58,081 bases of DNA from positions 1-58,081 of the forward strand of contig CACWNR010000010.1 of assembly GCA_902762355.1 (NCBI GenBank), read 5' to 3'. Positions within the stretch are counted from its first letter, which is position 1. Every line of letters starts with the position of its first letter. Shown one piece after another: positions 1 through 58,081 of this stretch. The notes under the pieces were generated by a model. That model saw only the letters and a program-made list of their open reading frames with translations, was not told the origin of the DNA and did no database searches. The position numbers and the translations under genes are program-made. Source of the stretch: an uncultured Bacteroidales bacterium (lineage in GTDB: Bacteria; Bacteroidota; Bacteroidia; Bacteroidales; Paludibacteraceae).

Positions 1-1
1 T

Positions 2-559
2 TCAGCCCTCCACACCCGTGGAGTACGTTACTTTGAACCCGCAGTGGGCATCAAAGACTTCTGCGGTGCTATGAACGACATCAAAGACGGCTATAAACGC
101 CGCAAACATATCATTGTGCGCCGCTATCCGCGTCAAAACAAAGTCCTCCAACTCTATACCTACCATTTTCCCAAGACATGGTCTGCTGGCTGTATAGCCA
201 ACCGCGAACTCATCAAAGAAGCCCAGCGCCAAGCCCACGCCCTTGAGCACGATACCTCTCGTGCCGGCCTCGAGTGGCATCTCCGCTTCTTGAACCACTA
301 TTTCCGCGTCTTTAAGGGCGGCGAGAAGCCGGAACCCGGTATGAAGCCTTATTCCCGCTTCTACCAATATACTTACGTAGCCATCTATCGTGAGCTCCAA
401 GCTGCCGCCAAACAAGCCGAAGAGCCGACAGAACCCGTCTCCTTCGAGCCCATTGACTTCCGTCTGAAACCTATCCATACCCGCCACAAAACCCCTCTCC
501 GGCGTATTTTCGAGCAAAAAAACGTCCCAATATTTGCATATTCCGATTTTTTTCTGTAA
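2..559 (+). CDS. Conserved hypothetical protein, 5'-truncated by window edge
   Basis: The frame is open from the first bases of the window with no in-frame stop, so the true start lies upstream and about 185 residues of the C-terminal part are visible. The protein is basic and rich in Arg, His and Tyr, with motifs such as DIKDGYKRRKHIIVRRYPRQ and a helical stretch AQRQAHALEHD; no signal peptide or membrane segment is visible. I do not recognise a named family; it looks like a conserved Bacteroidales hypothetical. Its last codons run into the queH promoter: the -33 TTTG is in the coding region and the stop codon TAA overlaps the -7 box. The final ten residues (hydrophobic, AT-rich) may therefore be a non-conserved tail. 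Confidence 0.6.
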   Translation, partial: SALHTRGVRYFEPAVGIKDFCGAMNDIKDGYKRRKHIIVRRYPRQNKVLQLYTYHFPKTWSAGCIANRELIKEAQRQAHALEHDTSRAGLEWHLRFLNHYFRVFKGGEKPEPGMKPYSRFYQYTYVAIYRELQAAAKQAEEPTEPVSFEPIDFRLKPIHTRHKTPLRRIFEQKNVPIFAYSDFFL

Positions 560-564
560 TTTTG
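533..564 (+). promoter_or_regulatory. queH promoter
   Basis: TTTG at 533-536, 20-bp spacer, TAATTTTG at 557-564. This is the Bacteroidetes sigma-ABfr pattern (TTTG/TAnnTTTG). The -33 box continues as TTTGCATAT. It lies inside the 3' end of the preceding coding sequence and 22 bp before the queH ATG. Confidence 0.75.
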
Positions 565-586
565 CAGCGCAAAATTGTGTGAACAA

Positions 587-1174
587 ATGACGAAACAGGC
601 GGCGATAGTGGTTCCAGAGGGGTGTACGAGGGTGTTATTACACGCCTGTTGTGCGCCGTGCTCGAGTGCGATCGTGGAGTGGTTGATGGCGCATGGGATA
701 GAGCCGGTGATCTACTATTATAATCCGAACATTTACCCGCGCGAGGAGTACGAGATCCGCAAGAACGAAAGTAAGCGCCACGCGGAGTCGCTCGGCATCA
801 CCTGGATTGACGACGACTACTCCCACGATACCTGGCTGGAAGGTATATGCGGATTGGAGCAGGAGCCGGAACGGGGTAAACGCTGTGAGCGGTGCTTCTA
901 TATTCGGCTCAAAAAGACGGCCGAGAAGGCGCAGGAACTCGGTATCCGCTATTTCGCCACGACCTTGGCTTCCTCGCGCTGGAAGAGTCTGGAGCAGATC
1001 AACCGCGCAGGCATGGCAGCGCAGGAATCACTAAAACTAAATCCCCTAAGCCCTAAGCCCTTATTCTGGTCGCAGAACTGGCGGAAAGACGGGTTACAAG
1101 AACGACGCAACGAACTATTAAAAGCATATGGATTCTACAATCAGCAATATTGCGGGTGTGAGTTTAGTCACTAA
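587..1174 (+). CDS. queH: Epoxyqueuosine reductase QueH
   Basis: QueH reduces epoxyqueuosine to queuosine in the wobble position of tRNAs (cytoplasmic). The 195-residue protein has the family's cysteine pairs: C21-C22 in HACCAPC, C100/C103 in RCERC, and C189/C191 near the end in YCGCEF, which bind the metal centre. I chose the ATG at 587 over an upstream TTG (575) because it sits 22 bp after a good -7 box. Residues about 149-159 (LKLNPLSPKP) replace the usual loop before FWxQNWRKDG and are encoded by a CCCTAAG heptamer tract. The 3' end overlaps the following antiporter gene by 47 bp if that gene starts at 1128. Confidence 0.93.
   Translation: MTKQAAIVVPEGCTRVLLHACCAPCSSAIVEWLMAHGIEPVIYYYNPNIYPREEYEIRKNESKRHAESLGITWIDDDYSHDTWLEGICGLEQEPERGKRCERCFYIRLKKTAEKAQELGIRYFATTLASSRWKSLEQINRAGMAAQESLKLNPLSPKPLFWSQNWRKDGLQERRNELLKAYGFYNQQYCGCEFSH
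1030..1064 (+). repeat. Heptamer tract (CCCTAAG type) inside queH
   Basis: Five consecutive 7-bp units fill 1030-1064; the last three are CCCTAAG, CCCTAAG, CCCTTAT, the first two more degenerate. The tract is translated in queH as a Pro/Leu/Lys loop just before the conserved NWRKDG region. It belongs to a set of heptamer tracts found across the window. Confidence 0.7.
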
Positions 1175-3014
1175 CTCCTTGGCGATCATCGCGCTGGTGA
1201 TGCTAACGATTTTGGTGATACCAATGATATGCCGTAAGATCCGCATCCCGAGCATCGTGGGTTTTATCCTCGTGGGAACGCTCGTCGGGCCTTACGGTCT
1301 GAACCTGCTCGCGGGCATCGATGCCATCCAATCGCTGGGCAAAATAGGCATGTTGTACATCATGCTGCAAGCGGGTATCGAAGTGGATATAAATGACTTC
1401 CGTCAGCAGCGAACGCACTCGATTGTTTATGGCTTTTATTCCTTCGCGTTGCCTTTTGTGCTCGGATTACTCACCAGCCGGTTGTTAGGATTCGGTTGGG
1501 TAACCAGCACGCTGATGGGTGCGATGTACGGTTCGCACACGCTGATGACCTACCCCATCGTGAGCCGTTACGGCGTACAGAAAAACGCGGCGGTTAACAT
1601 CGCCATCGGTGGTACGATGCTGACGATCACGCTCTCGCTCTTGGTACTTGCATTCTTGAAGTCGAACTTCGTTTATACGGACGCCATCACAACCGGCGGA
1701 TTGATAGCACGCATCTTAGCCACCATCGTCACAATCACAATCATCTTCCCTTGGTTGGCACAACGTATCTTCAAGCGCTGGACAGATCCGAACACAGGCT
1801 TCCTGGTAGTGATGACGATGATGCTGGTGTCTGCTCTCATGGCAGAATGGGCAGGTCTGGAAGGCATTTTGGGTGCGTTCATCTGCGGCGTGAGTCTCAA
1901 CCGCTTGGTTCCTAACCTGAGCCCGGTGATGATGCGCATCAACTTCGTGGGAAACAATATCTTCGTGCCGCTCTTCCTGATCGGCGTGGGCATGATGATC
2001 GACCTGTCGCTGCTGTGGGAAGGATGGATCACGATCATCATCGCGTTCGTGATGATTGCCACGAAATTAGTGGGCAAATGGAGCGCGGCATGGTTGGCAC
2101 AGAAGAGTTTCGGTTTGCAACCGGTGGAGCGGCAGATCATGTTCGGTTTGACGCACGCCACAGCAGCCGGTACATTGGCCATCGTAACCATTGGTTACGA
2201 GACGGGCATTTTCAATGCCGAGATCCTGAACGCGGCCGTGCTGATGATCCTCGTGCTCTGTACCTCGGCTTCGTTCATCACAGAGTACGCCGCCAAGCAG
2301 TTGGCGCTGCAGGAAGAGGCACGTATCGAAGCGGATAAGACGGACGACACTTGGCAGTTGATGACCGTGGGTGAGAACAGGCATTATGAGTTACGCGAGT
2401 TGGCGGAGTTGGGTGAACTCCCCGCCCCCTCTTTCGCGGTGGAAGATGAGTGGTCGGGTGCAATGCAGTTGGTTAACAGCCAGCGCACGGCATCGATCAT
2501 CTACCACCCGAATCAACCCATTAACACGATCAACCGCCTGTTGGTAGCTGTTCCGCGTTATGCGGAGAAAGAGCACGATTTCATTACGTGCTTCGGTCTG
2601 GTGCGTCGTCTGAGCAGTCAGATAGGCGCGAAAGTGGTTTTCTTCGCCAATGAAGACACCCAGAAAGTGATTCAGACTTTCTGCCGCCGTAAGGGCAAGT
2701 ACCTGCGGGCATCGTATCGCGAGATGGAGGACTATGAAGACGTACTGATGATCGCCAAACAGATGGCTCCGGACGACATGATCGTGATGATCAACGCGCG
2801 GCCTTCCACCCCATCCTACAACCCGCTGTTTGAGCAGGTTCCGACGATGTTAGAGCGCTTCTTCAGCGACCACAGTTATATAGTCGTTTACCCCGAACAG
2901 GAGACAGGTTCAGCGATCCCCGACATGATGAGCGGAGACACGCCACAGGCGAGTCGTACATGGAAAGTAGTTAGCTGGCTGAAACAGAAGATCTTATCTT
3001 TTCAACAAAGATAA
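1128..3014 (+). CDS. CPA2-type cation/proton antiporter with C-terminal Usp-like domain
   Basis: Predicted inner-membrane monovalent cation:proton antiporter of the KefB/NapA class (CPA2). Residues about 15-400 form some twelve hydrophobic segments, with family patterns such as PSIVGFILVGTLVGP, LYIMLQAGIEVD and SHTLMTYPIVSRYG. Residues about 400-610 are soluble and resemble a universal-stress-protein fold (NRLLVAVPRYAEKEHD...DDMIVMINARPSTPSY), an arrangement common for these transporters in Bacteroidetes. The ATG at 1128 lies within queH (47-bp overlap); a start a few codons downstream (GTG near 1158) is possible, as the first residues are not clearly conserved. It probably shares the queH transcript. 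Its 3' end overlaps the convergent exosortase gene by 44 bp. Ion specificity cannot be read from sequence. Confidence 0.85.
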   Translation: MDSTISNIAGVSLVTNSLAIIALVMLTILVIPMICRKIRIPSIVGFILVGTLVGPYGLNLLAGIDAIQSLGKIGMLYIMLQAGIEVDINDFRQQRTHSIVYGFYSFALPFVLGLLTSRLLGFGWVTSTLMGAMYGSHTLMTYPIVSRYGVQKNAAVNIAIGGTMLTITLSLLVLAFLKSNFVYTDAITTGGLIARILATIVTITIIFPWLAQRIFKRWTDPNTGFLVVMTMMLVSALMAEWAGLEGILGAFICGVSLNRLVPNLSPVMMRINFVGNNIFVPLFLIGVGMMIDLSLLWEGWITIIIAFVMIATKLVGKWSAAWLAQKSFGLQPVERQIMFGLTHATAAGTLAIVTIGYETGIFNAEILNAAVLMILVLCTSASFITEYAAKQLALQEEARIEADKTDDTWQLMTVGENRHYELRELAELGELPAPSFAVEDEWSGAMQLVNSQRTASIIYHPNQPINTINRLLVAVPRYAEKEHDFITCFGLVRRLSSQIGAKVVFFANEDTQKVIQTFCRRKGKYLRASYREMEDYEDVLMIAKQMAPDDMIVMINARPSTPSYNPLFEQVPTMLERFFSDHSYIVVYPEQETGSAIPDMMSGDTPQASRTWKVVSWLKQKILSFQQR

Positions 3015-3564
3015 CCCATAAACCGAACAACATCGCGTAGAACAGGTATTTGAAGATGTAGTCGTGGAGCATGTGGAACCACTCCGGATGAAACTCTACG
3101 AAAAGCGTGATGGCGGTGATGCGCAGGATGTTAAACACATAGCAGCAGAGCCATCCCACGGGAATGAACCATAGTTTATGCAGCCAGGTCTTATAGGCCG
3201 GCTGCGTACTTTTTACAGTCAGGATAAGACACATCCAGATAAAACTCTGCTTGAGACCCGTACAGCCCCAAATGATGGTGGAGCCGGAGCCTGTCTCAAA
3301 ACGCACTGTATGCTCGCCCACCATGTACACCGTGTCGCGGAAGAGGGATACGAGCCAATAAACGACTTGCGCGATATGACATGCCATGAACTCAAACGGC
3401 GCTGTCACGTCATAACCGAGCCACGTCACGACATCGCCGTTCTCATCGCCGACAAACGTCCATTTCCAGGCGTAGTTAGCGACGAGAAGCGTTATCATGA
3501 AGATAATGACATCTTCATAGGGCTTGAGCCATTCAAATCGTTGTTTTAGCGAAAGGCACTGCAT
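2971..3564 (-). CDS. Exosortase/archaeosortase family protein
   Basis: Small polytopic inner-membrane protein (about 197 residues, several hydrophobic helices) with the exosortase catalytic set: Cys in IWGCTGLKQ, Arg in FNILRIT and His in HMLHDYIF (C104, R151, H170 if numbered from the upstream GTG at 3573). Exosortases/archaeosortases are cysteine transpeptidase-like enzymes that process proteins carrying a short C-terminal sorting tail. I prefer the ATG at 3564 to the GTG at 3573; either start lies inside tsaD (32- or 41-bp overlap), so it is probably translated from the tsaD mRNA. No PEP-CTERM-type substrate is recognisable in the window. The 3' end overlaps the antiporter gene on the other strand. 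The exact subfamily is uncertain. Confidence 0.8.
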   Translation of the reverse strand: MQCLSLKQRFEWLKPYEDVIIFMITLLVANYAWKWTFVGDENGDVVTWLGYDVTAPFEFMACHIAQVVYWLVSLFRDTVYMVGEHTVRFETGSGSTIIWGCTGLKQSFIWMCLILTVKSTQPAYKTWLHKLWFIPVGWLCCYVFNILRITAITLFVEFHPEWFHMLHDYIFKYLFYAMLFGLWVIFVEKIRSSVSAS

Positions 3565-4579
3565 CAATGGCACAGAAATCGTTGTCTAAATATTTGAAAT
3601 AACCGGCCTGGCAGACCATGGCTGCGTTATCGGTAGTGAAGGAGAACGGCGGAATGAACACGTTCCAATGGTACTTGTTCCCGTAGTCAATAAAGGCCTG
3701 CCGCAGGGCACTGTTGGCACTCACGCCACCGGCCACTGCCACCTCACGAATCTTGAGGTCATTGGCAGCTTTCTTGAGCTTGCGCATCAGGATATCCACG
3801 ACCGTTGCCTGCAAGGAAGCACACATGTCTTCACGGAGATTTGGAACATTTTCCGCCAGTTCATCAATCGTCTCTACTCCGTGCATTTTGAGCATGTCGC
3901 GGAGCGTATAGAGGAAGGAGGTTTTGAGTCCCGAGAAGGAGTAATCGTAACCCGGGATATTGGGTTTTGCAAAGGGGTATTTTGTGGCGTCACCAAGCTT
4001 GGCAAGCTTATCTATCCACGGACCTCCCGGGTACGGAAGGCCTAAAACCTTAGCGCATTTATCAAAAGCTTCTCCGGCGGCATCGTCGATAGTTTGGCCG
4101 ATTATCTCCATATTATTATACGCACGTACAAGCACTATTTGAGAGTTTCCACCGCTGACCAACAGGCACAGAAACGGAAATTTAGGATGTTTTAATCCGG
4201 TGCCATCTTCAACAAAATGAGCCAGCACGTGACCCTGCAAATGGTTCACATCGATGAGGGGCACACTGAGTGACAAAGCGAGGCCTTTGGCGAAGGATGT
4301 ACCGACCAGCAAAGAGCCCAACAAACCGGGTCCACGGGTAAAAGCGATCGCTGAAATATCCTCTTTGGTCACCCCGGCGCGCTTTAAGGCCGTGTCAACG
4401 ACCGGTAAAATATTCTGCTGATGCGCACGACTTGCCAACTCGGGCACTACCCCGCCGTACTCCTCGTGCACCTTCTGACTCGCAATCACATTACTGCGCA
4501 AAATACCATCAACGATCACCGCCGATGATGTATCATCGCAACTCGATTCAATTGCCAATATGACGATTCTTTTTTCCAT
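3533..4579 (-). CDS. tsaD: tRNA N6-threonylcarbamoyladenosine transferase TsaD
   Basis: TsaD transfers the threonylcarbamoyl group from TC-AMP to A37 of ANN-decoding tRNAs, working with TsaB (cytoplasm). The 348-residue length is normal. Visible marks: the N-terminal ESSCDDT ASKHA-fold motif, the metal-binding H113/H117 in NHLQGHVLAH, LVSGGNSQ, and the DDAAGEAFDKCAK motif. The start at 4579 is only 8 bp downstream of its -7 element, so the mRNA may be nearly leaderless. It heads a two-gene unit with the overlapping exosortase gene. Confidence 0.96.
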   Translation of the reverse strand: MEKRIVILAIESSCDDTSSAVIVDGILRSNVIASQKVHEEYGGVVPELASRAHQQNILPVVDTALKRAGVTKEDISAIAFTRGPGLLGSLLVGTSFAKGLALSLSVPLIDVNHLQGHVLAHFVEDGTGLKHPKFPFLCLLVSGGNSQIVLVRAYNNMEIIGQTIDDAAGEAFDKCAKVLGLPYPGGPWIDKLAKLGDATKYPFAKPNIPGYDYSFSGLKTSFLYTLRDMLKMHGVETIDELAENVPNLREDMCASLQATVVDILMRKLKKAANDLKIREVAVAGGVSANSALRQAFIDYGNKYHWNVFIPPFSFTTDNAAMVCQAGYFKYLDNDFCAIDAVPFAKTTI

Positions 4580-4587
4580 TCCGGCTG

Positions 4588-4619
4588 CAAAATTACAACA
4601 TTTTTCTTAAATATGCAAA
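4588..4619 (-). promoter_or_regulatory. tsaD promoter
   Basis: Read on the minus strand: TTTG (4619-4616), 20-bp spacer, TAATTTTG (4595-4588). The -33 box is extended as TTTGCATAT. The -7 box ends 8 bp before the tsaD ATG. Confidence 0.75.
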
Positions 4620-4624
4620 AAAAA

Positions 4625-4656
4625 CTTGCACATATGCAAATTTTGTTGTACCTTTG
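4625..4656 (+). promoter_or_regulatory. Promoter of the outer-membrane protein gene and downstream run
   Basis: CTTG at 4625-4628, 20-bp spacer, TACCTTTG at 4649-4656. It drives a 65-70 nt AT-rich leader before the ATG at 4729. It is the only clear promoter seen for the plus-strand run to 17680, although internal promoters inside coding regions cannot be excluded. Confidence 0.75.
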
Positions 4657-4728
4657 TACGCTTTTTTGACAATAACAAACAAAACGGTTAAATTATTAAT
4701 TAATTTATTAACTAAAAACAACAACATT

Positions 4729-5247
4729 ATGAAAAAGATTTTCACAGTGATTGTAGCAGCATTGATGATTGCTACTAGTGCAAGTGCTCAACACGAAATC
4801 GGTGCCATCGTTGGTGGTCTGAACGGTGCGAGCTACAAGTATTGGTTCAATGAGAACATGGCTATCCAGGCTGACCTCGCAGTTGGCTTGACCGAAGCAG
4901 CCGGTGGAACCTCTTATGCCGGTTCGTATTACAGCTGGCACGCAGGTATGTGGGATTTCACGATTAACCCGAACTTCTTGTATCACTTCCAGTTGCCCGC
5001 TAATTTCAAGTTCTACTGCGGTGGTGGTGTTAACTTCGGTATGTTGAGCGCTCTCGCTGCAAGTGGTGCCGGTGTTGACGGTAAATTCGGTATCAACGCA
5101 GTCGGTGGTGTAAGCTACGACTTGGACGCTGCTCCGATCGTATTGGCATTTGACTTCCGTCCGGGTTACGGTCTCGACTGGGTTCCTAACGGCCACATGA
5201 GTTACTTCGATTGGAAACTTGCTTTGGCAGTCCGTTACAAATTCTAA
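4729..5247 (+). CDS. Outer-membrane beta-barrel protein (porin-family-like)
   Basis: A 172-residue secreted protein: signal peptide MKKIFTVIVAALMIATSASA followed by alternating hydrophobic/aromatic strands (IGAIVGG, YKYWFN, MAIQADLAVGL, FTINPNFLYHFQ, FKFYCGGGVNFG) and ending in the outer-membrane-type aromatic terminus AVRYKF. This fits a small eight-strand barrel; no function can be assigned. I use the ATG at 4729 because it starts a good signal peptide and follows a long AT-rich leader; in-frame codons upstream are non-coding in character. It begins the plus-strand run containing waaA and hisS, with waaA starting 2 bp after its stop. Confidence 0.85.
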   Translation: MKKIFTVIVAALMIATSASAQHEIGAIVGGLNGASYKYWFNENMAIQADLAVGLTEAAGGTSYAGSYYSWHAGMWDFTINPNFLYHFQLPANFKFYCGGGVNFGMLSALAASGAGVDGKFGINAVGGVSYDLDAAPIVLAFDFRPGYGLDWVPNGHMSYFDWKLALAVRYKF

Positions 5248-5249
5248 TC

Positions 5250-6458
5250 GTGCTTTTCTATTATTGGATCATATGGATCGCAGCATTGTTCGGCCATCGT
5301 AAGGCCCAACTGCTGATCAAAGGTCAACAACAGGCGATGGAGCAAGTCAAGCGTGGGCTTGGCTTCTCTTCGCCTGTGTGGATCCATGCTGCGTCCGTAG
5401 GTGAGTTTGAGCAGGCACGTCCGCTGATTGAGCGGCTTCGCCGCGAGCAGCCGAATCGTCGTATCGTAGTGACTTTCTTTAGTCCCTCGGGCTATGAGAT
5501 GCGTAAGAATTACGATAAGGTGGACGCAGTAATGTACCTGCCTTTCCCGACACCTCGTCGGGCGATAAAGTTCATCGAGGCGCTTAAGCCCGAGATGGCG
5601 ATCTTTGTCAAATATGAGTTCTGGCCGGCTTATCTGAAAGAACTCAAGAAACGTGGTATCCCGACGTATAGCATCTCGGCTATCTTCCGTCCTACGCAGC
5701 GTTTCTTCCATTGGTATGGCGTCAGTTCATTGCGTCTGCTTCATTGCTTCACGCATCTGTACGTACAGGACGAGGCATCCCGTCGACTCTTGGCGGAGCA
5801 TGGAGTACATGACTGTTCGGTAGCCGGTGACACGCGTTTTGACCGTGTGGGTGAGATACTGGAGAAAGGGCTCAAAGCCGATGACCCGCGTCTGAGACCG
5901 ATACAGGACTTTGTGGAAGGATGCCATCGGGTCATCATTGCCGGCAGTTCATGGCCGGAGGATGAAAAACTGCTCGCCGAGTATATCAACCAGCAGCCGG
6001 ACACCAAACTGATTCTCGTACCGCATGAGATACACGAGAAACATTTGCATTTTATTTTCAATCTGTTCCAAGGTCGTTTTGTGCGCTACTCGCGTGCAAC
6101 GAAGACTGCGATGATCCACGCCAACGTGATGGTCATCGACACGATGGGTCTGCTCTCGTCGATCTACCGCTTCGGTCAGACGGCGTATATAGGCGGCGGA
6201 TTCGGTGTAGGTATTCACAACACGATCGAGGCAGCAGTATACGGTATGCCGGTTCTTTTCGGACCGAACTACCACCATTTCCGTGAAGCGCAAGGGCTGA
6301 TCGATGCCGGTGCAGCGCGGAGCATTAAGAACTATAGCGAATTGGAAGCGGCGCTTAATACCGCTTTGGATAACTATCAGGAGATAGGACAAAAATCAGC
6401 AGAATATGTAGCTTCTGAGAAAGGCGCTACAGCAAAAATATACGAGGAGATTTTCTAA
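5250..6458 (+). CDS. waaA: 3-deoxy-D-manno-octulosonic acid (Kdo) transferase
   Basis: WaaA (KdtA) adds Kdo to the lipid A precursor from CMP-Kdo at the inner membrane. The 402-residue protein has a short N-terminal hydrophobic anchor, the [17 protein letters not shown] motif of the N-terminal GT-B domain, [22 protein letters not shown], and the C-terminal [10 protein letters not shown] and [25 protein letters not shown] donor-binding region. The likely start is the GTG at 5250, 2 bp after the preceding stop; an in-frame TTG at 5211 would overlap the barrel gene by 37 bp and adds non-conserved residues. Its stop codon overlaps the hisS ATG (TAATG), indicating translational coupling. Confidence 0.93.
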
Positions 6459-7765
6459 TGGCACAAAAACCAAGCATACCCAAAGGCACGCGTGACTTCA
6501 GTCAACTGGAGATGGCGCGCCGCAATTATATCTTCGACACCATCAAAGGTGTCTTCTCTTTGTATGGTTTTCAGCAGATCGAGACGCCGGCCATGGAGAA
6601 CCTGTCCACGCTGATGGGCAAGTACGGCGAGGAAGGTGACAAACTGCTCTTCCGCATCCAGAACAGCGGTGAGAAAGCCGCGTTGGCTCCGGAGAAAGGT
6701 CTGCGTTATGACCTGACCGTTCCGTTTGCACGCTACGTCGTGCAGCATCGCGAGGAGTTGAGTTTTCCGTTCAAGCGTTTCCAGATCCAACCCGTTTGGC
6801 GTGCTGACCGTCCGCAGAAAGGACGTTACCGTGAATTCTACCAGTGCGACGTCGATGTGATCGGTTCTGACAGCCTCATCGGCGAACTCGAACTGATCCA
6901 GATCGTAGAAGAGGTATATCGCCGTTTGGATATCAACGTGTGCCTGCATATCAACAACCGCAAGATCCTCGCCGGTATAGCCGAAGTGATCGGTGCACCG
7001 GAGATGATCGTAGATATCACCGTGGCAATCGACAAACTCGATAAGATCGGTATCGATGCCGTCAATGCGGAATTGAAAGAAAGAGGACTGAATGACGAAC
7101 AGATCGCCGCTTTGCAACCGATCCTGAACCTCAGCGGTACCACCGCCGAGAAACTTGCTGCCCTCAAAACGATTCTTGCCAACAGCGAGATCGGTCTGAA
7201 GGGCGTTGAAGAGATGGAAATCGTGTTCGACGAATTGGAGAATGTAGGTTGTACATTGAATATTGAACTCGATCTGTGTCTCGCGCGCGGACTTAATTAT
7301 TACACAGGCGCGATTTTCGAGGTGAAGGCTCTGGACGCACAGATCGGCTCGATCACCGGTGGCGGTCGCTATGACAACCTGACGGGTATCTTCGGACTTC
7401 CGGGTGTCTCGGGCGTAGGTATCTCGTTTGGTGCAGATCGTATCTACGATGTGTTGAACGAGTTGAATCTCTTCCCGAAGGAATTGCAATCTTCAACACA
7501 AGTGCTCTTCGCTACTTTTGGTCAAGACGAATTACATTATGCGCTCCGTTGGGCCAAAGAGTTACGGGCTAAGGGTATCGCCGTAGAGGTGTATCCTGAG
7601 CCGACGAAGATGAAGAAGCAGATGGGGTATGCGGATGATAAGAAGATCCCGTACGTAGCCATCGTGGGCGGTAACGAGATGGAGACCAATACGGTCATGC
7701 TGAAAAACATGGCTACGGGCGAACAGAAACAAGTAACATTGGACGAGTTATGCACGATACAGTAA
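6458..7765 (+). CDS. hisS: Histidine--tRNA ligase
   Basis: Charges tRNA-His with histidine (cytoplasm). Length 435 residues, close to the bacterial class II HisRS norm. Visible: N-terminal KGTRDF, motif 2 around [20 protein letters not shown], the HisA signature [21 protein letters not shown] with motif 3 near [14 protein letters not shown], and a C-terminal anticodon-binding domain ([11 protein letters not shown] to the end). Starts with TAATG overlap on waaA and its 3' end overlaps the next gene by 16 bp. Confidence 0.97.
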
Positions 7766-8286
7766 AACAGTTTGACGAGGTGACGGCCAAATGCCGCGCG
7801 ATCTTCGTGGATAAGATGAGTGACTACGGTCCGTCGTGGCGTATCTTCCGTCTGCATGGCATCACGGATCAACTATACATCAAGGTTTGTAATATCCGTC
7901 AACGCCAAGAGACCGGTGTGAGCCTCGTGGGCGATGATATAGAGGGCAACCTCCGCGCCATCGTCAACTACGGCATCACCGCTATCATCCAGGAGCGCAA
8001 AGGTTTTGCCGATGCGGTGGATATGAGTAACGAGGATGCTCTCGCACTCTACGATCAGGTGCTCCACGAGGCCAAAGAACTGATGATGCGCAAGAACCAT
8101 GACTACGGAGAGGCTTGGCGTGAGATGAGCAAAGAAGGAATCGTGGATATGATCCTCGCCAAGGTCATTCGTATCAAGACCATCCTCGAGAACGGCGGCA
8201 AGACCATTGCTTCCGAAGGTGCGGAAGGTAATTATTTCGATATCATCAATTATGCCATCTTTGATTTGATTCATTATGAAGAGTAA
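7750..8286 (+). CDS. DUF1599 protein (internally duplicated)
   Basis: 178-residue soluble protein made of two copies of the DUF1599 (nucleotide-modification-associated domain 1) unit. DYG occurs at 25-27 and 118-120, each followed by W at +3; G-I appears at 37-38 and 130-131; EGN-x-x-x-I-x-NY appears from 65 and 159. The biochemical role is not established; the family name refers to its association with nucleotide-modification genes in phages, whereas this chromosomal copy sits in a housekeeping run next to a BT_3928-type gene. The ATG overlaps the hisS 3' end and the stop region overlaps the next start by 11 bp. Confidence 0.88.
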
Positions 8287-9382
8287 AGCATTACATATCA
8301 CGGGAAGTATTTCCCGTACCCTACTTGCGATCACGTTCCTGTTCTCGGGATTCGTGAAAGCCGTAGATCCGCTAGGTACGGTGTATAAGATTGAAGACTA
8401 TCTGAAAGCCTTCGGTGGGTTCTGCAACGATCTTATCCCCTTGGCAGGTGTGGCGGCGGTATGCCTCATCCTTGCTGAATGGCTTCTCGGATGGGCGATG
8501 CTGCTCAACGTCCGCACCAAATGGACGGCATGGTTGAGTCTGGTGTTCTATCTCGTGATGACGCCGCTCACGCTGTGGATTGCGTTGACGAATCCCGTGA
8601 GCGACTGCGGTTGTTTCGGCGATGCACTTGTTCTGACGAACTGGCAGACGTTCTGGAAGAACATCGTGCTACTCGCGCTCGTGATCGTACTGCTGGTATG
8701 CTATAAGGCCATCCCGCAACTATTCAGCTGGTGGGCAGAGTTATGCATTGCCCTACTCGCCCTCATCTCCGGCGGCGCCATCATGCTCTATAGCTACAAC
8801 CACCTGCCGCCGATGGATTTCCGTCCGTATAAGATCGGCAATAACATCCCCGAACTGATGGAGATCCCGGAGGATGCTGAGCATGACGTTTATGAGACGA
8901 CCCTTATCTATGAAAAAGATGGCGTACAGCAGGAGTTCAACTTGGATAACTACCCGAAGGGAGACCCGGAGTGGACGTTTGTAGATCAACGCTCAGTGCT
9001 TGTTAAGAAAGGCTACGAAGCCCCGATACATGACTTCGAGATACTAAATATGGATTTCGACGATCTCACCTATGATATCCTCGAGTCCGAGGAACCGGTG
9101 ACGCTGGTGACGATGTACGATTTGAAGAAAACCGATCTCAAGCAGATCGAGAAAGTACAGGATCTGTACAACGAGTGTTGGGCAAACGGTACACTCTGTT
9201 ACTTCTTGACGGGTTCCGGAGAAGATGATATCGAGGCGTTCTGTGAGGAGCATGAGCTGCCGATCGATGCTTTCTGTACCATTGATCCGGTCACGCTCAA
9301 GACCATCGTTCGCGCCAACCCGGGTGTGTTCGTAGTGCAAAACGGCACAATCATTGATAAATATAACATCAAACAAAAATAA
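8276..9382 (+). CDS. BT_3928-type DoxX/MauE-like membrane protein with thioredoxin-like C-terminus
   Basis: 368 residues. The N-terminal half (about 10-180) has five or so hydrophobic helices with the DoxX/MauE marks FLFSGFVKAVDPLG and the cysteine motif DCGCFGD. The C-terminal half (about 250-365) looks like a periplasmic thioredoxin-like domain (VTLVTMYDL...CYFLTGSGEDDIEAFCEEH...PGVFVVQNGTI) but without a CxxC active site. This matches the Bacteroidales BT_3928 family. Function is unknown; the family resemblance suggests a link to periplasmic redox chemistry (inference). Overlaps the DUF1599 gene by 11 bp and is followed 16 bp later by the first C10 protease. Confidence 0.82.
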   Translation: MKSKALHITGSISRTLLAITFLFSGFVKAVDPLGTVYKIEDYLKAFGGFCNDLIPLAGVAAVCLILAEWLLGWAMLLNVRTKWTAWLSLVFYLVMTPLTLWIALTNPVSDCGCFGDALVLTNWQTFWKNIVLLALVIVLLVCYKAIPQLFSWWAELCIALLALISGGAIMLYSYNHLPPMDFRPYKIGNNIPELMEIPEDAEHDVYETTLIYEKDGVQQEFNLDNYPKGDPEWTFVDQRSVLVKKGYEAPIHDFEILNMDFDDLTYDILESEEPVTLVTMYDLKKTDLKQIEKVQDLYNECWANGTLCYFLTGSGEDDIEAFCEEHELPIDAFCTIDPVTLKTIVRANPGVFVVQNGTIIDKYNIKQK

Positions 9383-9398
9383 GGATTATTTTTAGATC

Positions 9399-10793
9399 AT
9401 GAGAAAATCATTAGCAATTATTATTGCACTATGGGTGTCGTCGATGACACTCTTAGCCGAGCGGGTTAGTCGGGATGACGCAGCGCTCGTAGCGAACCAC
9501 TTTATGAACGTGGCTTCGCCCAACACGAATGTAAAGATGGCCGCACCGGCAAAGAAGATGGTGCACAAGGCCATGACGGAAGAGAATCTGTTCTATCTCT
9601 ATGAGAACGAAGACGGTGAGGGTTGGGTGATCATCGCGGCTAACGATGCCGTTACGCCTATTCTCGCCTACTCCGAGACCGGTCATTTCCGTACGGACAA
9701 CATGCCGAGTAACGTACGCGCTTGGATGGGCAAATACAACGATTTTATTCAACAGATCGAAGCGGACGGTGTAGCAGCCGGCGAAGAGACAGCCGCACAA
9801 TGGAACGCGCTCCGTAAGAATGCACGCAAAGCGTCCTACGGCAACGTGATTGTTTCTCCGATGGTGAAGACCACATGGGATCAAGACAGCCCCTATTGGA
9901 ATCTATGCCCGGGCAGTGGAAGCAACAGAGCCTACACCGGTTGTGTGGCTACAGCCATGGCACAGGTGATGAAATACTGGGAATGGCCGAAGCAAGGCAA
10001 AGGCAGTCTGACCTATCAGCCCTTGAACCCCAATACAGGTAGAAAATCCACACGCTACGACGAGCAGACGGTTGACTTCGGTGCAACTACCTACGATTGG
10101 AATAACATGCTTAATTCGTACACCAGCACTGCTACGTCTGCACAAAAGACAGCAGTTGCTACCCTGATGTATCACTGCGGTGTAGCCACGCAGATGATGT
10201 ATGGTAACAACTCCGACGGCGGCTCGGGTACCATGACCGTTAACTACGGCGATTGGAGCTGGGGACTTACCGATGCAGGAGACGGAGGTTGTGCGCAGAA
10301 TGCGCTCTATTCGTTCTTCCGTTATAAGAAACCGACCGGTTATGTGCGGGACGGCTATACGGATGAGTCCACCAGAAAGAAGATCTATAATAGCTGGACG
10401 GATACTAAATGGACTGCGATGATCAAAGAAGAGTTGGACAAAAAGCATCCCATCATTTACAGCGGTGGAGATGAGGAATCCGGTGGTCACTGCTTCATTT
10501 GCGACGGTTATACAGACCAAGACTATTTCCATTTCAACTGGGGATGGTCGGGAGATAACGATGGTTACTACAAGCTCGACAACTTAGTTCCGGGTAGTGG
10601 TGGAGCAGGTGGCGGTTCATACAGCTTCACGGCCAATCAAGACGTGCTCATCGATATTGAACCGGATTACAGCCAGGGTATCGAGAACACAGAAGATGGC
10701 AAAGTAACCGCAGAGAAGATGCTGATGGACGGACGAGTAATCATCGTACGCGGTCAGGATATCTATACGATTTTCGGACAAAAAATCCAATAA
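9399..10793 (+). CDS. C10 family (streptopain-like) cysteine protease, secreted
   Basis: 464-residue secreted proprotease. Signal peptide residues 1-20; Spi-type inhibitory propeptide about 22-150 (DDAALVANHFMNV, GWVIIAANDAVTPILAYSE); peptidase C10 domain about 155-420 with catalytic Cys182 in YTGCVATAMAQVMKYW, catalytic His364 in SGGHCFICDGY, and the FNWGW segment at 379-383. The last 20 residues (VIIVRGQDIYTIFGQKIQ) match those of the next protein and resemble a C-terminal secretion/sorting tail used in Bacteroidales, though assignment to type IX secretion is inference. It is placed between a BT_3928-type gene and tpiA. Confidence 0.93.
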   Translation: MRKSLAIIIALWVSSMTLLAERVSRDDAALVANHFMNVASPNTNVKMAAPAKKMVHKAMTEENLFYLYENEDGEGWVIIAANDAVTPILAYSETGHFRTDNMPSNVRAWMGKYNDFIQQIEADGVAAGEETAAQWNALRKNARKASYGNVIVSPMVKTTWDQDSPYWNLCPGSGSNRAYTGCVATAMAQVMKYWEWPKQGKGSLTYQPLNPNTGRKSTRYDEQTVDFGATTYDWNNMLNSYTSTATSAQKTAVATLMYHCGVATQMMYGNNSDGGSGTMTVNYGDWSWGLTDAGDGGCAQNALYSFFRYKKPTGYVRDGYTDESTRKKIYNSWTDTKWTAMIKEELDKKHPIIYSGGDEESGGHCFICDGYTDQDYFHFNWGWSGDNDGYYKLDNLVPGSGGAGGGSYSFTANQDVLIDIEPDYSQGIENTEDGKVTAEKMLMDGRVIIVRGQDIYTIFGQKIQ

Positions 10794-10819
10794 TAAATCA
10801 TTTAACTAACACATCAATC

Positions 10820-13800
10820 ATGAAAAAATTCTTTTTAGGCCTATTGACCATCATGGTCTCGGTGACACTGTTTGCTGCACCGCGTACCATGGAAGAGGCT
10901 GCGCAGATTGCAGCACAGTTTACTAACCAGCAGACCGTTAAGCGTCACTTACGTCTAGCGCCCCGTTCTGCTGCGGAGATGCGGTTGGTTCACAAGACGA
11001 ACAAACCCGCTTCCGAGGAGGCAGCATTGTACGTGTTTAATAAGCCAAACGGCGGTTTCGTCATCGTCTCCGGTGATGATAATGCCGTTGAGATTCTCGG
11101 TTATTCGGACGAAGGCTCATTTGAAGCTACAAATGTTCCAGAGAACGTAGCATGGTGGCTCGACTATTATGCAGAGCGAGTAGCTGTTGCACAGCCTGCA
11201 GTTCCGGGAGTTAAGAAAGCGCATAAAGCTACTACAGGTACTGCGATCGCACCGCTGATGACTTCAAAATGGAATCAAGGTGCACCGTACAACAACCTCT
11301 GCCCTATTGATCCTGCGGACAACACACGTTCCTACACCGGTTGTGTTGCTACTGCAACAGCACAAATTATGTATTACTACAAATGGCCGGAGCACGGTCA
11401 AGGATCTCGCACATATAGTTGGCAGAGTGATGCTGGTGGTTCTGGTTCGGAAACTGTTAATTTTGCTAATGCGACCTACGACTGGGCAAATATGAAAAAC
11501 AAACACACTACGAGCGACACACAAGCACAAAAGACAGCTATCGCTACGCTGATGTACCATGTGGGTGTATCGTGTAAGATGCAGTACGGCGGTGACGCAT
11601 CCAATGGTAGTGGTGCCTATACTAGCGATATGCGTACAGGTCTCATACAAAACTTTAAATATAAGAACACAGCAACCTTAGTTAATAATCAATCTGCGTC
11701 GGCGATGGCAACTGCCTTTAGAACCGAACTCGCAGCAGGACGTCCTATTCTTATGGGCGGTGCTACTACCAATAACGAAGGTCACGAGTTCGTTTGTGAT
11801 GGCGTTGACGCTGATGGCTATTTCCACATCAACTGGGGATGGGGCGGCACAAGTGACGGTTATTTTGCTCTCTCAGCCCTCGATCCAGATCAGCAAGGCG
11901 CAGGTGGCGCTTCGTCAGGCCAAGGATTCTCTCATGACGTAGAATATGTAAAAGGTATTGAACCCGATAGCAATCCTATCAGCGTAACAGGTGTTACTGT
12001 TGCACCGACTTCCGCTACATTGAAAATCAAAGAGCGTTTGCAACTTACAGCGACTGTCGCTCCGGACAATGCTTCTAACAAAGGTATAGTATGGAGTACC
12101 AGTAATGCTAATATTGCCACTGTCTCCGCTTCGGGTGTAGTAATCGGCGTTGCACAAGGAACGGCCACTATCACAGCTACCACCAACGATGGCAACAAGA
12201 CTTCAACATGCGCAGTAACTGTTACCGATGAAGTGATGGCAGCATACGAGTTAGCGGTAGATTATGCATGGGCAACCTACAATTCAGACAACTGGGATTA
12301 TTGGATGCTTGGTGCATGCGACAACGCTACCGAGTGCCCATGGGTACAATTCTACTTTGACTCTAACTCCAGCACAAAGATTGCTGGTACATACGATCTG
12401 GCTGATGGCGGAGTTTATTTATGGAATGACCCTGAGGATCCCAATACTTATGTAAGCTCTACGGCAGGACAATTGGTTGTTTCTTGCGTAGGAAAAGATG
12501 ATGGAGAAAATGGTTGCAACACATATCAGATCGTTGCTAACTTCACTTGTTCGGATGGACTTGAGTACACATTAACTGCCACATTGGAGGTTTGTGCAAA
12601 AAATGGTTCTGACAGTGCTATCGACTTGGCAGACAACGTTGGTGACGGTCAACCGATTGATATCACATGGATTGCAAACGGTGAAGAGTTCGATGCAAAT
12701 GTAGCTGTTAACGGCAAGATCACACTGCCGTCATCCAAACCGGCTAACTGCGAGAATGGTAAAGTATTCGTAGGCTGGTGCTTGGACGAGGTCGAGGCTA
12801 CCGACGAGGCTCCGACTTTTGCGCATAATAATGATGTTGTTACGGAAAATACCACTTTCTACGCTGTTTTTGCAACGTCAGATGGAGGCTCTGCTCCGGT
12901 AGAAACGACATTGACGATGTCTAACTATGCTGCCGTTTCCGGTACATTTGGCAATTTCACATTCCAAGCAGCTAAAAATTCCGGAGCGACTGCACCTACA
13001 TACAACGAGAGTTGGGGAGATGTACGTTTGTATGCAAACAACACCTTGGCAATTTCGTCCGAATCAGAGATGACGCAGATTGTCTTCAACATCAGCACCG
13101 CTGGTTTGAAGCGTCTTGCTCCTATCACTGCAAGTACCGGTACGATCGAAACTCAACACTCTGGCGATACCCAAGTAACATGGACTGGTTCTGCTACAAG
13201 TGTTACCTTTACTGTAGGAGACAATGCCGACTATGGATCAGAATCTAGCAAAGCCGGTCAATTGGATTTCTCTTCCGTTGCTATAACGACCGGAAGTGTT
13301 TCATATAGCGGTTATTCCTCTTCGTGTAGCGGAGAAGCTCCGGAACCTGTTTATTACACGATTCGTTTCTTCGATAAGGGCGTACAAGTAGGTGAGGATC
13401 AGAGTGTATTGAAGAACACCCAACCGGTAGTTCCGACAGATCCGACTGCATGCGATGATTACACCTTTGTTGGCTGGTGGACCGCAGAACTGGCTGCCAC
13501 CAACACCGCTGCCAAAGCATGGGTAACCAACTTCAAGGCTACCAAGGATCAAGACTACTACGCAATCTACAGCAAGACCGAAGAGGGTGAAGGTGGTGAA
13601 GCTGCATTTGACGGAAATACAGGTGGTACCTTTAAGATTTACGCGCAGGTAGGCGAAACGAAGTACTACGCAAAGGGTGTCGAGGCTCTCACCAGTAGCA
13701 ACAAGAAGATTACCAGTACTACAGATGAAGCAGAAGCTGTAGAATATACCTTCACAAAAGTGGAAGGTGGCTTCACCATCAGTAATGGCACTAACTATCT

Positions 13801-14200
13801 GTCATATGGTGGAAGCGGCACGAACATCAACTCGGTGACCACGGCATACACATGGGATATCCAAGCAAGTGAATCCGGTATGGGAACTTGGCGTGTTAAT
13901 GCGACTACCGGTACTAACCGTGCACTTGCATTTGGTTCGGGCACAACGAATGTATTTGGTGGATACTCCACCAATAATATTACCGGTAATCCTGTATCAG
14001 GCGTAACCTACTACGACCTTGAGATTGGCGGTGGTGCTCCGGCAGCTACGACTTACTACAGCTCCGTTGTTTCCTGCGGTGCAACTGCTATCGAGAACAC
14101 CAAGGCTGAGGTTAAGGCAGTGAAGGTACTGGAGAACGGACAGATCGTCATCATCCGTGACAATGAGAAATATACAATCTTTGGACAAAAAATTCAATAA
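10820..14200 (+). CDS. Large C10 family cysteine protease with Ig-like and InlB-like repeats
   Basis: 1126-residue secreted multidomain protein. Signal peptide 1-20; Spi propeptide about 22-130 (GGFVIVSGDDNAVEILGYS); C10 peptidase about 140-380 with Cys175 in SYTGCVATATAQ, His322 in EGHEFVCDG and NWGWGG at 338-343; a BIG2 bacterial Ig-like domain about 388-468 (VTGVTVAPTSATL...IVWSTSNANIATV); two InlB/Listeria-Bacteroides-type repeats (about 640-695, FVGWC; and about 850-910, FVGWW); further beta-rich regions; and the tail IVIIRDNEKYTIFGQKIQ shared with the upstream protease. Probably surface-exposed or secreted and degrading host or dietary protein. It lies 26 bp after the first protease, so the pair likely arose by duplication with later domain gain. 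Confidence 0.92.
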   Translation: MKKFFLGLLTIMVSVTLFAAPRTMEEAAQIAAQFTNQQTVKRHLRLAPRSAAEMRLVHKTNKPASEEAALYVFNKPNGGFVIVSGDDNAVEILGYSDEGSFEATNVPENVAWWLDYYAERVAVAQPAVPGVKKAHKATTGTAIAPLMTSKWNQGAPYNNLCPIDPADNTRSYTGCVATATAQIMYYYKWPEHGQGSRTYSWQSDAGGSGSETVNFANATYDWANMKNKHTTSDTQAQKTAIATLMYHVGVSCKMQYGGDASNGSGAYTSDMRTGLIQNFKYKNTATLVNNQSASAMATAFRTELAAGRPILMGGATTNNEGHEFVCDGVDADGYFHINWGWGGTSDGYFALSALDPDQQGAGGASSGQGFSHDVEYVKGIEPDSNPISVTGVTVAPTSATLKIKERLQLTATVAPDNASNKGIVWSTSNANIATVSASGVVIGVAQGTATITATTNDGNKTSTCAVTVTDEVMAAYELAVDYAWATYNSDNWDYWMLGACDNATECPWVQFYFDSNSSTKIAGTYDLADGGVYLWNDPEDPNTYVSSTAGQLVVSCVGKDDGENGCNTYQIVANFTCSDGLEYTLTATLEVCAKNGSDSAIDLADNVGDGQPIDITWIANGEEFDANVAVNGKITLPSSKPANCENGKVFVGWCLDEVEATDEAPTFAHNNDVVTENTTFYAVFATSDGGSAPVETTLTMSNYAAVSGTFGNFTFQAAKNSGATAPTYNESWGDVRLYANNTLAISSESEMTQIVFNISTAGLKRLAPITASTGTIETQHSGDTQVTWTGSATSVTFTVGDNADYGSESSKAGQLDFSSVAITTGSVSYSGYSSSCSGEAPEPVYYTIRFFDKGVQVGEDQSVLKNTQPVVPTDPTACDDYTFVGWWTAELAATNTAAKAWVTNFKATKDQDYYAIYSKTEEGEGGEAAFDGNTGGTFKIYAQVGETKYYAKGVEALTSSNKKITSTTDEAEAVEYTFTKVEGGFTISNGTNYLSYGGSGTNINSVTTAYTWDIQASESGMGTWRVNATTGTNRALAFGSGTTNVFGGYSTNNITGNPVSGVTYYDLEIGGGAPAATTYYSSVVSCGATAIENTKAEVKAVKVLENGQIVIIRDNEKYTIFGQKIQ

Positions 14201-14206
14201 TACATT

Positions 14207-14956
14207 ATGAGAACAAAAATGGTTGCAGGTAACTGGAAAATGAACAAGAACCTGCAGGAAGGAATAGCATTGGCTTCGGAACTCAAAGCCGCAGTAAAAG
14301 ATCCCAAATGTGCCGTAGTGATCGGTACGCCGTTTATCCATTTGGCTACCGTAGCTGAGTTGGTTAAGGGTTCGCCCATCAAGGTAGCTGCAGAGAACTG
14401 CGCTGACCATGAGAAGGGTGCCTACACCGGCGAAGTAAGCGCAGAGATGGTGAAGTCCACCGGCGCTGAGTACGTTATCCTCGGCCACTCGGAGCGTCGT
14501 CAGTACTACGCTGAGAGCTATGAGATGCTGGCAGAGAAAGTACGTCTCGCTTTGGCAAACGGTCTGAAGGTTATCTTCTGCATCGGTGAGGTGAAAGAAG
14601 AGCGTGAGGCCGGCAAGCAGAACGAGGTAGTGAAAGCACAACTCGAGGGTTCCGTCTTCGGTCTGAGCGCAGAGGAATGGAAGAACATCACACTGGCATA
14701 CGAACCCGTTTGGGCTATCGGTACCGGTCTGACTGCTACTCCCGCACAGGCACAGGAGATTCACGCATATATCCGTGGCCTCGTAGCAGAGAAATACGGC
14801 AAAGCAGCTGCAGACGACACCACCATCCTCTATGGTGGTAGCTGCAACGAGAAGAACGCTGCGGAGCTCTTCGCTTGCCCGGATATCGATGGTGGCCTCA
14901 TCGGTGGCGCTGCCCTCGTAGCTGAGAAATTCCTTGCGATCATCGCTGCACGTTAA
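14207..14956 (+). CDS. tpiA: Triose-phosphate isomerase
   Basis: Interconverts dihydroxyacetone phosphate and glyceraldehyde 3-phosphate in glycolysis/gluconeogenesis. 249 residues, normal length. Active site residues are visible: K11 in GNWKMN, H94 in LGHSERR, E166 in [11 protein letters not shown], and the phosphate-binding YGGS and GGLIGGA segments. It starts 6 bp after the second C10 protease and ends 2 bp before the carbonic-anhydrase-like gene. Confidence 0.98.
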
Positions 14957-14958
14957 GT

Positions 14959-15486
14959 ATGGCTTTAGTCAAAACCATCAATAGGAACGGCGAGATCCTG
15001 ACCCCGCACATTGCTGACGACGTATTCATGGCGGAGAACGCCACCGTCGTTGGCGATGTGACGGTGGGGGAAGGCAGCAGTCTGTGGTTCAACTCAGTGC
15101 TCCGCGGCGATGTCAACACGATTGTCATCGGCAAGCACTGTAACATCCAGGACGGCGCCGTGCTCCATACGCTCTATCAGAAATCGACCATCCGTCTGGG
15201 TGACTACGTGTCCGTCGGACATAACGTGACGATCCACGGCGCAGACGTCGATGACTACGCCCTCATCGGGATGGGTGCCACCCTACTCGACGGTGCGCAT
15301 GTAGGCGAAGGAGCGATCGTAGCTGCAGGTGCACTCGTGCTCTCCAATACACAGATAGGCGCACACGAGATCTGGGGAGGTGTACCGGCTAAATTCATCA
15401 AGAAAGCCGACCCTGCGCAGACCGCAGAGATAAACAAAAAAATAGCCAATAACTACGCGATGTACGCATCGTGGTATAAAGACTAA
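14959..15486 (+). CDS. Gamma-class carbonic anhydrase family protein (YrdA-like)
   Basis: 175-residue left-handed beta-helix protein with hexapeptide repeats (ATVVGDVTVGEGSSLWFNSVLRGDV). Three potential Zn ligands have the gamma-CA arrangement: H70, H88 in VGHN and H93 in IHGA. YrdA/PaaY-type proteins are metal-binding; carbonic anhydrase activity is not certain for this subgroup. A C-terminal helix follows (QTAEINKKIANNYAMYASW). Tightly packed between tpiA and pyrH. Confidence 0.9.
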   Translation: MALVKTINRNGEILTPHIADDVFMAENATVVGDVTVGEGSSLWFNSVLRGDVNTIVIGKHCNIQDGAVLHTLYQKSTIRLGDYVSVGHNVTIHGADVDDYALIGMGATLLDGAHVGEGAIVAAGALVLSNTQIGAHEIWGGVPAKFIKKADPAQTAEINKKIANNYAMYASWYKD

Positions 15487-15490
15487 CACT

Positions 15491-16195
15491 ATGTTTAAAC
15501 GCATTCTTTTAAAACTATCCGGTGAGAGCCTTGCCGGGGAAAACAAGCAAGGTATCGACACCGAACGTCTAAACCAATATGCCGAGCAAGTCAAAGCGAT
15601 CGCTCAACGCGGTGTACAGATCGGCATCGTCATCGGTGGAGGAAATATCTTCCGTGGCTTGAGTGGTGCTAAGATCGGTTTTGACCGTGTCAAAGGTGAC
15701 CAGATGGGTATGTTAGCAACTGTCATCAATGCCTTGGCGCTGCAATCTGCCCTCGAAGCTATCGGTCAACCGGTACGTGTACTGACATCCATCCGTATGG
15801 AGCCGATCGGTGATTTCTACAGTCCTGCCAAAGCACAACGTCTGCTCGACAAGGGTAATGTAGTCATCCTCGCCGGCGGAACAGGTGCACCCTACTTCAC
15901 TACTGACACCGGATCGAGTCTCCGCGCACTGGAGATCAAAGCCGACGTCATGCTCAAGGGCACCCGCGTGGACGGTATCTACACCGCCGACCCGGAGAAA
16001 GACCCGAAGGCCACCAAGTTCAATGAGATCACTTACGACGAGGTAATCCGCCGCGGACTGAAAGTTATGGATATGACCGCTATCGTCATGTGCAAAGACA
16101 ACGGACTGCCCATCTATGTGTTCAACATGGACCAACTCGGTAACCTCGCGCGCGTCATTGACGGCGAACAAATAGGAACTTTAGTAAAACCCTAA
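15491..16195 (+). CDS. pyrH: UMP kinase
   Basis: Hexameric bacterial UMP kinase of the amino-acid kinase fold, forming UDP from UMP for pyrimidine nucleotides. 234 residues. Visible: [12 protein letters not shown] at the N-terminus, the glycine-rich [10 protein letters not shown], the [32 protein letters not shown] region and [18 protein letters not shown]. It precedes frr by 4 bp; a pyrH-frr pair is conserved in many bacteria. Confidence 0.97.
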
Positions 16196-16199
16196 TAGT

Positions 16200-16763
16200 A
16201 TGAACGACGAATTAGAACTCTATGAATCTGCAGCCGAAGAGCAAATGCAGAATGCTGTCGCTCACTTAGACGACACCCTCCAGCACATTCGTGCCGGTAA
16301 AGCCAACCCACGTATCCTCGACCCCATTAAGGTGGACTACTACGGTGCGATGTCGCCGCTGGCTAACTGCGCCACGATCACCACACCGGACGCACGTACC
16401 ATCGCCATCACCCCGTGGGAGAAGAAACTCATCAGCGAGATCGAGCGCGCCATCATTAACTCGAATATCGGTCTGGCACCGTCTAATAATGGCGAGACCA
16501 TCCGCCTTATCCTGCCGCCGCTCACCGAAGAGCGTCGTCGCGACCTGTGCAAACAGTGCAAAGGTGAACTCGAAGAGGCTAAGATGTCCATCCGTAACGC
16601 ACGCCGTGACGCCATCGAGGAGTTCAAGAAACTCGTGAAGAACGGCTTGAGCGAGGACATCGAGAAAGATGCCGAAGAGGACATGCAGAAAACCCACGAT
16701 AAATATATCGCGAAGGTAGAAGCCCTCTACGCAGCCAAAGAGAAAGAGATCATGACGGTTTAA
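16200..16763 (+). CDS. frr: Ribosome recycling factor
   Basis: Splits post-termination ribosomes together with EF-G. 187 residues, typical length. The three-helix bundle signature is clear: [43 protein letters not shown], and the C-terminal helices [22 protein letters not shown]...[18 protein letters not shown]. Its stop overlaps the rsgA ATG (TAATG), so the pair is probably translationally coupled. Confidence 0.97.
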
Positions 16764-17680
16764 TGCGCGGCCTCGTCATCAAATCTACGGGTAGCTGTTA
16801 CATCGTTCGAATGGACGATGGTTCGGATGCGGAATGTCATATCAAAGGCAATTTCCGCATCCGTGGCATCCGTAGTACCAATCCCGTGGCTGTGGGCGAC
16901 TTCGTCGAGGTACAGACACTCGCGGACGGTACCAAATGGATTACAGAGATAGAAGACCGGCGTAACTATATCATCCGCCGCTCAACGAACCTCAGCAAAG
17001 AGAGTCATATCCTCGCTGCCAATATCGACCAAGTAGCATTAATCGTTACGGTCAACCATCCCGTTACTTCTACTACTTTCATCGATCGTTTCCTCGCCAC
17101 CTGTGAGGCCTATCGCGTGCGCGCGATCCTTATCTTTAATAAGATCGACCTACTCACGGAAGAGGAACTTGCTCAACTCGCCGAACTCCGTGCCCTCTAC
17201 GAATCCATCGGCTACGAGACGATGGAACTTTCAGCGATCAGTTGTCAGCCTTTAGATGTTATGCCTTTATTAGAAGGTAAGACAACATTACTCTCCGGTA
17301 ATTCCGGTGTCGGCAAATCTACCTTACTCAATGCCCTTTTCGGCCGCGAGATGACGCGTACCGGTAAGATCTCCGATGCCCACGACAAAGGAATGCATAC
17401 GACGACCTTCTCGGAGATGTACTTCCTACCCGATGGCGCAATCATCGATACCCCGGGTATCAAGGGCTTTGGCACCATCGATTTCCAGCGCGAAGAAGTA
17501 AGTCATTATTTCCGCGATATCTTTGCTGTCAGCCGCGACTGCCGTTTCGGTAACTGTACGCACACCAACGAACCTGGTTGTGCCGTACAAGAAGCCATAA
17601 TAAAAGGATCCATAGCGATCTCGCGCTATGAATCCTATCTATCCCTTTTAGGTGATTGCGACGAGGGGAAATACCGTTAA
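16763..17680 (+). CDS. rsgA: Ribosome small subunit biogenesis GTPase RsgA
   Basis: Circularly permuted GTPase that acts in late 30S maturation. 305 residues. N-terminal OB-fold; G4 NKID at 126-129 precedes G1 GNSGVGKST at 179-187 and G3 DTPG at 229-232, the diagnostic permuted order; Zn-binding knuckle C260, C265, H267, C273. The stop codon lies in the heptamer tract at 17676-17703, so the C-terminal residues (about EGKYR) border repeat DNA. Last gene of the plus-strand run; convergent with korB. Confidence 0.97.
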
Positions 17681-17703
17681 CCGGTAACCCGTAACCTGTC
17701 CCC
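17676..17703. repeat. Heptamer tract (GTAACCC/GGGTTAC type) at rsgA/korB junction
   Basis: Four 7-bp units cover 17676-17703 (GTTAACC, GGTAACC, CGTAACC and a degenerate fourth). The tract supplies the rsgA stop codon and fills the 24-bp gap to the convergent korB stop. The same GGGTTAC unit occurs inside a glycosyltransferase (33302-33336) and an amylase (34427-34461). Confidence 0.75.
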
Positions 17704-17704
17704 C

Positions 17705-18745
17705 CTACATCTCCCAACTCTCCAGCGTACCGGTCAGTTCATCGAAGGTCTTTGCCTTCGCTTTTTCTCTAACCTCTGCTATCTGTGCGTTCACCGCAAC
17801 GTCGTAAGTCTCTGCCTCTACATTACGAATCACACCCAGGGCGATCGGAAGGTTGTCCTCCACTTCTGCGTTGACATTCTCGATGCGGTTTTGACCCATC
17901 AGCGCTAACATACGATGGAGCGTCGTGTCCGCTTGATGAGCGTCATGCACGAGCACACGCGGGTCATCTGCCGGTACGACAATCATCTTCGGCACAAAAG
18001 TAACAGGGTCGATTTCCACCGCCAAGCCTTTGTCTTTATCCTTACCGAAGATCATCTTCTCACCATGCTTGAGGATGATACTGTGCTCTGCGCGCTGCTC
18101 ACGGTCAGCGATCCATGCATGCGTGCCGTTATTGAAGATCACGCAGTTCACAAGGCACTCCACAATCGAGCAGCCCTTATGCTGCTGTGCTGCTACGAGA
18201 CAATCTACCGTCGTCGGCATATCTACATCCAGCGTGCGGGCGAAGAACGTACCGCGGGCGCCGAGCACGAGTTGCGCCGGAATGAACGGACGCTCCACCG
18301 TACCGAACGGACTCGATTTGCTCACAAAGCCCTTCGGGCTTGTCGGGCTGTACTGACCCTTCGTCAGACCATATATGCGGTTGTTGAACACGCATACATT
18401 AAGGTCTACATTACGACGTATCTCATGGATAAAATGGTTACCTCCGATAGCAAAACAATCGCCGTCACCGGACATCTGCCAAACGGTCAGTTCCGGATGA
18501 CTGGTCTTCACACCCGTTGCTACAGCGCCACCACGACCATGGATCGTGTTGAAACCGTAAGTATTCAGATAGTGCGGCATACGACTCGAACAACCTATAC
18601 CCGATATCACTGCCACCTCATGTGTCGGGATGCCAATCTGCGCCATCGCTTTTTGCAGCGCCATGCATATCGCATGATCACCACAACCCGGGCAGAAACG
18701 TACGTATTGATCTGATTTAAATTGACTTGCTTCCATACTTATCAT
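17705..18745 (-). CDS. korB: 2-oxoacid:ferredoxin oxidoreductase, beta subunit
   Basis: TPP-binding subunit of a KorAB-type enzyme that oxidatively decarboxylates a 2-oxoacid (2-oxoglutarate is the usual substrate for this pair) to acyl-CoA with reduction of ferredoxin. 346 residues. FCPGCGDH near the N-terminus, SGIGCSSRMPHY, and the TPP/Mg motif GDGDCFAIGGNH...VFNN. The start may be the ATG at 18745 (4-bp ATGA overlap with korA) or the ATG three codons later (18736). No [4Fe-4S] ferredoxin subunit is adjacent. Confidence 0.92.
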   Translation of the reverse strand: MISMEASQFKSDQYVRFCPGCGDHAICMALQKAMAQIGIPTHEVAVISGIGCSSRMPHYLNTYGFNTIHGRGGAVATGVKTSHPELTVWQMSGDGDCFAIGGNHFIHEIRRNVDLNVCVFNNRIYGLTKGQYSPTSPKGFVSKSSPFGTVERPFIPAQLVLGARGTFFARTLDVDMPTTVDCLVAAQQHKGCSIVECLVNCVIFNNGTHAWIADREQRAEHSIILKHGEKMIFGKDKDKGLAVEIDPVTFVPKMIVVPADDPRVLVHDAHQADTTLHRMLALMGQNRIENVNAEVEDNLPIALGVIRNVEAETYDVAVNAQIAEVREKAKAKTFDELTGTLESWEM

Positions 18746-20544
18746 CCTTTCACATAATTAACGATGCGTTCAACCGCAAAGGGCTGACCCGTTATCTCAT
18801 TATACTGCTCCATCTTGATATCCGGGAACTGCGCACGCAGATACGCGGCAAACTGCCCTGTGTTGAGTTCGCATACGATAATGCGCTTGTATTGACTCAA
18901 CACCTCACGCGTGTTCTTCGGCAACGGGCAGATATAATTGAACTGTGCGAGCGCACAATTCAGTTCATCGGCCGCCGCATGGAGATGACCCTCCGTACTA
19001 CCCCATCCAACGAGCAACGTGTCGCTGGCAGCATTGCACTGCACTTTCAGTTCAGGGATCCGATCGGCTATCTGCTCTATCTTATGCAGACGTGCTTTGA
19101 CCATCACTTCGTGGTTCTCCGGATTCGTCGAGATCGTACCGCGTTGGGCATCACGCTCCAGACCAATGTTACGGTGCTCGTAACCTTCCATGCCCGGGTA
19201 TGCCCAATAGCGTACGCCACGCTCGTCACGCAGCGCAGGGTTAAACTTACCTTTCAGTTCTTCGGGCACGCTCTGCGGTTTAATTGCCGGCAGTTCTGCC
19301 AGTTTCGGGATACGCCATAACGCCGTTCCGTTTGCCAGATAGGTATCGGTCATCAGTATCACCGGTGTCATGTTCTCCAATGCGATCTTACATGCCTCGT
19401 ACGCGAAATCGAAGCAGTTGGCGCTACTCGAAGCCGCCAATACCACCGCCGGACACTCGCCGTTACGGCCGTAGAGCGCTTGCAGTAAGTCCGTCTGCTC
19501 GGTTTTGGTCGGCAGACCGGTTGAAGGACCACCACGTTGAACGTCCACCACTACGAGCGGTAACTCGGCCATAACAGCCAGACCGATCGCTTCGGACTTG
19601 AGGCTCAAACCAGGTCCACTGGTCGTTGTACAAGCCAGATCACCGGCAAATGCCGCACCGATAGCTGTACATACACCGGCTATCTCGTCCTCCGCCTGAA
19701 TGGCCATGACGTTCATGTCTTTGCGGGCTGCGAGTTCGTGCAGGATATCCGTCGCGGGCGTGATAGGATATGAACCTAAGAACAGGTGTTTACCGGCTTT
19801 CTCTGCCGCGGCAATCAGTCCCCACGCCGTCGCTTTATTACCGGCGATAGACGTATAACGGCCATGCGCTTCGTTCGACTGACTATCCAGATGGATCTGC
19901 GTAATATTGAGCGCCAGGTTCTGACCGTAGTTATAACCATCGACCATCACCTTTGTGTTCGGGGCGATAAGCGCAGGTTTCTTCTTGAACTTATCCTCCA
20001 GCAGGTGGATCGCTTTCTCCATCGGTTCATCAAAGAGCCAGTAGATCAGTCCCAGCGCGAACATATTCCGGCATTTGAGAACGGACTTATTGTCCATCTC
20101 GCTGTCCTTCAATGCCTCTTTGGTGAGTGTTGTCAGTGCCACCGGCACAATCTGAACCGTCTCGGGAATACCTAATTCCGTAAAGGGGTTATCCGTCTTG
20201 TACAGCGCTTTCTCCAGATCTTTGTCCGTCATACTGTCTGTATCAACAATGATGATGGCATGCTCATGGAAATGCTTGCTCTGCGCACTCACTTTCAGCG
20301 CCGCCGCATTCATTGCCACGATCACATCGGCCTTATCGCCCGGCGTATAAACACCACTACCTAACTGAACCTGAAAACCACTCACACCGCCGATCGTTCC
20401 CTGCGGTGCTCTGATCTCTGCCGGGAAATCCGGCAACGTGGAGATCTCATGCCCCAACTCCGCACCTAATTGGGCAAACATGTTACCCGTCAGTTGCATT
20501 CCGTCGCCGGAGTCTCCACAAAATCGAACTACAATTTTCTTCAC
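18742..20544 (-). CDS. korA: 2-oxoacid:ferredoxin oxidoreductase, fused gamma-alpha subunit
   Basis: 600-residue fusion: gamma domain about 1-190 (IVVRFCGDSGDGMQLTGNMFA, PDFPAEIRAPQGT) followed by the alpha domain (YPITPATDILHELA, QAEDEIAGVCTAIGAAFAGDLACTTTSGPGLSLKSEA, GGPSTGLPTKTEQTDL). This is the normal fused architecture for Bacteroidetes KorA. Its own promoter lies in the shared region with lepA. Oxygen-sensitive enzyme, consistent with an anaerobe. Confidence 0.93.
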   Translation of the reverse strand: MKKIVVRFCGDSGDGMQLTGNMFAQLGAELGHEISTLPDFPAEIRAPQGTIGGVSGFQVQLGSGVYTPGDKADVIVAMNAAALKVSAQSKHFHEHAIIIVDTDSMTDKDLEKALYKTDNPFTELGIPETVQIVPVALTTLTKEALKDSEMDNKSVLKCRNMFALGLIYWLFDEPMEKAIHLLEDKFKKKPALIAPNTKVMVDGYNYGQNLALNITQIHLDSQSNEAHGRYTSIAGNKATAWGLIAAAEKAGKHLFLGSYPITPATDILHELAARKDMNVMAIQAEDEIAGVCTAIGAAFAGDLACTTTSGPGLSLKSEAIGLAVMAELPLVVVDVQRGGPSTGLPTKTEQTDLLQALYGRNGECPAVVLAASSSANCFDFAYEACKIALENMTPVILMTDTYLANGTALWRIPKLAELPAIKPQSVPEELKGKFNPALRDERGVRYWAYPGMEGYEHRNIGLERDAQRGTISTNPENHEVMVKARLHKIEQIADRIPELKVQCNAASDTLLVGWGSTEGHLHAAADELNCALAQFNYICPLPKNTREVLSQYKRIIVCELNTGQFAAYLRAQFPDIKMEQYNEITGQPFAVERIVNYVKG

Positions 20545-20570
20545 GATATAAATAATTGTTAAATTTTGTG

Positions 20571-20602
20571 CAAAATTACAAAAAAATTTTTATATGTGCA
20601 AA
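20571..20602 (-). promoter_or_regulatory. korA promoter (half of a divergent cassette)
   Basis: Minus strand: TTTG (20602-20599), 20-bp spacer, TAATTTTG (20578-20571); extended -33 reads TTTGCACATAT. The same 48-bp block, 20571-20618, carries the lepA promoter on the other strand and is nearly identical to the murC/PagL block at 30011-30058. Confidence 0.75.
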
Positions 20603-20618
20603 AAAAGTTGTAACTTTG
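20587..20618 (+). promoter_or_regulatory. lepA promoter
   Basis: TAACTTTG at 20611-20618 with a weak -33 (TTTT at 20587-20590) at the same 20-bp spacing. The ATG of lepA lies only 9 bp after the -7 box, implying a very short leader. Confidence 0.6.
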
Positions 20619-20627
20619 TGCCCGATT

Positions 20628-22402
<1,775 letters not shown>

Positions 22403-22403
<1 letters not shown>

Positions 22404-22437
22404 GTAACCAATGACAAATTACAAATAACAAATTTTT
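22403..22437. repeat. Heptamer tract (AATTACA type) between lepA and antiporter gene
   Basis: Five 7-bp units from 22403 to 22437; the central ones are AATGACA, AATTACA and AATAACA. The tract occupies most of the 39-bp gap between the lepA stop and the next ATG. Confidence 0.7.
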
Positions 22438-22442
22438 TTATT

Positions 22443-23744
22443 ATGCTTGAGCATTTAATTCCGGCGTGGATGTTAATCCCGTTTGTGGTGATGCTACTGT
22501 GCATCGCCGTGCTGCCGCTCATTCCGCATGTAGGCGAGTGGTGGGAGCATAATCTGCACAAGTTGTATGTATCTCTGTTGCTCGGTACGCCAGTAGGCAT
22601 CTGGCTCTGTCTCAACGGCATGAGCCACGAGTTGGTGCATCAGATGATCTACGACTACGTGCCGTTCATCTTGCTGCTGATGGCCTTGTTTGTGACCACC
22701 GGCGGTATCTGTATCCGCGGAGACCTGAAGGCAACTCCGACCACCAACACCATCATCTTGGCTATCGGCTGGGTGTTAGCGTCGTTTATGGGAACGACGG
22801 GTGCGGCCATGTTGCTGATCCGTCTGCTCTTGGCTACCATCCAGCAACGTAAGTACCGCGTACACACGGTGCTGTTCTTCATCGCTATCGTGGCTAACTG
22901 CGGTGGTTTGCTTTCACCGCTCGGTGATCCTCCTTTGTTCCTGTTGTTCCAGAAAGGTACGCCGTTCATGTGGTGGATGCAGAACATGCTGCCGGAATGG
23001 GCGGTTACGGGCATTTTGCTGCTGGCTATCTATTTCGTAATCGACACCTATTTCTACAAGAAAGAGCCGATTGAGCACCTGATGGCGGATGTGCGCGAAG
23101 CGAAAAAACTGACGGCTACGGGTCTCATCAACATCTTCTGGCTGCTGTGCGTAATCATGAGCACGATGTTCATCAACTCGACTTATATCCCCGCAATGGG
23201 TGAGCATGACGCACCGTGGTTCCTGAAACTGCTGCGCGAGTGGGCCTTCATCCTCATCATCCTCGGCTCGTGGGTTACGACGAAGAAAGAGGTACGGGTC
23301 AACAACAACTACTCCTGGACTCCGATCATGGAGGTAGCTTGCGTCTTCCTCGGCATCTTCGCTACGATGACTCCGGCTCTCATGTTCCTGCAGCAGAACC
23401 CGCTGCCGATTCATGCTCCCTGGCAGTTCGTCTATTGCACCGGTGCTCTCTCGGCGTTCCTCGATAACGCGCCTACGGCCATGGTCTTCCATGCTACCGC
23501 TACTACCCTTCCTGCCGGAATGGATGCTGTAGCAGGCATCGCTCCGGAGTTCATGAAAGCAATCTCGATGGGTGCTGTCTTCTTTGGCGCACTGACTTAT
23601 ATCGGCAACGGACCTAACTTCATGGTGAAGTCGATCGCCGAACAAGAAGGTATCGACATGCCGTCGTTCTTCGGCTACATGATTAAGTTCAGCTTAATCA
23701 TCCTGTTGCCGGTTTATATCATCGTTCAACTCCTCTTTATCTAA
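22443..23744 (+). CDS. Sodium:proton antiporter / CitMHS-like transporter
   Basis: 433-residue inner-membrane protein with about eleven hydrophobic helices. Ion-transporter-superfamily signatures: VANCGGLLSPLGDPPLFLLF and a pseudo-symmetric second half with LSAFLDNAPTAMVF and GNGPNFMVKSIAEQEGI. These are typical of NhaD/ArsB/CitMHS-type carriers; Bacteroidetes members are usually annotated as sodium:proton antiporters. Substrate is not provable from sequence. The stop (TAA) abuts the dedA ATG directly, so the two are probably co-translated. Confidence 0.82.
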   Translation: MLEHLIPAWMLIPFVVMLLCIAVLPLIPHVGEWWEHNLHKLYVSLLLGTPVGIWLCLNGMSHELVHQMIYDYVPFILLLMALFVTTGGICIRGDLKATPTTNTIILAIGWVLASFMGTTGAAMLLIRLLLATIQQRKYRVHTVLFFIAIVANCGGLLSPLGDPPLFLLFQKGTPFMWWMQNMLPEWAVTGILLLAIYFVIDTYFYKKEPIEHLMADVREAKKLTATGLINIFWLLCVIMSTMFINSTYIPAMGEHDAPWFLKLLREWAFILIILGSWVTTKKEVRVNNNYSWTPIMEVACVFLGIFATMTPALMFLQQNPLPIHAPWQFVYCTGALSAFLDNAPTAMVFHATATTLPAGMDAVAGIAPEFMKAISMGAVFFGALTYIGNGPNFMVKSIAEQEGIDMPSFFGYMIKFSLIILLPVYIIVQLLFI

Positions 23745-24398
23745 ATGAGTCTGATTGACAATATCATTACGTGGTACTCGGCGCATATGAACTATGCGTC
23801 GATTACTGCGTTGATGGCGGTAGAGAGTTCGTTCATTCCCTTCCCGAGCGAGGTAGTTATCCCGCCTGCTGCCTTCGTAGCCGGTCAACCGGAGAGTGTG
23901 CTGTGCGCCACGGGTAACTATACGCTGGACGTGCTCATCATCGTGCTTTTCGGTACACTCGGCGCGATGATTGGTGCTATCATCAACTACGGCCTCTCCG
24001 TTTGGCTCGGACGTATCATCATCTATAAGTTCGCCGACAGCAAACTCGGACATCTGTGTCTGCTCTCGAGCGAGAAGATCCAGAAAGCGGAGGAGTATTT
24101 TCGCGAGAAAGGCAATGTATCGACGTTCATCGGCCGTTTCATTCCGGGTATCCGTCAGTTGATATCCATTCCGGCGGGACTGAGCCGCATGCATTTCGGT
24201 GCTTTCCTCTGGTGGACGTTCTTAGGTGCGTTCATCTGGAACTGCATTCTCGCTGCCATCGGCTACGTAGCTGCCGGACAGATGGATCGTATAAAAGAAT
24301 ATAGCCACGAATTATCCGTAGCTATACTCATTCTGTTTGGAGCCGTTGTGCTCTACTTCGCTATCAAGAAAATTATTTCTTTAACCAAGCGCCAATAA
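23745..24398 (+). CDS. DedA family membrane protein
   Basis: 217 residues with the DedA (SNARE-associated/VTT) pattern: MAVESSFIPFPSEVVIPPAAFVAG near the N-terminus with the functional acidic residue E in VESS, and GRFIPGIRQLISIPAGLSRM in the middle. DedA proteins are needed for envelope integrity and lipid-carrier (undecaprenyl phosphate) recycling in several bacteria. The 3' end overlaps the convergent Wzz-like gene by 26 bp. Confidence 0.9.
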   Translation: MSLIDNIITWYSAHMNYASITALMAVESSFIPFPSEVVIPPAAFVAGQPESVLCATGNYTLDVLIIVLFGTLGAMIGAIINYGLSVWLGRIIIYKFADSKLGHLCLLSSEKIQKAEEYFREKGNVSTFIGRFIPGIRQLISIPAGLSRMHFGAFLWWTFLGAFIWNCILAAIGYVAAGQMDRIKEYSHELSVAILILFGAVVLYFAIKKIISLTKRQ

Positions 24399-25323
24399 GT
24401 TTGCGCTTATCGATGATCTCGGCGATCACACAACCGCCTATCCATCCGAGAAGGAAGAAGATCACCAGACATTTACCGCGACTGTTCACCGGTTTGGGGT
24501 TAACCGCAAAATGGTTCTCCAGTACAACGGGAGCAGTCGCTAATTGCATGCGATAGTCCACCTGTTGCGTGTGGTGCTGCTGCTCGTAGATCTTATCCAG
24601 GAAGATATGAATCTTACGCTCGCCGTAGAAATTGACACCGTTGCCTACGTACGCATTGGGGTTCTGACCGGAGGGCGTATAGTAGTAATAATGACTGGTG
24701 AGGCTGTCGAGCTTAATCGCCTGACGATGGTTAAACGCCACCTCATCGCGCAGGTTCTCCACATAAGCAACATAGGACTGCTGCATCGCCGGATCCATAT
24801 TGAGTGTGACCATCAACGCGTGCTCGATCTCAGGCACCAGATGCATGTCGCGCGACTTAATGCGGAACTCCAGACAGAGACGGTCTTTCATCTGCACTTT
24901 GACGGTATCCGTAGGATTCGACTTGCGCTTAAAATCAATATAGTCCGCCGTGTTATCATGCAGACAATCGATGACGCGGTAGGTATCAAAAGCCCATGCC
25001 TTGCGGTCGGTTAGATACGGCGCTATAGGAGCCTCCGGCGGCAAGAGTCGGTTCGTACGCATAGCGGCATACGCCTGCTCGAACTGCGGAATAGTGGGGC
25101 CATTGAGCAGCGCAACGGCATCGATCTTGTACGTCAGATTGTCATGACGCGTGTAGTACAGCGCAGCGGCGATAGCCAAGGCTACTAACGTCAGCACGAT
25201 CCACCAATAGCGGTAAGTAAGGCGAATCATTCGCTCCAACAAGTGCCAGCAAGCGACACAACAACGACCTATCGCGCGGCCACATGCCACACAGAGGTCA
25301 ATGAAATTCATCTCTTTTTCCAT
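24373..25323 (-). CDS. Wzz-like (chain-length determinant topology) membrane protein
   Basis: 316 residues with one N-terminal membrane helix (about 38-58), a large extracytoplasmic region (60-280) with helical segments, and a second membrane helix near the C-terminus (about 285-305, IFFLLGWIGGCVIAEIIDKRK). This two-helix topology matches polysaccharide co-polymerase (Wzz) proteins, but no decisive sequence motif is present. Cys-rich N-terminal cytoplasmic stretch (VACGRAIGRCCVAC) is notable. It begins 3 bp after the ftsZ stop, so it is probably in the division operon. It may start at M1 or M5. Confidence 0.65.
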   Translation of the reverse strand: MEKEMNFIDLCVACGRAIGRCCVACWHLLERMIRLTYRYWWIVLTLVALAIAAALYYTRHDNLTYKIDAVALLNGPTIPQFEQAYAAMRTNRLLPPEAPIAPYLTDRKAWAFDTYRVIDCLHDNTADYIDFKRKSNPTDTVKVQMKDRLCLEFRIKSRDMHLVPEIEHALMVTLNMDPAMQQSYVAYVENLRDEVAFNHRQAIKLDSLTSHYYYYTPSGQNPNAYVGNGVNFYGERKIHIFLDKIYEQQHHTQQVDYRMQLATAPVVLENHFAVNPKPVNSRGKCLVIFFLLGWIGGCVIAEIIDKRKLIGAWLKK

Positions 25324-25326
25324 ATT

Positions 25327-26577
25327 TTATTTTCTTCTAATCCATCCGAAGGGACGGTGGTTTTCTTCTTTCGGTTCTTCTACCTTGGCCTCGTCCTCCA
25401 CGGTGATGACTACGTCATCAGCCGACGTGGAAGCAGCACGTTCACGCGGCTGTTGGGGTTGATCCAGCCCCTCGGCAAAGAGCGTCTCACTCAGGTCAAT
25501 GAGTTGGGCTTTCTCATCCTCCAAAGGTTTCGGCGTCTGCGGAGGATAATTATCCTCGATAGCCTCCGAGATGGTCTTCTTGCCCTCTGCTTCATCCTCC
25601 GAAGGCAGACCATCTACTTTATAACCCGTCGCGATGACTGTCACACGTACTTCTTCGCCCAGAGACTCATCGATCGATGCACCCCATTGCACCTCGATAT
25701 CATCGCCTACTTCCTGTACGAAATCATTGATCTGGTCGATCTCCTCCATGACGATGGCGTGCTCGGTGGAGCAGTAGAACTGCAGCAATATACGCTCGGC
25801 GCCATGTACGTCGTTGGTATTCACAAGCGGTGAGTTGAGTGCGTCATTGATGGCATTCGTGATACGTTTATCTCCGGAAGCGCGGCCAATGTTCATGATC
25901 GCTACACCACCCTTACGGAGCGTGTTACGCACGTCGGCAAAGTCCGTATTGATATAACCCGGTACGGTGATGATCTCCGCGATCGCCTTGGCTGCGTTGG
26001 CTACGACGTCATCGGACTTCGAGAACGCATTGAGCAGATTGAGTTCGGGATAGATCTGTTTGAGTTTCTCGTTATTGATGATGAGCAGTGCATCGACATG
26101 TTTGGCCAAACGTGCCACACCGGTCATCGCTTTCTCGATCTTCTTCTTGCCCTCGAAAGCAAACGGAATCGTGACGATACCTACGGTAAGGATACCCATT
26201 TCCTGTGCCACTTCGGCTACGACGGACGATGCGCCTGTACCGGTACCACCACCCATACCGGCGGTGATAAACAGCATCTGCGTGCCGTCATTGAGTGCCT
26301 CGCGGATATGATCACGACTCTCCTCAGCGTACTGACGAGCGGTCTCCGGATCACCACCTGCTCCCAAACCGGAGCCTAACTGCAATTTACTCGGCACGGA
26401 GGACTTGATGAGCACCTGACGATCGGTATTACATACAAGGAACGTGACATCTTTCAGTCCCTGACGATGCATGTAATTGACCGCATTACAACCGCCGCCA
26501 CCGACTCCGATGACTTTGATAATGCTATCTTCCGTTAATCCTTCCAAAGGTAATGTAATGAGATCTTCCATATTCAT
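25327..26577 (-). CDS. ftsZ: Cell division protein FtsZ
   Basis: Tubulin-like GTPase forming the Z-ring. 416 residues: globular domain about 15-330 with GVGGGGCNAV and the tubulin signature GGGTGTGAS at 109-117, followed by an acidic variable linker and the C-terminal peptide RPFGWIRRK, the usual docking site for FtsA. Start ATG overlaps the ftsA stop by one base (TAATG). MNMED allows a second start two codons on. Confidence 0.97.
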   Translation of the reverse strand: MNMEDLITLPLEGLTEDSIIKVIGVGGGGCNAVNYMHRQGLKDVTFLVCNTDRQVLIKSSVPSKLQLGSGLGAGGDPETARQYAEESRDHIREALNDGTQMLFITAGMGGGTGTGASSVVAEVAQEMGILTVGIVTIPFAFEGKKKIEKAMTGVARLAKHVDALLIINNEKLKQIYPELNLLNAFSKSDDVVANAAKAIAEIITVPGYINTDFADVRNTLRKGGVAIMNIGRASGDKRITNAINDALNSPLVNTNDVHGAERILLQFYCSTEHAIVMEEIDQINDFVQEVGDDIEVQWGASIDESLGEEVRVTVIATGYKVDGLPSEDEAEGKKTISEAIEDNYPPQTPKPLEDEKAQLIDLSETLFAEGLDQPQQPRERAASTSADDVVITVEDEAKVEEPKEENHRPFGWIRRK

Positions 26578-27860
26578 TAGTTTTGATCAATAAACATATC
26601 GAGTGTGCTTTCTTTCATTTTCTCAAAGAACCCGGGTTTCTGCACCAGTTGGTCTTTGTGATTGTCGCGGTAGTCCTGTCCGAGCAAGAGCGTTCCCACC
26701 AGCGAGGTGTATTGCGGCGAGAGGTATTTGTCCTCCGTGTCGCGATGCAATAAGAGGTTGTGTGCGCCGTACTGCACATTGACGGGCGTCAGCGTCTGGA
26801 TATAATCCGCCATGCCGGCCATCATCGATCCGCCACCGGTGATATAGAGCGTCTTGATACGACTCTCCACTTTCTTGAGTTCCTCCATCAGCGGCGCGAG
26901 TATCTCGTGCAGTTTGAGCTCAATAGCTTCCGCCAACTCCTGCGCGGTAATGATCATATCGCCGCCTATCTCTGGCGCTGCAGGGATACGCAGACGGACG
27001 TTCTTCTCCACAAACGCCGGCGAGGCACAACCGTATTGTTTCTTGAGCACCTCTGCCGTGTTAAAACTCATGCCTTGCTGCTCCAGCATGCGGGTGACAT
27101 GATAACCGCCTTTAGGTACAACCTTGTTGATCAGGTACTGCCCGCCTTTATAAACCGTCAGACTCGTGGTCTGGGCACCGAGATCGAGCACTGCACAACC
27201 GTTCTGCAGCACATGATTGCCGTCGCAGGTGGCGAACGCCGACAGCAGACACTCCGGACGAACGAACGCATGTTCGATACTACGGCCGGCTTGAGAGAAC
27301 GATTTCTGTAACTGCGTGTCGATGGCCTTACGACCGTAGAACGCAATATAATGGGCTTCTACCAGCGCAGCGCGTTGTTCCGGTGAAGGTGTCTCATCCT
27401 GCTCCACTCCGTCTAACTTGAAATACGACGGAACAAGTCCCAAGACCGCCACCTCCGGGTTACGGAGTTCGATCTTCTGCTTGCACTCCAGTTCCATCTC
27501 ATCCAGCAGCGCCTGACTGATCTCTTTGCGCCGCGCCTGATCGCGCTTCGAATGCACCGCCACGATCTGCATCGACTGCCCGCCGATGGACAGGAAGGCT
27601 GTCGGCAACTCATCTACGCCTATGCGATTAGCCAGCAGTTTGAGTACCTCGGCGATGACGTAGCCCGCGTTACTGGACTGCGTGATCACGCCCTGCTCCA
27701 CACATACATTACCCATTTTCTGCGGACGCTCCTCTACGCCGATGATCTGGAACAGATCCGGCGCTATGCGCCGTGCCGCCATAGCACGTACGCTATCACT
27801 ACCCAAGTCCAATGCCACCAAAGGAAGCGAGGCTGCTGTTTGTGTTTGTTTTCTTGCCAT
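26577..27860 (-). CDS. ftsA: Cell division protein FtsA
   Basis: Actin-like protein tethering FtsZ to the membrane. 427 residues with SHS2/actin fold motifs: VALDLGSDSVRA (phosphate 1), CAVLDLGAQTTSLTVYKGG (phosphate 2) and TLYITGGGSMMAGM (adenosine). The C-terminal PGFFEKMKESTLDMFIDQN is an amphipathic membrane-targeting helix. Located between ftsQ and ftsZ in the classic order. Confidence 0.95.
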   Translation of the reverse strand: MARKQTQTAASLPLVALDLGSDSVRAMAARRIAPDLFQIIGVEERPQKMGNVCVEQGVITQSSNAGYVIAEVLKLLANRIGVDELPTAFLSIGGQSMQIVAVHSKRDQARRKEISQALLDEMELECKQKIELRNPEVAVLGLVPSYFKLDGVEQDETPSPEQRAALVEAHYIAFYGRKAIDTQLQKSFSQAGRSIEHAFVRPECLLSAFATCDGNHVLQNGCAVLDLGAQTTSLTVYKGGQYLINKVVPKGGYHVTRMLEQQGMSFNTAEVLKKQYGCASPAFVEKNVRLRIPAAPEIGGDMIITAQELAEAIELKLHEILAPLMEELKKVESRIKTLYITGGGSMMAGMADYIQTLTPVNVQYGAHNLLLHRDTEDKYLSPQYTSLVGTLLLGQDYRDNHKDQLVQKPGFFEKMKESTLDMFIDQN

Positions 27861-27877
27861 ATAATGTTAGTTAAGGA

Positions 27878-28621
27878 TTAGTTTCGTCCGATGACCTGGC
27901 CGCGAAAGCGCAAGTCTAATTCCGCATATTGTTTGGCTTGTACCTCTTCGGGACTTTTCTCGAGGAAAGTGCGTAGTTTAGCCAGTTTCTGTTCGTAACG
28001 GCTCATGTTACCCAATACCGCCCGCGGTTGGTTCTCGCCGCGCATATAGACGTACACCATCTGCGGCGATTGTACATGCACATGATGCACCCGTTCCCGC
28101 CAGTATTTGTTGTCTTGCAACCACTCGGCAAAATCCGCCAGTTGGTGCGCTGCGAACTGTGTACCTACCGCACCGGTCACCACCAGCACTTTATCCGTCA
28201 CGGCCGTGCGTACGGGCATCACCCGGCGGTCGGTATCAATGAAATAGATATCCCCCGGCATCTGGACACGCAGCAGCGGCACGCGCTGGGTCAGGCGCAC
28301 CCGTACCTCGTAACGCGGTGTGACGAAACACTCTGCCGTACGCACCATCGGATGATGCAGGATGGCCTTCTCGATGCGGTAGATGAGTCCGCGGTCTAAC
28401 GTGCGGCCTACGGGGTAGATATTCTCCGTCACCAGCAACTGATTCAACTCGTTCGGCGTCAGGTACAAACGCTCGTTCTGATCCTCAATGATATAGGTCA
28501 GCGTGCGGCAAGGCTGCTCCGTCGGGCGCATACGTACGCCCATGACCACCGCTGTGATCAGCAGCGCCGCCACAAGGCTCACACCTACACTCTTCCATAT
28601 GATACGAGCTGTGTTACTCAC
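27878..28621 (-). CDS. ftsQ: Cell division protein FtsQ/DivIB-type
   Basis: Bitopic inner-membrane division protein. 247 residues: short cytoplasmic tail, membrane helix about 10-30, then a POTRA-like periplasmic region (TLDRGLIYRIEKAILHHPMVRTAECFVTPRYEVRVRLTQRVPLLRV) and FtsQ beta domain. Identified by that pattern plus its place between murC and ftsA. The start is GTG at 28621, directly after a heptamer repeat tract, leaving no recognisable Shine-Dalgarno sequence. Confidence 0.88.
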   Translation of the reverse strand: MSNTARIIWKSVGVSLVAALLITAVVMGVRMRPTEQPCRTLTYIIEDQNERLYLTPNELNQLLVTENIYPVGRTLDRGLIYRIEKAILHHPMVRTAECFVTPRYEVRVRLTQRVPLLRVQMPGDIYFIDTDRRVMPVRTAVTDKVLVVTGAVGTQFAAHQLADFAEWLQDNKYWRERVHHVHVQSPQMVYVYMRGENQPRAVLGNMSRYEQKLAKLRTFLEKSPEEVQAKQYAELDLRFRGQVIGRN

Positions 28622-28622
28622 A

Positions 28623-28650
28623 AATCTAAAATCTTAAATCTTAAATGCTT
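28623..28650. repeat. Heptamer tract (AATCTTA type) at ftsQ/murC junction
   Basis: Units AATCTAA, AATCTTA, AATCTTA and a degenerate AATGCTT lie at 28623-28650. On the minus strand the tract encodes the last residues and stop codon of murC and then runs to the ftsQ GTG. The 26 bp at 28621-28646 are identical to 29765-29790 inside murC. Confidence 0.8.
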
Positions 28651-29986
28651 GTGCCACTTGAGGAACAAGCCTATCTATATCTCCAGCACCAACGGTCAGG
28701 ATCACTACCGGCTCTTGGCACTCCGCCACGCGTTTCTTCAGTTCTGCCACCAGGTCTTTCTTCTCCACCACCTGTCCGCCGAGCATCTCACTCGTCACAC
28801 CGGGTATCGGTTCTTCACGCGCCGGGTAGATAGGCAGCAGAATCAGTTCATCCATCGTATGCAATACCCTACTGAAATCTGCCGCGAAATCGCGTGTACG
28901 GGTATAGAGATGCGGTTGGAAGACACCTATCAACTTGCGCTCCGGGAATAATTTACGAACGGAATCGATGGCGGTCGCAATCTCCTGCGGGTGATGGGCA
29001 TAATCGTCGATGTACGCCACCTTCGGTGTATGAACGTGGATGTTGAACCGCCGCCAAACGCCCTTGAAGGATGCCATCTGTTTCTTGATCTGCTCCGCCG
29101 ACACACCCGTTAACAAAGCCACTGTGATCGCCGCGATCGCGTTCTCTATATTCACCCACACGGGTACGCCAAGGGATATATCCCGAATGGTCGCCAAAGG
29201 CGATACATAATCGAAAGTGATCTGTCCGTTCGCGATGCGGATGTTCTCCGCATTGTCCATGCCATACGTATAGCACTTCACGCCCTGCTGTAAGCGCGGT
29301 TCTAACTCGATGCCCTTTTTCATCACCAGCGCACCGGTGATCAGACTCGTGTAATGAGCAAACGCCTCGCGATAGGCTTCCGGTGTTCCGTATATATCCA
29401 AGTGATCGGCATCGACAGCCGTCACCACCGAGATGTAGGGCGTCAGATGATGGAAAGAGCGGTCGTACTCATCTGCTTCCACCACCACATACTCGCTCTC
29501 TTTGTCCAACAGCAGGTTCGTATGATAATTCATACTGATGCCGCCGAGGAAGGCATTCGTGGGGTGTAACAGATGCGCTATCATCGTGCTGGTCGTGGTC
29601 TTACCATGCGTACCGGCCACACAGAGCGCCTTCATCTGCCGCGTCACGAGCCCTAACACCTCCGCGCGTTTGCGGATATCGAAGCCCTGCTCGCGCAGAT
29701 AGGTATAGATGCTGTTTTGCTCCGGAACGGCAGGCGTACGCACTACTAACGTATCCGCAGGAGACAAATCTAAAATCTTAAATCTTAAATCTTCAATCCT
29801 CAAATGATCGTCCCCATAGACGATCGCTATCCCCTCGTCCTCCAGTTCTTTGGTCAGCGCGGAAGGCGTACGGTCGTAACCGGAAATAGCGTATCCGCGG
29901 TGGTGAAAATAGCGCGCCAAGGCACTCATTCCGATGCCTCCGATACCCAAGAAAAAGATATTTCGTATGTCGCTTTGCGAAATCAT
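28634..29986 (-). CDS. murC: UDP-N-acetylmuramate--L-alanine ligase
   Basis: Adds L-Ala to UDP-MurNAc in peptidoglycan precursor synthesis. 450 residues. N-terminal Rossmann motif FFLGIGGIGMSALA (about 11-24), ATP loop AGTHGKTTT (124-132), EADEYDRSF, and HHPQEIATAIDS. The ATG at 29986 (MISQSDIRN) follows its promoter; residues upstream are promoter sequence. Residues about 62-75 (LRIEDLRFKILDLS) are encoded by a heptamer repeat tract and its C-terminal AFKI ends in a second copy of the same tract. Confidence 0.95.
   Translation of the reverse strand: MISQSDIRNIFFLGIGGIGMSALARYFHHRGYAISGYDRTPSALTKELEDEGIAIVYGDDHLRIEDLRFKILDLSPADTLVVRTPAVPEQNSIYTYLREQGFDIRKRAEVLGLVTRQMKALCVAGTHGKTTTSTMIAHLLHPTNAFLGGISMNYHTNLLLDKESEYVVVEADEYDRSFHHLTPYISVVTAVDADHLDIYGTPEAYREAFAHYTSLITGALVMKKGIELEPRLQQGVKCYTYGMDNAENIRIANGQITFDYVSPLATIRDISLGVPVWVNIENAIAAITVALLTGVSAEQIKKQMASFKGVWRRFNIHVHTPKVAYIDDYAHHPQEIATAIDSVRKLFPERKLIGVFQPHLYTRTRDFAADFSRVLHTMDELILLPIYPAREEPIPGVTSEMLGGQVVEKKDLVAELKKRVAECQEPVVILTVGAGDIDRLVPQVAQAFKI
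29767..29801. repeat. Heptamer tract (AATCTTA type) inside murC
   Basis: Five contiguous 7-bp units at 29767-29801 (AATCTAA, AATCTTA twice, AATCTTC, AATCCTC as written on the plus strand). It is translated in murC between the Rossmann half and the conserved TLVVRTPAVP segment. Confidence 0.85.
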
Positions 29987-30010
29987 GAATCTTATTCCAA
30001 AAAATCCGCG

Positions 30011-30042
30011 CAAAATTACAAAAAAATTTTCATATATGCAAA
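30011..30042 (-). promoter_or_regulatory. murC promoter (half of a divergent cassette)
   Basis: Minus strand: TTTG (30042-30039), 20-bp spacer, TAATTTTG (30018-30011); extended -33 TTTGCATATATG. The 48-bp block 30011-30058 matches the korA/lepA block at 43 of 48 positions. Confidence 0.75.
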
Positions 30043-30058
30043 AAAAATCGTACCTTTG
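30027..30058 (+). promoter_or_regulatory. Promoter of PagL-like gene
   Basis: TACCTTTG at 30051-30058, weak -33 (TTTT at 30027-30030), 20-bp spacer. The ATG at 30068 is 9 bp downstream, suggesting a nearly leaderless transcript. Confidence 0.6.
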
Positions 30059-30067
30059 CAGCCGAAA

Positions 30068-31423
30068 ATGAGAAAATTCTTCGTTAGCATATTGTTTTTT
30101 GCCTGTTTACAGGCATTTGCGCTCCCTCATTATGAGTTGGCGTACCGGCTGAGCGGATCGGGCGCGATGATGATGAACGACGGCAAAGTAGATCAATGGA
30201 TTCAACGTCCGGTCTTGGGCGGACAGTTCGCGGTGGAATTCTTGCCAACCGGCCGATGGCATTGCTTACAGCAATGGAACAACGCGTCCATCGGTGTCGG
30301 CGTGAGTTATCTGAATCTGGGCAATGACAAGTACTTAGGCAGCGCAATCGCCGCCTACGGCTATATGAATCAGCCTTTCTATAACGGCACACATTTCCGT
30401 ATCGGTATTCGTCCGACGGTCGGTCTGGCGGCGGTAACGAAGACCTATGCCAATACCCTACCCGATGACGTGCCGCCTTATACGAAGGCGCGAGATAGTG
30501 AGGGCAAGTTGATTGCCAACTGGTCGGTTGGTTCGATCCTCAATGCCTATCTGGCGCTGGAGATGTACATGGACTTCCCCATCAAAGACGGCTGGGAGAT
30601 CACGCTCAGCGGTGGTTGGCATCATATCAGCAACGGTTCGTTCATGCACCCGAACGCGGGATATAATATGTTTGGAGGAGAGCTGGGCGTGCGTTACACG
30701 CCCGGAATGGATGAAAGGGTGAAAGGATTAAAGGATGAAGGGTATCAGAAGCCCAAACCGGATGTGCCACGCAAGCTCTATGATGGTGTGGACAAGCCAT
30801 GGGCAGTGGAAATCAGCGCCACGGGTGGTGCCAAGCAGAACTACTATGCCGACAACCAGAACGGGCAGCGGTTCTACGGCGCGGCAACACTCAAAGCCGC
30901 GGCATATTGGGTACCCGTTTCTATCTTCCGCATCGGCGCAGGTGTAGATGCTTTCTACGACGGCTATTACAGCGCCGTGAACGATGAGTTCAAGAACGTT
31001 AACCCGGGTGCACCGATCACGTATTTCGGAAAGACCTACTTGGCCAAGAGTGAGGTAAAGAACTGTTTCCGCGTGGGTATCAGTCTGCAACCGGAGTTCA
31101 TCATCGGCAACCTCACCGCCGGTATCCATGTGGGCTTCTATGTGTTCGATCCTATCAAGAACCTTGAGCCGTACTCAACCATAACAGATAAGAATAACAA
31201 AGACTACGATCCTCATGCGCTTCATCCCGGTGACGAGCCTTTTGACCGGGGTGTTTTCTACAGTTATGATTTCTCAAAAGCCAGCAATTATCAGGACGGC
31301 TGGTGCTATATGCAATTCGTGCTCAAGTATCATGTACTTGACCACCTGTTCGTTCAGTTGGGTCTAAAGACCCACGGTGTAAGGGCTGAGTTTATTGATG
31401 CCGGTTTAGGCGTTGCTTTCTAA
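30068..31423 (+). CDS. PagL-like lipid A deacylase / acyloxyacyl hydrolase
   Basis: 451-residue exported protein: signal peptide about 1-19 (MRKFFVSILFFACLQAFA) followed by beta-rich outer-membrane-like sequence. The segment GWHHISNGSFMHPNAGYN (184-200) has the His/Ser-Asn arrangement of PagL 3-O-deacylases (H186, S188, N189, then PNxGxN). PagL itself is about 150-170 residues; this protein carries a long C-terminal second half (about 235-451), also barrel-like, so a two-part architecture is likely. Residues about 214-226 (DERVKGLKDEG) are encoded by an octamer repeat tract at the boundary between halves. It would act on lipid A in the outer membrane (inference). Confidence 0.75.
   Translation: MRKFFVSILFFACLQAFALPHYELAYRLSGSGAMMMNDGKVDQWIQRPVLGGQFAVEFLPTGRWHCLQQWNNASIGVGVSYLNLGNDKYLGSAIAAYGYMNQPFYNGTHFRIGIRPTVGLAAVTKTYANTLPDDVPPYTKARDSEGKLIANWSVGSILNAYLALEMYMDFPIKDGWEITLSGGWHHISNGSFMHPNAGYNMFGGELGVRYTPGMDERVKGLKDEGYQKPKPDVPRKLYDGVDKPWAVEISATGGAKQNYYADNQNGQRFYGAATLKAAAYWVPVSIFRIGAGVDAFYDGYYSAVNDEFKNVNPGAPITYFGKTYLAKSEVKNCFRVGISLQPEFIIGNLTAGIHVGFYVFDPIKNLEPYSTITDKNNKDYDPHALHPGDEPFDRGVFYSYDFSKASNYQDGWCYMQFVLKYHVLDHLFVQLGLKTHGVRAEFIDAGLGVAF
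30709..30740 (+). repeat. Octamer tract (GGATGAAA type) inside PagL-like gene
   Basis: Four contiguous 8-bp units: GGATGAAA, GGGTGAAA, GGATTAAA, GGATGAAG. It is translated as a charged linker between the two barrel-like halves of the protein. Confidence 0.8.
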
Positions 31424-32527
31424 CAACTGATCCTCCAGCATATAGACGTGCTCCATGGGGATACCATGATCCACCAAAGCGCGTCGGTCGGGACGGAAGA
31501 GCGAGAAGAACTCTTTCGACGTTCCGCATAGTTTGCGGGCTTGTTTATAGTTCTCAAATGCCATCATCCGATCGCCTCGCATCAGCAGACAATGGGCATA
31601 GTTGATATAGTCCATCGGTTTGTTCGATCCGTCCCGCAGGTGCTCCAGAAAGACTTTCTCCGCGATGTCCGGATACGTCCACATCATATCACGAACACCG
31701 GCTTTCAGACAATGGAAAGCGAACTTACGCTCGCGCTCCGTGGAGCCTTCAATGAGCAAAGCATAGAGCCAGGTCTCGGGTATGAGCGGGATGAGTTGGG
31801 ACACATATTGCTCGTTGCCGCCGGGTAACATCTGCATAATCATTTCGTTACGAATGAGGGCGCAGAGCAGGTCAAACACATGTTCGCCGCTGTCATTCTC
31901 ACCTATTGCCGCTGCGAAAGCGTCTTGTATCTGCGGGAAGAAATCGATGCGTACGTCGTATTGAACGAGCAGCATCAGCGTGTGCGCCACGCACATGCCG
32001 GCCGCCATCTCGTTCTCGGAGTTGATGCCGTCGATGAGTGCCAAAAAGGAGTCAATAGAGAAACAGGTGCGGAGATTAAAGGCCATGCCGGTGACGGCGA
32101 TCAAAGCGATCTCCGTACGATTCGGGTCGTTCAACACGTCATGGAACCACTGGTAGTCCTCCGGCCGCAAGCGCACGCAGTTCTCGAAATAGTGCATCAC
32201 CGACTGCGCCGAGTCTCCGTTGAAGCCGTGCATCTCCGGTGACAGACCGCGCCTAAGACGGATATCCGCATAGACCGCATCCACCAACTGGTAGGCATCG
32301 CCGGTCATCTTGCTCAGTTCTTCGTCGGCGTTGGGGTCATCGATATTGAGCCAGTGGGTGAACAAGTCGCGGTACCGCGTCTGCAGCGAGGTATACGCCT
32401 CTTCATAGGGGTTGTTCTCCCCTATTTCGTTGAGCCATGACCGCACGACGACCAGCGCCGTGTCGATCATACATTCGCCTAACGCCCGCTCAACAACCGC
32501 TACTTGTTCCTCCAAAGATTGTGCCAT
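31406..32527 (-). CDS. Conserved helical-repeat (TPR-like) hypothetical protein
   Basis: 373 residues, no signal peptide or membrane helix, almost entirely alpha-helical with Leu/Ala-rich pairs and a C-terminal TPR-like stretch (INYAHCLLMRGDRMMAFENYKQARKLC). I do not recognise a function. It starts with a one-base TAATG overlap on the DPM1-like glycosyltransferase, so the two are likely co-translated. The 3' end overlaps the convergent PagL-like gene by 18 bp. Confidence 0.7.
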   Translation of the reverse strand: MAQSLEEQVAVVERALGECMIDTALVVVRSWLNEIGENNPYEEAYTSLQTRYRDLFTHWLNIDDPNADEELSKMTGDAYQLVDAVYADIRLRRGLSPEMHGFNGDSAQSVMHYFENCVRLRPEDYQWFHDVLNDPNRTEIALIAVTGMAFNLRTCFSIDSFLALIDGINSENEMAAGMCVAHTLMLLVQYDVRIDFFPQIQDAFAAAIGENDSGEHVFDLLCALIRNEMIMQMLPGGNEQYVSQLIPLIPETWLYALLIEGSTERERKFAFHCLKAGVRDMMWTYPDIAEKVFLEHLRDGSNKPMDYINYAHCLLMRGDRMMAFENYKQARKLCGTSKEFFSLFRPDRRALVDHGIPMEHVYMLEDQLLESNA

Positions 32528-33492
32528 TAGATCTCTTCTTTGATCAGATAGTCGTTACGGCTCGGGCTGTTGCGAATCACGAGTTCTGCCAGGAAGCCCG
32601 CCAAGAACAGCATACAACCCAAGATCATCATCAGGATTGCGATGTGGAAATACGGGTTGACGCCCACGAGCATTGCCGGTACACCGTTCGACAGGGCGTA
32701 GAGCTTCATACTGCCTACTACGATGACGGCGATGAAACCGATAAAGAACATCAGACTGCCCACGAGACCGAAGAAATGCATCGGTTGTTTGCCGAACTTA
32801 TTGAGGAACCACAAGGTCATCAGGTCGAGGTAACCGTTCACGAAGCGATTGATACCGAATTTAGACGTACCGAACTCGCGTTTGCGATGCTGAACGACCT
32901 TCTCGCCGATCTTCGTAAAACCGGCATTCTTCGCCAGATACGGGATGTAACGGTGCATCTCGGAGAAAACCTCGATGTTCTTCACCACCTCGTTGCGATA
33001 AGCCTTCAGACCGCAGTTCATATCGTGCAACTGAATACCCGTCACCTTACGCGCAGTGGCGTTAAAGAGCTTGGACGGCAGGTTCTTGGTCAGTTTGTTA
33101 TCAAAGCGTTTCTGCTTCCAACCACTCACGAGGTCGTAGCCATCGACCATGATCATGTTGTAGAGCTCGGGGATCTCGTCCGGCGAGTCCTGCAGATCGG
33201 CGTCCATCGTGATCACCACATCGCCCTGCGCAGCCTTAAAACCGCAGTACAACGCAGCGCTCTTGCCGTAGTTACGACGGAAACAGATACCACGAACGTG
33301 CTCATCCCGTAACCCGTCACCAGTAACCTGTAACCCCTGGATAACTCGCCAAGAGTCATCAGTGCTGCCGTCATTCACAAAAAAAACCTCGTAGGAAAAC
33401 TTGTTCTCCTTCATCACGCGTGCTATCCACTCATAGAGTTTCGGCAGCGATTCCGCCTCATTAAACAGAGGTACTATAATTGAAATATCCAT
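32527..33492 (-). CDS. DPM1-like family 2 glycosyltransferase with two C-terminal membrane helices
   Basis: 321 residues. GT-A domain with SIIVPLFNEAESLPKLY, FFVNDGSTDDSW, the DxD-type metal site in ITMDADLQDSPDEIP (about 95-107) and the HRKREFGTSKFG segment; then two membrane helices (about 236-260 and 275-310). Such enzymes transfer a sugar to polyprenyl phosphate (ArnC/GtrB/DPM1 type) at the cytoplasmic face; the sugar is unknown. Residues 53-63 (GLQVTGDGLRD) are encoded by a heptamer tract and interrupt the usually compact region between DDSW and GICFRRNYGKSAAL. Distal gene: helical-repeat protein. Confidence 0.9.
   Translation of the reverse strand: MDISIIVPLFNEAESLPKLYEWIARVMKENKFSYEVFFVNDGSTDDSWRVIQGLQVTGDGLRDEHVRGICFRRNYGKSAALYCGFKAAQGDVVITMDADLQDSPDEIPELYNMIMVDGYDLVSGWKQKRFDNKLTKNLPSKLFNATARKVTGIQLHDMNCGLKAYRNEVVKNIEVFSEMHRYIPYLAKNAGFTKIGEKVVQHRKREFGTSKFGINRFVNGYLDLMTLWFLNKFGKQPMHFFGLVGSLMFFIGFIAVIVVGSMKLYALSNGVPAMLVGVNPYFHIAILMMILGCMLFLAGFLAELVIRNSPSRNDYLIKEEI
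33302..33336 (-). repeat. Heptamer tract (GGGTTAC type) inside glycosyltransferase gene
   Basis: Five 7-bp units at 33302-33336; on the coding strand the clear ones are GGGTTAC, AGGTTAC, TGGTGAC and GGGTTAC. Translated as GLQVTGDGL. The same tract in the same frame is present in the amylase gene 1.1 kb away on the other strand. Confidence 0.85.
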
Positions 33493-33534
33493 AATTCTTA
33501 ACTAACGTTCGATTATTTCAAACTTTTGCGGGTG

Positions 33535-33566
33535 CAAAAGTACAACAAAAAAATGACATATGCAAG
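33535..33566 (-). promoter_or_regulatory. Proximal promoter of the glycosyltransferase gene
   Basis: Minus strand: CTTG (33566-33563), 20-bp spacer, TACTTTTG (33542-33535). Extended -33 TTGCATATG. Leader to the ATG is about 40 nt. Confidence 0.7.
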
Positions 33567-33598
33567 CGTATGCCATTCTTTTCGCGTTTTTTTTCGCG

Positions 33599-33719
33599 TT
33601 TTCATCTTATGAGTTATATATCATTGTTATATTTTTACTATGCCGTTCATATGATAATCTTATGTGATTCATATGTTATTCTTATGTTATTGTTATGTTA
33701 TTCCTATGATATTTTCATA
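33599..33719. repeat. Degenerate 11-bp tandem array
   Basis: About eleven consecutive 11-bp units; the clearest six run from 33643 to 33708 and end in TATG, e.g. TTATTCTTATG and TTATTGTTATG. On the minus strand each unit begins CATA. The period is not a multiple of three and there is no ORF. Confidence 0.75.
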
Positions 33720-33796
33720 ATTACCATCTAATCATCTCCTTATCATTACGTACATTTCTGTACCGTTTTAATTACATACTTAGAAAAAATCTGCTG

Positions 33797-33829
33797 CAAA
33801 GATACAACAAAAAAAATGACATATGCAAA
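33797..33829 (-). promoter_or_regulatory. Distal minus-strand promoter reading through the 11-bp array
   Basis: Minus strand: TTTG (33829-33826), 21-bp spacer, TATCTTTG (33804-33797), extended -33 TTTGCATATG. Transcription from here would start near 33790 and cross the 11-bp array before reaching the glycosyltransferase gene about 300 bp away. It could be an upstream promoter of that gene or drive a small RNA. Confidence 0.6.
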
Positions 33830-33845
33830 TAAAAATGCACAAAGA

Positions 33846-33877
33846 TTTGCATATATGCAAAAGTTTTACTATCTTTG
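33846..33877 (+). promoter_or_regulatory. Promoter of the GH13 lipoprotein pair
   Basis: TTTG at 33846-33849, 20-bp spacer, TATCTTTG at 33870-33877. The -33 box is part of the palindrome TTTGCATATATGCAAA. The ATG at 33899 is 21 bp after the -7 box. Confidence 0.75.
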
Positions 33878-33898
33878 CAGCGCAAAATATGTGGAACC

Positions 33899-35956
33899 AT
33901 GAAAGAGTCTATTAAAAAGTCTATTTTTCTTCTTGCTTTTTCCCTATGTCTGGTAGGGTGTCAACAACACAATCACATGGCCGGAACGATCGGTGCATCG
34001 AATCCTATTATGCCTATTCGGATGACGAGCGACACGATGCATGTCGTGCTGACCGATTACGTGCCGGCGTTGTTCGGTGATCTCAAGGCGTGGAAAGGTC
34101 TGAAGTGGACGACGAGTGAGTCGGTTGAGTGCCTGAACATTAGCGGTGCAGCGCCGATCATCGAAGAGATGGATATCGTTAACCGCGATCGGTCGATCCA
34201 TGCGTTCACGATGCACGACAAGAGCGGTAGTTTTGCCATCCCTATCCTACCCAACAAGCCCGTTCGGCAGGCCTTAATCTCCTTGGGCTATGCGGATGAA
34301 AAACTCATCTTCGGTTTCTACGACGGCGTAACGAATCCGAGTTTTGAGGTCTATATCCAGAACACGCTCATCGACCATGAGCGCATCAGCGCCAATGAGG
34401 ATGGGACATGGGTATTGGATCTGAGCGGGTTACAGGTTACGGGTAACGGGTTACAGGGACGCACGTATCTGCGGATCTTTGCCGAGGATGACCAATACCT
34501 GTACAACGACCTGTTGCTGCCGATGCAGGATGGTCAAATCATCAACGACGCGGCACAACTGAACCGTCATGACCAACAGGCGCAGGTGCTCTACTCGCTG
34601 ATGATCGACCGTTTCTACAACGGGAACAGCGCCAACGACTGGAAGATGAACTCGCCGGAAGTATTGGATATCGTGGATTATCAGGGCGGCGACCTCGCCG
34701 GTATCACGAAGAAGATCACGGAGGGCTATTTCGACCTGCTCGGCGTGAACACAATATGGATCAGCCCGATCACGCAGAACCCGTGGGACGCATGGGGCTG
34801 CTATGAGTTCAAGAACGGCAATAAGTACGACAGCACGAAGACCTACACCCGCTTTAGCGGTTATCACGGCTACTGGCCTATCTTCGCGACGAAGTTAGAC
34901 GATCGTTTCGGTACGCCGGACGAGTTCCGCACCTTATTGGACACCGCGCACGCGCACGGGATCAACGTGGTGCTCGACTACGTGGCGAACCACATGCATA
35001 TCAACTCCCCGACCCTGACGCAACACCCCGATTGGCATACAGATTCGATCCTGCCCGACGGCCGTCGTAACTTCGAGTTATGGGATGAAGCACGCCTAAC
35101 GACGTGGTTTGACAAACATATCCCGACGCTGGATCTGGAGCGCGAGGAGGTATGCGAGCAGATGACGGACAGCGCGCTGTACTGGTTGGAGAACTACGAG
35201 TTGGATGGTTACCGTCACGATGCGTGCAAGCATATTCCGGAAGGCTACTGGCGTATGTTAGGCCAGAAGATCGCGACGCGTTGGCCGGGACGTCCTATCT
35301 GGATGATCGGCGAGACCTACGGCAGCCCGGAGCTCATCGGCAGTTATGTGAAGACCGGTATGCTGAATGCGCAGTTCGATTTCAATGTGTATTTCACGAC
35401 CCGCGAGGCCTTGATGGGTCTGACCGGTATGGATCAGGTGCTTCAAAACGAGTTGACGTCGCTCCGTACCTACGGTGCGCACCACACGATGGGTAACATC
35501 AGCGGTAACCACGACCAGATACGTTTTGCTTCTATTGCCGGCGGTGCCATTGATATCCATTCACAAGGTAAGGAAGAAGGTTGGACACAGGAAGTAGGCA
35601 TCGGCGATGCGGAGACGGCTTATAAGCGCGCGCTGCTGCTCGAGGTAATCAACCTGACGTTGCCCGGCGTGCCGTGTATCTACCAGGGCGACGAGTACGG
35701 CGAGGTAGGCGGCAATGACCCCGATAACCGCCATATGATGCGCTTTGACAACATCAACGAGCAGGAGAAGGCGATGCGCGACAAGGTAGCGGAACTGATC
35801 CATTACCGCCGTCACTCGATGCCGCTGCTCTACGGCGATATGATTCCGCTGATCGACCGTCCGGACGAGATCATCTACCAACGTGTGTACCTCGGTCAGA
35901 AAGTTACTGTCATCATCAACCGCAACGAATTAACCTATCAAATAATTGAAGACTAA
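33899..35956 (+). CDS. GH13 alpha-amylase family lipoprotein
   Basis: 685-residue lipoprotein: signal with lipobox LVGC (Cys21). An N-terminal beta-rich region (about 40-215) precedes the GH13 barrel (about 225-640): VLYSLMIDRFYNGN, DYVANH at 360-365, nucleophile Asp441 in DGYRHDA, acid/base Glu472 in IGETYG, and NHDQ at 537-540 with Asp539. Likely degrades starch or related alpha-glucans at the cell surface or in the periplasm. The heptamer tract at 34427-34461 encodes GLQVTGNGLQG (177-187), at the junction of the N-terminal region. Coupled by TAATG to the next GH13 gene. I start at ATG 33899 because it begins the signal peptide. Confidence 0.9.
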   Translation: MKESIKKSIFLLAFSLCLVGCQQHNHMAGTIGASNPIMPIRMTSDTMHVVLTDYVPALFGDLKAWKGLKWTTSESVECLNISGAAPIIEEMDIVNRDRSIHAFTMHDKSGSFAIPILPNKPVRQALISLGYADEKLIFGFYDGVTNPSFEVYIQNTLIDHERISANEDGTWVLDLSGLQVTGNGLQGRTYLRIFAEDDQYLYNDLLLPMQDGQIINDAAQLNRHDQQAQVLYSLMIDRFYNGNSANDWKMNSPEVLDIVDYQGGDLAGITKKITEGYFDLLGVNTIWISPITQNPWDAWGCYEFKNGNKYDSTKTYTRFSGYHGYWPIFATKLDDRFGTPDEFRTLLDTAHAHGINVVLDYVANHMHINSPTLTQHPDWHTDSILPDGRRNFELWDEARLTTWFDKHIPTLDLEREEVCEQMTDSALYWLENYELDGYRHDACKHIPEGYWRMLGQKIATRWPGRPIWMIGETYGSPELIGSYVKTGMLNAQFDFNVYFTTREALMGLTGMDQVLQNELTSLRTYGAHHTMGNISGNHDQIRFASIAGGAIDIHSQGKEEGWTQEVGIGDAETAYKRALLLEVINLTLPGVPCIYQGDEYGEVGGNDPDNRHMMRFDNINEQEKAMRDKVAELIHYRRHSMPLLYGDMIPLIDRPDEIIYQRVYLGQKVTVIINRNELTYQIIED
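34427..34461 (+). repeat. Heptamer tract (GGGTTAC type) inside GH13 gene
   Basis: Five 7-bp units: GGGTTAC, AGGTTAC, GGGTAAC, GGGTTAC and a degenerate fifth. Translated as GLQVTGNGLQG. Near-copy of the tract in the divergently transcribed glycosyltransferase gene. Confidence 0.85.
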
Positions 35957-37263
35957 TGAAAAAAGCACTCTTTTTTGCGCTGGCTCTGATCGGTTTGATG
36001 AGCTGCGCCAAGCAAGTAGAGTTACGCCACCCGAAATGGGCGTATGACGCTACTATCTACGAGTTAAACACCCGTCAGGCCACACCGGAAGGTACGTTCG
36101 CCGCTGCAGAAGGATTGCTACCGGCTCTCAAGGAGAACGGTATAGACATCATCTGGGTGATGCCTTGCCAACCGATCGGCGTCATCACGCGTAAGGGCAC
36201 GCTCGGAAGTTACTACTCGATCATCGACTACTGCGCCATCAACCCCGAGTTCGGTACACGTGCCGACTTTGAGCATTTCCTGGCCAAAGCGCATGACATG
36301 GGCTTTAAGGTGATACTGGACTGGGTGGCTAACCACACGGCGCCGGACAGCGAGTGGACTCAGCACGAGGGCTGGCACTATCGCGACAGCCTGGGCAACC
36401 TGATGGTTCAATACGATTGGACGGATATTTCCAAACTGAACTACGAGAGCCAAGACATGCGCGATGAGATGCTTAAGTGCATGCACTGGTGGATGGACTC
36501 GATCGGTATCGACGGTTTCCGTTGCGACGTAGCGGGTGAAGTGCCGACCGATTTCTGGAACTGGGCTATGGGCGACCTGCGTCAGACTCACCCGGATATG
36601 TTCACCCTCGCAGAGGATGAGGACAAAGCGAACGAGTTGACCGAGAGCGCGTTCGATATGTACTACGGATGGAGCCTGCATCACGTGATGAACGAGATCG
36701 CACAAGGCAAGGCAACCGTAGAAGACCTGTGGGCTAACCTCGCGAAGACGGACAGCACCGTTCGTCCCGAAGCGATTCGTATGAACTTCATCACGAACCA
36801 TGACGAGAATAGCTGGAACGGAACGGAGTTCGAGCGTATGGGTGATGCAGTGAAACTGTTTACCACATTGTGCTATTTCCTGCCGGGTATGCCAATGATC
36901 TACACCGGTCAGTTGAGCGGTAACCACCACCGTCTGGAGTTCTTTGAGAAAGACGTGATCGATATCGACGAGGAGTACGCGCAGGCTGATTTCCTCCATA
37001 ACATGAACCTGATGCGTAAGCATAATCCTGCGTTGTTCAGCCCGGAGAAGGGTGCTCCGCTGGAGCGTATCGGTTGCGACAACGAGGCTATCTTCGCCGC
37101 TAAACGTTGCCTGAGAGAAGGCAGAAAGGTGAATGAAGTGATTGCCGTGATGAACATGTCTGACCAACCGCAGAAAGTTACGCTGGAAAACGGCGAGACG
37201 TATGAGTTCGAGCCGTGGAAAGGCATGATCAGTTTTGGAAAAAGCAGAGGAAAAAAGAAATAA
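35956..37263 (+). CDS. GH13 alpha-amylase family lipoprotein, smaller
   Basis: 435 residues with lipobox LMSC (Cys17). Compact GH13 barrel: ATIYELNTRQATPEGTF, DWVANH at 122-127, nucleophile Asp191 in DGFRCDVA, acid/base Glu220 in FTLAEDED, and TNHDENSW with Asp283. The architecture lacks the N-terminal domain of its neighbour. The two enzymes probably act in sequence on the same glucan (inference from the TAATG coupling). No SusC/SusD genes are nearby. Followed by a strong hairpin terminator. Confidence 0.9.
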   Translation: MKKALFFALALIGLMSCAKQVELRHPKWAYDATIYELNTRQATPEGTFAAAEGLLPALKENGIDIIWVMPCQPIGVITRKGTLGSYYSIIDYCAINPEFGTRADFEHFLAKAHDMGFKVILDWVANHTAPDSEWTQHEGWHYRDSLGNLMVQYDWTDISKLNYESQDMRDEMLKCMHWWMDSIGIDGFRCDVAGEVPTDFWNWAMGDLRQTHPDMFTLAEDEDKANELTESAFDMYYGWSLHHVMNEIAQGKATVEDLWANLAKTDSTVRPEAIRMNFITNHDENSWNGTEFERMGDAVKLFTTLCYFLPGMPMIYTGQLSGNHHRLEFFEKDVIDIDEEYAQADFLHNMNLMRKHNPALFSPEKGAPLERIGCDNEAIFAAKRCLREGRKVNEVIAVMNMSDQPQKVTLENGETYEFEPWKGMISFGKSRGKKK

Positions 37264-37267
37264 AAGT

Positions 37268-37297
37268 AAATCCCGCGAGTTGCGGGATTTATTTTTT
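37268..37297 (+). terminator. Intrinsic terminator after the GH13 pair
   Basis: Perfect 9-bp stem AAATCCCGC (37268-37276) / GCGGGATTT (37282-37290), loop GAGTT, then ATTTTTTAT. It lies in the gap to the convergent fabG and may also stop minus-strand transcripts. Confidence 0.85.
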
Positions 37298-38036
37298 ATG
37301 CCATTGCTCCGTTGACTTGGATGACTTGTCCGGAGACGTAGGATGCCAAGTCGCTCGCTAAGAAGAGGGCGACTTTTGCCACTTCTTCGGGTTCGCCACC
37401 ACGGCGCATCGGGATCAGCGTCACAAACTGCTTGAGCGTATCTTCCGGCAGGGCTTTGGTCATATCGGTGAGGATAAAGCCCGGTGCAATCGCATTGGCA
37501 CGAATACCACGTGCACCCAGTTCTTTGGCTACGGACTTCGTGAGGGCGATGATGCCGGCCTTGGAAGCGGCGTAGTTGGCTTGTCCGGCGTTACCGTTGA
37601 TGCCTACTACCGAACTGAGGGAGATGATCGAGCCGCTGCGCTGACGCATCATCACAGGCGTTACGGCATGGGTGAAGTTAAACGCCGACTTGAGGTTCAC
37701 TTGGATGACTGCATCCCACTGCTGCTCGGTCATACGCATGAGCAGCGTGTCGCGCGTGATACCGGCGTTATTAACCAAGATATCAAGGCTACCGAAATCG
37801 GCTACTACCTGCTCTACTACCTTATGCGCTGCCTCAAAATCGGCGGCATTGGAAGCGTAGAACTGCACTTTGACACCCAGCGCGGCTATCTCGTCACGTG
37901 TAGCCTGCGCGGCTTCGTTGAGTTCAAGATCGGTGATCGCTATATTGGCACCCTCGCGGGCATATGCCAAAGCTATCTGTTTGCCTATTCCACGAGCTGC
38001 ACCCGTGATAAGGGCTGTTTTATTCTCTAATAACAT
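37296..38036 (-). CDS. fabG: 3-oxoacyl-[acyl-carrier-protein] reductase
   Basis: NADPH-dependent short-chain dehydrogenase of fatty acid elongation. 246 residues. Cofactor motif TGAARGIGKQ (11-20), NNAG at 89-92, and the catalytic S142, Y155, K159 (YAASK). Length and the C-terminal VSGQVIQVNGAM are typical for FabG. Last gene of a minus-strand run starting at 44129; 2-bp gap from lptC. Confidence 0.93.
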   Translation of the reverse strand: MLLENKTALITGAARGIGKQIALAYAREGANIAITDLELNEAAQATRDEIAALGVKVQFYASNAADFEAAHKVVEQVVADFGSLDILVNNAGITRDTLLMRMTEQQWDAVIQVNLKSAFNFTHAVTPVMMRQRSGSIISLSSVVGINGNAGQANYAASKAGIIALTKSVAKELGARGIRANAIAPGFILTDMTKALPEDTLKQFVTLIPMRRGGEPEEVAKVALFLASDLASYVSGQVIQVNGAMA

Positions 38037-38038
38037 AG

Positions 38039-38608
38039 TTATTCGTCTTCTATGGGGAAGACTCCCGTTGGATTTAAAATGGTATATTTGCTCATGTCTT
38101 CGTTGGAGTCAAACCCTACTCCTTCGATGATATTCTTCGCGCGCGTGATTATAATAGAGGAGTCGGAAAAGATACGATGGGTTTTCTGCGCCCAAATGAG
38201 TTCTTCCGTATCAAACTGCTCTCCCTTCAGATTCAGCGCATGTACATGTCCTCGCAGCGTCCATTGTTGTTCTGTCTCGTCATAATAGGCGTAATCGGAT
38301 TTGAGCGAAGCCTGTACATTCAGATCCGCGTCAAACTGTTCCAGGTAGATACCTTTGGGGAACTCCTGGTAGGGCGGTTCCGTCCGATCGTAGATCAGCC
38401 ACTGCGGGGTCTCAATACGATACCGCGTGATACCTGAGTCGGAGATGAGGGTGGTGACGCTATCGGTGATGAGCGCCGCTACCTGCTCGCGTGGGAGCGT
38501 CTCGGTATTCTGGCGCACCTCACTCTTTCTGCACGAAGAGAAAAACATAGCGAGCGCCAAAAAGGCACTCGCTATGATGATACTATTAACGGATCGTTGT
38601 TGTCTCAC
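38039..38608 (-). CDS. lptC: LPS export protein LptC (lipoprotein form)
   Basis: 189 residues. N-terminal signal with lipobox-like FFSSC followed by a beta-jellyroll-like region (ITRYRIETPQWLIYDRTEPPYQEFPKGIYLEQFD, SDYAYYDETEQQWTLRGHV). LptC bridges LptF/G and LptA in LPS transport; Bacteroidetes forms are frequently lipoproteins. The only usable starts are GTG at 38608 or TTG at 38611, both inside the upstream TPR gene (23-26 bp overlap), so translation is probably coupled. Confidence 0.83.
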   Translation of the reverse strand: MRQQRSVNSIIIASAFLALAMFFSSCRKSEVRQNTETLPREQVAALITDSVTTLISDSGITRYRIETPQWLIYDRTEPPYQEFPKGIYLEQFDADLNVQASLKSDYAYYDETEQQWTLRGHVHALNLKGEQFDTEELIWAQKTHRIFSDSSIIITRAKNIIEGVGFDSNEDMSKYTILNPTGVFPIEDE

Positions 38609-39995
38609 CAATCCATCCTCCTACGTAGTAGGTGTTACCCGAGAACTCGTTCGGAAGGTCGAAACGCTCCTCTTTGGTAGGATAGTACTTGCTGTACGAG
38701 CTGATGAACTCAGAAGCCTGTGCCTCTACCGACGGATCGATCTGTTTTGCTTTCACGAACTTATCTACAGCCGCCCAGTAAACGGTCTTGTTAAGGATAC
38801 GACCTTTGGCATCCTGCGGGTACAACTGCGTCGAAGCGTAGCACATACCAATGATGATGTAGCAACGACCCTGACCCTTGTTCTGACCTAAACCGCTCAG
38901 CGTAGCGATCGAAGCCAATGCGTACTTACGAGCCTCTGCGTATTTCTTGAGGTTGTTGTAGCAATAGAAAGCAGCATTGTACTGATAATCCGCTACGTCC
39001 TCTAACTCATCCTCGATCATCGCCAACTTGATAGCCTGATCGTAGTAAGCGATCGCCTGCTCGTAATCACCTTTCTTAGCGGCCATGGAGGCGCAACCGG
39101 CTGCGGACTCTTGGGTCGGTTGCAGTTTGTGTGCTGCCTCGCATGCTGCAAAATAGACATCACTCTCCGTGCAACGTACACGCTTGTAAAGTTTCGCGAT
39201 CTTAGTCAACATATCCAAGTTATTCAGGTTATCCTTAACAGCGGCTGCATAGATCTCGTCGAGTTTAGAGCAGTCTGCAGCGCCGGAGATAGCGAAGATA
39301 TTATCCACATAGTCTTTCTGCTTTCCGGCGATCTCTGCGTTCTTGTTGGTAGCATCCGCAGCTTGTTCAGCCAGTGCCGTACCTGCCAACTCATAGTCGG
39401 AGATCAGTTGCTCTGCCTTACCGTTCGGATCCTGTTTGTAGATCGCATAGGATACGTCCACAAGTTTAACCAATACCATCACTTTGCTCTTTACGCCCAT
39501 GCCTTCAACGGATGCGCGCAAGCACTCGCGTGCCTCGTTCAGTTTGGCATCGCCGTAGAAATCCACGTATGCTAAACCCTTCTCACCCAGGATATAAGCC
39601 GTCGGGTATTTGGGATCGTTACCGAAGAAGCGGATACGCTTGTCCTGCATCTCGATAGCCAGTTTAGCCAAACGCTCTTTCTCTGCGGGATCCGAAGTAG
39701 CCTGATAGAGAGCCTCAACGATCTTCGAGCCATCGGAATAGATGGACTTGTTCGCATTCGGACAGGTGTTGTACACCTCGAACCAAGGCTCATACGCGTC
39801 GGCGTACATCTTGTTCTTTACTGCCTCGTGGAAGAGCGAAACGTTCATCACACACTCTTCGGTGATAACCGGATCTTCTTCTACTACCGGAGCTGCCTGT
39901 ACGGGCTCTGCAGCCGGCTTGGTCGGTTTCTTAGCACATGCCAGCGCCGGAACAGCGGCTGCCAAGGCTACTACAAGTAATGTTTTGATTTTCAT
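38586..39995 (-). CDS. Exported tetratricopeptide-repeat protein
   Basis: 469 residues with signal peptide (MKIKTLLVVALAAAVPALA, cleavage or lipobox near ALAC), a Pro/Ala-rich linker (25-42), then TPR-like helical repeats to about residue 420 (e.g. GDYEQAIAYYDQAIKLAMIE; KKYAEARKYALASIATL). Probably a periplasmic or membrane-anchored scaffold. It sits between an outer-membrane barrel protein and lptC, a Bacteroidales arrangement that suggests an envelope role, but no function is known. Confidence 0.8.
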   Translation of the reverse strand: MKIKTLLVVALAAAVPALACAKKPTKPAAEPVQAAPVVEEDPVITEECVMNVSLFHEAVKNKMYADAYEPWFEVYNTCPNANKSIYSDGSKIVEALYQATSDPAEKERLAKLAIEMQDKRIRFFGNDPKYPTAYILGEKGLAYVDFYGDAKLNEARECLRASVEGMGVKSKVMVLVKLVDVSYAIYKQDPNGKAEQLISDYELAGTALAEQAADATNKNAEIAGKQKDYVDNIFAISGAADCSKLDEIYAAAVKDNLNNLDMLTKIAKLYKRVRCTESDVYFAACEAAHKLQPTQESAAGCASMAAKKGDYEQAIAYYDQAIKLAMIEDELEDVADYQYNAAFYCYNNLKKYAEARKYALASIATLSGLGQNKGQGRCYIIIGMCYASTQLYPQDAKGRILNKTVYWAAVDKFVKAKQIDPSVEAQASEFISSYSKYYPTKEERFDLPNEFSGNTYYVGGWIGETTTIR

Positions 39996-40021
39996 AACTT
40001 AAATATTTTAGTGTTAATTAT

Positions 40022-40072
40022 TTTCTCTAGGTAGTCCTAGGTTATCCTATGATCCTATAGCAAATCCTATGC
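40022..40072. repeat. Degenerate repeat tract (ATCCTATG type) upstream of TPR gene
   Basis: Within the 81-bp gap between the TPR gene and the barrel gene, ATCCTAT recurs three times (about 40044, 40052 and 40064) with TCCTAGG nearby. Units are about 8 bp but spacing is irregular, so this is a weaker member of the tract family. Confidence 0.5.
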
Positions 40073-40076
40073 CAAA

Positions 40077-41300
40077 CTACAGTTTGCGTTTAAAGAACCA
40101 GTTCTCTGCGATGGAGACACCGAGGGTGAAACGCAGGGCATTCTCTTCGAGTCCGGCAGAACTACCGCGGTGGGTATATTCGATGGTCGTATTGATGACC
40201 GTACCGATCGTCCAGAGCGGGAAACCGATACCTATTGATGCTGTGATACGCTTCGCACCAACCATCATCAGGTACTCATCTTGCACGTTCACGCCGGCGC
40301 GCCAGAACATACGATCCACGTATTTGCGTCCAAACGGATTATGGCGGTACTCGAGACCGAAGGCAAAACGGTTCTTGTCTTGCAACCCTTCATATCGGCC
40401 TTCTGCGCCGTTGTAGAGCGCATCTGCCATGCACTGGCGCTCAAAATCAAAGCCGATCGTCAAGCGCCCAGCCCAGTTATAACTGGCTCCTACACCCCAC
40501 ACCATCGGCAATTGCCAGCCGTCCTGATAGATAGGAATAGAGTCAGAAGTCTGGGTCTCGATGAGGATAAAATCGCTATGCAGTTTCATCTTGCTCTCGA
40601 AGATAGCACCGACATTCATCGTGTGCTTGCCCCATGTATGGAAGAACTGCGCACCGTAACGCAGACGTACGTTGCTCACGCTCAAGATGACATCTTGAAT
40701 GGTGGTATTCAACCCACTCTCCTGGAAAGTCAATGCACGAGCATGCGTGAGATCACCCCACATATAATAGACGTTGGCGCCCACAGCAAACCAGTTCAGT
40801 ACATTGAAACTCAAACCGCCATAGACCTCACTGATATTTCCGGTTCCGATGTAGGTCTTGGTGTAATGATAGTCGCCATTGGCCGTAGAGTCACTCAGCG
40901 CTATATCGTAGCCCACCGAGCTATAGGGCAGCAAACCTACCGACATAGCGATCCATTGCTTGTAAAGGGGGAATTGCATGGTGACATACTCCAAGTTTCC
41001 GTTGGCTTTGTTCTTCTTTCCCCCTGAGTCTGCATAACGGCTCCAATTCGCACTGGCCGATACGTCCATCATGAACGTCAGCGTATCACAAGCGGTATAC
41101 GAAGCCGGTTGAGCGGGGTTGATAGCACGGTTATTGCGCATTCCGAAACCTACTCCTCCCATCGCACGGTAAGCAGTCGGCACGTTCTCATTCAGATCAC
41201 CGTATGCCTCACGAGAGTACGGCGAACTCGTCATATTCTGCGCCATCAACCCGATAGTCAGCATCAGCGCAGCGGTTAATATTGATAGTCTCTTTTTCAC
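40077..41300 (-). CDS. Outer-membrane beta-barrel protein (FadL/OmpP1-like)
   Basis: 407 residues: signal peptide MKKRLSILTAALMLTIGLMA, then a long amphipathic beta-strand pattern (FALGLEYRHNPF-like strands near 320, IGFDFERQ, VGAKRITASIGIGFPLW) and a C-terminal WFFKRKL aromatic end. The GVGFGMRNNRAINPAQPASYT segment resembles the N-terminal region of FadL-type hydrophobic-compound transporters. Substrate unknown. Starts within the last bases of coaX (4-bp overlap), so it is in the same operon. Confidence 0.78.
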   Translation of the reverse strand: MKKRLSILTAALMLTIGLMAQNMTSSPYSREAYGDLNENVPTAYRAMGGVGFGMRNNRAINPAQPASYTACDTLTFMMDVSASANWSRYADSGGKKNKANGNLEYVTMQFPLYKQWIAMSVGLLPYSSVGYDIALSDSTANGDYHYTKTYIGTGNISEVYGGLSFNVLNWFAVGANVYYMWGDLTHARALTFQESGLNTTIQDVILSVSNVRLRYGAQFFHTWGKHTMNVGAIFESKMKLHSDFILIETQTSDSIPIYQDGWQLPMVWGVGASYNWAGRLTIGFDFERQCMADALYNGAEGRYEGLQDKNRFAFGLEYRHNPFGRKYVDRMFWRAGVNVQDEYLMMVGAKRITASIGIGFPLWTIGTVINTTIEYTHRGSSAGLEENALRFTLGVSIAENWFFKRKL

Positions 41301-42049
41301 TTCTTATTGTAAACCAAAATAGTATTCAGTCCGATTAGCACCAGGTTCTTCTCGAAACGTATCTCCCTTTTCTCGTTGCGTGAGGAGCGCACGTTGTTGA
41401 GAACATAGGGTGCATGTCCGCCGGTGAGGAAAGTTTGATAATGCGGCATTTTCTCTTTGAGCGTCCGCATGTATCCTTTGACCTCATACGCCACGCCGCG
41501 TATCACGCCGGCAGCAATGGCATCGCGGGTGTTGGTGCCGAAAAGCGGAATGAGTTCATTCTCCTCCGCATCGACCAACGGCAGTTTTTTCGTCATCCGT
41601 TGCAGCATCGTGAAGCGCATCTTGATACCCGGCGCTATGTTTCCGCCCATGTACTCACCTTCCGCCGACACGAAATCGTAGGTAATAGCCGATCCGGCAT
41701 CGATAATGAGCAGATTCTCATTCGGGCACAGGCTTTTCGCTCCTACCGCCGCCGCCAAACGGTCTTGACCAAGCGTCTGCGGCGTGTCGTAACGGTTAAC
41801 GATAGGTACCGGCGTCATATGATCGAAGAGCACAAAATGCTGCGAGCGGCGATGCAGGGTATTGACCACGGCCGCTTCTATGTCCACCACCGACGAGATG
41901 ATTGAGTCCGTGATGTCATACAGGTCAAAGAGGCGCTCTACATCCGCTGATGAAAAAGACTTATAGATGAGATGCTTCATGATCTTGCCCTCATCCGTCA
42001 TCAACGCCACTTTGGTACGGCTATTTCCTTGGTCAACACAGAGGTTCAT
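41297..42049 (-). CDS. coaX: Type III pantothenate kinase
   Basis: First step of coenzyme A synthesis; ASKHA-fold kinase. 250 residues. Visible: N-terminal CVDQGNSRTKVAL (phosphate 1 region), TLGQDRLAAAVGA, NLLIIDAGSAITYDFV and GNIAPGIKMRFTML. ATGA overlap with the upstream acyl-CoA ligase gene, which is chemically fitting because the ligase uses CoA. Confidence 0.95.
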   Translation of the reverse strand: MNLCVDQGNSRTKVALMTDEGKIMKHLIYKSFSSADVERLFDLYDITDSIISSVVDIEAAVVNTLHRRSQHFVLFDHMTPVPIVNRYDTPQTLGQDRLAAAVGAKSLCPNENLLIIDAGSAITYDFVSAEGEYMGGNIAPGIKMRFTMLQRMTKKLPLVDAEENELIPLFGTNTRDAIAAGVIRGVAYEVKGYMRTLKEKMPHYQTFLTGGHAPYVLNNVRSSRNEKREIRFEKNLVLIGLNTILVYNKK

Positions 42050-43725
42050 TGTACCATATTCGTATAGAGGAAACGCTTGATCGATTTCTTTGGCGTCTTC
42101 TCGAACTCGTGCGGATAGAGTTTGACAATGGCTATCTGCTCGTATGCCGCCAACTCGGAGTTGACCTGCTTGCGGGCATCTTCCATGTACTCGTTCAACT
42201 GCTCACGCGTCATACCGCTGGCATCCACTTCGGTGTAGTCCGGGCAGACCAACGCCACCAGACGCGTGTCTTCCTGCTGGAGCACCAATGACTCCAATAC
42301 AAACGGCATGTTATTGATCTTTGCCTCGATCTCTTCGGGGTAGATATTCTGTCCGCTCGGGCCAAGAAGCATGGTCTTACAGCGTCCTTTGATATACAGG
42401 AAGCCGTCTTCGTCCAACAAGCCGAGGTCACCCGTACGCAGCCAACCGTCTTTGGTGAAGCATTCTTTAGTAGCCTGCGGGTTCTTATAGTAACCGGTCA
42501 TCGTGTTCTCTCCACGGGTCACTACCTCACCGATACCTTCGCTGTTCGGATCCAAGATCTTAACTTCCATGATACCTGCCAGCGGTTTACCGCAAGAGTA
42601 CAAACGACTACCCTCATCGTAGGGCGTGAAGGTGATCAACGGCGCGCACTCGGTCATACCGTAACCCACCGACATCGGGAACTTGATACGATTTAAGAAC
42701 GCCTCCACTTCGGGGTTCAGCGGTGCACCACCGATGATGATCTGGCGGAACTCGCCACCGAAAGCCTGTACCAGTTGTTCGCGAATCTTACCGCATACGA
42801 TCTCGTCCAGGAACGGTACTTTGAGCACCCAGCTAACCGGCGCTTTCTGGATCTGCGGCACGATCATCTTCTTGTATATCTTCTCCAAGATCAACGGCAC
42901 GGAGAGGATCAGCGTCGGCTTGATCTCAGCAAACGCCTTGAGCAGGATCTTCGGGCTCGGCGTACGACCAATCAACCATTCGTGTCCGCCGGCAGCGAGA
43001 CAAGAGAGAAAGTCGAACGCACATCCGTAGGCGTGCGCCAGCGGGAGGAAGGTCACAAATCGCGAGCCTTCATATACCAAGCCGGACTCCAGGCCATAGC
43101 GCACGTTACCTGCGAGACCGTTCAGCGGCATGATAACGCCCTTGCTGAAACCGGTGGTACCCGAGGTATAGTTGATCGAGCCGATCTTATCGTTGCTGCG
43201 CTCATCGAAATGCACGTCTTTAGCCCAATAACCGTCCGGGTGTTTCTCTTTGAACTTCTGCGCGATCGCCTCGTAGTTGATCTTCTTCGGGTTCAGAGAC
43301 AGCGAGATAGGATGCCAGTCATTGAGGCTGACAGCCGCCAAGACGTTCGGGATCTGATCCAAGTCAAAGCCCTCGATATTGATATCGCTGATGAAGAGCA
43401 GTTTGGAACATGAGTGGTTGATGATGTGGATAGCATCGTTCGCGCGGAAGTCCTGCAGGATCGGCACGATGATAGCTCCGTAGGTGATAGCCGCCAGATA
43501 TACAGCTACCCAGTTGCTGTTGTTCTTACCCATCACGGCTATCTTATCGTCTTTCTTGATTCCGCTCTCTTTGAAGAGGATATGCAGCTTCTCGATGTTG
43601 ATAGCCAACTGGCCATAGGTCAAGGTCACATCTGTACCGTAATCGGTGACAGCCGGCAAGTCCCAGTGTTCCCGGAACGAGCGCTCGTACATCTTGACAA
43701 AATTGTATTTTTCTTCGGTCATCAT
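42046..43725 (-). CDS. AMP-binding long-chain fatty acid--CoA ligase-like enzyme
   Basis: 559-residue ANL-superfamily adenylate-forming enzyme. P-loop INYTSGTTGFSKGV (about 184-197), YGMTECAPLI (A5 region), and the hinge/A8-A10 segment GWLRTGDLGLLDEDGFLYIKGRCKTMLLGPSGQNIYPEEIE with the C-terminal KTPKKSIKRFL lysine. Most likely activates fatty acids as acyl-CoA (or acyl-AMP); chain length cannot be inferred. Member of the minus-strand envelope/lipid run with coaX, lptC and fabG. Confidence 0.88.
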   Translation of the reverse strand: MMTEEKYNFVKMYERSFREHWDLPAVTDYGTDVTLTYGQLAINIEKLHILFKESGIKKDDKIAVMGKNNSNWVAVYLAAITYGAIIVPILQDFRANDAIHIINHSCSKLLFISDINIEGFDLDQIPNVLAAVSLNDWHPISLSLNPKKINYEAIAQKFKEKHPDGYWAKDVHFDERSNDKIGSINYTSGTTGFSKGVIMPLNGLAGNVRYGLESGLVYEGSRFVTFLPLAHAYGCAFDFLSCLAAGGHEWLIGRTPSPKILLKAFAEIKPTLILSVPLILEKIYKKMIVPQIQKAPVSWVLKVPFLDEIVCGKIREQLVQAFGGEFRQIIIGGAPLNPEVEAFLNRIKFPMSVGYGMTECAPLITFTPYDEGSRLYSCGKPLAGIMEVKILDPNSEGIGEVVTRGENTMTGYYKNPQATKECFTKDGWLRTGDLGLLDEDGFLYIKGRCKTMLLGPSGQNIYPEEIEAKINNMPFVLESLVLQQEDTRLVALVCPDYTEVDASGMTREQLNEYMEDARKQVNSELAAYEQIAIVKLYPHEFEKTPKKSIKRFLYTNMVQ

Positions 43726-43742
43726 AAGCCTAACTATTTACG

Positions 43743-44129
43743 CTATTTCTGCGGTCTGGCCACATACACACTGTCCACAATAAACTGACTCTTTCCACGC
43801 CAAGGCAAGGTACCCAGATAGCGCTTCCAATGCAGTTTTACACCGGTGTTGGCACCTTCGTCCAGCTGCTTGGCCACACTCTCGTTCACCACGGAGAACT
43901 TGAACTCATTCGACTGAATGGAACCCTGCACCTTAGTGTTCTTGAGTCCGGTCTGAATCATCTTTCCCTCATAGGTTTTGAATATAAAACCCTCTTTCTG
44001 GAAATAGTTAATATCTCCCTCGTTCACGCCCTCGGCGTACACAAAACAGAACTTAAAGAAAATGAACAACGAAAGCACCAGAACGGCGACTAACGATGTC
44101 CATGTGATCACTTTACCAGTAGTACTCAT
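43743..44129 (-). CDS. Small conserved membrane-anchored protein, function unknown
   Basis: 128 residues: one N-terminal membrane helix (about 9-30, ITWTSLVAVLVLSLFIFFKFC) and a small beta-rich domain with YFQKEGFIFKTYEGKMIQTG and the C-terminal GTLPWRGKSQFIVDSVY. It matches a small Bacteroidetes family sometimes mislabelled 6-phosphogluconate dehydrogenase; there is no dehydrogenase motif. I start at ATG 44129 since upstream in-frame codons are promoter DNA. Divergent from fbp; 17 bp before the acyl-CoA ligase start. Confidence 0.78.
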   Translation of the reverse strand: MSTTGKVITWTSLVAVLVLSLFIFFKFCFVYAEGVNEGDINYFQKEGFIFKTYEGKMIQTGLKNTKVQGSIQSNEFKFSVVNESVAKQLDEGANTGVKLHWKRYLGTLPWRGKSQFIVDSVYVARPQK

Positions 44130-44153
44130 AGTTTTATTTTTACAATTTGGGCG

Positions 44154-44185
44154 CAAAGTTACAACTTTTTTTTCATATACGCAAG
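44154..44185 (-). promoter_or_regulatory. Promoter of the small membrane protein and acyl-CoA ligase run
   Basis: Minus strand: CTTG (44185-44182), 20-bp spacer, TAACTTTG (44161-44154). Extended -33 TTGCGTATATG, i.e. a G variant of the usual TTGCATAT. Confidence 0.7.
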
Positions 44186-44220
44186 CGCGCGAGCGTTTTT
44201 CGGAATTTTTTCTACTTTTT

Positions 44221-44252
44221 CTTGCGTATGTGATTTTTTTTTCGTACCTTTG
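44221..44252 (+). promoter_or_regulatory. fbp promoter
   Basis: CTTG at 44221-44224, 20-bp spacer, TACCTTTG at 44245-44252; extended -33 TTGCGTATGTG. The fbp ATG (44274) is 21 bp after the -7 box. Confidence 0.7.
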
Positions 44253-44273
44253 CGCCATAAAGCCGGTATAGCC

Positions 44274-46223
44274 ATGACAGACGAACGCTATTTACAACTA
44301 CTGAGTGAAAAATTCCCGAACGCACAGAGCGTCATTACGGAGTTAATTAACCTGCGTGCCATCCTGTCCCTGCCAAAGGGAACGGAGCATTTCGTGAGTG
44401 ACCTGCACGGTGCGTCCAACGCGTTCATTCATATGATTAAGAACGCATCCGGTGTGGTACGCCGTAAGGTGGATGAGGTGTATGGATACGCGATGGACGA
44501 GGAGGAGAAACGTGCCCTTTGTGCGCTGATCTACTACCCCGACGAGCGTATCGAATACGAGCGCACCGTACAGCCGGACATGAACGCGTGGTATCGGAAA
44601 CGTCTGCATCAGGTAGTGGATGTAGCGCGCGCGGTGACCATCAAATACAGCCGCTCGAAGGTGCATAAGATCCTGCCGCCAGACTACGCGTATATCATCG
44701 GCGAGTTGCTGCACGAGTCGAACCTCGAGCAGCGCGACCGTAAGACGTATTACGATGCCATCATCGATGCGATCATCGAGACCGGTTGCGCCGACCAATT
44801 GCTCATTGTTATCTCCTATCTCATTCATAGCCTGACCATCGACACGCTGCATATCGTCGGCGATATTTTTGATAGAGGTTCAGGGGCAGCCAAGATTCTG
44901 GATGTTCTCTCCACCGTACGCGACTACGATATCCAATGGGGTAACCACGATATCGAATGGATGGGTGCGATGGCAGGTAACTTGGCATTGCTGGCCACCG
45001 TGTTGCGTGTATCGATCCGCTATGCCAATATCGAAACCCTCGAAGAGGGTTACGGTATCAACCTCTTGCCGCTGGCTAACTTCGCCATGACCGTTTACGG
45101 CGATGATCCGTGTACGATCTGGCAGACCAAAGACTTCGAGAACAACCCTCGTCTGACACGTTCAGCACAACTGATGGCGAAGATGCACAAGGCGATCTCT
45201 ATCATTCAATTCAAGCTCGAAGGACAGACCGTTCTGAGGCATCCGGAATGGAAGATGGATCATCGTGCGCTGCTCGATAAGATCGATTATGCCAAGGGAA
45301 CGATCACGTTAGCGGGCAAGACCTACGATTTACTCGATACCAACCTGCCGACCATTGATCCGAAAAACCCGTACGCACTGAATCAGTATGAGCAGGATTT
45401 GATGGATCAGTTATGGCGTTCGTTCCGTAAGTCAGAGAAGATGCAGCGTCACCTGCGCATGCTCTATGAGCATGGATCACTTTACTTGGTTCGTAACGGC
45501 TTCCTACTCTACCATGCGGCGATCCCCCTCAATGCAGATGGTTCATTTGCCGAAGCCGACGTATGCGGCAAGCGCGTGAGCGGTAAGGCACTGATGGATC
45601 GTACGGATGAAGTGGTACGTCAAGCGTACTATGGTGTGGGCAAAGAGAAACAGAACGCATTGGACTACATGCTCTACCTCTGGGAAGGTGAATTCTCGCC
45701 GCTGTACCACAAAGATAAGATGACCACTTTCGAGCGCTATTTCATCGCCGACAAGGATATTCAGCACGAAGCCAAAGGCGCATATTTCAGCCTTTCGGAT
45801 GATGAAAAGATCTGTGCACAGATTTTGGAAGAGTTCGGTCTGGATGCCGCGACGGGACGTATTGTAAATGGTCATGTGCCTGTTCGCACCATAAAAGGTG
45901 AGACACCTATGCGTGCTAACGGCAAGCGTTTTGTGATCGATGGCGGGTTCTCTAAGCCCTACCAAGAGAAGACCGGAATTGCGGGTTACACGCTCATTTA
46001 TAACAGTCACGGTATCCAACTCGTGGAGCATGAGAGCTTCGAGAGTCGTGAGCAAGCCGTGCTGTCCGGAAACGACATTCAGAACCGTACTTTACTGCAA
46101 GATTTCTCCGGTCAACGTATTCGTATCAAGGATACAGACAAAGGAAAAGAGTTGCTCGAGCAGATCAACTACCTCGAACAACTCTTACAAGCTTACCGCA
46201 CGGGAGCGTTCAGACAACACTGA
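44274..46223 (+). CDS. fbp: Fructose-1,6-bisphosphatase, class III
   Basis: Gluconeogenic phosphatase of the Firmicutes/Bacteroidetes (FBPase class III) type. 649 residues. Calcineurin-like metal motifs: FVSDLHGASNAF, HIVGDIFDRGSG and IQWGNHDIEWMG; later VNGHVPVRTIKGETP and the C-terminal QINYLEQLLQAYRTG. ATG 44274 chosen as upstream residues overlap the promoter. Its stop codon abuts the stop codon of the convergent ddh with no gap. Confidence 0.95.
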   Translation: MTDERYLQLLSEKFPNAQSVITELINLRAILSLPKGTEHFVSDLHGASNAFIHMIKNASGVVRRKVDEVYGYAMDEEEKRALCALIYYPDERIEYERTVQPDMNAWYRKRLHQVVDVARAVTIKYSRSKVHKILPPDYAYIIGELLHESNLEQRDRKTYYDAIIDAIIETGCADQLLIVISYLIHSLTIDTLHIVGDIFDRGSGAAKILDVLSTVRDYDIQWGNHDIEWMGAMAGNLALLATVLRVSIRYANIETLEEGYGINLLPLANFAMTVYGDDPCTIWQTKDFENNPRLTRSAQLMAKMHKAISIIQFKLEGQTVLRHPEWKMDHRALLDKIDYAKGTITLAGKTYDLLDTNLPTIDPKNPYALNQYEQDLMDQLWRSFRKSEKMQRHLRMLYEHGSLYLVRNGFLLYHAAIPLNADGSFAEADVCGKRVSGKALMDRTDEVVRQAYYGVGKEKQNALDYMLYLWEGEFSPLYHKDKMTTFERYFIADKDIQHEAKGAYFSLSDDEKICAQILEEFGLDAATGRIVNGHVPVRTIKGETPMRANGKRFVIDGGFSKPYQEKTGIAGYTLIYNSHGIQLVEHESFESREQAVLSGNDIQNRTLLQDFSGQRIRIKDTDKGKELLEQINYLEQLLQAYRTGAFRQH

Positions 46224-47078
46224 CTATACGAGAGCCTTTACGAGGCTCTCTTTTGTTCCCGGAAGCAGGTCAATAGGTGCCAATTCAATCATCGTCTTTG
46301 CCCCATACTCTCCACGCTCTTTGAGGCGTATTGCCGCACGCGCACAAGACACCATAACCTGACCGGTCAAGGCCGGGTTATTGATGGTCATATTAAACTC
46401 AAAACGCTGGTTATGGGTCACGCCGGAAACGCCGTTACGAACGAGATTCACCCCATGCGCCACGTTATTGAGGGCATCGACGCTCTCCACAGGAATGACA
46501 TGCGTCTCATCGTGTACGAAATAGTCGTCTGCGAGTATTGCTGCTTCAACCGCCTTTAAGTCTGCGCCATCTTCGAGTTCGACATACACCATACGACGAT
46601 GAATACCCGTGCCCAAAGGAATGGTCATGGAAAGCGCATTCTTGACGCCGGGTTTGGACTTAGCCGCCACGGTGTGCCCCATCGAACGACCAGCTCCAAA
46701 GTTCGTGTAGGTAAGCCCTTTCGGCGCCAAAGCCAAGAGGATAGCACGGATCATCGAATCCGATCCGGGATCCCAGCCGGCAGAGATGATGCTGACGGCT
46801 TTATTGGCCTTACAAACTGCGTCTAAGTTCTCACGCAAGTTCCATATTTGTCCATGGATATCGAAACTGTCCACGGTGCAGATGCCGCGTGCTGCCAAAA
46901 CAGTTGCAAACTTTTGCACCTCACGTGTCGGCGTACATACGAGTACGACATCCGCGTCGATACAATCGAGGCAATCATTGTGGTGATAAATGCCGGCAAA
47001 CTCCATATCCGGAGCGGCTTTGATGGCTTCTTCAGCTGCACGGCCTATGTTGCCGTAACCGAGGATCGCTACTTTCAT
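46224..47078 (-). CDS. ddh: meso-diaminopimelate D-dehydrogenase
   Basis: Single-step NADPH-dependent interconversion of tetrahydrodipicolinate and meso-diaminopimelate. 284 residues. Rossmann start VAILGYGNIGRAAEEAI, CTPTREVQKFA, DSFDIHG, SAGWDPGSDSMIRA, NFGAGRSMGHTVA, GTGIHRRMVYVE and INNPALTGQV. It is shorter than typical enzymes (about 300-320): the segment after AGIYHHND lacks about 20 residues. It is distal to glmS, separated by a 28-bp heptamer tract. The 3' coding region contains the hairpin that terminates fbp. Confidence 0.9.
   Translation of the reverse strand: MKVAILGYGNIGRAAEEAIKAAPDMEFAGIYHHNDCLDCIDADVVLVCTPTREVQKFATVLAARGICTVDSFDIHGQIWNLRENLDAVCKANKAVSIISAGWDPGSDSMIRAILLALAPKGLTYTNFGAGRSMGHTVAAKSKPGVKNALSMTIPLGTGIHRRMVYVELEDGADLKAVEAAILADDYFVHDETHVIPVESVDALNNVAHGVNLVRNGVSGVTHNQRFEFNMTINNPALTGQVMVSCARAAIRLKERGEYGAKTMIELAPIDLLPGTKESLVKALV
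46230..46257 (+). terminator. Terminator of fbp, located inside the ddh 3' coding region
   Basis: Stem GAGAGCC (46230-46236) / GGCTCTC (46244-46250), 7-nt loop, then TTTTGTT. On the other strand the same bases encode the last codons of ddh (ESLVKAL). Confidence 0.75.
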
Positions 47079-47106
47079 ATTTGATTTATGATTTATGATT
47101 TCAAAT
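47079..47106. repeat. Heptamer tract (TTATGAT type) filling the ddh/glmS gap
   Basis: Exactly four 7-bp units (ATTTGAT, TTATGAT, TTATGAT, TTCAAAT) occupy the entire 28-bp interval between the ddh ATG and the glmS stop codon. Confidence 0.75.
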
Positions 47107-48951
47107 TTATTCTACCGTAACAGACTTAGCGAGGTTACGGGGTTGATCCACATCGCAGCCCTTGACCACGGCGATGTGGTATGCCAATAATTGAAGAGGA
47201 ATGACGGTGAGTAGCGGCGTCAGGCACTCTTCTGTGGCCGGTACTTCGATGCAGTAGTCGGCAATCTTGCTAACCAGTTCATCGCCTTCCGTCACCACTG
47301 CAATCACCCTACCCTTGCGGGCTTTGATCTCCTGGATATTACTTACCACTTTCTCGTACGTGCCGCAATGTGGTGCAACCACTACGACCGGCATCTCCTG
47401 CGAGATAAGGGCAATAGGTCCATGTTTCATCTCCGCTGCCGGATAGCCCTCGGCATGGATATAGGAGATCTCTTTCAGTTTGAGTGCTCCCTCCATCGCA
47501 ACCGGGAAATTATATCCGCGGCCAAGGTAGATAAAGTTCTGCGCGTAAGTAAAGGTCTTCGCGAAGTCCGAAATACGTTTGTTCTGTCCCAACACGCGTT
47601 CTATCTTATCGGGTATCTGACCGAGTTCACGCACGATACGTAAGTACTGCTCCTTGCTTATAGTCTTTTTCTCGCGACCGATACAGAGCGCCAGCATCGT
47701 GAGGGCAGTTACTTGTGCGGTAAAGGCCTTGGTAGAAGCCACACCTATTTCTGGGCCCACATGCGTATAACAACCGCTGTCCGACACGCGCGGAATAGAA
47801 GCGCCGACGACATTACAGATGGAGAAGATGAACGCACCTTTCTCTTTGGCAAGTTGGATAGCAGCCAAGGTATCGGCGGTCTCACCGGACTGCGAGATGG
47901 CGATGACCACATCATCTTTGTTGATGACCGGCTTGCGGTAACGGAACTCCGAGGAGTACTCCACTTCGACCGGGATCTGCGCAAACTCCTCGATGGCGTA
48001 CATAGCAATGAGGCCGGCGTGCCAGGACGTGCCACATGCCGTGATGATGATACGTTTTGCGTTGAGGAAACGGTCTTTGTTATCAATAAATCCGGAAAGG
48101 GCGATATTATCTTGACGCACATTGACACGTCCTCGCATGGAGTCAGTCAGTGTACGCGGTTGTTCGAAGATCTCCTTGAGCATAAAATGCGGATAGCCGC
48201 CTTTCTCGAGTTGCGAGAGCGATAGTTCGAGACGCTTGATTTCAGGCGTCTTAGTGACGTTATTGATGGTTGTTATATCGACTTTCTCGCCCAAGCGCAA
48301 GGACACTACTTCCTCGTCTTCGATATAGATCACTTTATCCGTATATTCAACGATAGGCGTGGCGTCGGATGCCAGGAAATACTCGTCTTCTCCGATACCC
48401 ACCACAAGAGGAGAACCCTTACGAGCAGCAATGAGGGTGTCCGGATGGGTCTTGTCGAGGATGGCAATCGCATACGCACCGATCACCTGTTGCAGCGCCA
48501 ACTGTACCGCCGTTTTGAGATCAACGTGCTGGTTGACCTGCGTATATTCGACCAGTTGTACAAGTACCTCCGTGTCCGTGTCGGACTTGAAGGTATACCC
48601 CTGCTCCATCAGACCGGCTTTGAGGACGGCGTAGTTCTCGATGATACCGTTGTGAATGATGGCCAAGCGCTCGGACTCCGAGTAATGCGGATGTGCATTG
48701 ACCGTATTGGGTTCACCGTGGGTAGCCCAACGCGTATGTGCGATACCTATCGTGCCACCCGTGTCTTTGCTTTCGCAGAACGTTTCCAGCTCGGACACTT
48801 TACCTTTGGCCTTATAGACGTTGAGTTGTCCCTGCTCATTGATGAGCGCCACGCCGGCACTGTCGTATCCACGGTACTCGAGACGATGCAGACCTTTAAT
48901 CAAAATCGGGTACGCTTTGCGTTTGCCGATATATCCAACTATTCCACACAT
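47107..48951 (-). CDS. glmS: Glutamine--fructose-6-phosphate aminotransferase (isomerizing)
   Basis: Makes glucosamine-6-phosphate, the entry point for peptidoglycan and LPS amino sugars. 614 residues. N-terminal nucleophile Cys2 in MCGIVGYIG, glutaminase motifs RWATHGEP and HNGIIENY, two SIS domains (TACGTSWHAG, ISQSGETADT, EIGVASTKAF) and the C-terminal DQPRNLAKSVTVE. The leader is too short (about 20 nt) for a glmS ribozyme. Probably co-transcribed with ddh, linking amino-sugar and DAP supply for the wall. Confidence 0.97.
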   Translation of the reverse strand: MCGIVGYIGKRKAYPILIKGLHRLEYRGYDSAGVALINEQGQLNVYKAKGKVSELETFCESKDTGGTIGIAHTRWATHGEPNTVNAHPHYSESERLAIIHNGIIENYAVLKAGLMEQGYTFKSDTDTEVLVQLVEYTQVNQHVDLKTAVQLALQQVIGAYAIAILDKTHPDTLIAARKGSPLVVGIGEDEYFLASDATPIVEYTDKVIYIEDEEVVSLRLGEKVDITTINNVTKTPEIKRLELSLSQLEKGGYPHFMLKEIFEQPRTLTDSMRGRVNVRQDNIALSGFIDNKDRFLNAKRIIITACGTSWHAGLIAMYAIEEFAQIPVEVEYSSEFRYRKPVINKDDVVIAISQSGETADTLAAIQLAKEKGAFIFSICNVVGASIPRVSDSGCYTHVGPEIGVASTKAFTAQVTALTMLALCIGREKKTISKEQYLRIVRELGQIPDKIERVLGQNKRISDFAKTFTYAQNFIYLGRGYNFPVAMEGALKLKEISYIHAEGYPAAEMKHGPIALISQEMPVVVVAPHCGTYEKVVSNIQEIKARKGRVIAVVTEGDELVSKIADYCIEVPATEECLTPLLTVIPLQLLAYHIAVVKGCDVDQPRNLAKSVTVE

Positions 48952-48974
48952 AGTGTTATTTCAATTTTGCGGTG

Positions 48975-49006
48975 CAAAATTACTATTTTTTTTTGGTTTA
49001 TGCAAG
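48975..49006 (-). promoter_or_regulatory. glmS promoter overlapping the dapL stop codon
   Basis: Minus strand: CTTG (49006-49003), 20-bp spacer, TAATTTTG (48982-48975). The TTGCAT box coincides with the last codons and stop of dapL. Confidence 0.7.
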
Positions 49007-50161
49007 AGTTTTCATTCTTTTTAGTGCCTCTTCGACATCTTTTCTGTTAGAGAACGCCGAAAAACGCACAAATCCATGTCCGGCATCACCAAAACCGATG
49101 CCAGGCGTGCAAACAATCTGACAATTGTTGAGCAAGTGATCAAAGAACGACCAGGAGTCATAGCCTTGCGGTACACGCCACCAAATATAAGGGGCGTTCT
49201 TGCCTCCGTACACCTCATATCCTAATGCTCGAAGCCCGTCTGCGATCATCTGTGCTGTTTGCTTGTAATACGCCAAATTGACTTCAATTCCTTGCTTGCC
49301 TTCCGGAGTAAAGGTAGCCTGTGCTGCCCGCTGTGCCACATAGGAAGTACCGTTGAATTTCGTACACTGGCGACGCAGCCACATAGCTTGGAGACCCGTT
49401 TGCTTGGGAACTACCGTATATCCGCAACGTACGGCTGTAAAGCCGGCACTCTTACTAAAGCTACGCACCTCTATAGCGACCTGTTTGGCGCCTTCCAGTT
49501 CGTAGATACTATGCGGTATATCTTCTTCGGAGATATACGCCTCATAGGCAGCATCAAAAATGATGATACTCTTATTAGCAATCGCATAATCGACCCATCG
49601 TTGTAGCTCAGCTCGCTTGAGCACCGTTCCGGTCGGATTATTCGGCAAGCAGAGATAGATGATATCCACTTTTTGCTTAGGCAATTCGGGTATAAAACCG
49701 TTCTCTATCGTACATGGCAACGAGATTACTTCTCTTCCGGCCATTATACTGCTATCTATATATGCCGGATATGAGGGATCTAAGATGGCTACTGTGTTAT
49801 GGTCAAGAAATAGTTCACTCAGGTTACCCAGATCGCTGCCGGCTCCTTCACTGATGAAAACCTCTTCTATATCCAGATCAATGCCTCTCGGCGTGTATTC
49901 ATGATCGATGACTGCTTGTCTTAACCATTCATATCCTTCTTCTGGGCTATAGCCTCGGAAAGTCTCCGCATGCGCTAACTCGTCCACAGCTTGATGCATT
50001 GCATCGATGATCGCTCCGGGCAGAGGAAGCGATACGTCCCCTACTCCCATGCGCAAGAGGTGATGCTCAGGGTGTAGTTGTGTATAGGCTGCTGCGCGAA
50101 CTGCAATCTCTTTGAAGAGATACCTATCAGGCAATTGATCAAAATTCGTATTCCTATTCAT
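48998..50161 (-). CDS. dapL: LL-diaminopimelate aminotransferase
   Basis: PLP enzyme converting tetrahydrodipicolinate directly to LL-diaminopimelate. 387 residues, slightly shorter than the usual ~410. Family marks: NRNTNFDQLPDRYLFKEIA, HHLLRMGVGDVSLPLP, FRGYSPEEGYEWLR, the PLP-lysine motif VRSFSKSAGFTAVRCGY and WWRVPQGYDSWSFFDHLL. Located 2 bp after dapF, which epimerises its product to meso-DAP, so the pair forms a complete short DAP branch. Confidence 0.95.
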   Translation of the reverse strand: MNRNTNFDQLPDRYLFKEIAVRAAAYTQLHPEHHLLRMGVGDVSLPLPGAIIDAMHQAVDELAHAETFRGYSPEEGYEWLRQAVIDHEYTPRGIDLDIEEVFISEGAGSDLGNLSELFLDHNTVAILDPSYPAYIDSSIMAGREVISLPCTIENGFIPELPKQKVDIIYLCLPNNPTGTVLKRAELQRWVDYAIANKSIIIFDAAYEAYISEEDIPHSIYELEGAKQVAIEVRSFSKSAGFTAVRCGYTVVPKQTGLQAMWLRRQCTKFNGTSYVAQRAAQATFTPEGKQGIEVNLAYYKQTAQMIADGLRALGYEVYGGKNAPYIWWRVPQGYDSWSFFDHLLNNCQIVCTPGIGFGDAGHGFVRFSAFSNRKDVEEALKRMKTLA

Positions 50162-50163
50162 TG

Positions 50164-50937
50164 TCAGTATGTATATTCACCGCGGAACACTTCGGTCGCC
50201 GTTCCGGTCATGAAGACCGATGACAGATCGGACTTCCACTGTATCGTCAAATCTCCACCGGGCAGATGCACGGTTACCGTCCGTTCGGTAAGGCCGTGAT
50301 AGATAGCAGCCACCGCTGCTGCACAAGCCCCCGTTCCGCAAGCCAAAGTCTCTCCTGAGCCACGTTCTATAACCCGAACGTCGAGCTCCTTTTTGTTTCG
50401 CACTTGAACGAATTCTACGTTCGTATTGGTCGGTAATTGCGGGATGGTATCGCGAAAGAAAACCGCATGAGGATTGCCCATATTTACTGCCGTATAACCA
50501 ATCGGATCCATTCCGCTTTGGATAGAATCCGGCTGAATGACCGGCTTGCCCATATTCACAGTCACCAGATCTACTTTCTCTTTGTCCACATGCAGCGCCA
50601 GCGAACGTATGCCGGAGAGGGTTTCTATCTCCATGTGTACATCGCGACAGATTCCACTCTCGTACAGGTATTTTGCCACACAACGAATCGCATTACCGCA
50701 CATCTCCGCTTCGCTACCATCGGCATTGAAGATACGCATCTTGGCATCTGCTTCTTTGGACGACAAGATCAGGACGAGTCCGTCGGAACCGATACCGAAA
50801 TGTCGGTCGGAGACAGCACGCGCCAAGGTCGGCAGGTCAGTCTTGGCGATGATTTCTGCCGTGGTCTTCGGGAAACAATCCATATACACGTAATCATTTC
50901 CCAAGCCATGCATTTTGATGAACGGAAGGGTTTTCAT
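50164..50937 (-). CDS. dapF: Diaminopimelate epimerase
   Basis: Converts LL- to meso-diaminopimelate without cofactor. 257 residues. Both catalytic cysteines are present, in NADGSEAEMCGNAIRC and GETLACGTGACA; N-terminal KMHGLGNDYVYMDC is typical. ATGA overlap with pyrG upstream and 2-bp gap to dapL downstream show tight co-translation. Confidence 0.97.
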   Translation of the reverse strand: MKTLPFIKMHGLGNDYVYMDCFPKTTAEIIAKTDLPTLARAVSDRHFGIGSDGLVLILSSKEADAKMRIFNADGSEAEMCGNAIRCVAKYLYESGICRDVHMEIETLSGIRSLALHVDKEKVDLVTVNMGKPVIQPDSIQSGMDPIGYTAVNMGNPHAVFFRDTIPQLPTNTNVEFVQVRNKKELDVRVIERGSGETLACGTGACAAAVAAIYHGLTERTVTVHLPGGDLTIQWKSDLSSVFMTGTATEVFRGEYTY

Positions 50938-52547
50938 TTATCTTTTGATGCTTTAACACATGCCGCAACAAAATCCAAAAACAACGGATGCGGATGTAAG
51001 ACCGTTGAACTATATTCGGGGTGAAACTGCGTGCCAATATACCAGCGTAAAGTCGGTATCTCCATGATTTCCACTAAATCAGAAGAAGGGTTGATACCCG
51101 CACATTTCATGCCGCGTTTCTCGAACTCGTCCTTATAGGAGTTGTTAAACTCATAACGGTGACGATGCCGCTCTTTAATGAGTGTTTGTCCGTGATAGGC
51201 CTGCGCGGTACGACTGCCTTGGGGTATGGCACACTCGTATGCTCCAAGTCGCATCGTTCCGCCTTTTTGTGTGATGTTCTTCTGCTCCGCCATCATGTCA
51301 ATGACATTATGCGGGGTCGTTTCGTCCATCTCACTACTATTGGCATCTTGGTAACCTAATACATTACGCGCGAACTCGATTACCATCATCTGGAAGCCGA
51401 GACAGATACCGAAAGTCGGAATATCATGTATACGGGTATATTCGGCAGCTAAGATCTTGCCCTCGATACCGCGTTGTCCAAAACCTGGGCAAATGACGAT
51501 ACCGGCCATACCAGAGAGTTGTTCGGCTACGTTCTCACGGGTAATAAACTCACTATTGATGAAATGTATCTTCACCTTATATCCTCTATACGTACCCGCA
51601 TGTGCGAGGCTCTCACGAATACTCTTATACGCATCTTGCAGGTCGTATTTACCGACCAGACCTATATGGAGCACTTCCTCCGCGCGCTTCCGGCAATCCA
51701 GAAAATCCTTCCAAGATTTCAAATCGGGCGATGCCGTTCTTTTGATACCCATCTTACTCAAGATAACCTTGTCCAGTTGATGCTCATACATATTGATGGG
51801 CACCTCATAGATACTCGGTAAGTCTTGACTCTGAATCACCGCCTCGGGGGCGACGTTGCAGAAATGCGCTACTTTATTGCGCAGTTCATCACTCAGATAA
51901 TGTTCCGTACGCAAAATAAGTATCTCCGGTTGGATTCCAAGTCCCTGTAACTGCTTGACACTGGTCTGCGTCGGTTTGGTCTTCAGTTCATCTGCCGCGG
52001 CCAGATACGGCACGTAGGTAAGATGCACATTGAGTGCCCGTTGGGGACCGAGTTCCCAACGCAATTGACGGATTGCCTCCAAGAAAGGCTGACTTTCTAT
52101 ATCGCCTATCGTACCGCCTATCTCCGTAATAACGAAGTCCAGCGGTTGTTTGCTTGCGTTAAGCAGGATACGCCGTTTGATCTCGTCTGTGATATGCGGA
52201 ACGACCTGTATCGTCTTTCCTAAATAATCTCCGCGGCGCTCTTTCTCTATCACACTCAGGTATATACGACCGGTTGTCACACTATTATCGCGCGTCGTCT
52301 CTATCCCCGTAAATCGCTCATAGTGCCCAAGGTCGAGGTCGGTTTCCATACCATCCGCCGTCACGTAACACTCGCCGTGCTCGTACGGATTCAGTGTCCC
52401 CGGATCAATGTTGATATAAGGATCGAACTTTTGAATCGTTATCCGATACCCGCGCGCCTGGAGCAGTTTACCCAAGGATGCCGAGATGATACCTTTTCCT
52501 AAGGAAGAGGCTACACCTCCGGTGATAAAGATATACTTCGTTTCCAT
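50934..52547 (-). CDS. pyrG: CTP synthase
   Basis: Makes CTP from UTP using glutamine. 537 residues. N-terminal synthase domain YIFITGGVASSLGKGI, KFDPYINIDPGTLNPYEHGE, ITEIGGTIGDIES; C-terminal class I amidotransferase with CLGFQMM (nucleophile Cys) and the His-Glu pair in GTQFHPEYSS. Starts in TAATG overlap with the aminotransferase. Its glutamine dependence fits co-expression with the glutamine synthetase upstream. Confidence 0.97.
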   Translation of the reverse strand: METKYIFITGGVASSLGKGIISASLGKLLQARGYRITIQKFDPYINIDPGTLNPYEHGECYVTADGMETDLDLGHYERFTGIETTRDNSVTTGRIYLSVIEKERRGDYLGKTIQVVPHITDEIKRRILLNASKQPLDFVITEIGGTIGDIESQPFLEAIRQLRWELGPQRALNVHLTYVPYLAAADELKTKPTQTSVKQLQGLGIQPEILILRTEHYLSDELRNKVAHFCNVAPEAVIQSQDLPSIYEVPINMYEHQLDKVILSKMGIKRTASPDLKSWKDFLDCRKRAEEVLHIGLVGKYDLQDAYKSIRESLAHAGTYRGYKVKIHFINSEFITRENVAEQLSGMAGIVICPGFGQRGIEGKILAAEYTRIHDIPTFGICLGFQMMVIEFARNVLGYQDANSSEMDETTPHNVIDMMAEQKNITQKGGTMRLGAYECAIPQGSRTAQAYHGQTLIKERHRHRYEFNNSYKDEFEKRGMKCAGINPSSDLVEIMEIPTLRWYIGTQFHPEYSSTVLHPHPLFLDFVAACVKASKDK

Positions 52548-53716
52548 TACATGAATGCATTTTTAATTCGCCGCATGGCTTCCTCTATCTCCTCGGTGGA
52601 TATGGCGTACGACAAACGGATACAATCCGGGCAACCAAATGCAGAACCCGGTACAACGGCCACATGCGCTTTCTCCAATAACATCTCCGCGACGGCATCA
52701 CCATCCCCTATCGCGCTCACATCTGGGAAGAGATAGAAAGCTCCCTGCGGTTTATTGAACTTCCAACCGGGAATATCTGCCGCTAAACGACAAATCAGTT
52801 CCCGTCGTTGTTTAAATACCTCTCGCATCTCTTCCACACATGTCTGCGAACCTATCAGTGCAGCTTCAGCTGCTTTCTGCGCGACCATCGTTGCACACGT
52901 TAACTGCTGCCCTTGCAAACGAATGCAAGCATTTAAGAACGGCCGATTCTTGGTTAATAGCCAGCCTATCCGGTATCCCGTCATGGCATATGCCTTACTG
53001 ACGCCATTCACGATAATCAACCTGTCTGATAAAGGTTCGAAGGCCGCCATAGTCACAGGAGAGATATCGTATGACAAGGACGCATATATCTCATCCGCAA
53101 GCACAATCACATCAGGATAATCACGCAATACGGCCACCAACGCCTCTAACTTCTCTCGATCATAAATGGCACCCGTCGGATTATTGGGAGAACAAAGAAT
53201 CAGCATTCGCGTCTTCTTGTTCAATGCTGCGCGCAGTTGTTTCGGGGTCATGCAATAGTTGTCTTCATACTTCGTGTGCACCGCCACCACTTTGCCTTGA
53301 GCCAGTTTCACCATCTCGCTGTAGCTCACCCAACTCGGCATCGGGATAATCACTTCGTCATCCGGGTTTATCGCAGTCTGGATCGCATTGTAAATCGCCA
53401 TCTTTGCGCCCACGGAAACCATCACATCATTCGCGTCCCATGCGATCTGATTTCCCGCGACGCTGTTCTGCTGTTTGGCTATTGCAGTTCGCAACGAAGC
53501 TATTCCAGCCACCGCACCATAATGCGACCATCCGTCCGAGATGGCCTTCTTCGCCGCCTCACGGATATGCACAGGCGTCTCGAAGTCCGGTTCGCCCAGC
53601 GACATACTGATCACATCAACCCCTGCCGCCTTCAGTTCCCCGGCTCTCGCTGCCATTGCCAGACTCTGTGAAGTGACTATATGTTGTATCCTATCAGCTA
53701 TTTGCATAAAACCCAT
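52547..53716 (-). CDS. PLP-dependent class I aminotransferase (aspartate aminotransferase-like)
   Basis: About 389 residues, fold type I. Visible: ISMSLGEPDFETPVHI, SHYGAVAGIASLRTAIA, CSPNNPTGAIY, LADEIYASLSYD, and the PLP-lysine in VNGVSKAYAMTGYRIGWL. Resembles AspB/PatA-type aspartate (or prephenate) aminotransferases; exact substrate open. The ATG at 53716 makes a TAATG overlap with glnN; an ATG at 53707 is an alternative start. Lies between glutamine synthetase and pyrG. Confidence 0.88.
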   Translation of the reverse strand: MGFMQIADRIQHIVTSQSLAMAARAGELKAAGVDVISMSLGEPDFETPVHIREAAKKAISDGWSHYGAVAGIASLRTAIAKQQNSVAGNQIAWDANDVMVSVGAKMAIYNAIQTAINPDDEVIIPMPSWVSYSEMVKLAQGKVVAVHTKYEDNYCMTPKQLRAALNKKTRMLILCSPNNPTGAIYDREKLEALVAVLRDYPDVIVLADEIYASLSYDISPVTMAAFEPLSDRLIIVNGVSKAYAMTGYRIGWLLTKNRPFLNACIRLQGQQLTCATMVAQKAAEAALIGSQTCVEEMREVFKQRRELICRLAADIPGWKFNKPQGAFYLFPDVSAIGDGDAVAEMLLEKAHVAVVPGSAFGCPDCIRLSYAISTEEIEEAMRRIKNAFM

Positions 53717-55905
53717 TAGTGAATGAACATCAGTTCGCGGTACTTGGGCAGTGTCCACATCTCGTCATCGACGATGAGTTCGAGTGCATCAGCATGCTCA
53801 CGGATCTCGGCCATAAGCGGCAGGACATTATCGTGATAAGCGATCGCCTTACTGCGCTCGTCCGGTTGACGATTGGCTTTATGTCGTGCATCGGTCATGC
53901 GCTCTACTCCTTCAAGGATAGCGCCCGAGTGTTCCTCGATCTGCTTGATGATACTATAGTCCATCGCGTTGAGCGAAGCCGTCTCATCGGCGCTGAAGAC
54001 CTGCTTGACGGCCAGTACGTTCTGCAGCAGCATCGTCTGGTAACGCTTCGCGGCAGGTAGCACGTGATTAACGACCAGATCGCCCATCACGCGGCTCTCA
54101 ATCTGCAGTTTTTTGACGTACGTTTCCCATTTGACCTCACTGCGGCTGTGTAATTCCGCATTGCTGAGAACACCTGTGGTTTCGAACATTTGTATAGAGG
54201 AAGGGAGTAAGTAATTATCGATAATTTTCGGTACGCTGGTCTCGCAGTCCAAGCCTCGTTTGGCAGCCTCTTCTTTCCACTCATCGGAATAGCCGTTACC
54301 GTCAAAACGGATGGCTTTGCAGGCCATGATATATTTCTTAATCACGTCAAAGAGCACACGCTCTTTGGCTTCCCCCTTCTCGATACGGGCGTCCACTTCT
54401 TCTTTGAAGATCATCAACTGCTCAGCGACAGCGGCATTGAGCGCCAACATCGCCGCACCGCAGTTAGCGGATGATCCCACCGCACGGAACTCAAAACGGT
54501 TACCCGTGAAAGCAAACGGAGAGGTACGGTTTCTATCTGTGTTGTCCAATAAAATCTCCGGAATATTTGCCACGCCGAGTTTCATCTCCTTCTTGGCATT
54601 GATGATGATGGCCTCTTCGGCCTTGGCGTGCTCGAGTTTGTCGAGGACTTCGCTGATCTGCTTGCCCAAGAAGACAGAGATGATGGCAGGCGGTGCCTCA
54701 TTCGCACCCAGACGATGCTCGTTGGTAGCGCTGACGATGGATGCTTTGAGCAGGCCGTTATGGCGTTGAACGGCCATGAGGACATTCACCAAGAAGGTGA
54801 TAAACTGCAAGTTCTGGTACGGGTTCTTACCCGGCGCAAGCAGGTTGATGCCCGTGTTGGTGGACATCGACCAGTTGCAGTGCTTACCACTACCGTTCAC
54901 GCCGGCATAGGGTTTCTCGTGCAGCAATACGCGGAAATGATGTTTCTCCGCCACACGCTCCATGATGGACATAACGAGCAAGTTATGATCGTTGGCAAGG
55001 TTGACGTCTTCAAAGATTGGCGCCATCTCAAATTGATTAGGTGCCACCTCATTATGGCGCGTACGAACAGGGATGCCGGCCTTGAGGGCTTCGTATTCCA
55101 ACTCACGCATGAACGCCAGCACACGTGCCGGTATCGCGCCGAAATAATGGTCTTCGAGCTGCTGCGATTTGGCACTGTTATGCCCCATGAGTGTACGGCC
55201 GGTGAGCAGCAGATCCGGACGCGCCGTATAGAGCGATTCGTCCACGAGGAAGTACTCCTGTTCCCAGCCGAGGTTCGCGTGTACGTGCTTCACTTGTTTA
55301 TCGAAATAAGCGCACACCTCACGGGCTGCATGACAGAGCGATGCCGTCGAACGAATCAACGGGGTCTTATAATCGAGCGCTTCACCGGTATAAGCCACAA
55401 AAACAGTCGGGATACAAAGCGTGTCGCCTATGAGGAACACCGGACTCGAAGGATCCCATGCGGAATAACCGCGTGCCTCGAAGGTATTACGGATTCCTCC
55501 CGAGGGGAAGGATGAAGCGTCCGGTTCTTGCTGATAAAGACTATCCCCGCTGAACTCCTCCAGCAGTTCGCCGCTTTTACCAAGGGTGAAGAAGGCATCG
55601 TGCTTCTCGGCTGTTCCACCTGTCAGCGGCTGGAACCAGTGCGTGAAATGGGTTGCTCCGTGATCCATTGCCCACTTGCGGATACCGATGGCTACGACAC
55701 CTGCGATGTCACGATGAATCGTACGACCATTATCCACATCGTCAAACAACTGATCCAATACATCCTGTGAGATGTACTCCTTCATCTTTTCACGCGTGAA
55801 TACATCTTGCGCAAAATAGTCCTTTACTTTGCCTTCCGGCACATCTACCACCGCCGGTTTATGCTCAAAGGCGGTTTTTAACGCTTCAAAACGAATATTG
55901 CTCAT
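53716..55905 (-). CDS. glnN: Glutamine synthetase type III
   Basis: ATP-dependent ammonia assimilation. 729 residues, the size expected for the GSIII class characteristic of Bacteroidetes and much longer than GSI/GSII (~450). Visible: HFTHWFQPLTGGTAEKHD, QEYFLVDE, RHNEVAPNQFEMAPIFED, KPYAGVNGSGKHCNWSM and RNRTSPFAFTGNRFEFRAVGSSAN. ATG 55905 (MSNIRFEALK) follows a 50-nt leader. First gene of the glnN-aminotransferase-pyrG-dapF-dapL run, coupling nitrogen input with glutamine-using and wall-precursor steps. Confidence 0.97.
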   Translation of the reverse strand: MSNIRFEALKTAFEHKPAVVDVPEGKVKDYFAQDVFTREKMKEYISQDVLDQLFDDVDNGRTIHRDIAGVVAIGIRKWAMDHGATHFTHWFQPLTGGTAEKHDAFFTLGKSGELLEEFSGDSLYQQEPDASSFPSGGIRNTFEARGYSAWDPSSPVFLIGDTLCIPTVFVAYTGEALDYKTPLIRSTASLCHAAREVCAYFDKQVKHVHANLGWEQEYFLVDESLYTARPDLLLTGRTLMGHNSAKSQQLEDHYFGAIPARVLAFMRELEYEALKAGIPVRTRHNEVAPNQFEMAPIFEDVNLANDHNLLVMSIMERVAEKHHFRVLLHEKPYAGVNGSGKHCNWSMSTNTGINLLAPGKNPYQNLQFITFLVNVLMAVQRHNGLLKASIVSATNEHRLGANEAPPAIISVFLGKQISEVLDKLEHAKAEEAIIINAKKEMKLGVANIPEILLDNTDRNRTSPFAFTGNRFEFRAVGSSANCGAAMLALNAAVAEQLMIFKEEVDARIEKGEAKERVLFDVIKKYIMACKAIRFDGNGYSDEWKEEAAKRGLDCETSVPKIIDNYLLPSSIQMFETTGVLSNAELHSRSEVKWETYVKKLQIESRVMGDLVVNHVLPAAKRYQTMLLQNVLAVKQVFSADETASLNAMDYSIIKQIEEHSGAILEGVERMTDARHKANRQPDERSKAIAYHDNVLPLMAEIREHADALELIVDDEMWTLPKYRELMFIH

Positions 55906-55957
55906 ACTTTTGACGTTATTTTTCGTTTTTAATTCGATTAAATTTAAAAATCGACGG

Positions 55958-55989
55958 CAAAAGTACAATAATTTTTTGAATTATGCAAG
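55958..55989 (-). promoter_or_regulatory. glnN promoter
   Basis: Minus strand: CTTG (55989-55986), 20-bp spacer, TACTTTTG (55965-55958). TTGCATAA box. Two further TTTGCAT-like words lie just upstream (about 55993-56008). Leader about 50 nt. Confidence 0.7.
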
Positions 55990-56009
55990 TCTTTTTGCAT
56001 TTTTTGCAT

Positions 56010-56031
56010 AAAAAAGAGCCCCGGAGGGCTC
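56010..56031 (-). terminator. Intrinsic terminator of the VWA gene
   Basis: Minus-strand hairpin GAGCCC (56031-56026), 4-nt loop, GGGCTC (56021-56016), then six T (56015-56010). It lies 24 bp past the VWA stop codon and upstream of the glnN promoter. Confidence 0.85.
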
Positions 56032-56054
56032 ATTTTATCGATTCAGAAGAATTT

Positions 56055-57773
56055 TTAACGTACGAGTATCTTTTTTGTGTGCCAGATACCATCGTAATAG
56101 GTCTTGATGAAATAGACGCCTATCGGAAGATGATCGGTTGGAACCGTACCACAAAAGATTCCCAGGAGTTTGCCGCTGACATCGATCAGGTAGTGAACGC
56201 CTTCTCCATTTGGGATAGAAGGATCGGCTTCAAGATCGGCAGTCGTGAACGGATTCGGCAGGAAATACTCATTGTGGGTCAATTCTTCGGTTTCCTCTAG
56301 CGGCTGACATTCGGGCATCTTACTGAACTCCACGATCGTACGCACAAGCATATCATTGAGGTGCTCGACCTTCAAGCTATCCGTTGTCGGCTTGAGGTGC
56401 GGATTACCGATACCGGAGTCATCGGTGAGGAAGAAGGACGTTCCGTTGGTTGCCAACGCTATGGCACGCAGCAGGAATTCGGCACTCTCGTCTATTCCGC
56501 TACAAACGACCGGCACAATCCGTACACCCATCGCGGCGGCGTTCAGGATTTGCTCATGCAGTAACGCCAGGGTAGCTGAGTCTTCGTGGCAGGGCGCATC
56601 TAATATAAGGAACGCGATACGCGCACGCGCGTTGTCATTCCACCCCGCACTATTCAACGCTGCCATCAAAGCCTCGGGAACGGCTTCCGGATAATCCCCA
56701 CCGCCGTTAGCGTTCTGATGATCAATAAACTCCTGCGTGGTGGCGATATTGTCCGTTAGACGCGAGATACGGGTCAGGTACTCATCGCTATGATCGCGAT
56801 ATACCACCGCACCGGTGCGGATCGCCAGGCCTCCTGTAGCGGTCTTTGCGCGAGAGATGACATCTTTCATCTCGGCCTGCAGATAATGCAGCTCATCGCC
56901 CATCGAACCTGTTGCATCGAAGACAAACAGTACGTCCACTGCATCGGACACCTCGCAAGGCTCATCTAGGATGATGGTTTGCTCCGGCACACGTACTGCC
57001 GACGGCTGTGCGTCCTTGAGCAGGTTACCCCATAGTTCCGCCTTACCGGTGTTGTCCGTCAGGGCTTGGAAGAGGGTGTTGCCTTTCTCATCCTTCAGTT
57101 GTACAGGATAGTTCGCCACCGGGTATCCATCTTTGGTCTTTACCTGTACGGTATAACGCTGACGTGGTTCGATACCCCAAGTCTTAATGAATTGCCCGTG
57201 TGTGCTATCCAGCATTTTCGGCCAGAAGTACCACTTGGCGAAGTCATTCACCTCACCGGCCGTCAACTTGCCGGCAGAGACACCATTGCTTGCATCTCCG
57301 TAATACGGCAATGTATGCATCTCTGCGGCTGCTTCTTCCGCTTCCACCACAGCATAGTCGGCGGTCGCCATCATGGCAACTGCTTTTTCATAACGAACAC
57401 CGCTTCGCGTTGCGCCCAGGGTATAATATACCTCCTTACCGCCTCGACCTTCCTTACCGGGCTTAGCCGCTAAAGTCACAATCTCCAGCGACGCGTCAGA
57501 AAGCGTCACCTTCTTTGCCTCGAAGCCTTCACACGAGATGGTCAGTGAACTGACACCCTTGATCTGCTCGGGCTTCAGCACGATACACCCGTCAAAAGAC
57601 GAGGTATAGGTCGTTTTACCGATCTTCACTTGCGCCCCGTTCAAGAGCGCTTGCGTACTATCCATCACAATGACGGTAAGCGGGTTCTCGCGTACCGGCA
57701 CATTCTTTTTCATACAGGCATTGGCTGTCGTCAGGCACAGCACTGCAACCAAAAGAGAGACAATTTTCTTCAT
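56055..57773 (-). CDS. Exported VWA-domain protein with C-terminal sorting-type domain
   Basis: 572 residues. Signal peptide with possible lipobox (TANAC, Cys20); a carboxypeptidase-regulatory-like beta domain about 30-105; a region with AGEVNDFAKWYFW (172-184); von Willebrand A domain about 278-480 with the MIDAS motif DATGSMGDE (286-294); and a C-terminal domain ending PIGVYFIKTYYDGIWHTKKILVR, which has the G-x-Y-x-x-(K)...K form of type A C-terminal signals for type IX secretion. The start at ATG 57773 begins the signal peptide. Likely a surface or secreted metal-dependent adhesion/binding protein (inference). It has its own terminator. Confidence 0.82.
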   Translation of the reverse strand: MKKIVSLLVAVLCLTTANACMKKNVPVRENPLTVIVMDSTQALLNGAQVKIGKTTYTSSFDGCIVLKPEQIKGVSSLTISCEGFEAKKVTLSDASLEIVTLAAKPGKEGRGGKEVYYTLGATRSGVRYEKAVAMMATADYAVVEAEEAAAEMHTLPYYGDASNGVSAGKLTAGEVNDFAKWYFWPKMLDSTHGQFIKTWGIEPRQRYTVQVKTKDGYPVANYPVQLKDEKGNTLFQALTDNTGKAELWGNLLKDAQPSAVRVPEQTIILDEPCEVSDAVDVLFVFDATGSMGDELHYLQAEMKDVISRAKTATGGLAIRTGAVVYRDHSDEYLTRISRLTDNIATTQEFIDHQNANGGGDYPEAVPEALMAALNSAGWNDNARARIAFLILDAPCHEDSATLALLHEQILNAAAMGVRIVPVVCSGIDESAEFLLRAIALATNGTSFFLTDDSGIGNPHLKPTTDSLKVEHLNDMLVRTIVEFSKMPECQPLEETEELTHNEYFLPNPFTTADLEADPSIPNGEGVHYLIDVSGKLLGIFCGTVPTDHLPIGVYFIKTYYDGIWHTKKILVR

Positions 57774-57802
57774 AATAATTCCATTTTTTATAAAAATATG
57801 CG

Positions 57803-57834
57803 CAATAATTATGCCAAACGCTTGCGTATGCAAG
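57803..57834 (-). promoter_or_regulatory. Weak candidate promoter of the VWA gene
   Basis: CTTG (57834-57831, minus strand, extended as TTGCATAC) is followed after 20 bp by AATTATTG (57810-57803), a poor match to TAnnTTTG. Reported because position and -33 box fit the other promoters. Confidence 0.35.
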
Positions 57835-57881
57835 TTTTTCTTGGGGATTTTTTTCTTGGGGGATTTTTTTCTTGGGGGATT
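57835..57881. repeat. Three tandem 15-16 bp G-run repeats upstream of the VWA gene
   Basis: Units TTTTTCTTGGGGATT (57835-57849), then TTTTTCTTGGGGGATT twice (57850-57865, 57866-57881). They lie immediately upstream of the candidate -33 box of the VWA gene. Confidence 0.85.
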
Positions 57882-57913
57882 AAAAACAGCCGTGAGTGAA
57901 ACGAACACCGCAT

Positions 57914-57941
57914 AAAAAAGGGCACCTCGTTGGAGGTGTCC
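57914..57941 (-). terminator. Intrinsic terminator of the gene entering from the right edge
   Basis: Minus strand: stem GGACACCTC (57941-57933), loop of 4, GAGGTGCCC (57928-57920), followed by six T (57919-57914). One G-T pair in a 9-bp stem. Confidence 0.85.
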
Positions 57942-57964
57942 TTCTGATAACCGATCCGGATGGA

Positions 57965-58081
57965 TTAGCCGTTGTGCTCTTGATCGTAAGCATCACCGCA
58001 AACCTTCCAGAGGTAAGCTTTCATGGTCTTTTTGCCACCGGCGGTGTCCTTCTGCTCGAGGAACGCTTGGCGATCCTGAGC
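57965..58081 (-). CDS. C-terminal fragment of an unrecognised protein
   Basis: The last 38 codons of a minus-strand gene enter from the right edge and end in TAA at 57965-57967. The visible residues are hydrophilic and end MKAYLWKVCGDAYDQEHNG. Too little is visible for a family call; codon use matches the neighbours, and a good terminator 24 bp downstream supports that it is a real gene. Confidence 0.6.
   Translation of the reverse strand, partial: AQDRQAFLEQKDTAGGKKTMKAYLWKVCGDAYDQEHNG

What the first reader, a model, noticed from the sequence alone, without database searches (positions are those of the whole stretch)
1030..47106. A family of short heptamer-unit tracts scattered through genes and gene junctions
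At least seven tracts are built from contiguous degenerate 7-bp units: 1030-1064 (CCCTAAG), 17676-17703 (GTAACCC), 22403-22437 (AATTACA), 28623-28650 and 29767-29801 (AATCTTA), 33302-33336 and 34427-34461 (GGGTTAC), 47079-47106 (TTATGAT). They are mostly four or five units (28-35 bp) long, differ in unit sequence yet share the 7-bp period, and sit both inside conserved genes and exactly at stop/start junctions. Simple slippage would not be expected to give the same period and length with different units. Known comparisons are cyanobacterial heptanucleotide STRRs and Rickettsia palindromic elements inserted in ORFs, but I know of no described equivalent in Bacteroidales.
Basis: partly seen in the sequence, partly recalled or inferred. 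Interest (0 to 1): 0.8.

Follow-up and report, generated by a model that had tools for sequence, protein, structure and literature searches.

The report
Seven-base repeat tracts in genes
One group of uncultured gut bacteria carries well over a hundred short arrays of seven-base repeats, squeezed into variable stretches of core proteins and into the tiny gaps between neighbouring genes; the arrays look placed rather than grown from the local sequence, and how they get there is unknown.

Summary
In an 858-kb sample of the window's genome (44%) I find 111 period-7 tracts. Periods 4-6, 8-10 and 12 give 1-22, period 11 gives 27, simulated sequence 0. Gene sequences hold 64; synonymous-codon shuffles of them hold 1-5. 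Most tracts are 24-37 bp, with a sharp drop above. 63 of 111 lie inside genes, three or more of them in conserved enzymes of the window; 44 of the other 48 lie in gaps between co-directional genes, mostly tight ones; divergent (promoter) gaps hold one. Relatives carry different heptamer units at the same protein stretches and junctions, or none. In 17 of 46 protein comparisons the tract-bearing protein is longer by 3 or more residues; 10 go the other way. Each genome has favourite units, and their abundance differs sharply between congeners. Sites without a tract do not resemble the unit (37 comparisons). I found no target duplication and no universal RAYT, reverse transcriptase or Cas1 gene. 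Heptanucleotide repeats are already described in Xanthomonas, Nostoc, Beggiatoaceae and five Bacteroidetes, including Paludibacter: a new variant of a known kind. My reading is recurrent templated placement followed by one-unit slippage; pure slippage remains a serious rival.

The parts
1044..1061 (+).
   Evidence: ortholog in L189 (G005) is 2 aa shorter at the site
17673..17696 (+). Heptamer tract (GGTAACC type) across the stop of an RsgA-type GTPase gene (16811-17680 +) and the 24-bp convergent gap to a 2-oxoacid:ferredoxin oxidoreductase beta-type gene (17705-18664 -)
22407..22433 (+).
   Evidence: the orthologous junction of G002 (132 bp) carries another unit
28622..28646 (-). Heptamer tract (AAATCTT) that holds the murC stop codon and fills the 12-bp junction to the next gene (27878-28621 -)
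   Evidence: in G005 the two genes overlap by 8 bp and have no tract, in G002 the gap is 26 bp without a tract
29766..29803 (-). Heptamer tract (AAATCTT) inside murC (28634-29950 -), encodes LRIEDLRFKILDL in a variable stretch that carries tracts of other units in 5 of 17 other MurC sequences
33306..33335 (-). Heptamer tract (GGGTTAC) inside a glycosyltransferase gene (32527-33492 -; best NCBIfam match is below its cut-off), encodes GLQVTGDGLRD; 7 aa longer here than in the sister species G005
34428..34461 (+). Heptamer tract (GGGTTAC) inside an alpha-amylase-family gene (33977-35956 +), encodes GLQVTGNGLQG; detector core 34428-34451
   Evidence: shared with G005 without length change
47073..47106 (-). 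Heptamer tract (TTATGAT) that fills the 28-bp gap between diaminopimelate dehydrogenase (46224-47078 -) and glmS (47107-48951 -); detector core 47073-47101

Best explanation
The tracts are short heptanucleotide arrays that one clade of Paludibacteraceae-type bacteria gains again and again. Shown here: they are DNA-level repeats of period 7; most are 24-37 bp long; they sit in variable stretches of proteins (probably surface loops; structure not tested) and in tight co-directional junctions; relatives often lack them or carry another unit at the same place; each genome uses a few units much more often than chance; sites without a tract do not look like the unit. Inferred: an array of about 3-5 units is placed in one event, templated on arrays elsewhere in the genome (for example by ectopic template switching while a stalled or broken DNA end is repaired), then changes by one-unit slippage and point mutation. 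Selection then removes placements that break reading frames or promoters. Inside genes the net change must keep frame; 21 bp (three heptamers, seven residues) is the simplest such step and is seen between the window's glycosyltransferase and that of G005. The enzyme and the reason for the number seven are not known.
For: Period and background. Length: 53 tracts of 31-37 bp but 2 of 38-44 bp in G000, 50 and 5 in G005, although simulated 6-unit arrays with 10% divergence are found 96% of the time. Dominant units: the top two unit classes hold 13 each of 111 tracts in G000; 200 draws of random 7-mers never gave more than 3. Species-level families: GGTTACN pattern hits (overlapping registers counted) number 92 in G000, 82 in G005, 161 in G345 and none in 29 of 61 genomes (the reversed control, itself a heptamer, hits 32, 13 and 54 times). 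Heptamer load varies in the genus: 34 tracts in 135 kb of 8 congeners rich by two unit patterns, 8 in 187 kb of 12 poor ones (p 3e-7; one rich stretch, G336, lay on a contig already known to have hits; without it 31 in 115 kb). No local seed: in 14 coding comparisons (11 tracts) and 23 junction comparisons the tract-free ortholog does not match the unit better than swapped units. Same site, different units: one MurC stretch in 6 of 18 sequences; the glycosyltransferase stretch; junctions such as L117/L193 with 24- and 26-bp gaps and unrelated units. The glycosyltransferase tract is 94% identical in the window and L033, against 82% for the main part of the gene, and the window's sister species lacks it.
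Against: No donor array, enzyme or mechanism of placement is shown. Of 46 coding comparisons with a tract on one side only, 17 show a net gain of 3 aa or more, 10 a net loss of 3 aa or more and 19 neither; the median is 0, so many tracts overwrite rather than extend, or sit in stretches that vary anyway. In the glycosyltransferase, L165 and L034 have inserts of nearly the window's length with no tract. Among 19 comparisons without length change the ortholog does resemble the unit a little (6.79 of 10 against 6.39, sd 0.18), as decayed shared tracts or native seeds would. One MurC case (L031/L164) keeps about one and a half copies of the unit in the shorter ortholog. L028/L029 differ by exactly one 7-bp unit, plain slippage. 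The seed test has few cases, and the orthologs are only about 75-85% identical in DNA, so a seed could have decayed. The window/L033 likeness could be a recombined segment, since the 20 codons downstream are also close (88%). With distinct units counted once, the shared unit skeleton is only about 3-5 SD above shuffles. G021, rich by pattern, shows no tract in 40 kb. Shared descent of a tract followed by unit turnover could explain several same-site cases.
Confidence: 0.45

Rival explanations
1. Local replication slippage with a strong preference for 7-bp steps. A chance 7-bp duplication grows and shrinks in place; no array moves.
For: One-unit difference between L028 and L029, and a seed-like remnant in L164. 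The 7-bp preference holds inside genes, where 6 and 9 would keep frame: exact lag-7 runs of 10 bp or more number 49 coding against 11 at lag 6 and 8 at lag 9. Orthologs of equal length resemble the unit slightly. The idea that 7 nt reflects the polymerase contact length is attributed to Mrazek 2007 in passages seen in PMC4679880 and PMC4692102. That 7-nt loops escape MutS is recalled, not tested; mutS1 itself is present in 25 of 25 genomes searched.
Against: No resemblance of shorter, tract-free sites to the unit; few dominant units per genome, very uneven between congeners; sharp drop in length above 37 bp in G000 and G005 instead of a smooth decline (milder in G002 and other lineages).
Confidence: 0.33
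2. The junction tracts are kept because they work in operons, for example as an A/T-rich ribosome landing stretch, a three-frame stop, or a protein binding site; the tracts in genes are by-products.
For: In G000, 44 of 48 non-coding tracts (47 with a resolved context) lie in co-directional gaps; divergent gaps are depleted (p 2e-6); tract density per base falls steeply with gap size; junction tracts are richer in A/T (GC 0.22-0.29) than gaps without tracts (0.36-0.37). Unit strand is biased 31:11 at junctions. Orthologous junctions: 9 with a tract in both genomes, 39 in one, 153 in neither, about twice the shared number expected by my arithmetic (4.0).
Against: More than half of the tracts are inside genes, where such a role cannot apply. 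Most junctions have no tract, and most with one have it in one genome only. Stops in all three frames: sense 14 and antisense 15 of 34 in G000, 12 and 12 of 26 in G002, though 34 and 14 of 54 in G005. The strand bias can come from gene calling, since a stop-free tract would read through.
Confidence: 0.12
3. A transposon-like or REP/RAYT-like mobile element, or an insertion made by a reverse transcriptase or Cas1.
For: Dispersed, size-limited, family-like, in genes and junctions. G000 has one partial Y1-transposase match just over the cut-off (25.2 against 23 bits). Direct 4-mer repeats flank tracts slightly more often than in shuffled pairs (0.300 against 0.251, sd 0.024).
Against: No excess of flanking direct repeats at 5 or 6 bases and almost no shared flank sequence over 277 tracts (in the 27 GTAACC-type ones a downstream base reaches 0.66 bits, probably the array running on). 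No foldback. No Y1-transposase match in G002, G003, G005 or G014, which carry tracts. Reverse transcriptase in 5 of 14 rich and 2 of 10 poor genomes; Cas1 in 2 of 14 and 4 of 10. The genomes are drafts, so single absences are weak.
Confidence: 0.06
4. Chance, codon bias or protein repeats.
For: None found.
Confidence: 0.01

Closest known systems
GGGAATC / GGGGA(C/T)T heptamer repeats of Xanthomonas and Nostoc (Rehm et al. 2015, PMC4692102; 12 passages seen, two of them from the abstract)
   Same: Degenerate 7-bp units, preference for four units, spread over the genome, favoured between aligned ORFs and rare between divergent ORFs, same junctions reused between relatives with different sequence.
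   Different: Here the units are many and mostly not G-rich (1 of 111 tracts has four GGG runs), so the same copy preference cannot be due to quadruplexes; over half lie inside genes; the unit repertoire differs from species to species.
TAACTGA direct repeats of Beggiatoaceae, Cyanobacteria and five Bacteroidetes incl. Paludibacter (MacGregor 2015, PMC4679880; abstract, sections 12, 15, 24 and passages seen)
   Same: Short heptamer arrays just before start codons, some across stop codons or in ORFs (one near the end of a MurG); other heptamers nearby in some Bacteroidetes; patchy distribution.
   Different: That genome uses one fixed unit, related heptamers are rare there and coding copies are mostly near protein ends; here 53 unit classes in 111 tracts, none of them TAACTGA, and many lie in the middle of conserved enzymes.
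Heptanucleotide long simple sequence repeats (Mrazek 2007; seen only as cited in the two papers above)
   Same: Excess of unit length 7 in some prokaryotes.
   Different: Slippage is proposed there; here dominant units, a length limit and no local seed suggest placement.
High short-tandem-repeat density of Bacteroidota (Genome Biol 2025, PMC12699852; three passages seen)
   Same: Bacteroidota stand out for repeat density, also in coding DNA.
   Different: The passages seen stress trinucleotide units and hold no mention of heptanucleotides.
Cyanobacterial STRR heptamers and the Nostoc tRNA-Leu intron heptamers (recalled; one listing seen)
   Same: Heptamer arrays with a degenerate unit, recalled as GATT-like.
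   Different: Recalled mainly from intergenic DNA and an intron; not compared by sequence here.
Rickettsia palindromic elements (recalled; listing only)
   Same: Short repeated DNA inside conserved protein genes, kept in frame.
   Different: No foldback here, shorter, tandem 7-bp build.

Membership tests
Heptanucleotide simple sequence repeats (broad class) | tandem 7-bp units above chance | tested here: met
   111 tracts against 0 simulated; 64 in genes against 1-5
Heptanucleotide simple sequence repeats (broad class) | length changes by whole units | tested here: met
   L028/L029 differ by one 7-bp unit; a single clear case
Heptanucleotide simple sequence repeats (broad class) | grow from a local seed | tested here: inconclusive
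   No seed signal in 14 + 23 comparisons; slight signal in 19 comparisons without length change; one case with a remnant
G-quadruplex heptamer repeats (Xanthomonas/Nostoc) | four or more G-tracts | tested here: not met
   1 of 111 tracts has four GGG runs on a strand; 36 of 111 have four GG runs
G-quadruplex heptamer repeats (Xanthomonas/Nostoc) | preference for about four units | tested here: met
   91 of 111 tracts are 24-37 bp, i.e. about 3.5-5 units
G-quadruplex heptamer repeats (Xanthomonas/Nostoc) | between aligned ORFs, rare between divergent ORFs | tested here: met
G-quadruplex heptamer repeats (Xanthomonas/Nostoc) | under-represented in coding DNA | tested here: inconclusive
   63 of 111 are coding, though coding is 92% of the sample
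TAACTGA repeats | unit TAACTGA | tested here: not met
   absent from the 53 unit classes of G000
Rickettsia palindromic elements | palindromic, foldback RNA (recalled) | tested here: not met
   folding energy equals shuffled (difference -0.06 kcal/mol, sem 0.13)
REP/RAYT elements | RAYT (Y1) transposase in the genome | tested here: inconclusive
   no PF01797 match in G005, G002, G003 or G014; one partial match in G000 just over the cut-off; drafts
Transposable elements | target-site duplication or shared ends | tested here: not met
   277 tracts: flanking direct repeats of 5 and 6 bases as in shuffled pairs, of 4 bases about 2 SD above; flank information at most 0.09 bits over all tracts
Cyanobacterial STRR | sequence relation to the described STRR units | not tested
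   no STRR sequence was compared

The most novel reading that the evidence does not exclude
A dispersal process without transposase places ready-made arrays of 3-5 heptamers into transcribed DNA (variable stretches of proteins and tight operon junctions) of a bacterial clade. Arrays are templated on others in the same genome, so each species has its own heptamer dialect, and the process repeatedly rebuilds loops of essential enzymes, most simply in seven-residue steps.
Probability: 0.3. Interest if true: 0.82.

Novelty: new variant of a known kind. Interest (0 to 1): 0.62.

Why it matters
It separates the 7-bp preference from its two current explanations. The four-unit preference reported for Xanthomonas and Nostoc also appears here without G-tracts, so quadruplex formation is unlikely to be its general cause. 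And dominant, species-specific units with no local seed are hard to get from plain slippage. Because heptamer-rich and heptamer-poor species occur in one genus, the gene or process responsible can be sought by comparison. The tracts may also be a steady source of new stretches in core enzymes such as MurC.

Tried and rejected
Rejected: chance and codon effects; G-quadruplexes; foldback elements (the fold z-score used a bad divisor and is not used); reverse transcriptase and Cas1 as universal drivers; loss of mutS1. A RAYT driver is unlikely but not closed for G000 itself. Y-family polymerase was found in 13 of 14 rich and 6 of 10 poor congeners (p 0.12): no conclusion. The first skeleton fit (T-N-W-C-M-A-A) looked very strong but was mostly driven by repeated units; with distinct units it is modest, and Pedobacter L070 does not follow it.

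One search tested shared junctions with each pair counted twice, so its p of 0.0003 is too small and I do not rely on it. The phylum-wide pattern scan (296 genomes; matches only partly listed) has a high reversed control in some genomes (54 hits in G000 itself, against 174 forward) and was used only to show that G000 is extreme for that pattern. It does not measure heptamer tracts in general.

Dropped before counting: tracts with N; coding tracts within 8 residues of a protein end; ortholog pairs of 45% identity or less; three of the 17 coding gains because the ortholog stretch was under 12 bases; junction differences outside 9-70 bp or with an ortholog gap above 60 bp. Genes were called by my own simple script, not by a standard gene finder. 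assign edge tracts differently, so their junction totals differ (48 and 37 in G000). 'Rich' and 'poor' congeners were chosen by hits to two unit patterns. G336's stretch lay on a contig with known hits; G359, called poor, has 2 tracts in 3.6 kb; G021, called rich, has none in 40 kb. Of the 12 poor ones, the five covered match the window's murC only weakly, so load and clade are confounded there.


Full report
What was checked. The window is one 58-kb contig of a 1.94-Mb, 36-contig draft genome. Its closest named relatives by MurC are uncultured Bacteroidales and Paludibacteraceae, several from goat, sheep, yak and water buffalo. All eight tracts of the finding are there; the supported cores are given under parts.

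Is it more than chance. In 858,081 bp of the genome (the window plus 40 stretches) a detector for lag-7 identity finds 111 tracts. The same detector at lags 4, 5, 6, 8, 9, 10, 11 and 12 finds 3, 1, 18, 16, 22, 2, 27 and 19, and one Markov simulation 0. Within gene sequences there are 64. If synonymous codons are reshuffled and the protein kept, five runs give 2, 1, 1, 3 and 5; with codon order shuffled, none. So the repeat is in the DNA, not just in the protein. Two 50-kb stretches of E. coli K-12 give none. Two congeners behave alike: G005 has 113 tracts in 538 kb and G002 53 in 380 kb. In 16 further loci of close relatives (L022-L036, L047) period 7 gives 64 tracts and no other period from 4 to 12 more than 12. 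In 64 other Bacteroidota loci the excess is milder: 65, against 37 for period 6 and 36 for period 12.

Length. In G000 the tract lengths fall as 14 (17-23 bp), 38 (24-30), 53 (31-37), 2 (38-44), 1 (45-51), 1 (52-58) and 2 (59 or more); G005 gives 16, 35, 50, 5, 2, 1 and 4. Simulated arrays of six units with 10% divergence are detected 96% of the time, so the drop after 37 bp is not a detection limit. In G002 and in other lineages the decline is softer.

Where they lie. In G000, 63 tracts are coding, 15 straddle a gene edge and 33 are intergenic. Of the 48 non-coding ones, 44 lie in co-directional gaps, 2 convergent, 1 divergent and 1 unresolved, although divergent gaps make up 19.2 kb of the 64.4 kb of gap sequence (p 2e-6 for divergent against co-directional). 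With tracts assigned by mid-point, 22 lie at 293 co-directional junctions with 15 bp or less outside the tract, 8 at 109 of 16-60 bp, 3 at 85 of 61-150 bp and 1 at 66 wider ones. In G005 the fraction per junction falls only from 19% to 12%, and in G002 the tightest junctions have fewer (5%) than wider ones (12-17%); the density per base falls with gap size in all three genomes. In 34 cases in wide co-directional gaps from the three genomes, 13 tracts lie within 15 bp of the upstream stop and 7 within 15 bp of the start, where uniform placement predicts 4.3 each.

What relatives show. Among reciprocal-best-hit protein pairs of the three genomes, 40 of 349 pairs carry a coding tract on one side or both. 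Of 58 comparisons 12 share the tract. Of the other 46, 17 show a net gain of 3 residues or more in the tract-bearing protein, 10 a net loss of 3 or more and 19 neither. Random segments of the same proteins give 7% and 6%. So tracts mark indel-rich stretches, and gains outnumber losses, but not overwhelmingly. The clearest gain is the window's glycosyltransferase: GLQVTGDGLRD is seven residues longer than in G005. At that stretch the window and L033 carry GGGTTAC, L028 AGAGTTG and L032 AAAGTTG (4 of 12 sequences at full threshold); L029 and L161 carry weaker heptamer runs; L152 (G005), L159, L164 and L031 have none and are 5-7 residues shorter than the window; L165 and L034 have none but are about as long. 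A tree of ten genes (3,394 columns, 12 species) puts the window next to L152 and far from L033. Yet the window's tract is 94% identical to L033's, against 82% for the main part of the gene, 88% for the 20 codons after it and 68% for the 20 before it. In MurC, 10 of 18 sequences have a tract; six species have one in the same stretch with different units.

Junctions. Of 201 orthologous co-directional junctions, 9 have a tract in both genomes, 39 in one and 153 in neither. Where only one has it, its gap is longer in 33 of 43 ordered comparisons (median +20 bp), shorter in 8 and equal in 2 (with a slightly different assignment). Of the nine shared junctions two have the same unit (L116/L184, and L017/L200 once strand is allowed for); the other seven differ at 2-3 of 7 positions even on the closer strand. 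L117/L193 have gaps of 24 and 26 bp filled with ATTTAAG and with TAACCCA units.

Units. The 111 tracts of G000 fall in 53 unit classes; the two commonest hold 13 each, whereas 200 draws of random 7-mers never gave more than 3. GGTTACN patterns (overlapping registers counted) hit G000 92 times, G005 82, G345 161 and 29 of 61 congeners never; the reversed control, itself a heptamer, hits these three 32, 13 and 54 times. GGTGATT-type patterns hit 46 of 61 genomes, from 1 to 108 times, with a control of 3 in G000. In fresh 3-20-kb samples, 8 congeners rich by these patterns show 34 period-7 tracts in 135 kb, and 12 poor ones 8 in 187 kb, where period 11 is commoner (16). Leaving out G336, whose stretch was on a contig with known hits, it is 31 in 115 kb. 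Not every case fits: G021, rich by pattern, has none in 40 kb, and G359, poor by pattern, has 2 in 3.6 kb. So tract load is a variable trait within a genus, partly tied to clade.

Seed test. If tracts grew from local sequence, the ortholog without the tract should resemble the unit. In 14 coding comparisons (11 tracts) it scores 5.29 of 8 against 5.30 for swapped units, and in 23 junction comparisons 5.48 against 5.42 (p 0.11-0.40 over four word sizes). Cases are few. In 19 coding comparisons without length change the ortholog scores slightly above swapped units (6.79 of 10 against 6.39, sd 0.18). One close pair, L031/L164 (85% DNA identity), keeps about one and a half units where the other has a 38-bp tract, and L028/L029 differ by one unit in an intergenic tract. 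So slippage happens; the question is whether it also creates the tracts.

Mechanism. Over 277 tracts there is almost no shared flank, and flanking direct repeats of 5 and 6 bases are as in shuffled pairs, with 4-base ones about 2 SD above. There is no foldback. Reverse transcriptase and Cas1 are missing from most tract-rich genomes, and Y1 transposases from G002, G003, G005 and G014, while G000 has one borderline partial match. MutS1 is present in 25 of 25 genomes searched. I therefore think that arrays of a few units are copied from existing arrays into new sites during DNA repair or replication, then drift. That step is inferred. Pure slippage with a 7-bp bias stays a strong rival at about one in three. 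A role at operon junctions may add to retention but cannot explain the tracts in genes.

Known work. Rehm et al. (PMC4692102; 12 passages, two from the abstract) describe G-rich heptamer arrays in Xanthomonas and Nostoc with a four-unit preference and placement between aligned ORFs, and link the number four to quadruplexes. Only 1 of 111 tracts here has four GGG runs, so that link does not carry over. MacGregor (PMC4679880; abstract, three sections and passages) describes TAACTGA arrays in Beggiatoaceae, cyanobacteria and five Bacteroidetes, with Paludibacter among them. Both cite Mrazek 2007 for a general heptanucleotide excess; I did not see that paper. A 2025 survey (PMC12699852; three passages) finds Bacteroidota rich in short tandem repeats, also in coding DNA, without the word heptanucleotide in its text. 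Eight searches of the open-access library listed no title or abstract describing heptamer arrays of many units inside core genes of Bacteroidales; most subscription papers are not held.

Verdict. Real, widespread in one clade, and more than chance. It belongs to the broad class of heptanucleotide repeats but differs in unit diversity, in its place inside conserved enzymes, and in signs of placement rather than growth.

Noticed in passing
window 33658-33713 and 26 other places in the G000 sample: A second repeat class of period 11 (units such as AACCTATGTTT, CGACGGTCAAC, TCTTATGTTAT): 27 arrays, 23 of them non-coding by mid-point, one in the divergent gap 33493-33976 of the window. Heptamers are rare in such gaps.
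   Followed up: partly
L070 (Pedobacter schmidteae MAG) 886-1256 and 7453-7691: Long heptamer arrays (up to 134 bp) in which the unit changes step by step along the array (TATCAGT, CAACAGA, ACCAAGA).
   Followed up: no
L107 6180-8090: One gene of 636 codons holds five separate heptamer tracts, of the AATCACC/AATCANA/CCAATNN kind, in the same orientation.
   Followed up: no
window 57835-57881: Three near-perfect copies of a 16-bp unit TTTTTCTTGGGGGATT (96% match).
   Followed up: no
14 heptamer-rich against 10 heptamer-poor congeners: Y-family polymerase family PF00817 in 13 of 14 rich and 6 of 10 poor congeners, with two score groups; not significant.
   Followed up: partly
L007 3854-7192 and its orthologs in G002 (L177) and G005 (L187): At the site of a heptamer tract in G000, the G002 ortholog carries a longer in-frame insert with a repeated PASPDRxQTA-like motif and the G005 ortholog a different 20-residue insert, so the stretch takes several kinds of insert.
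   Followed up: no
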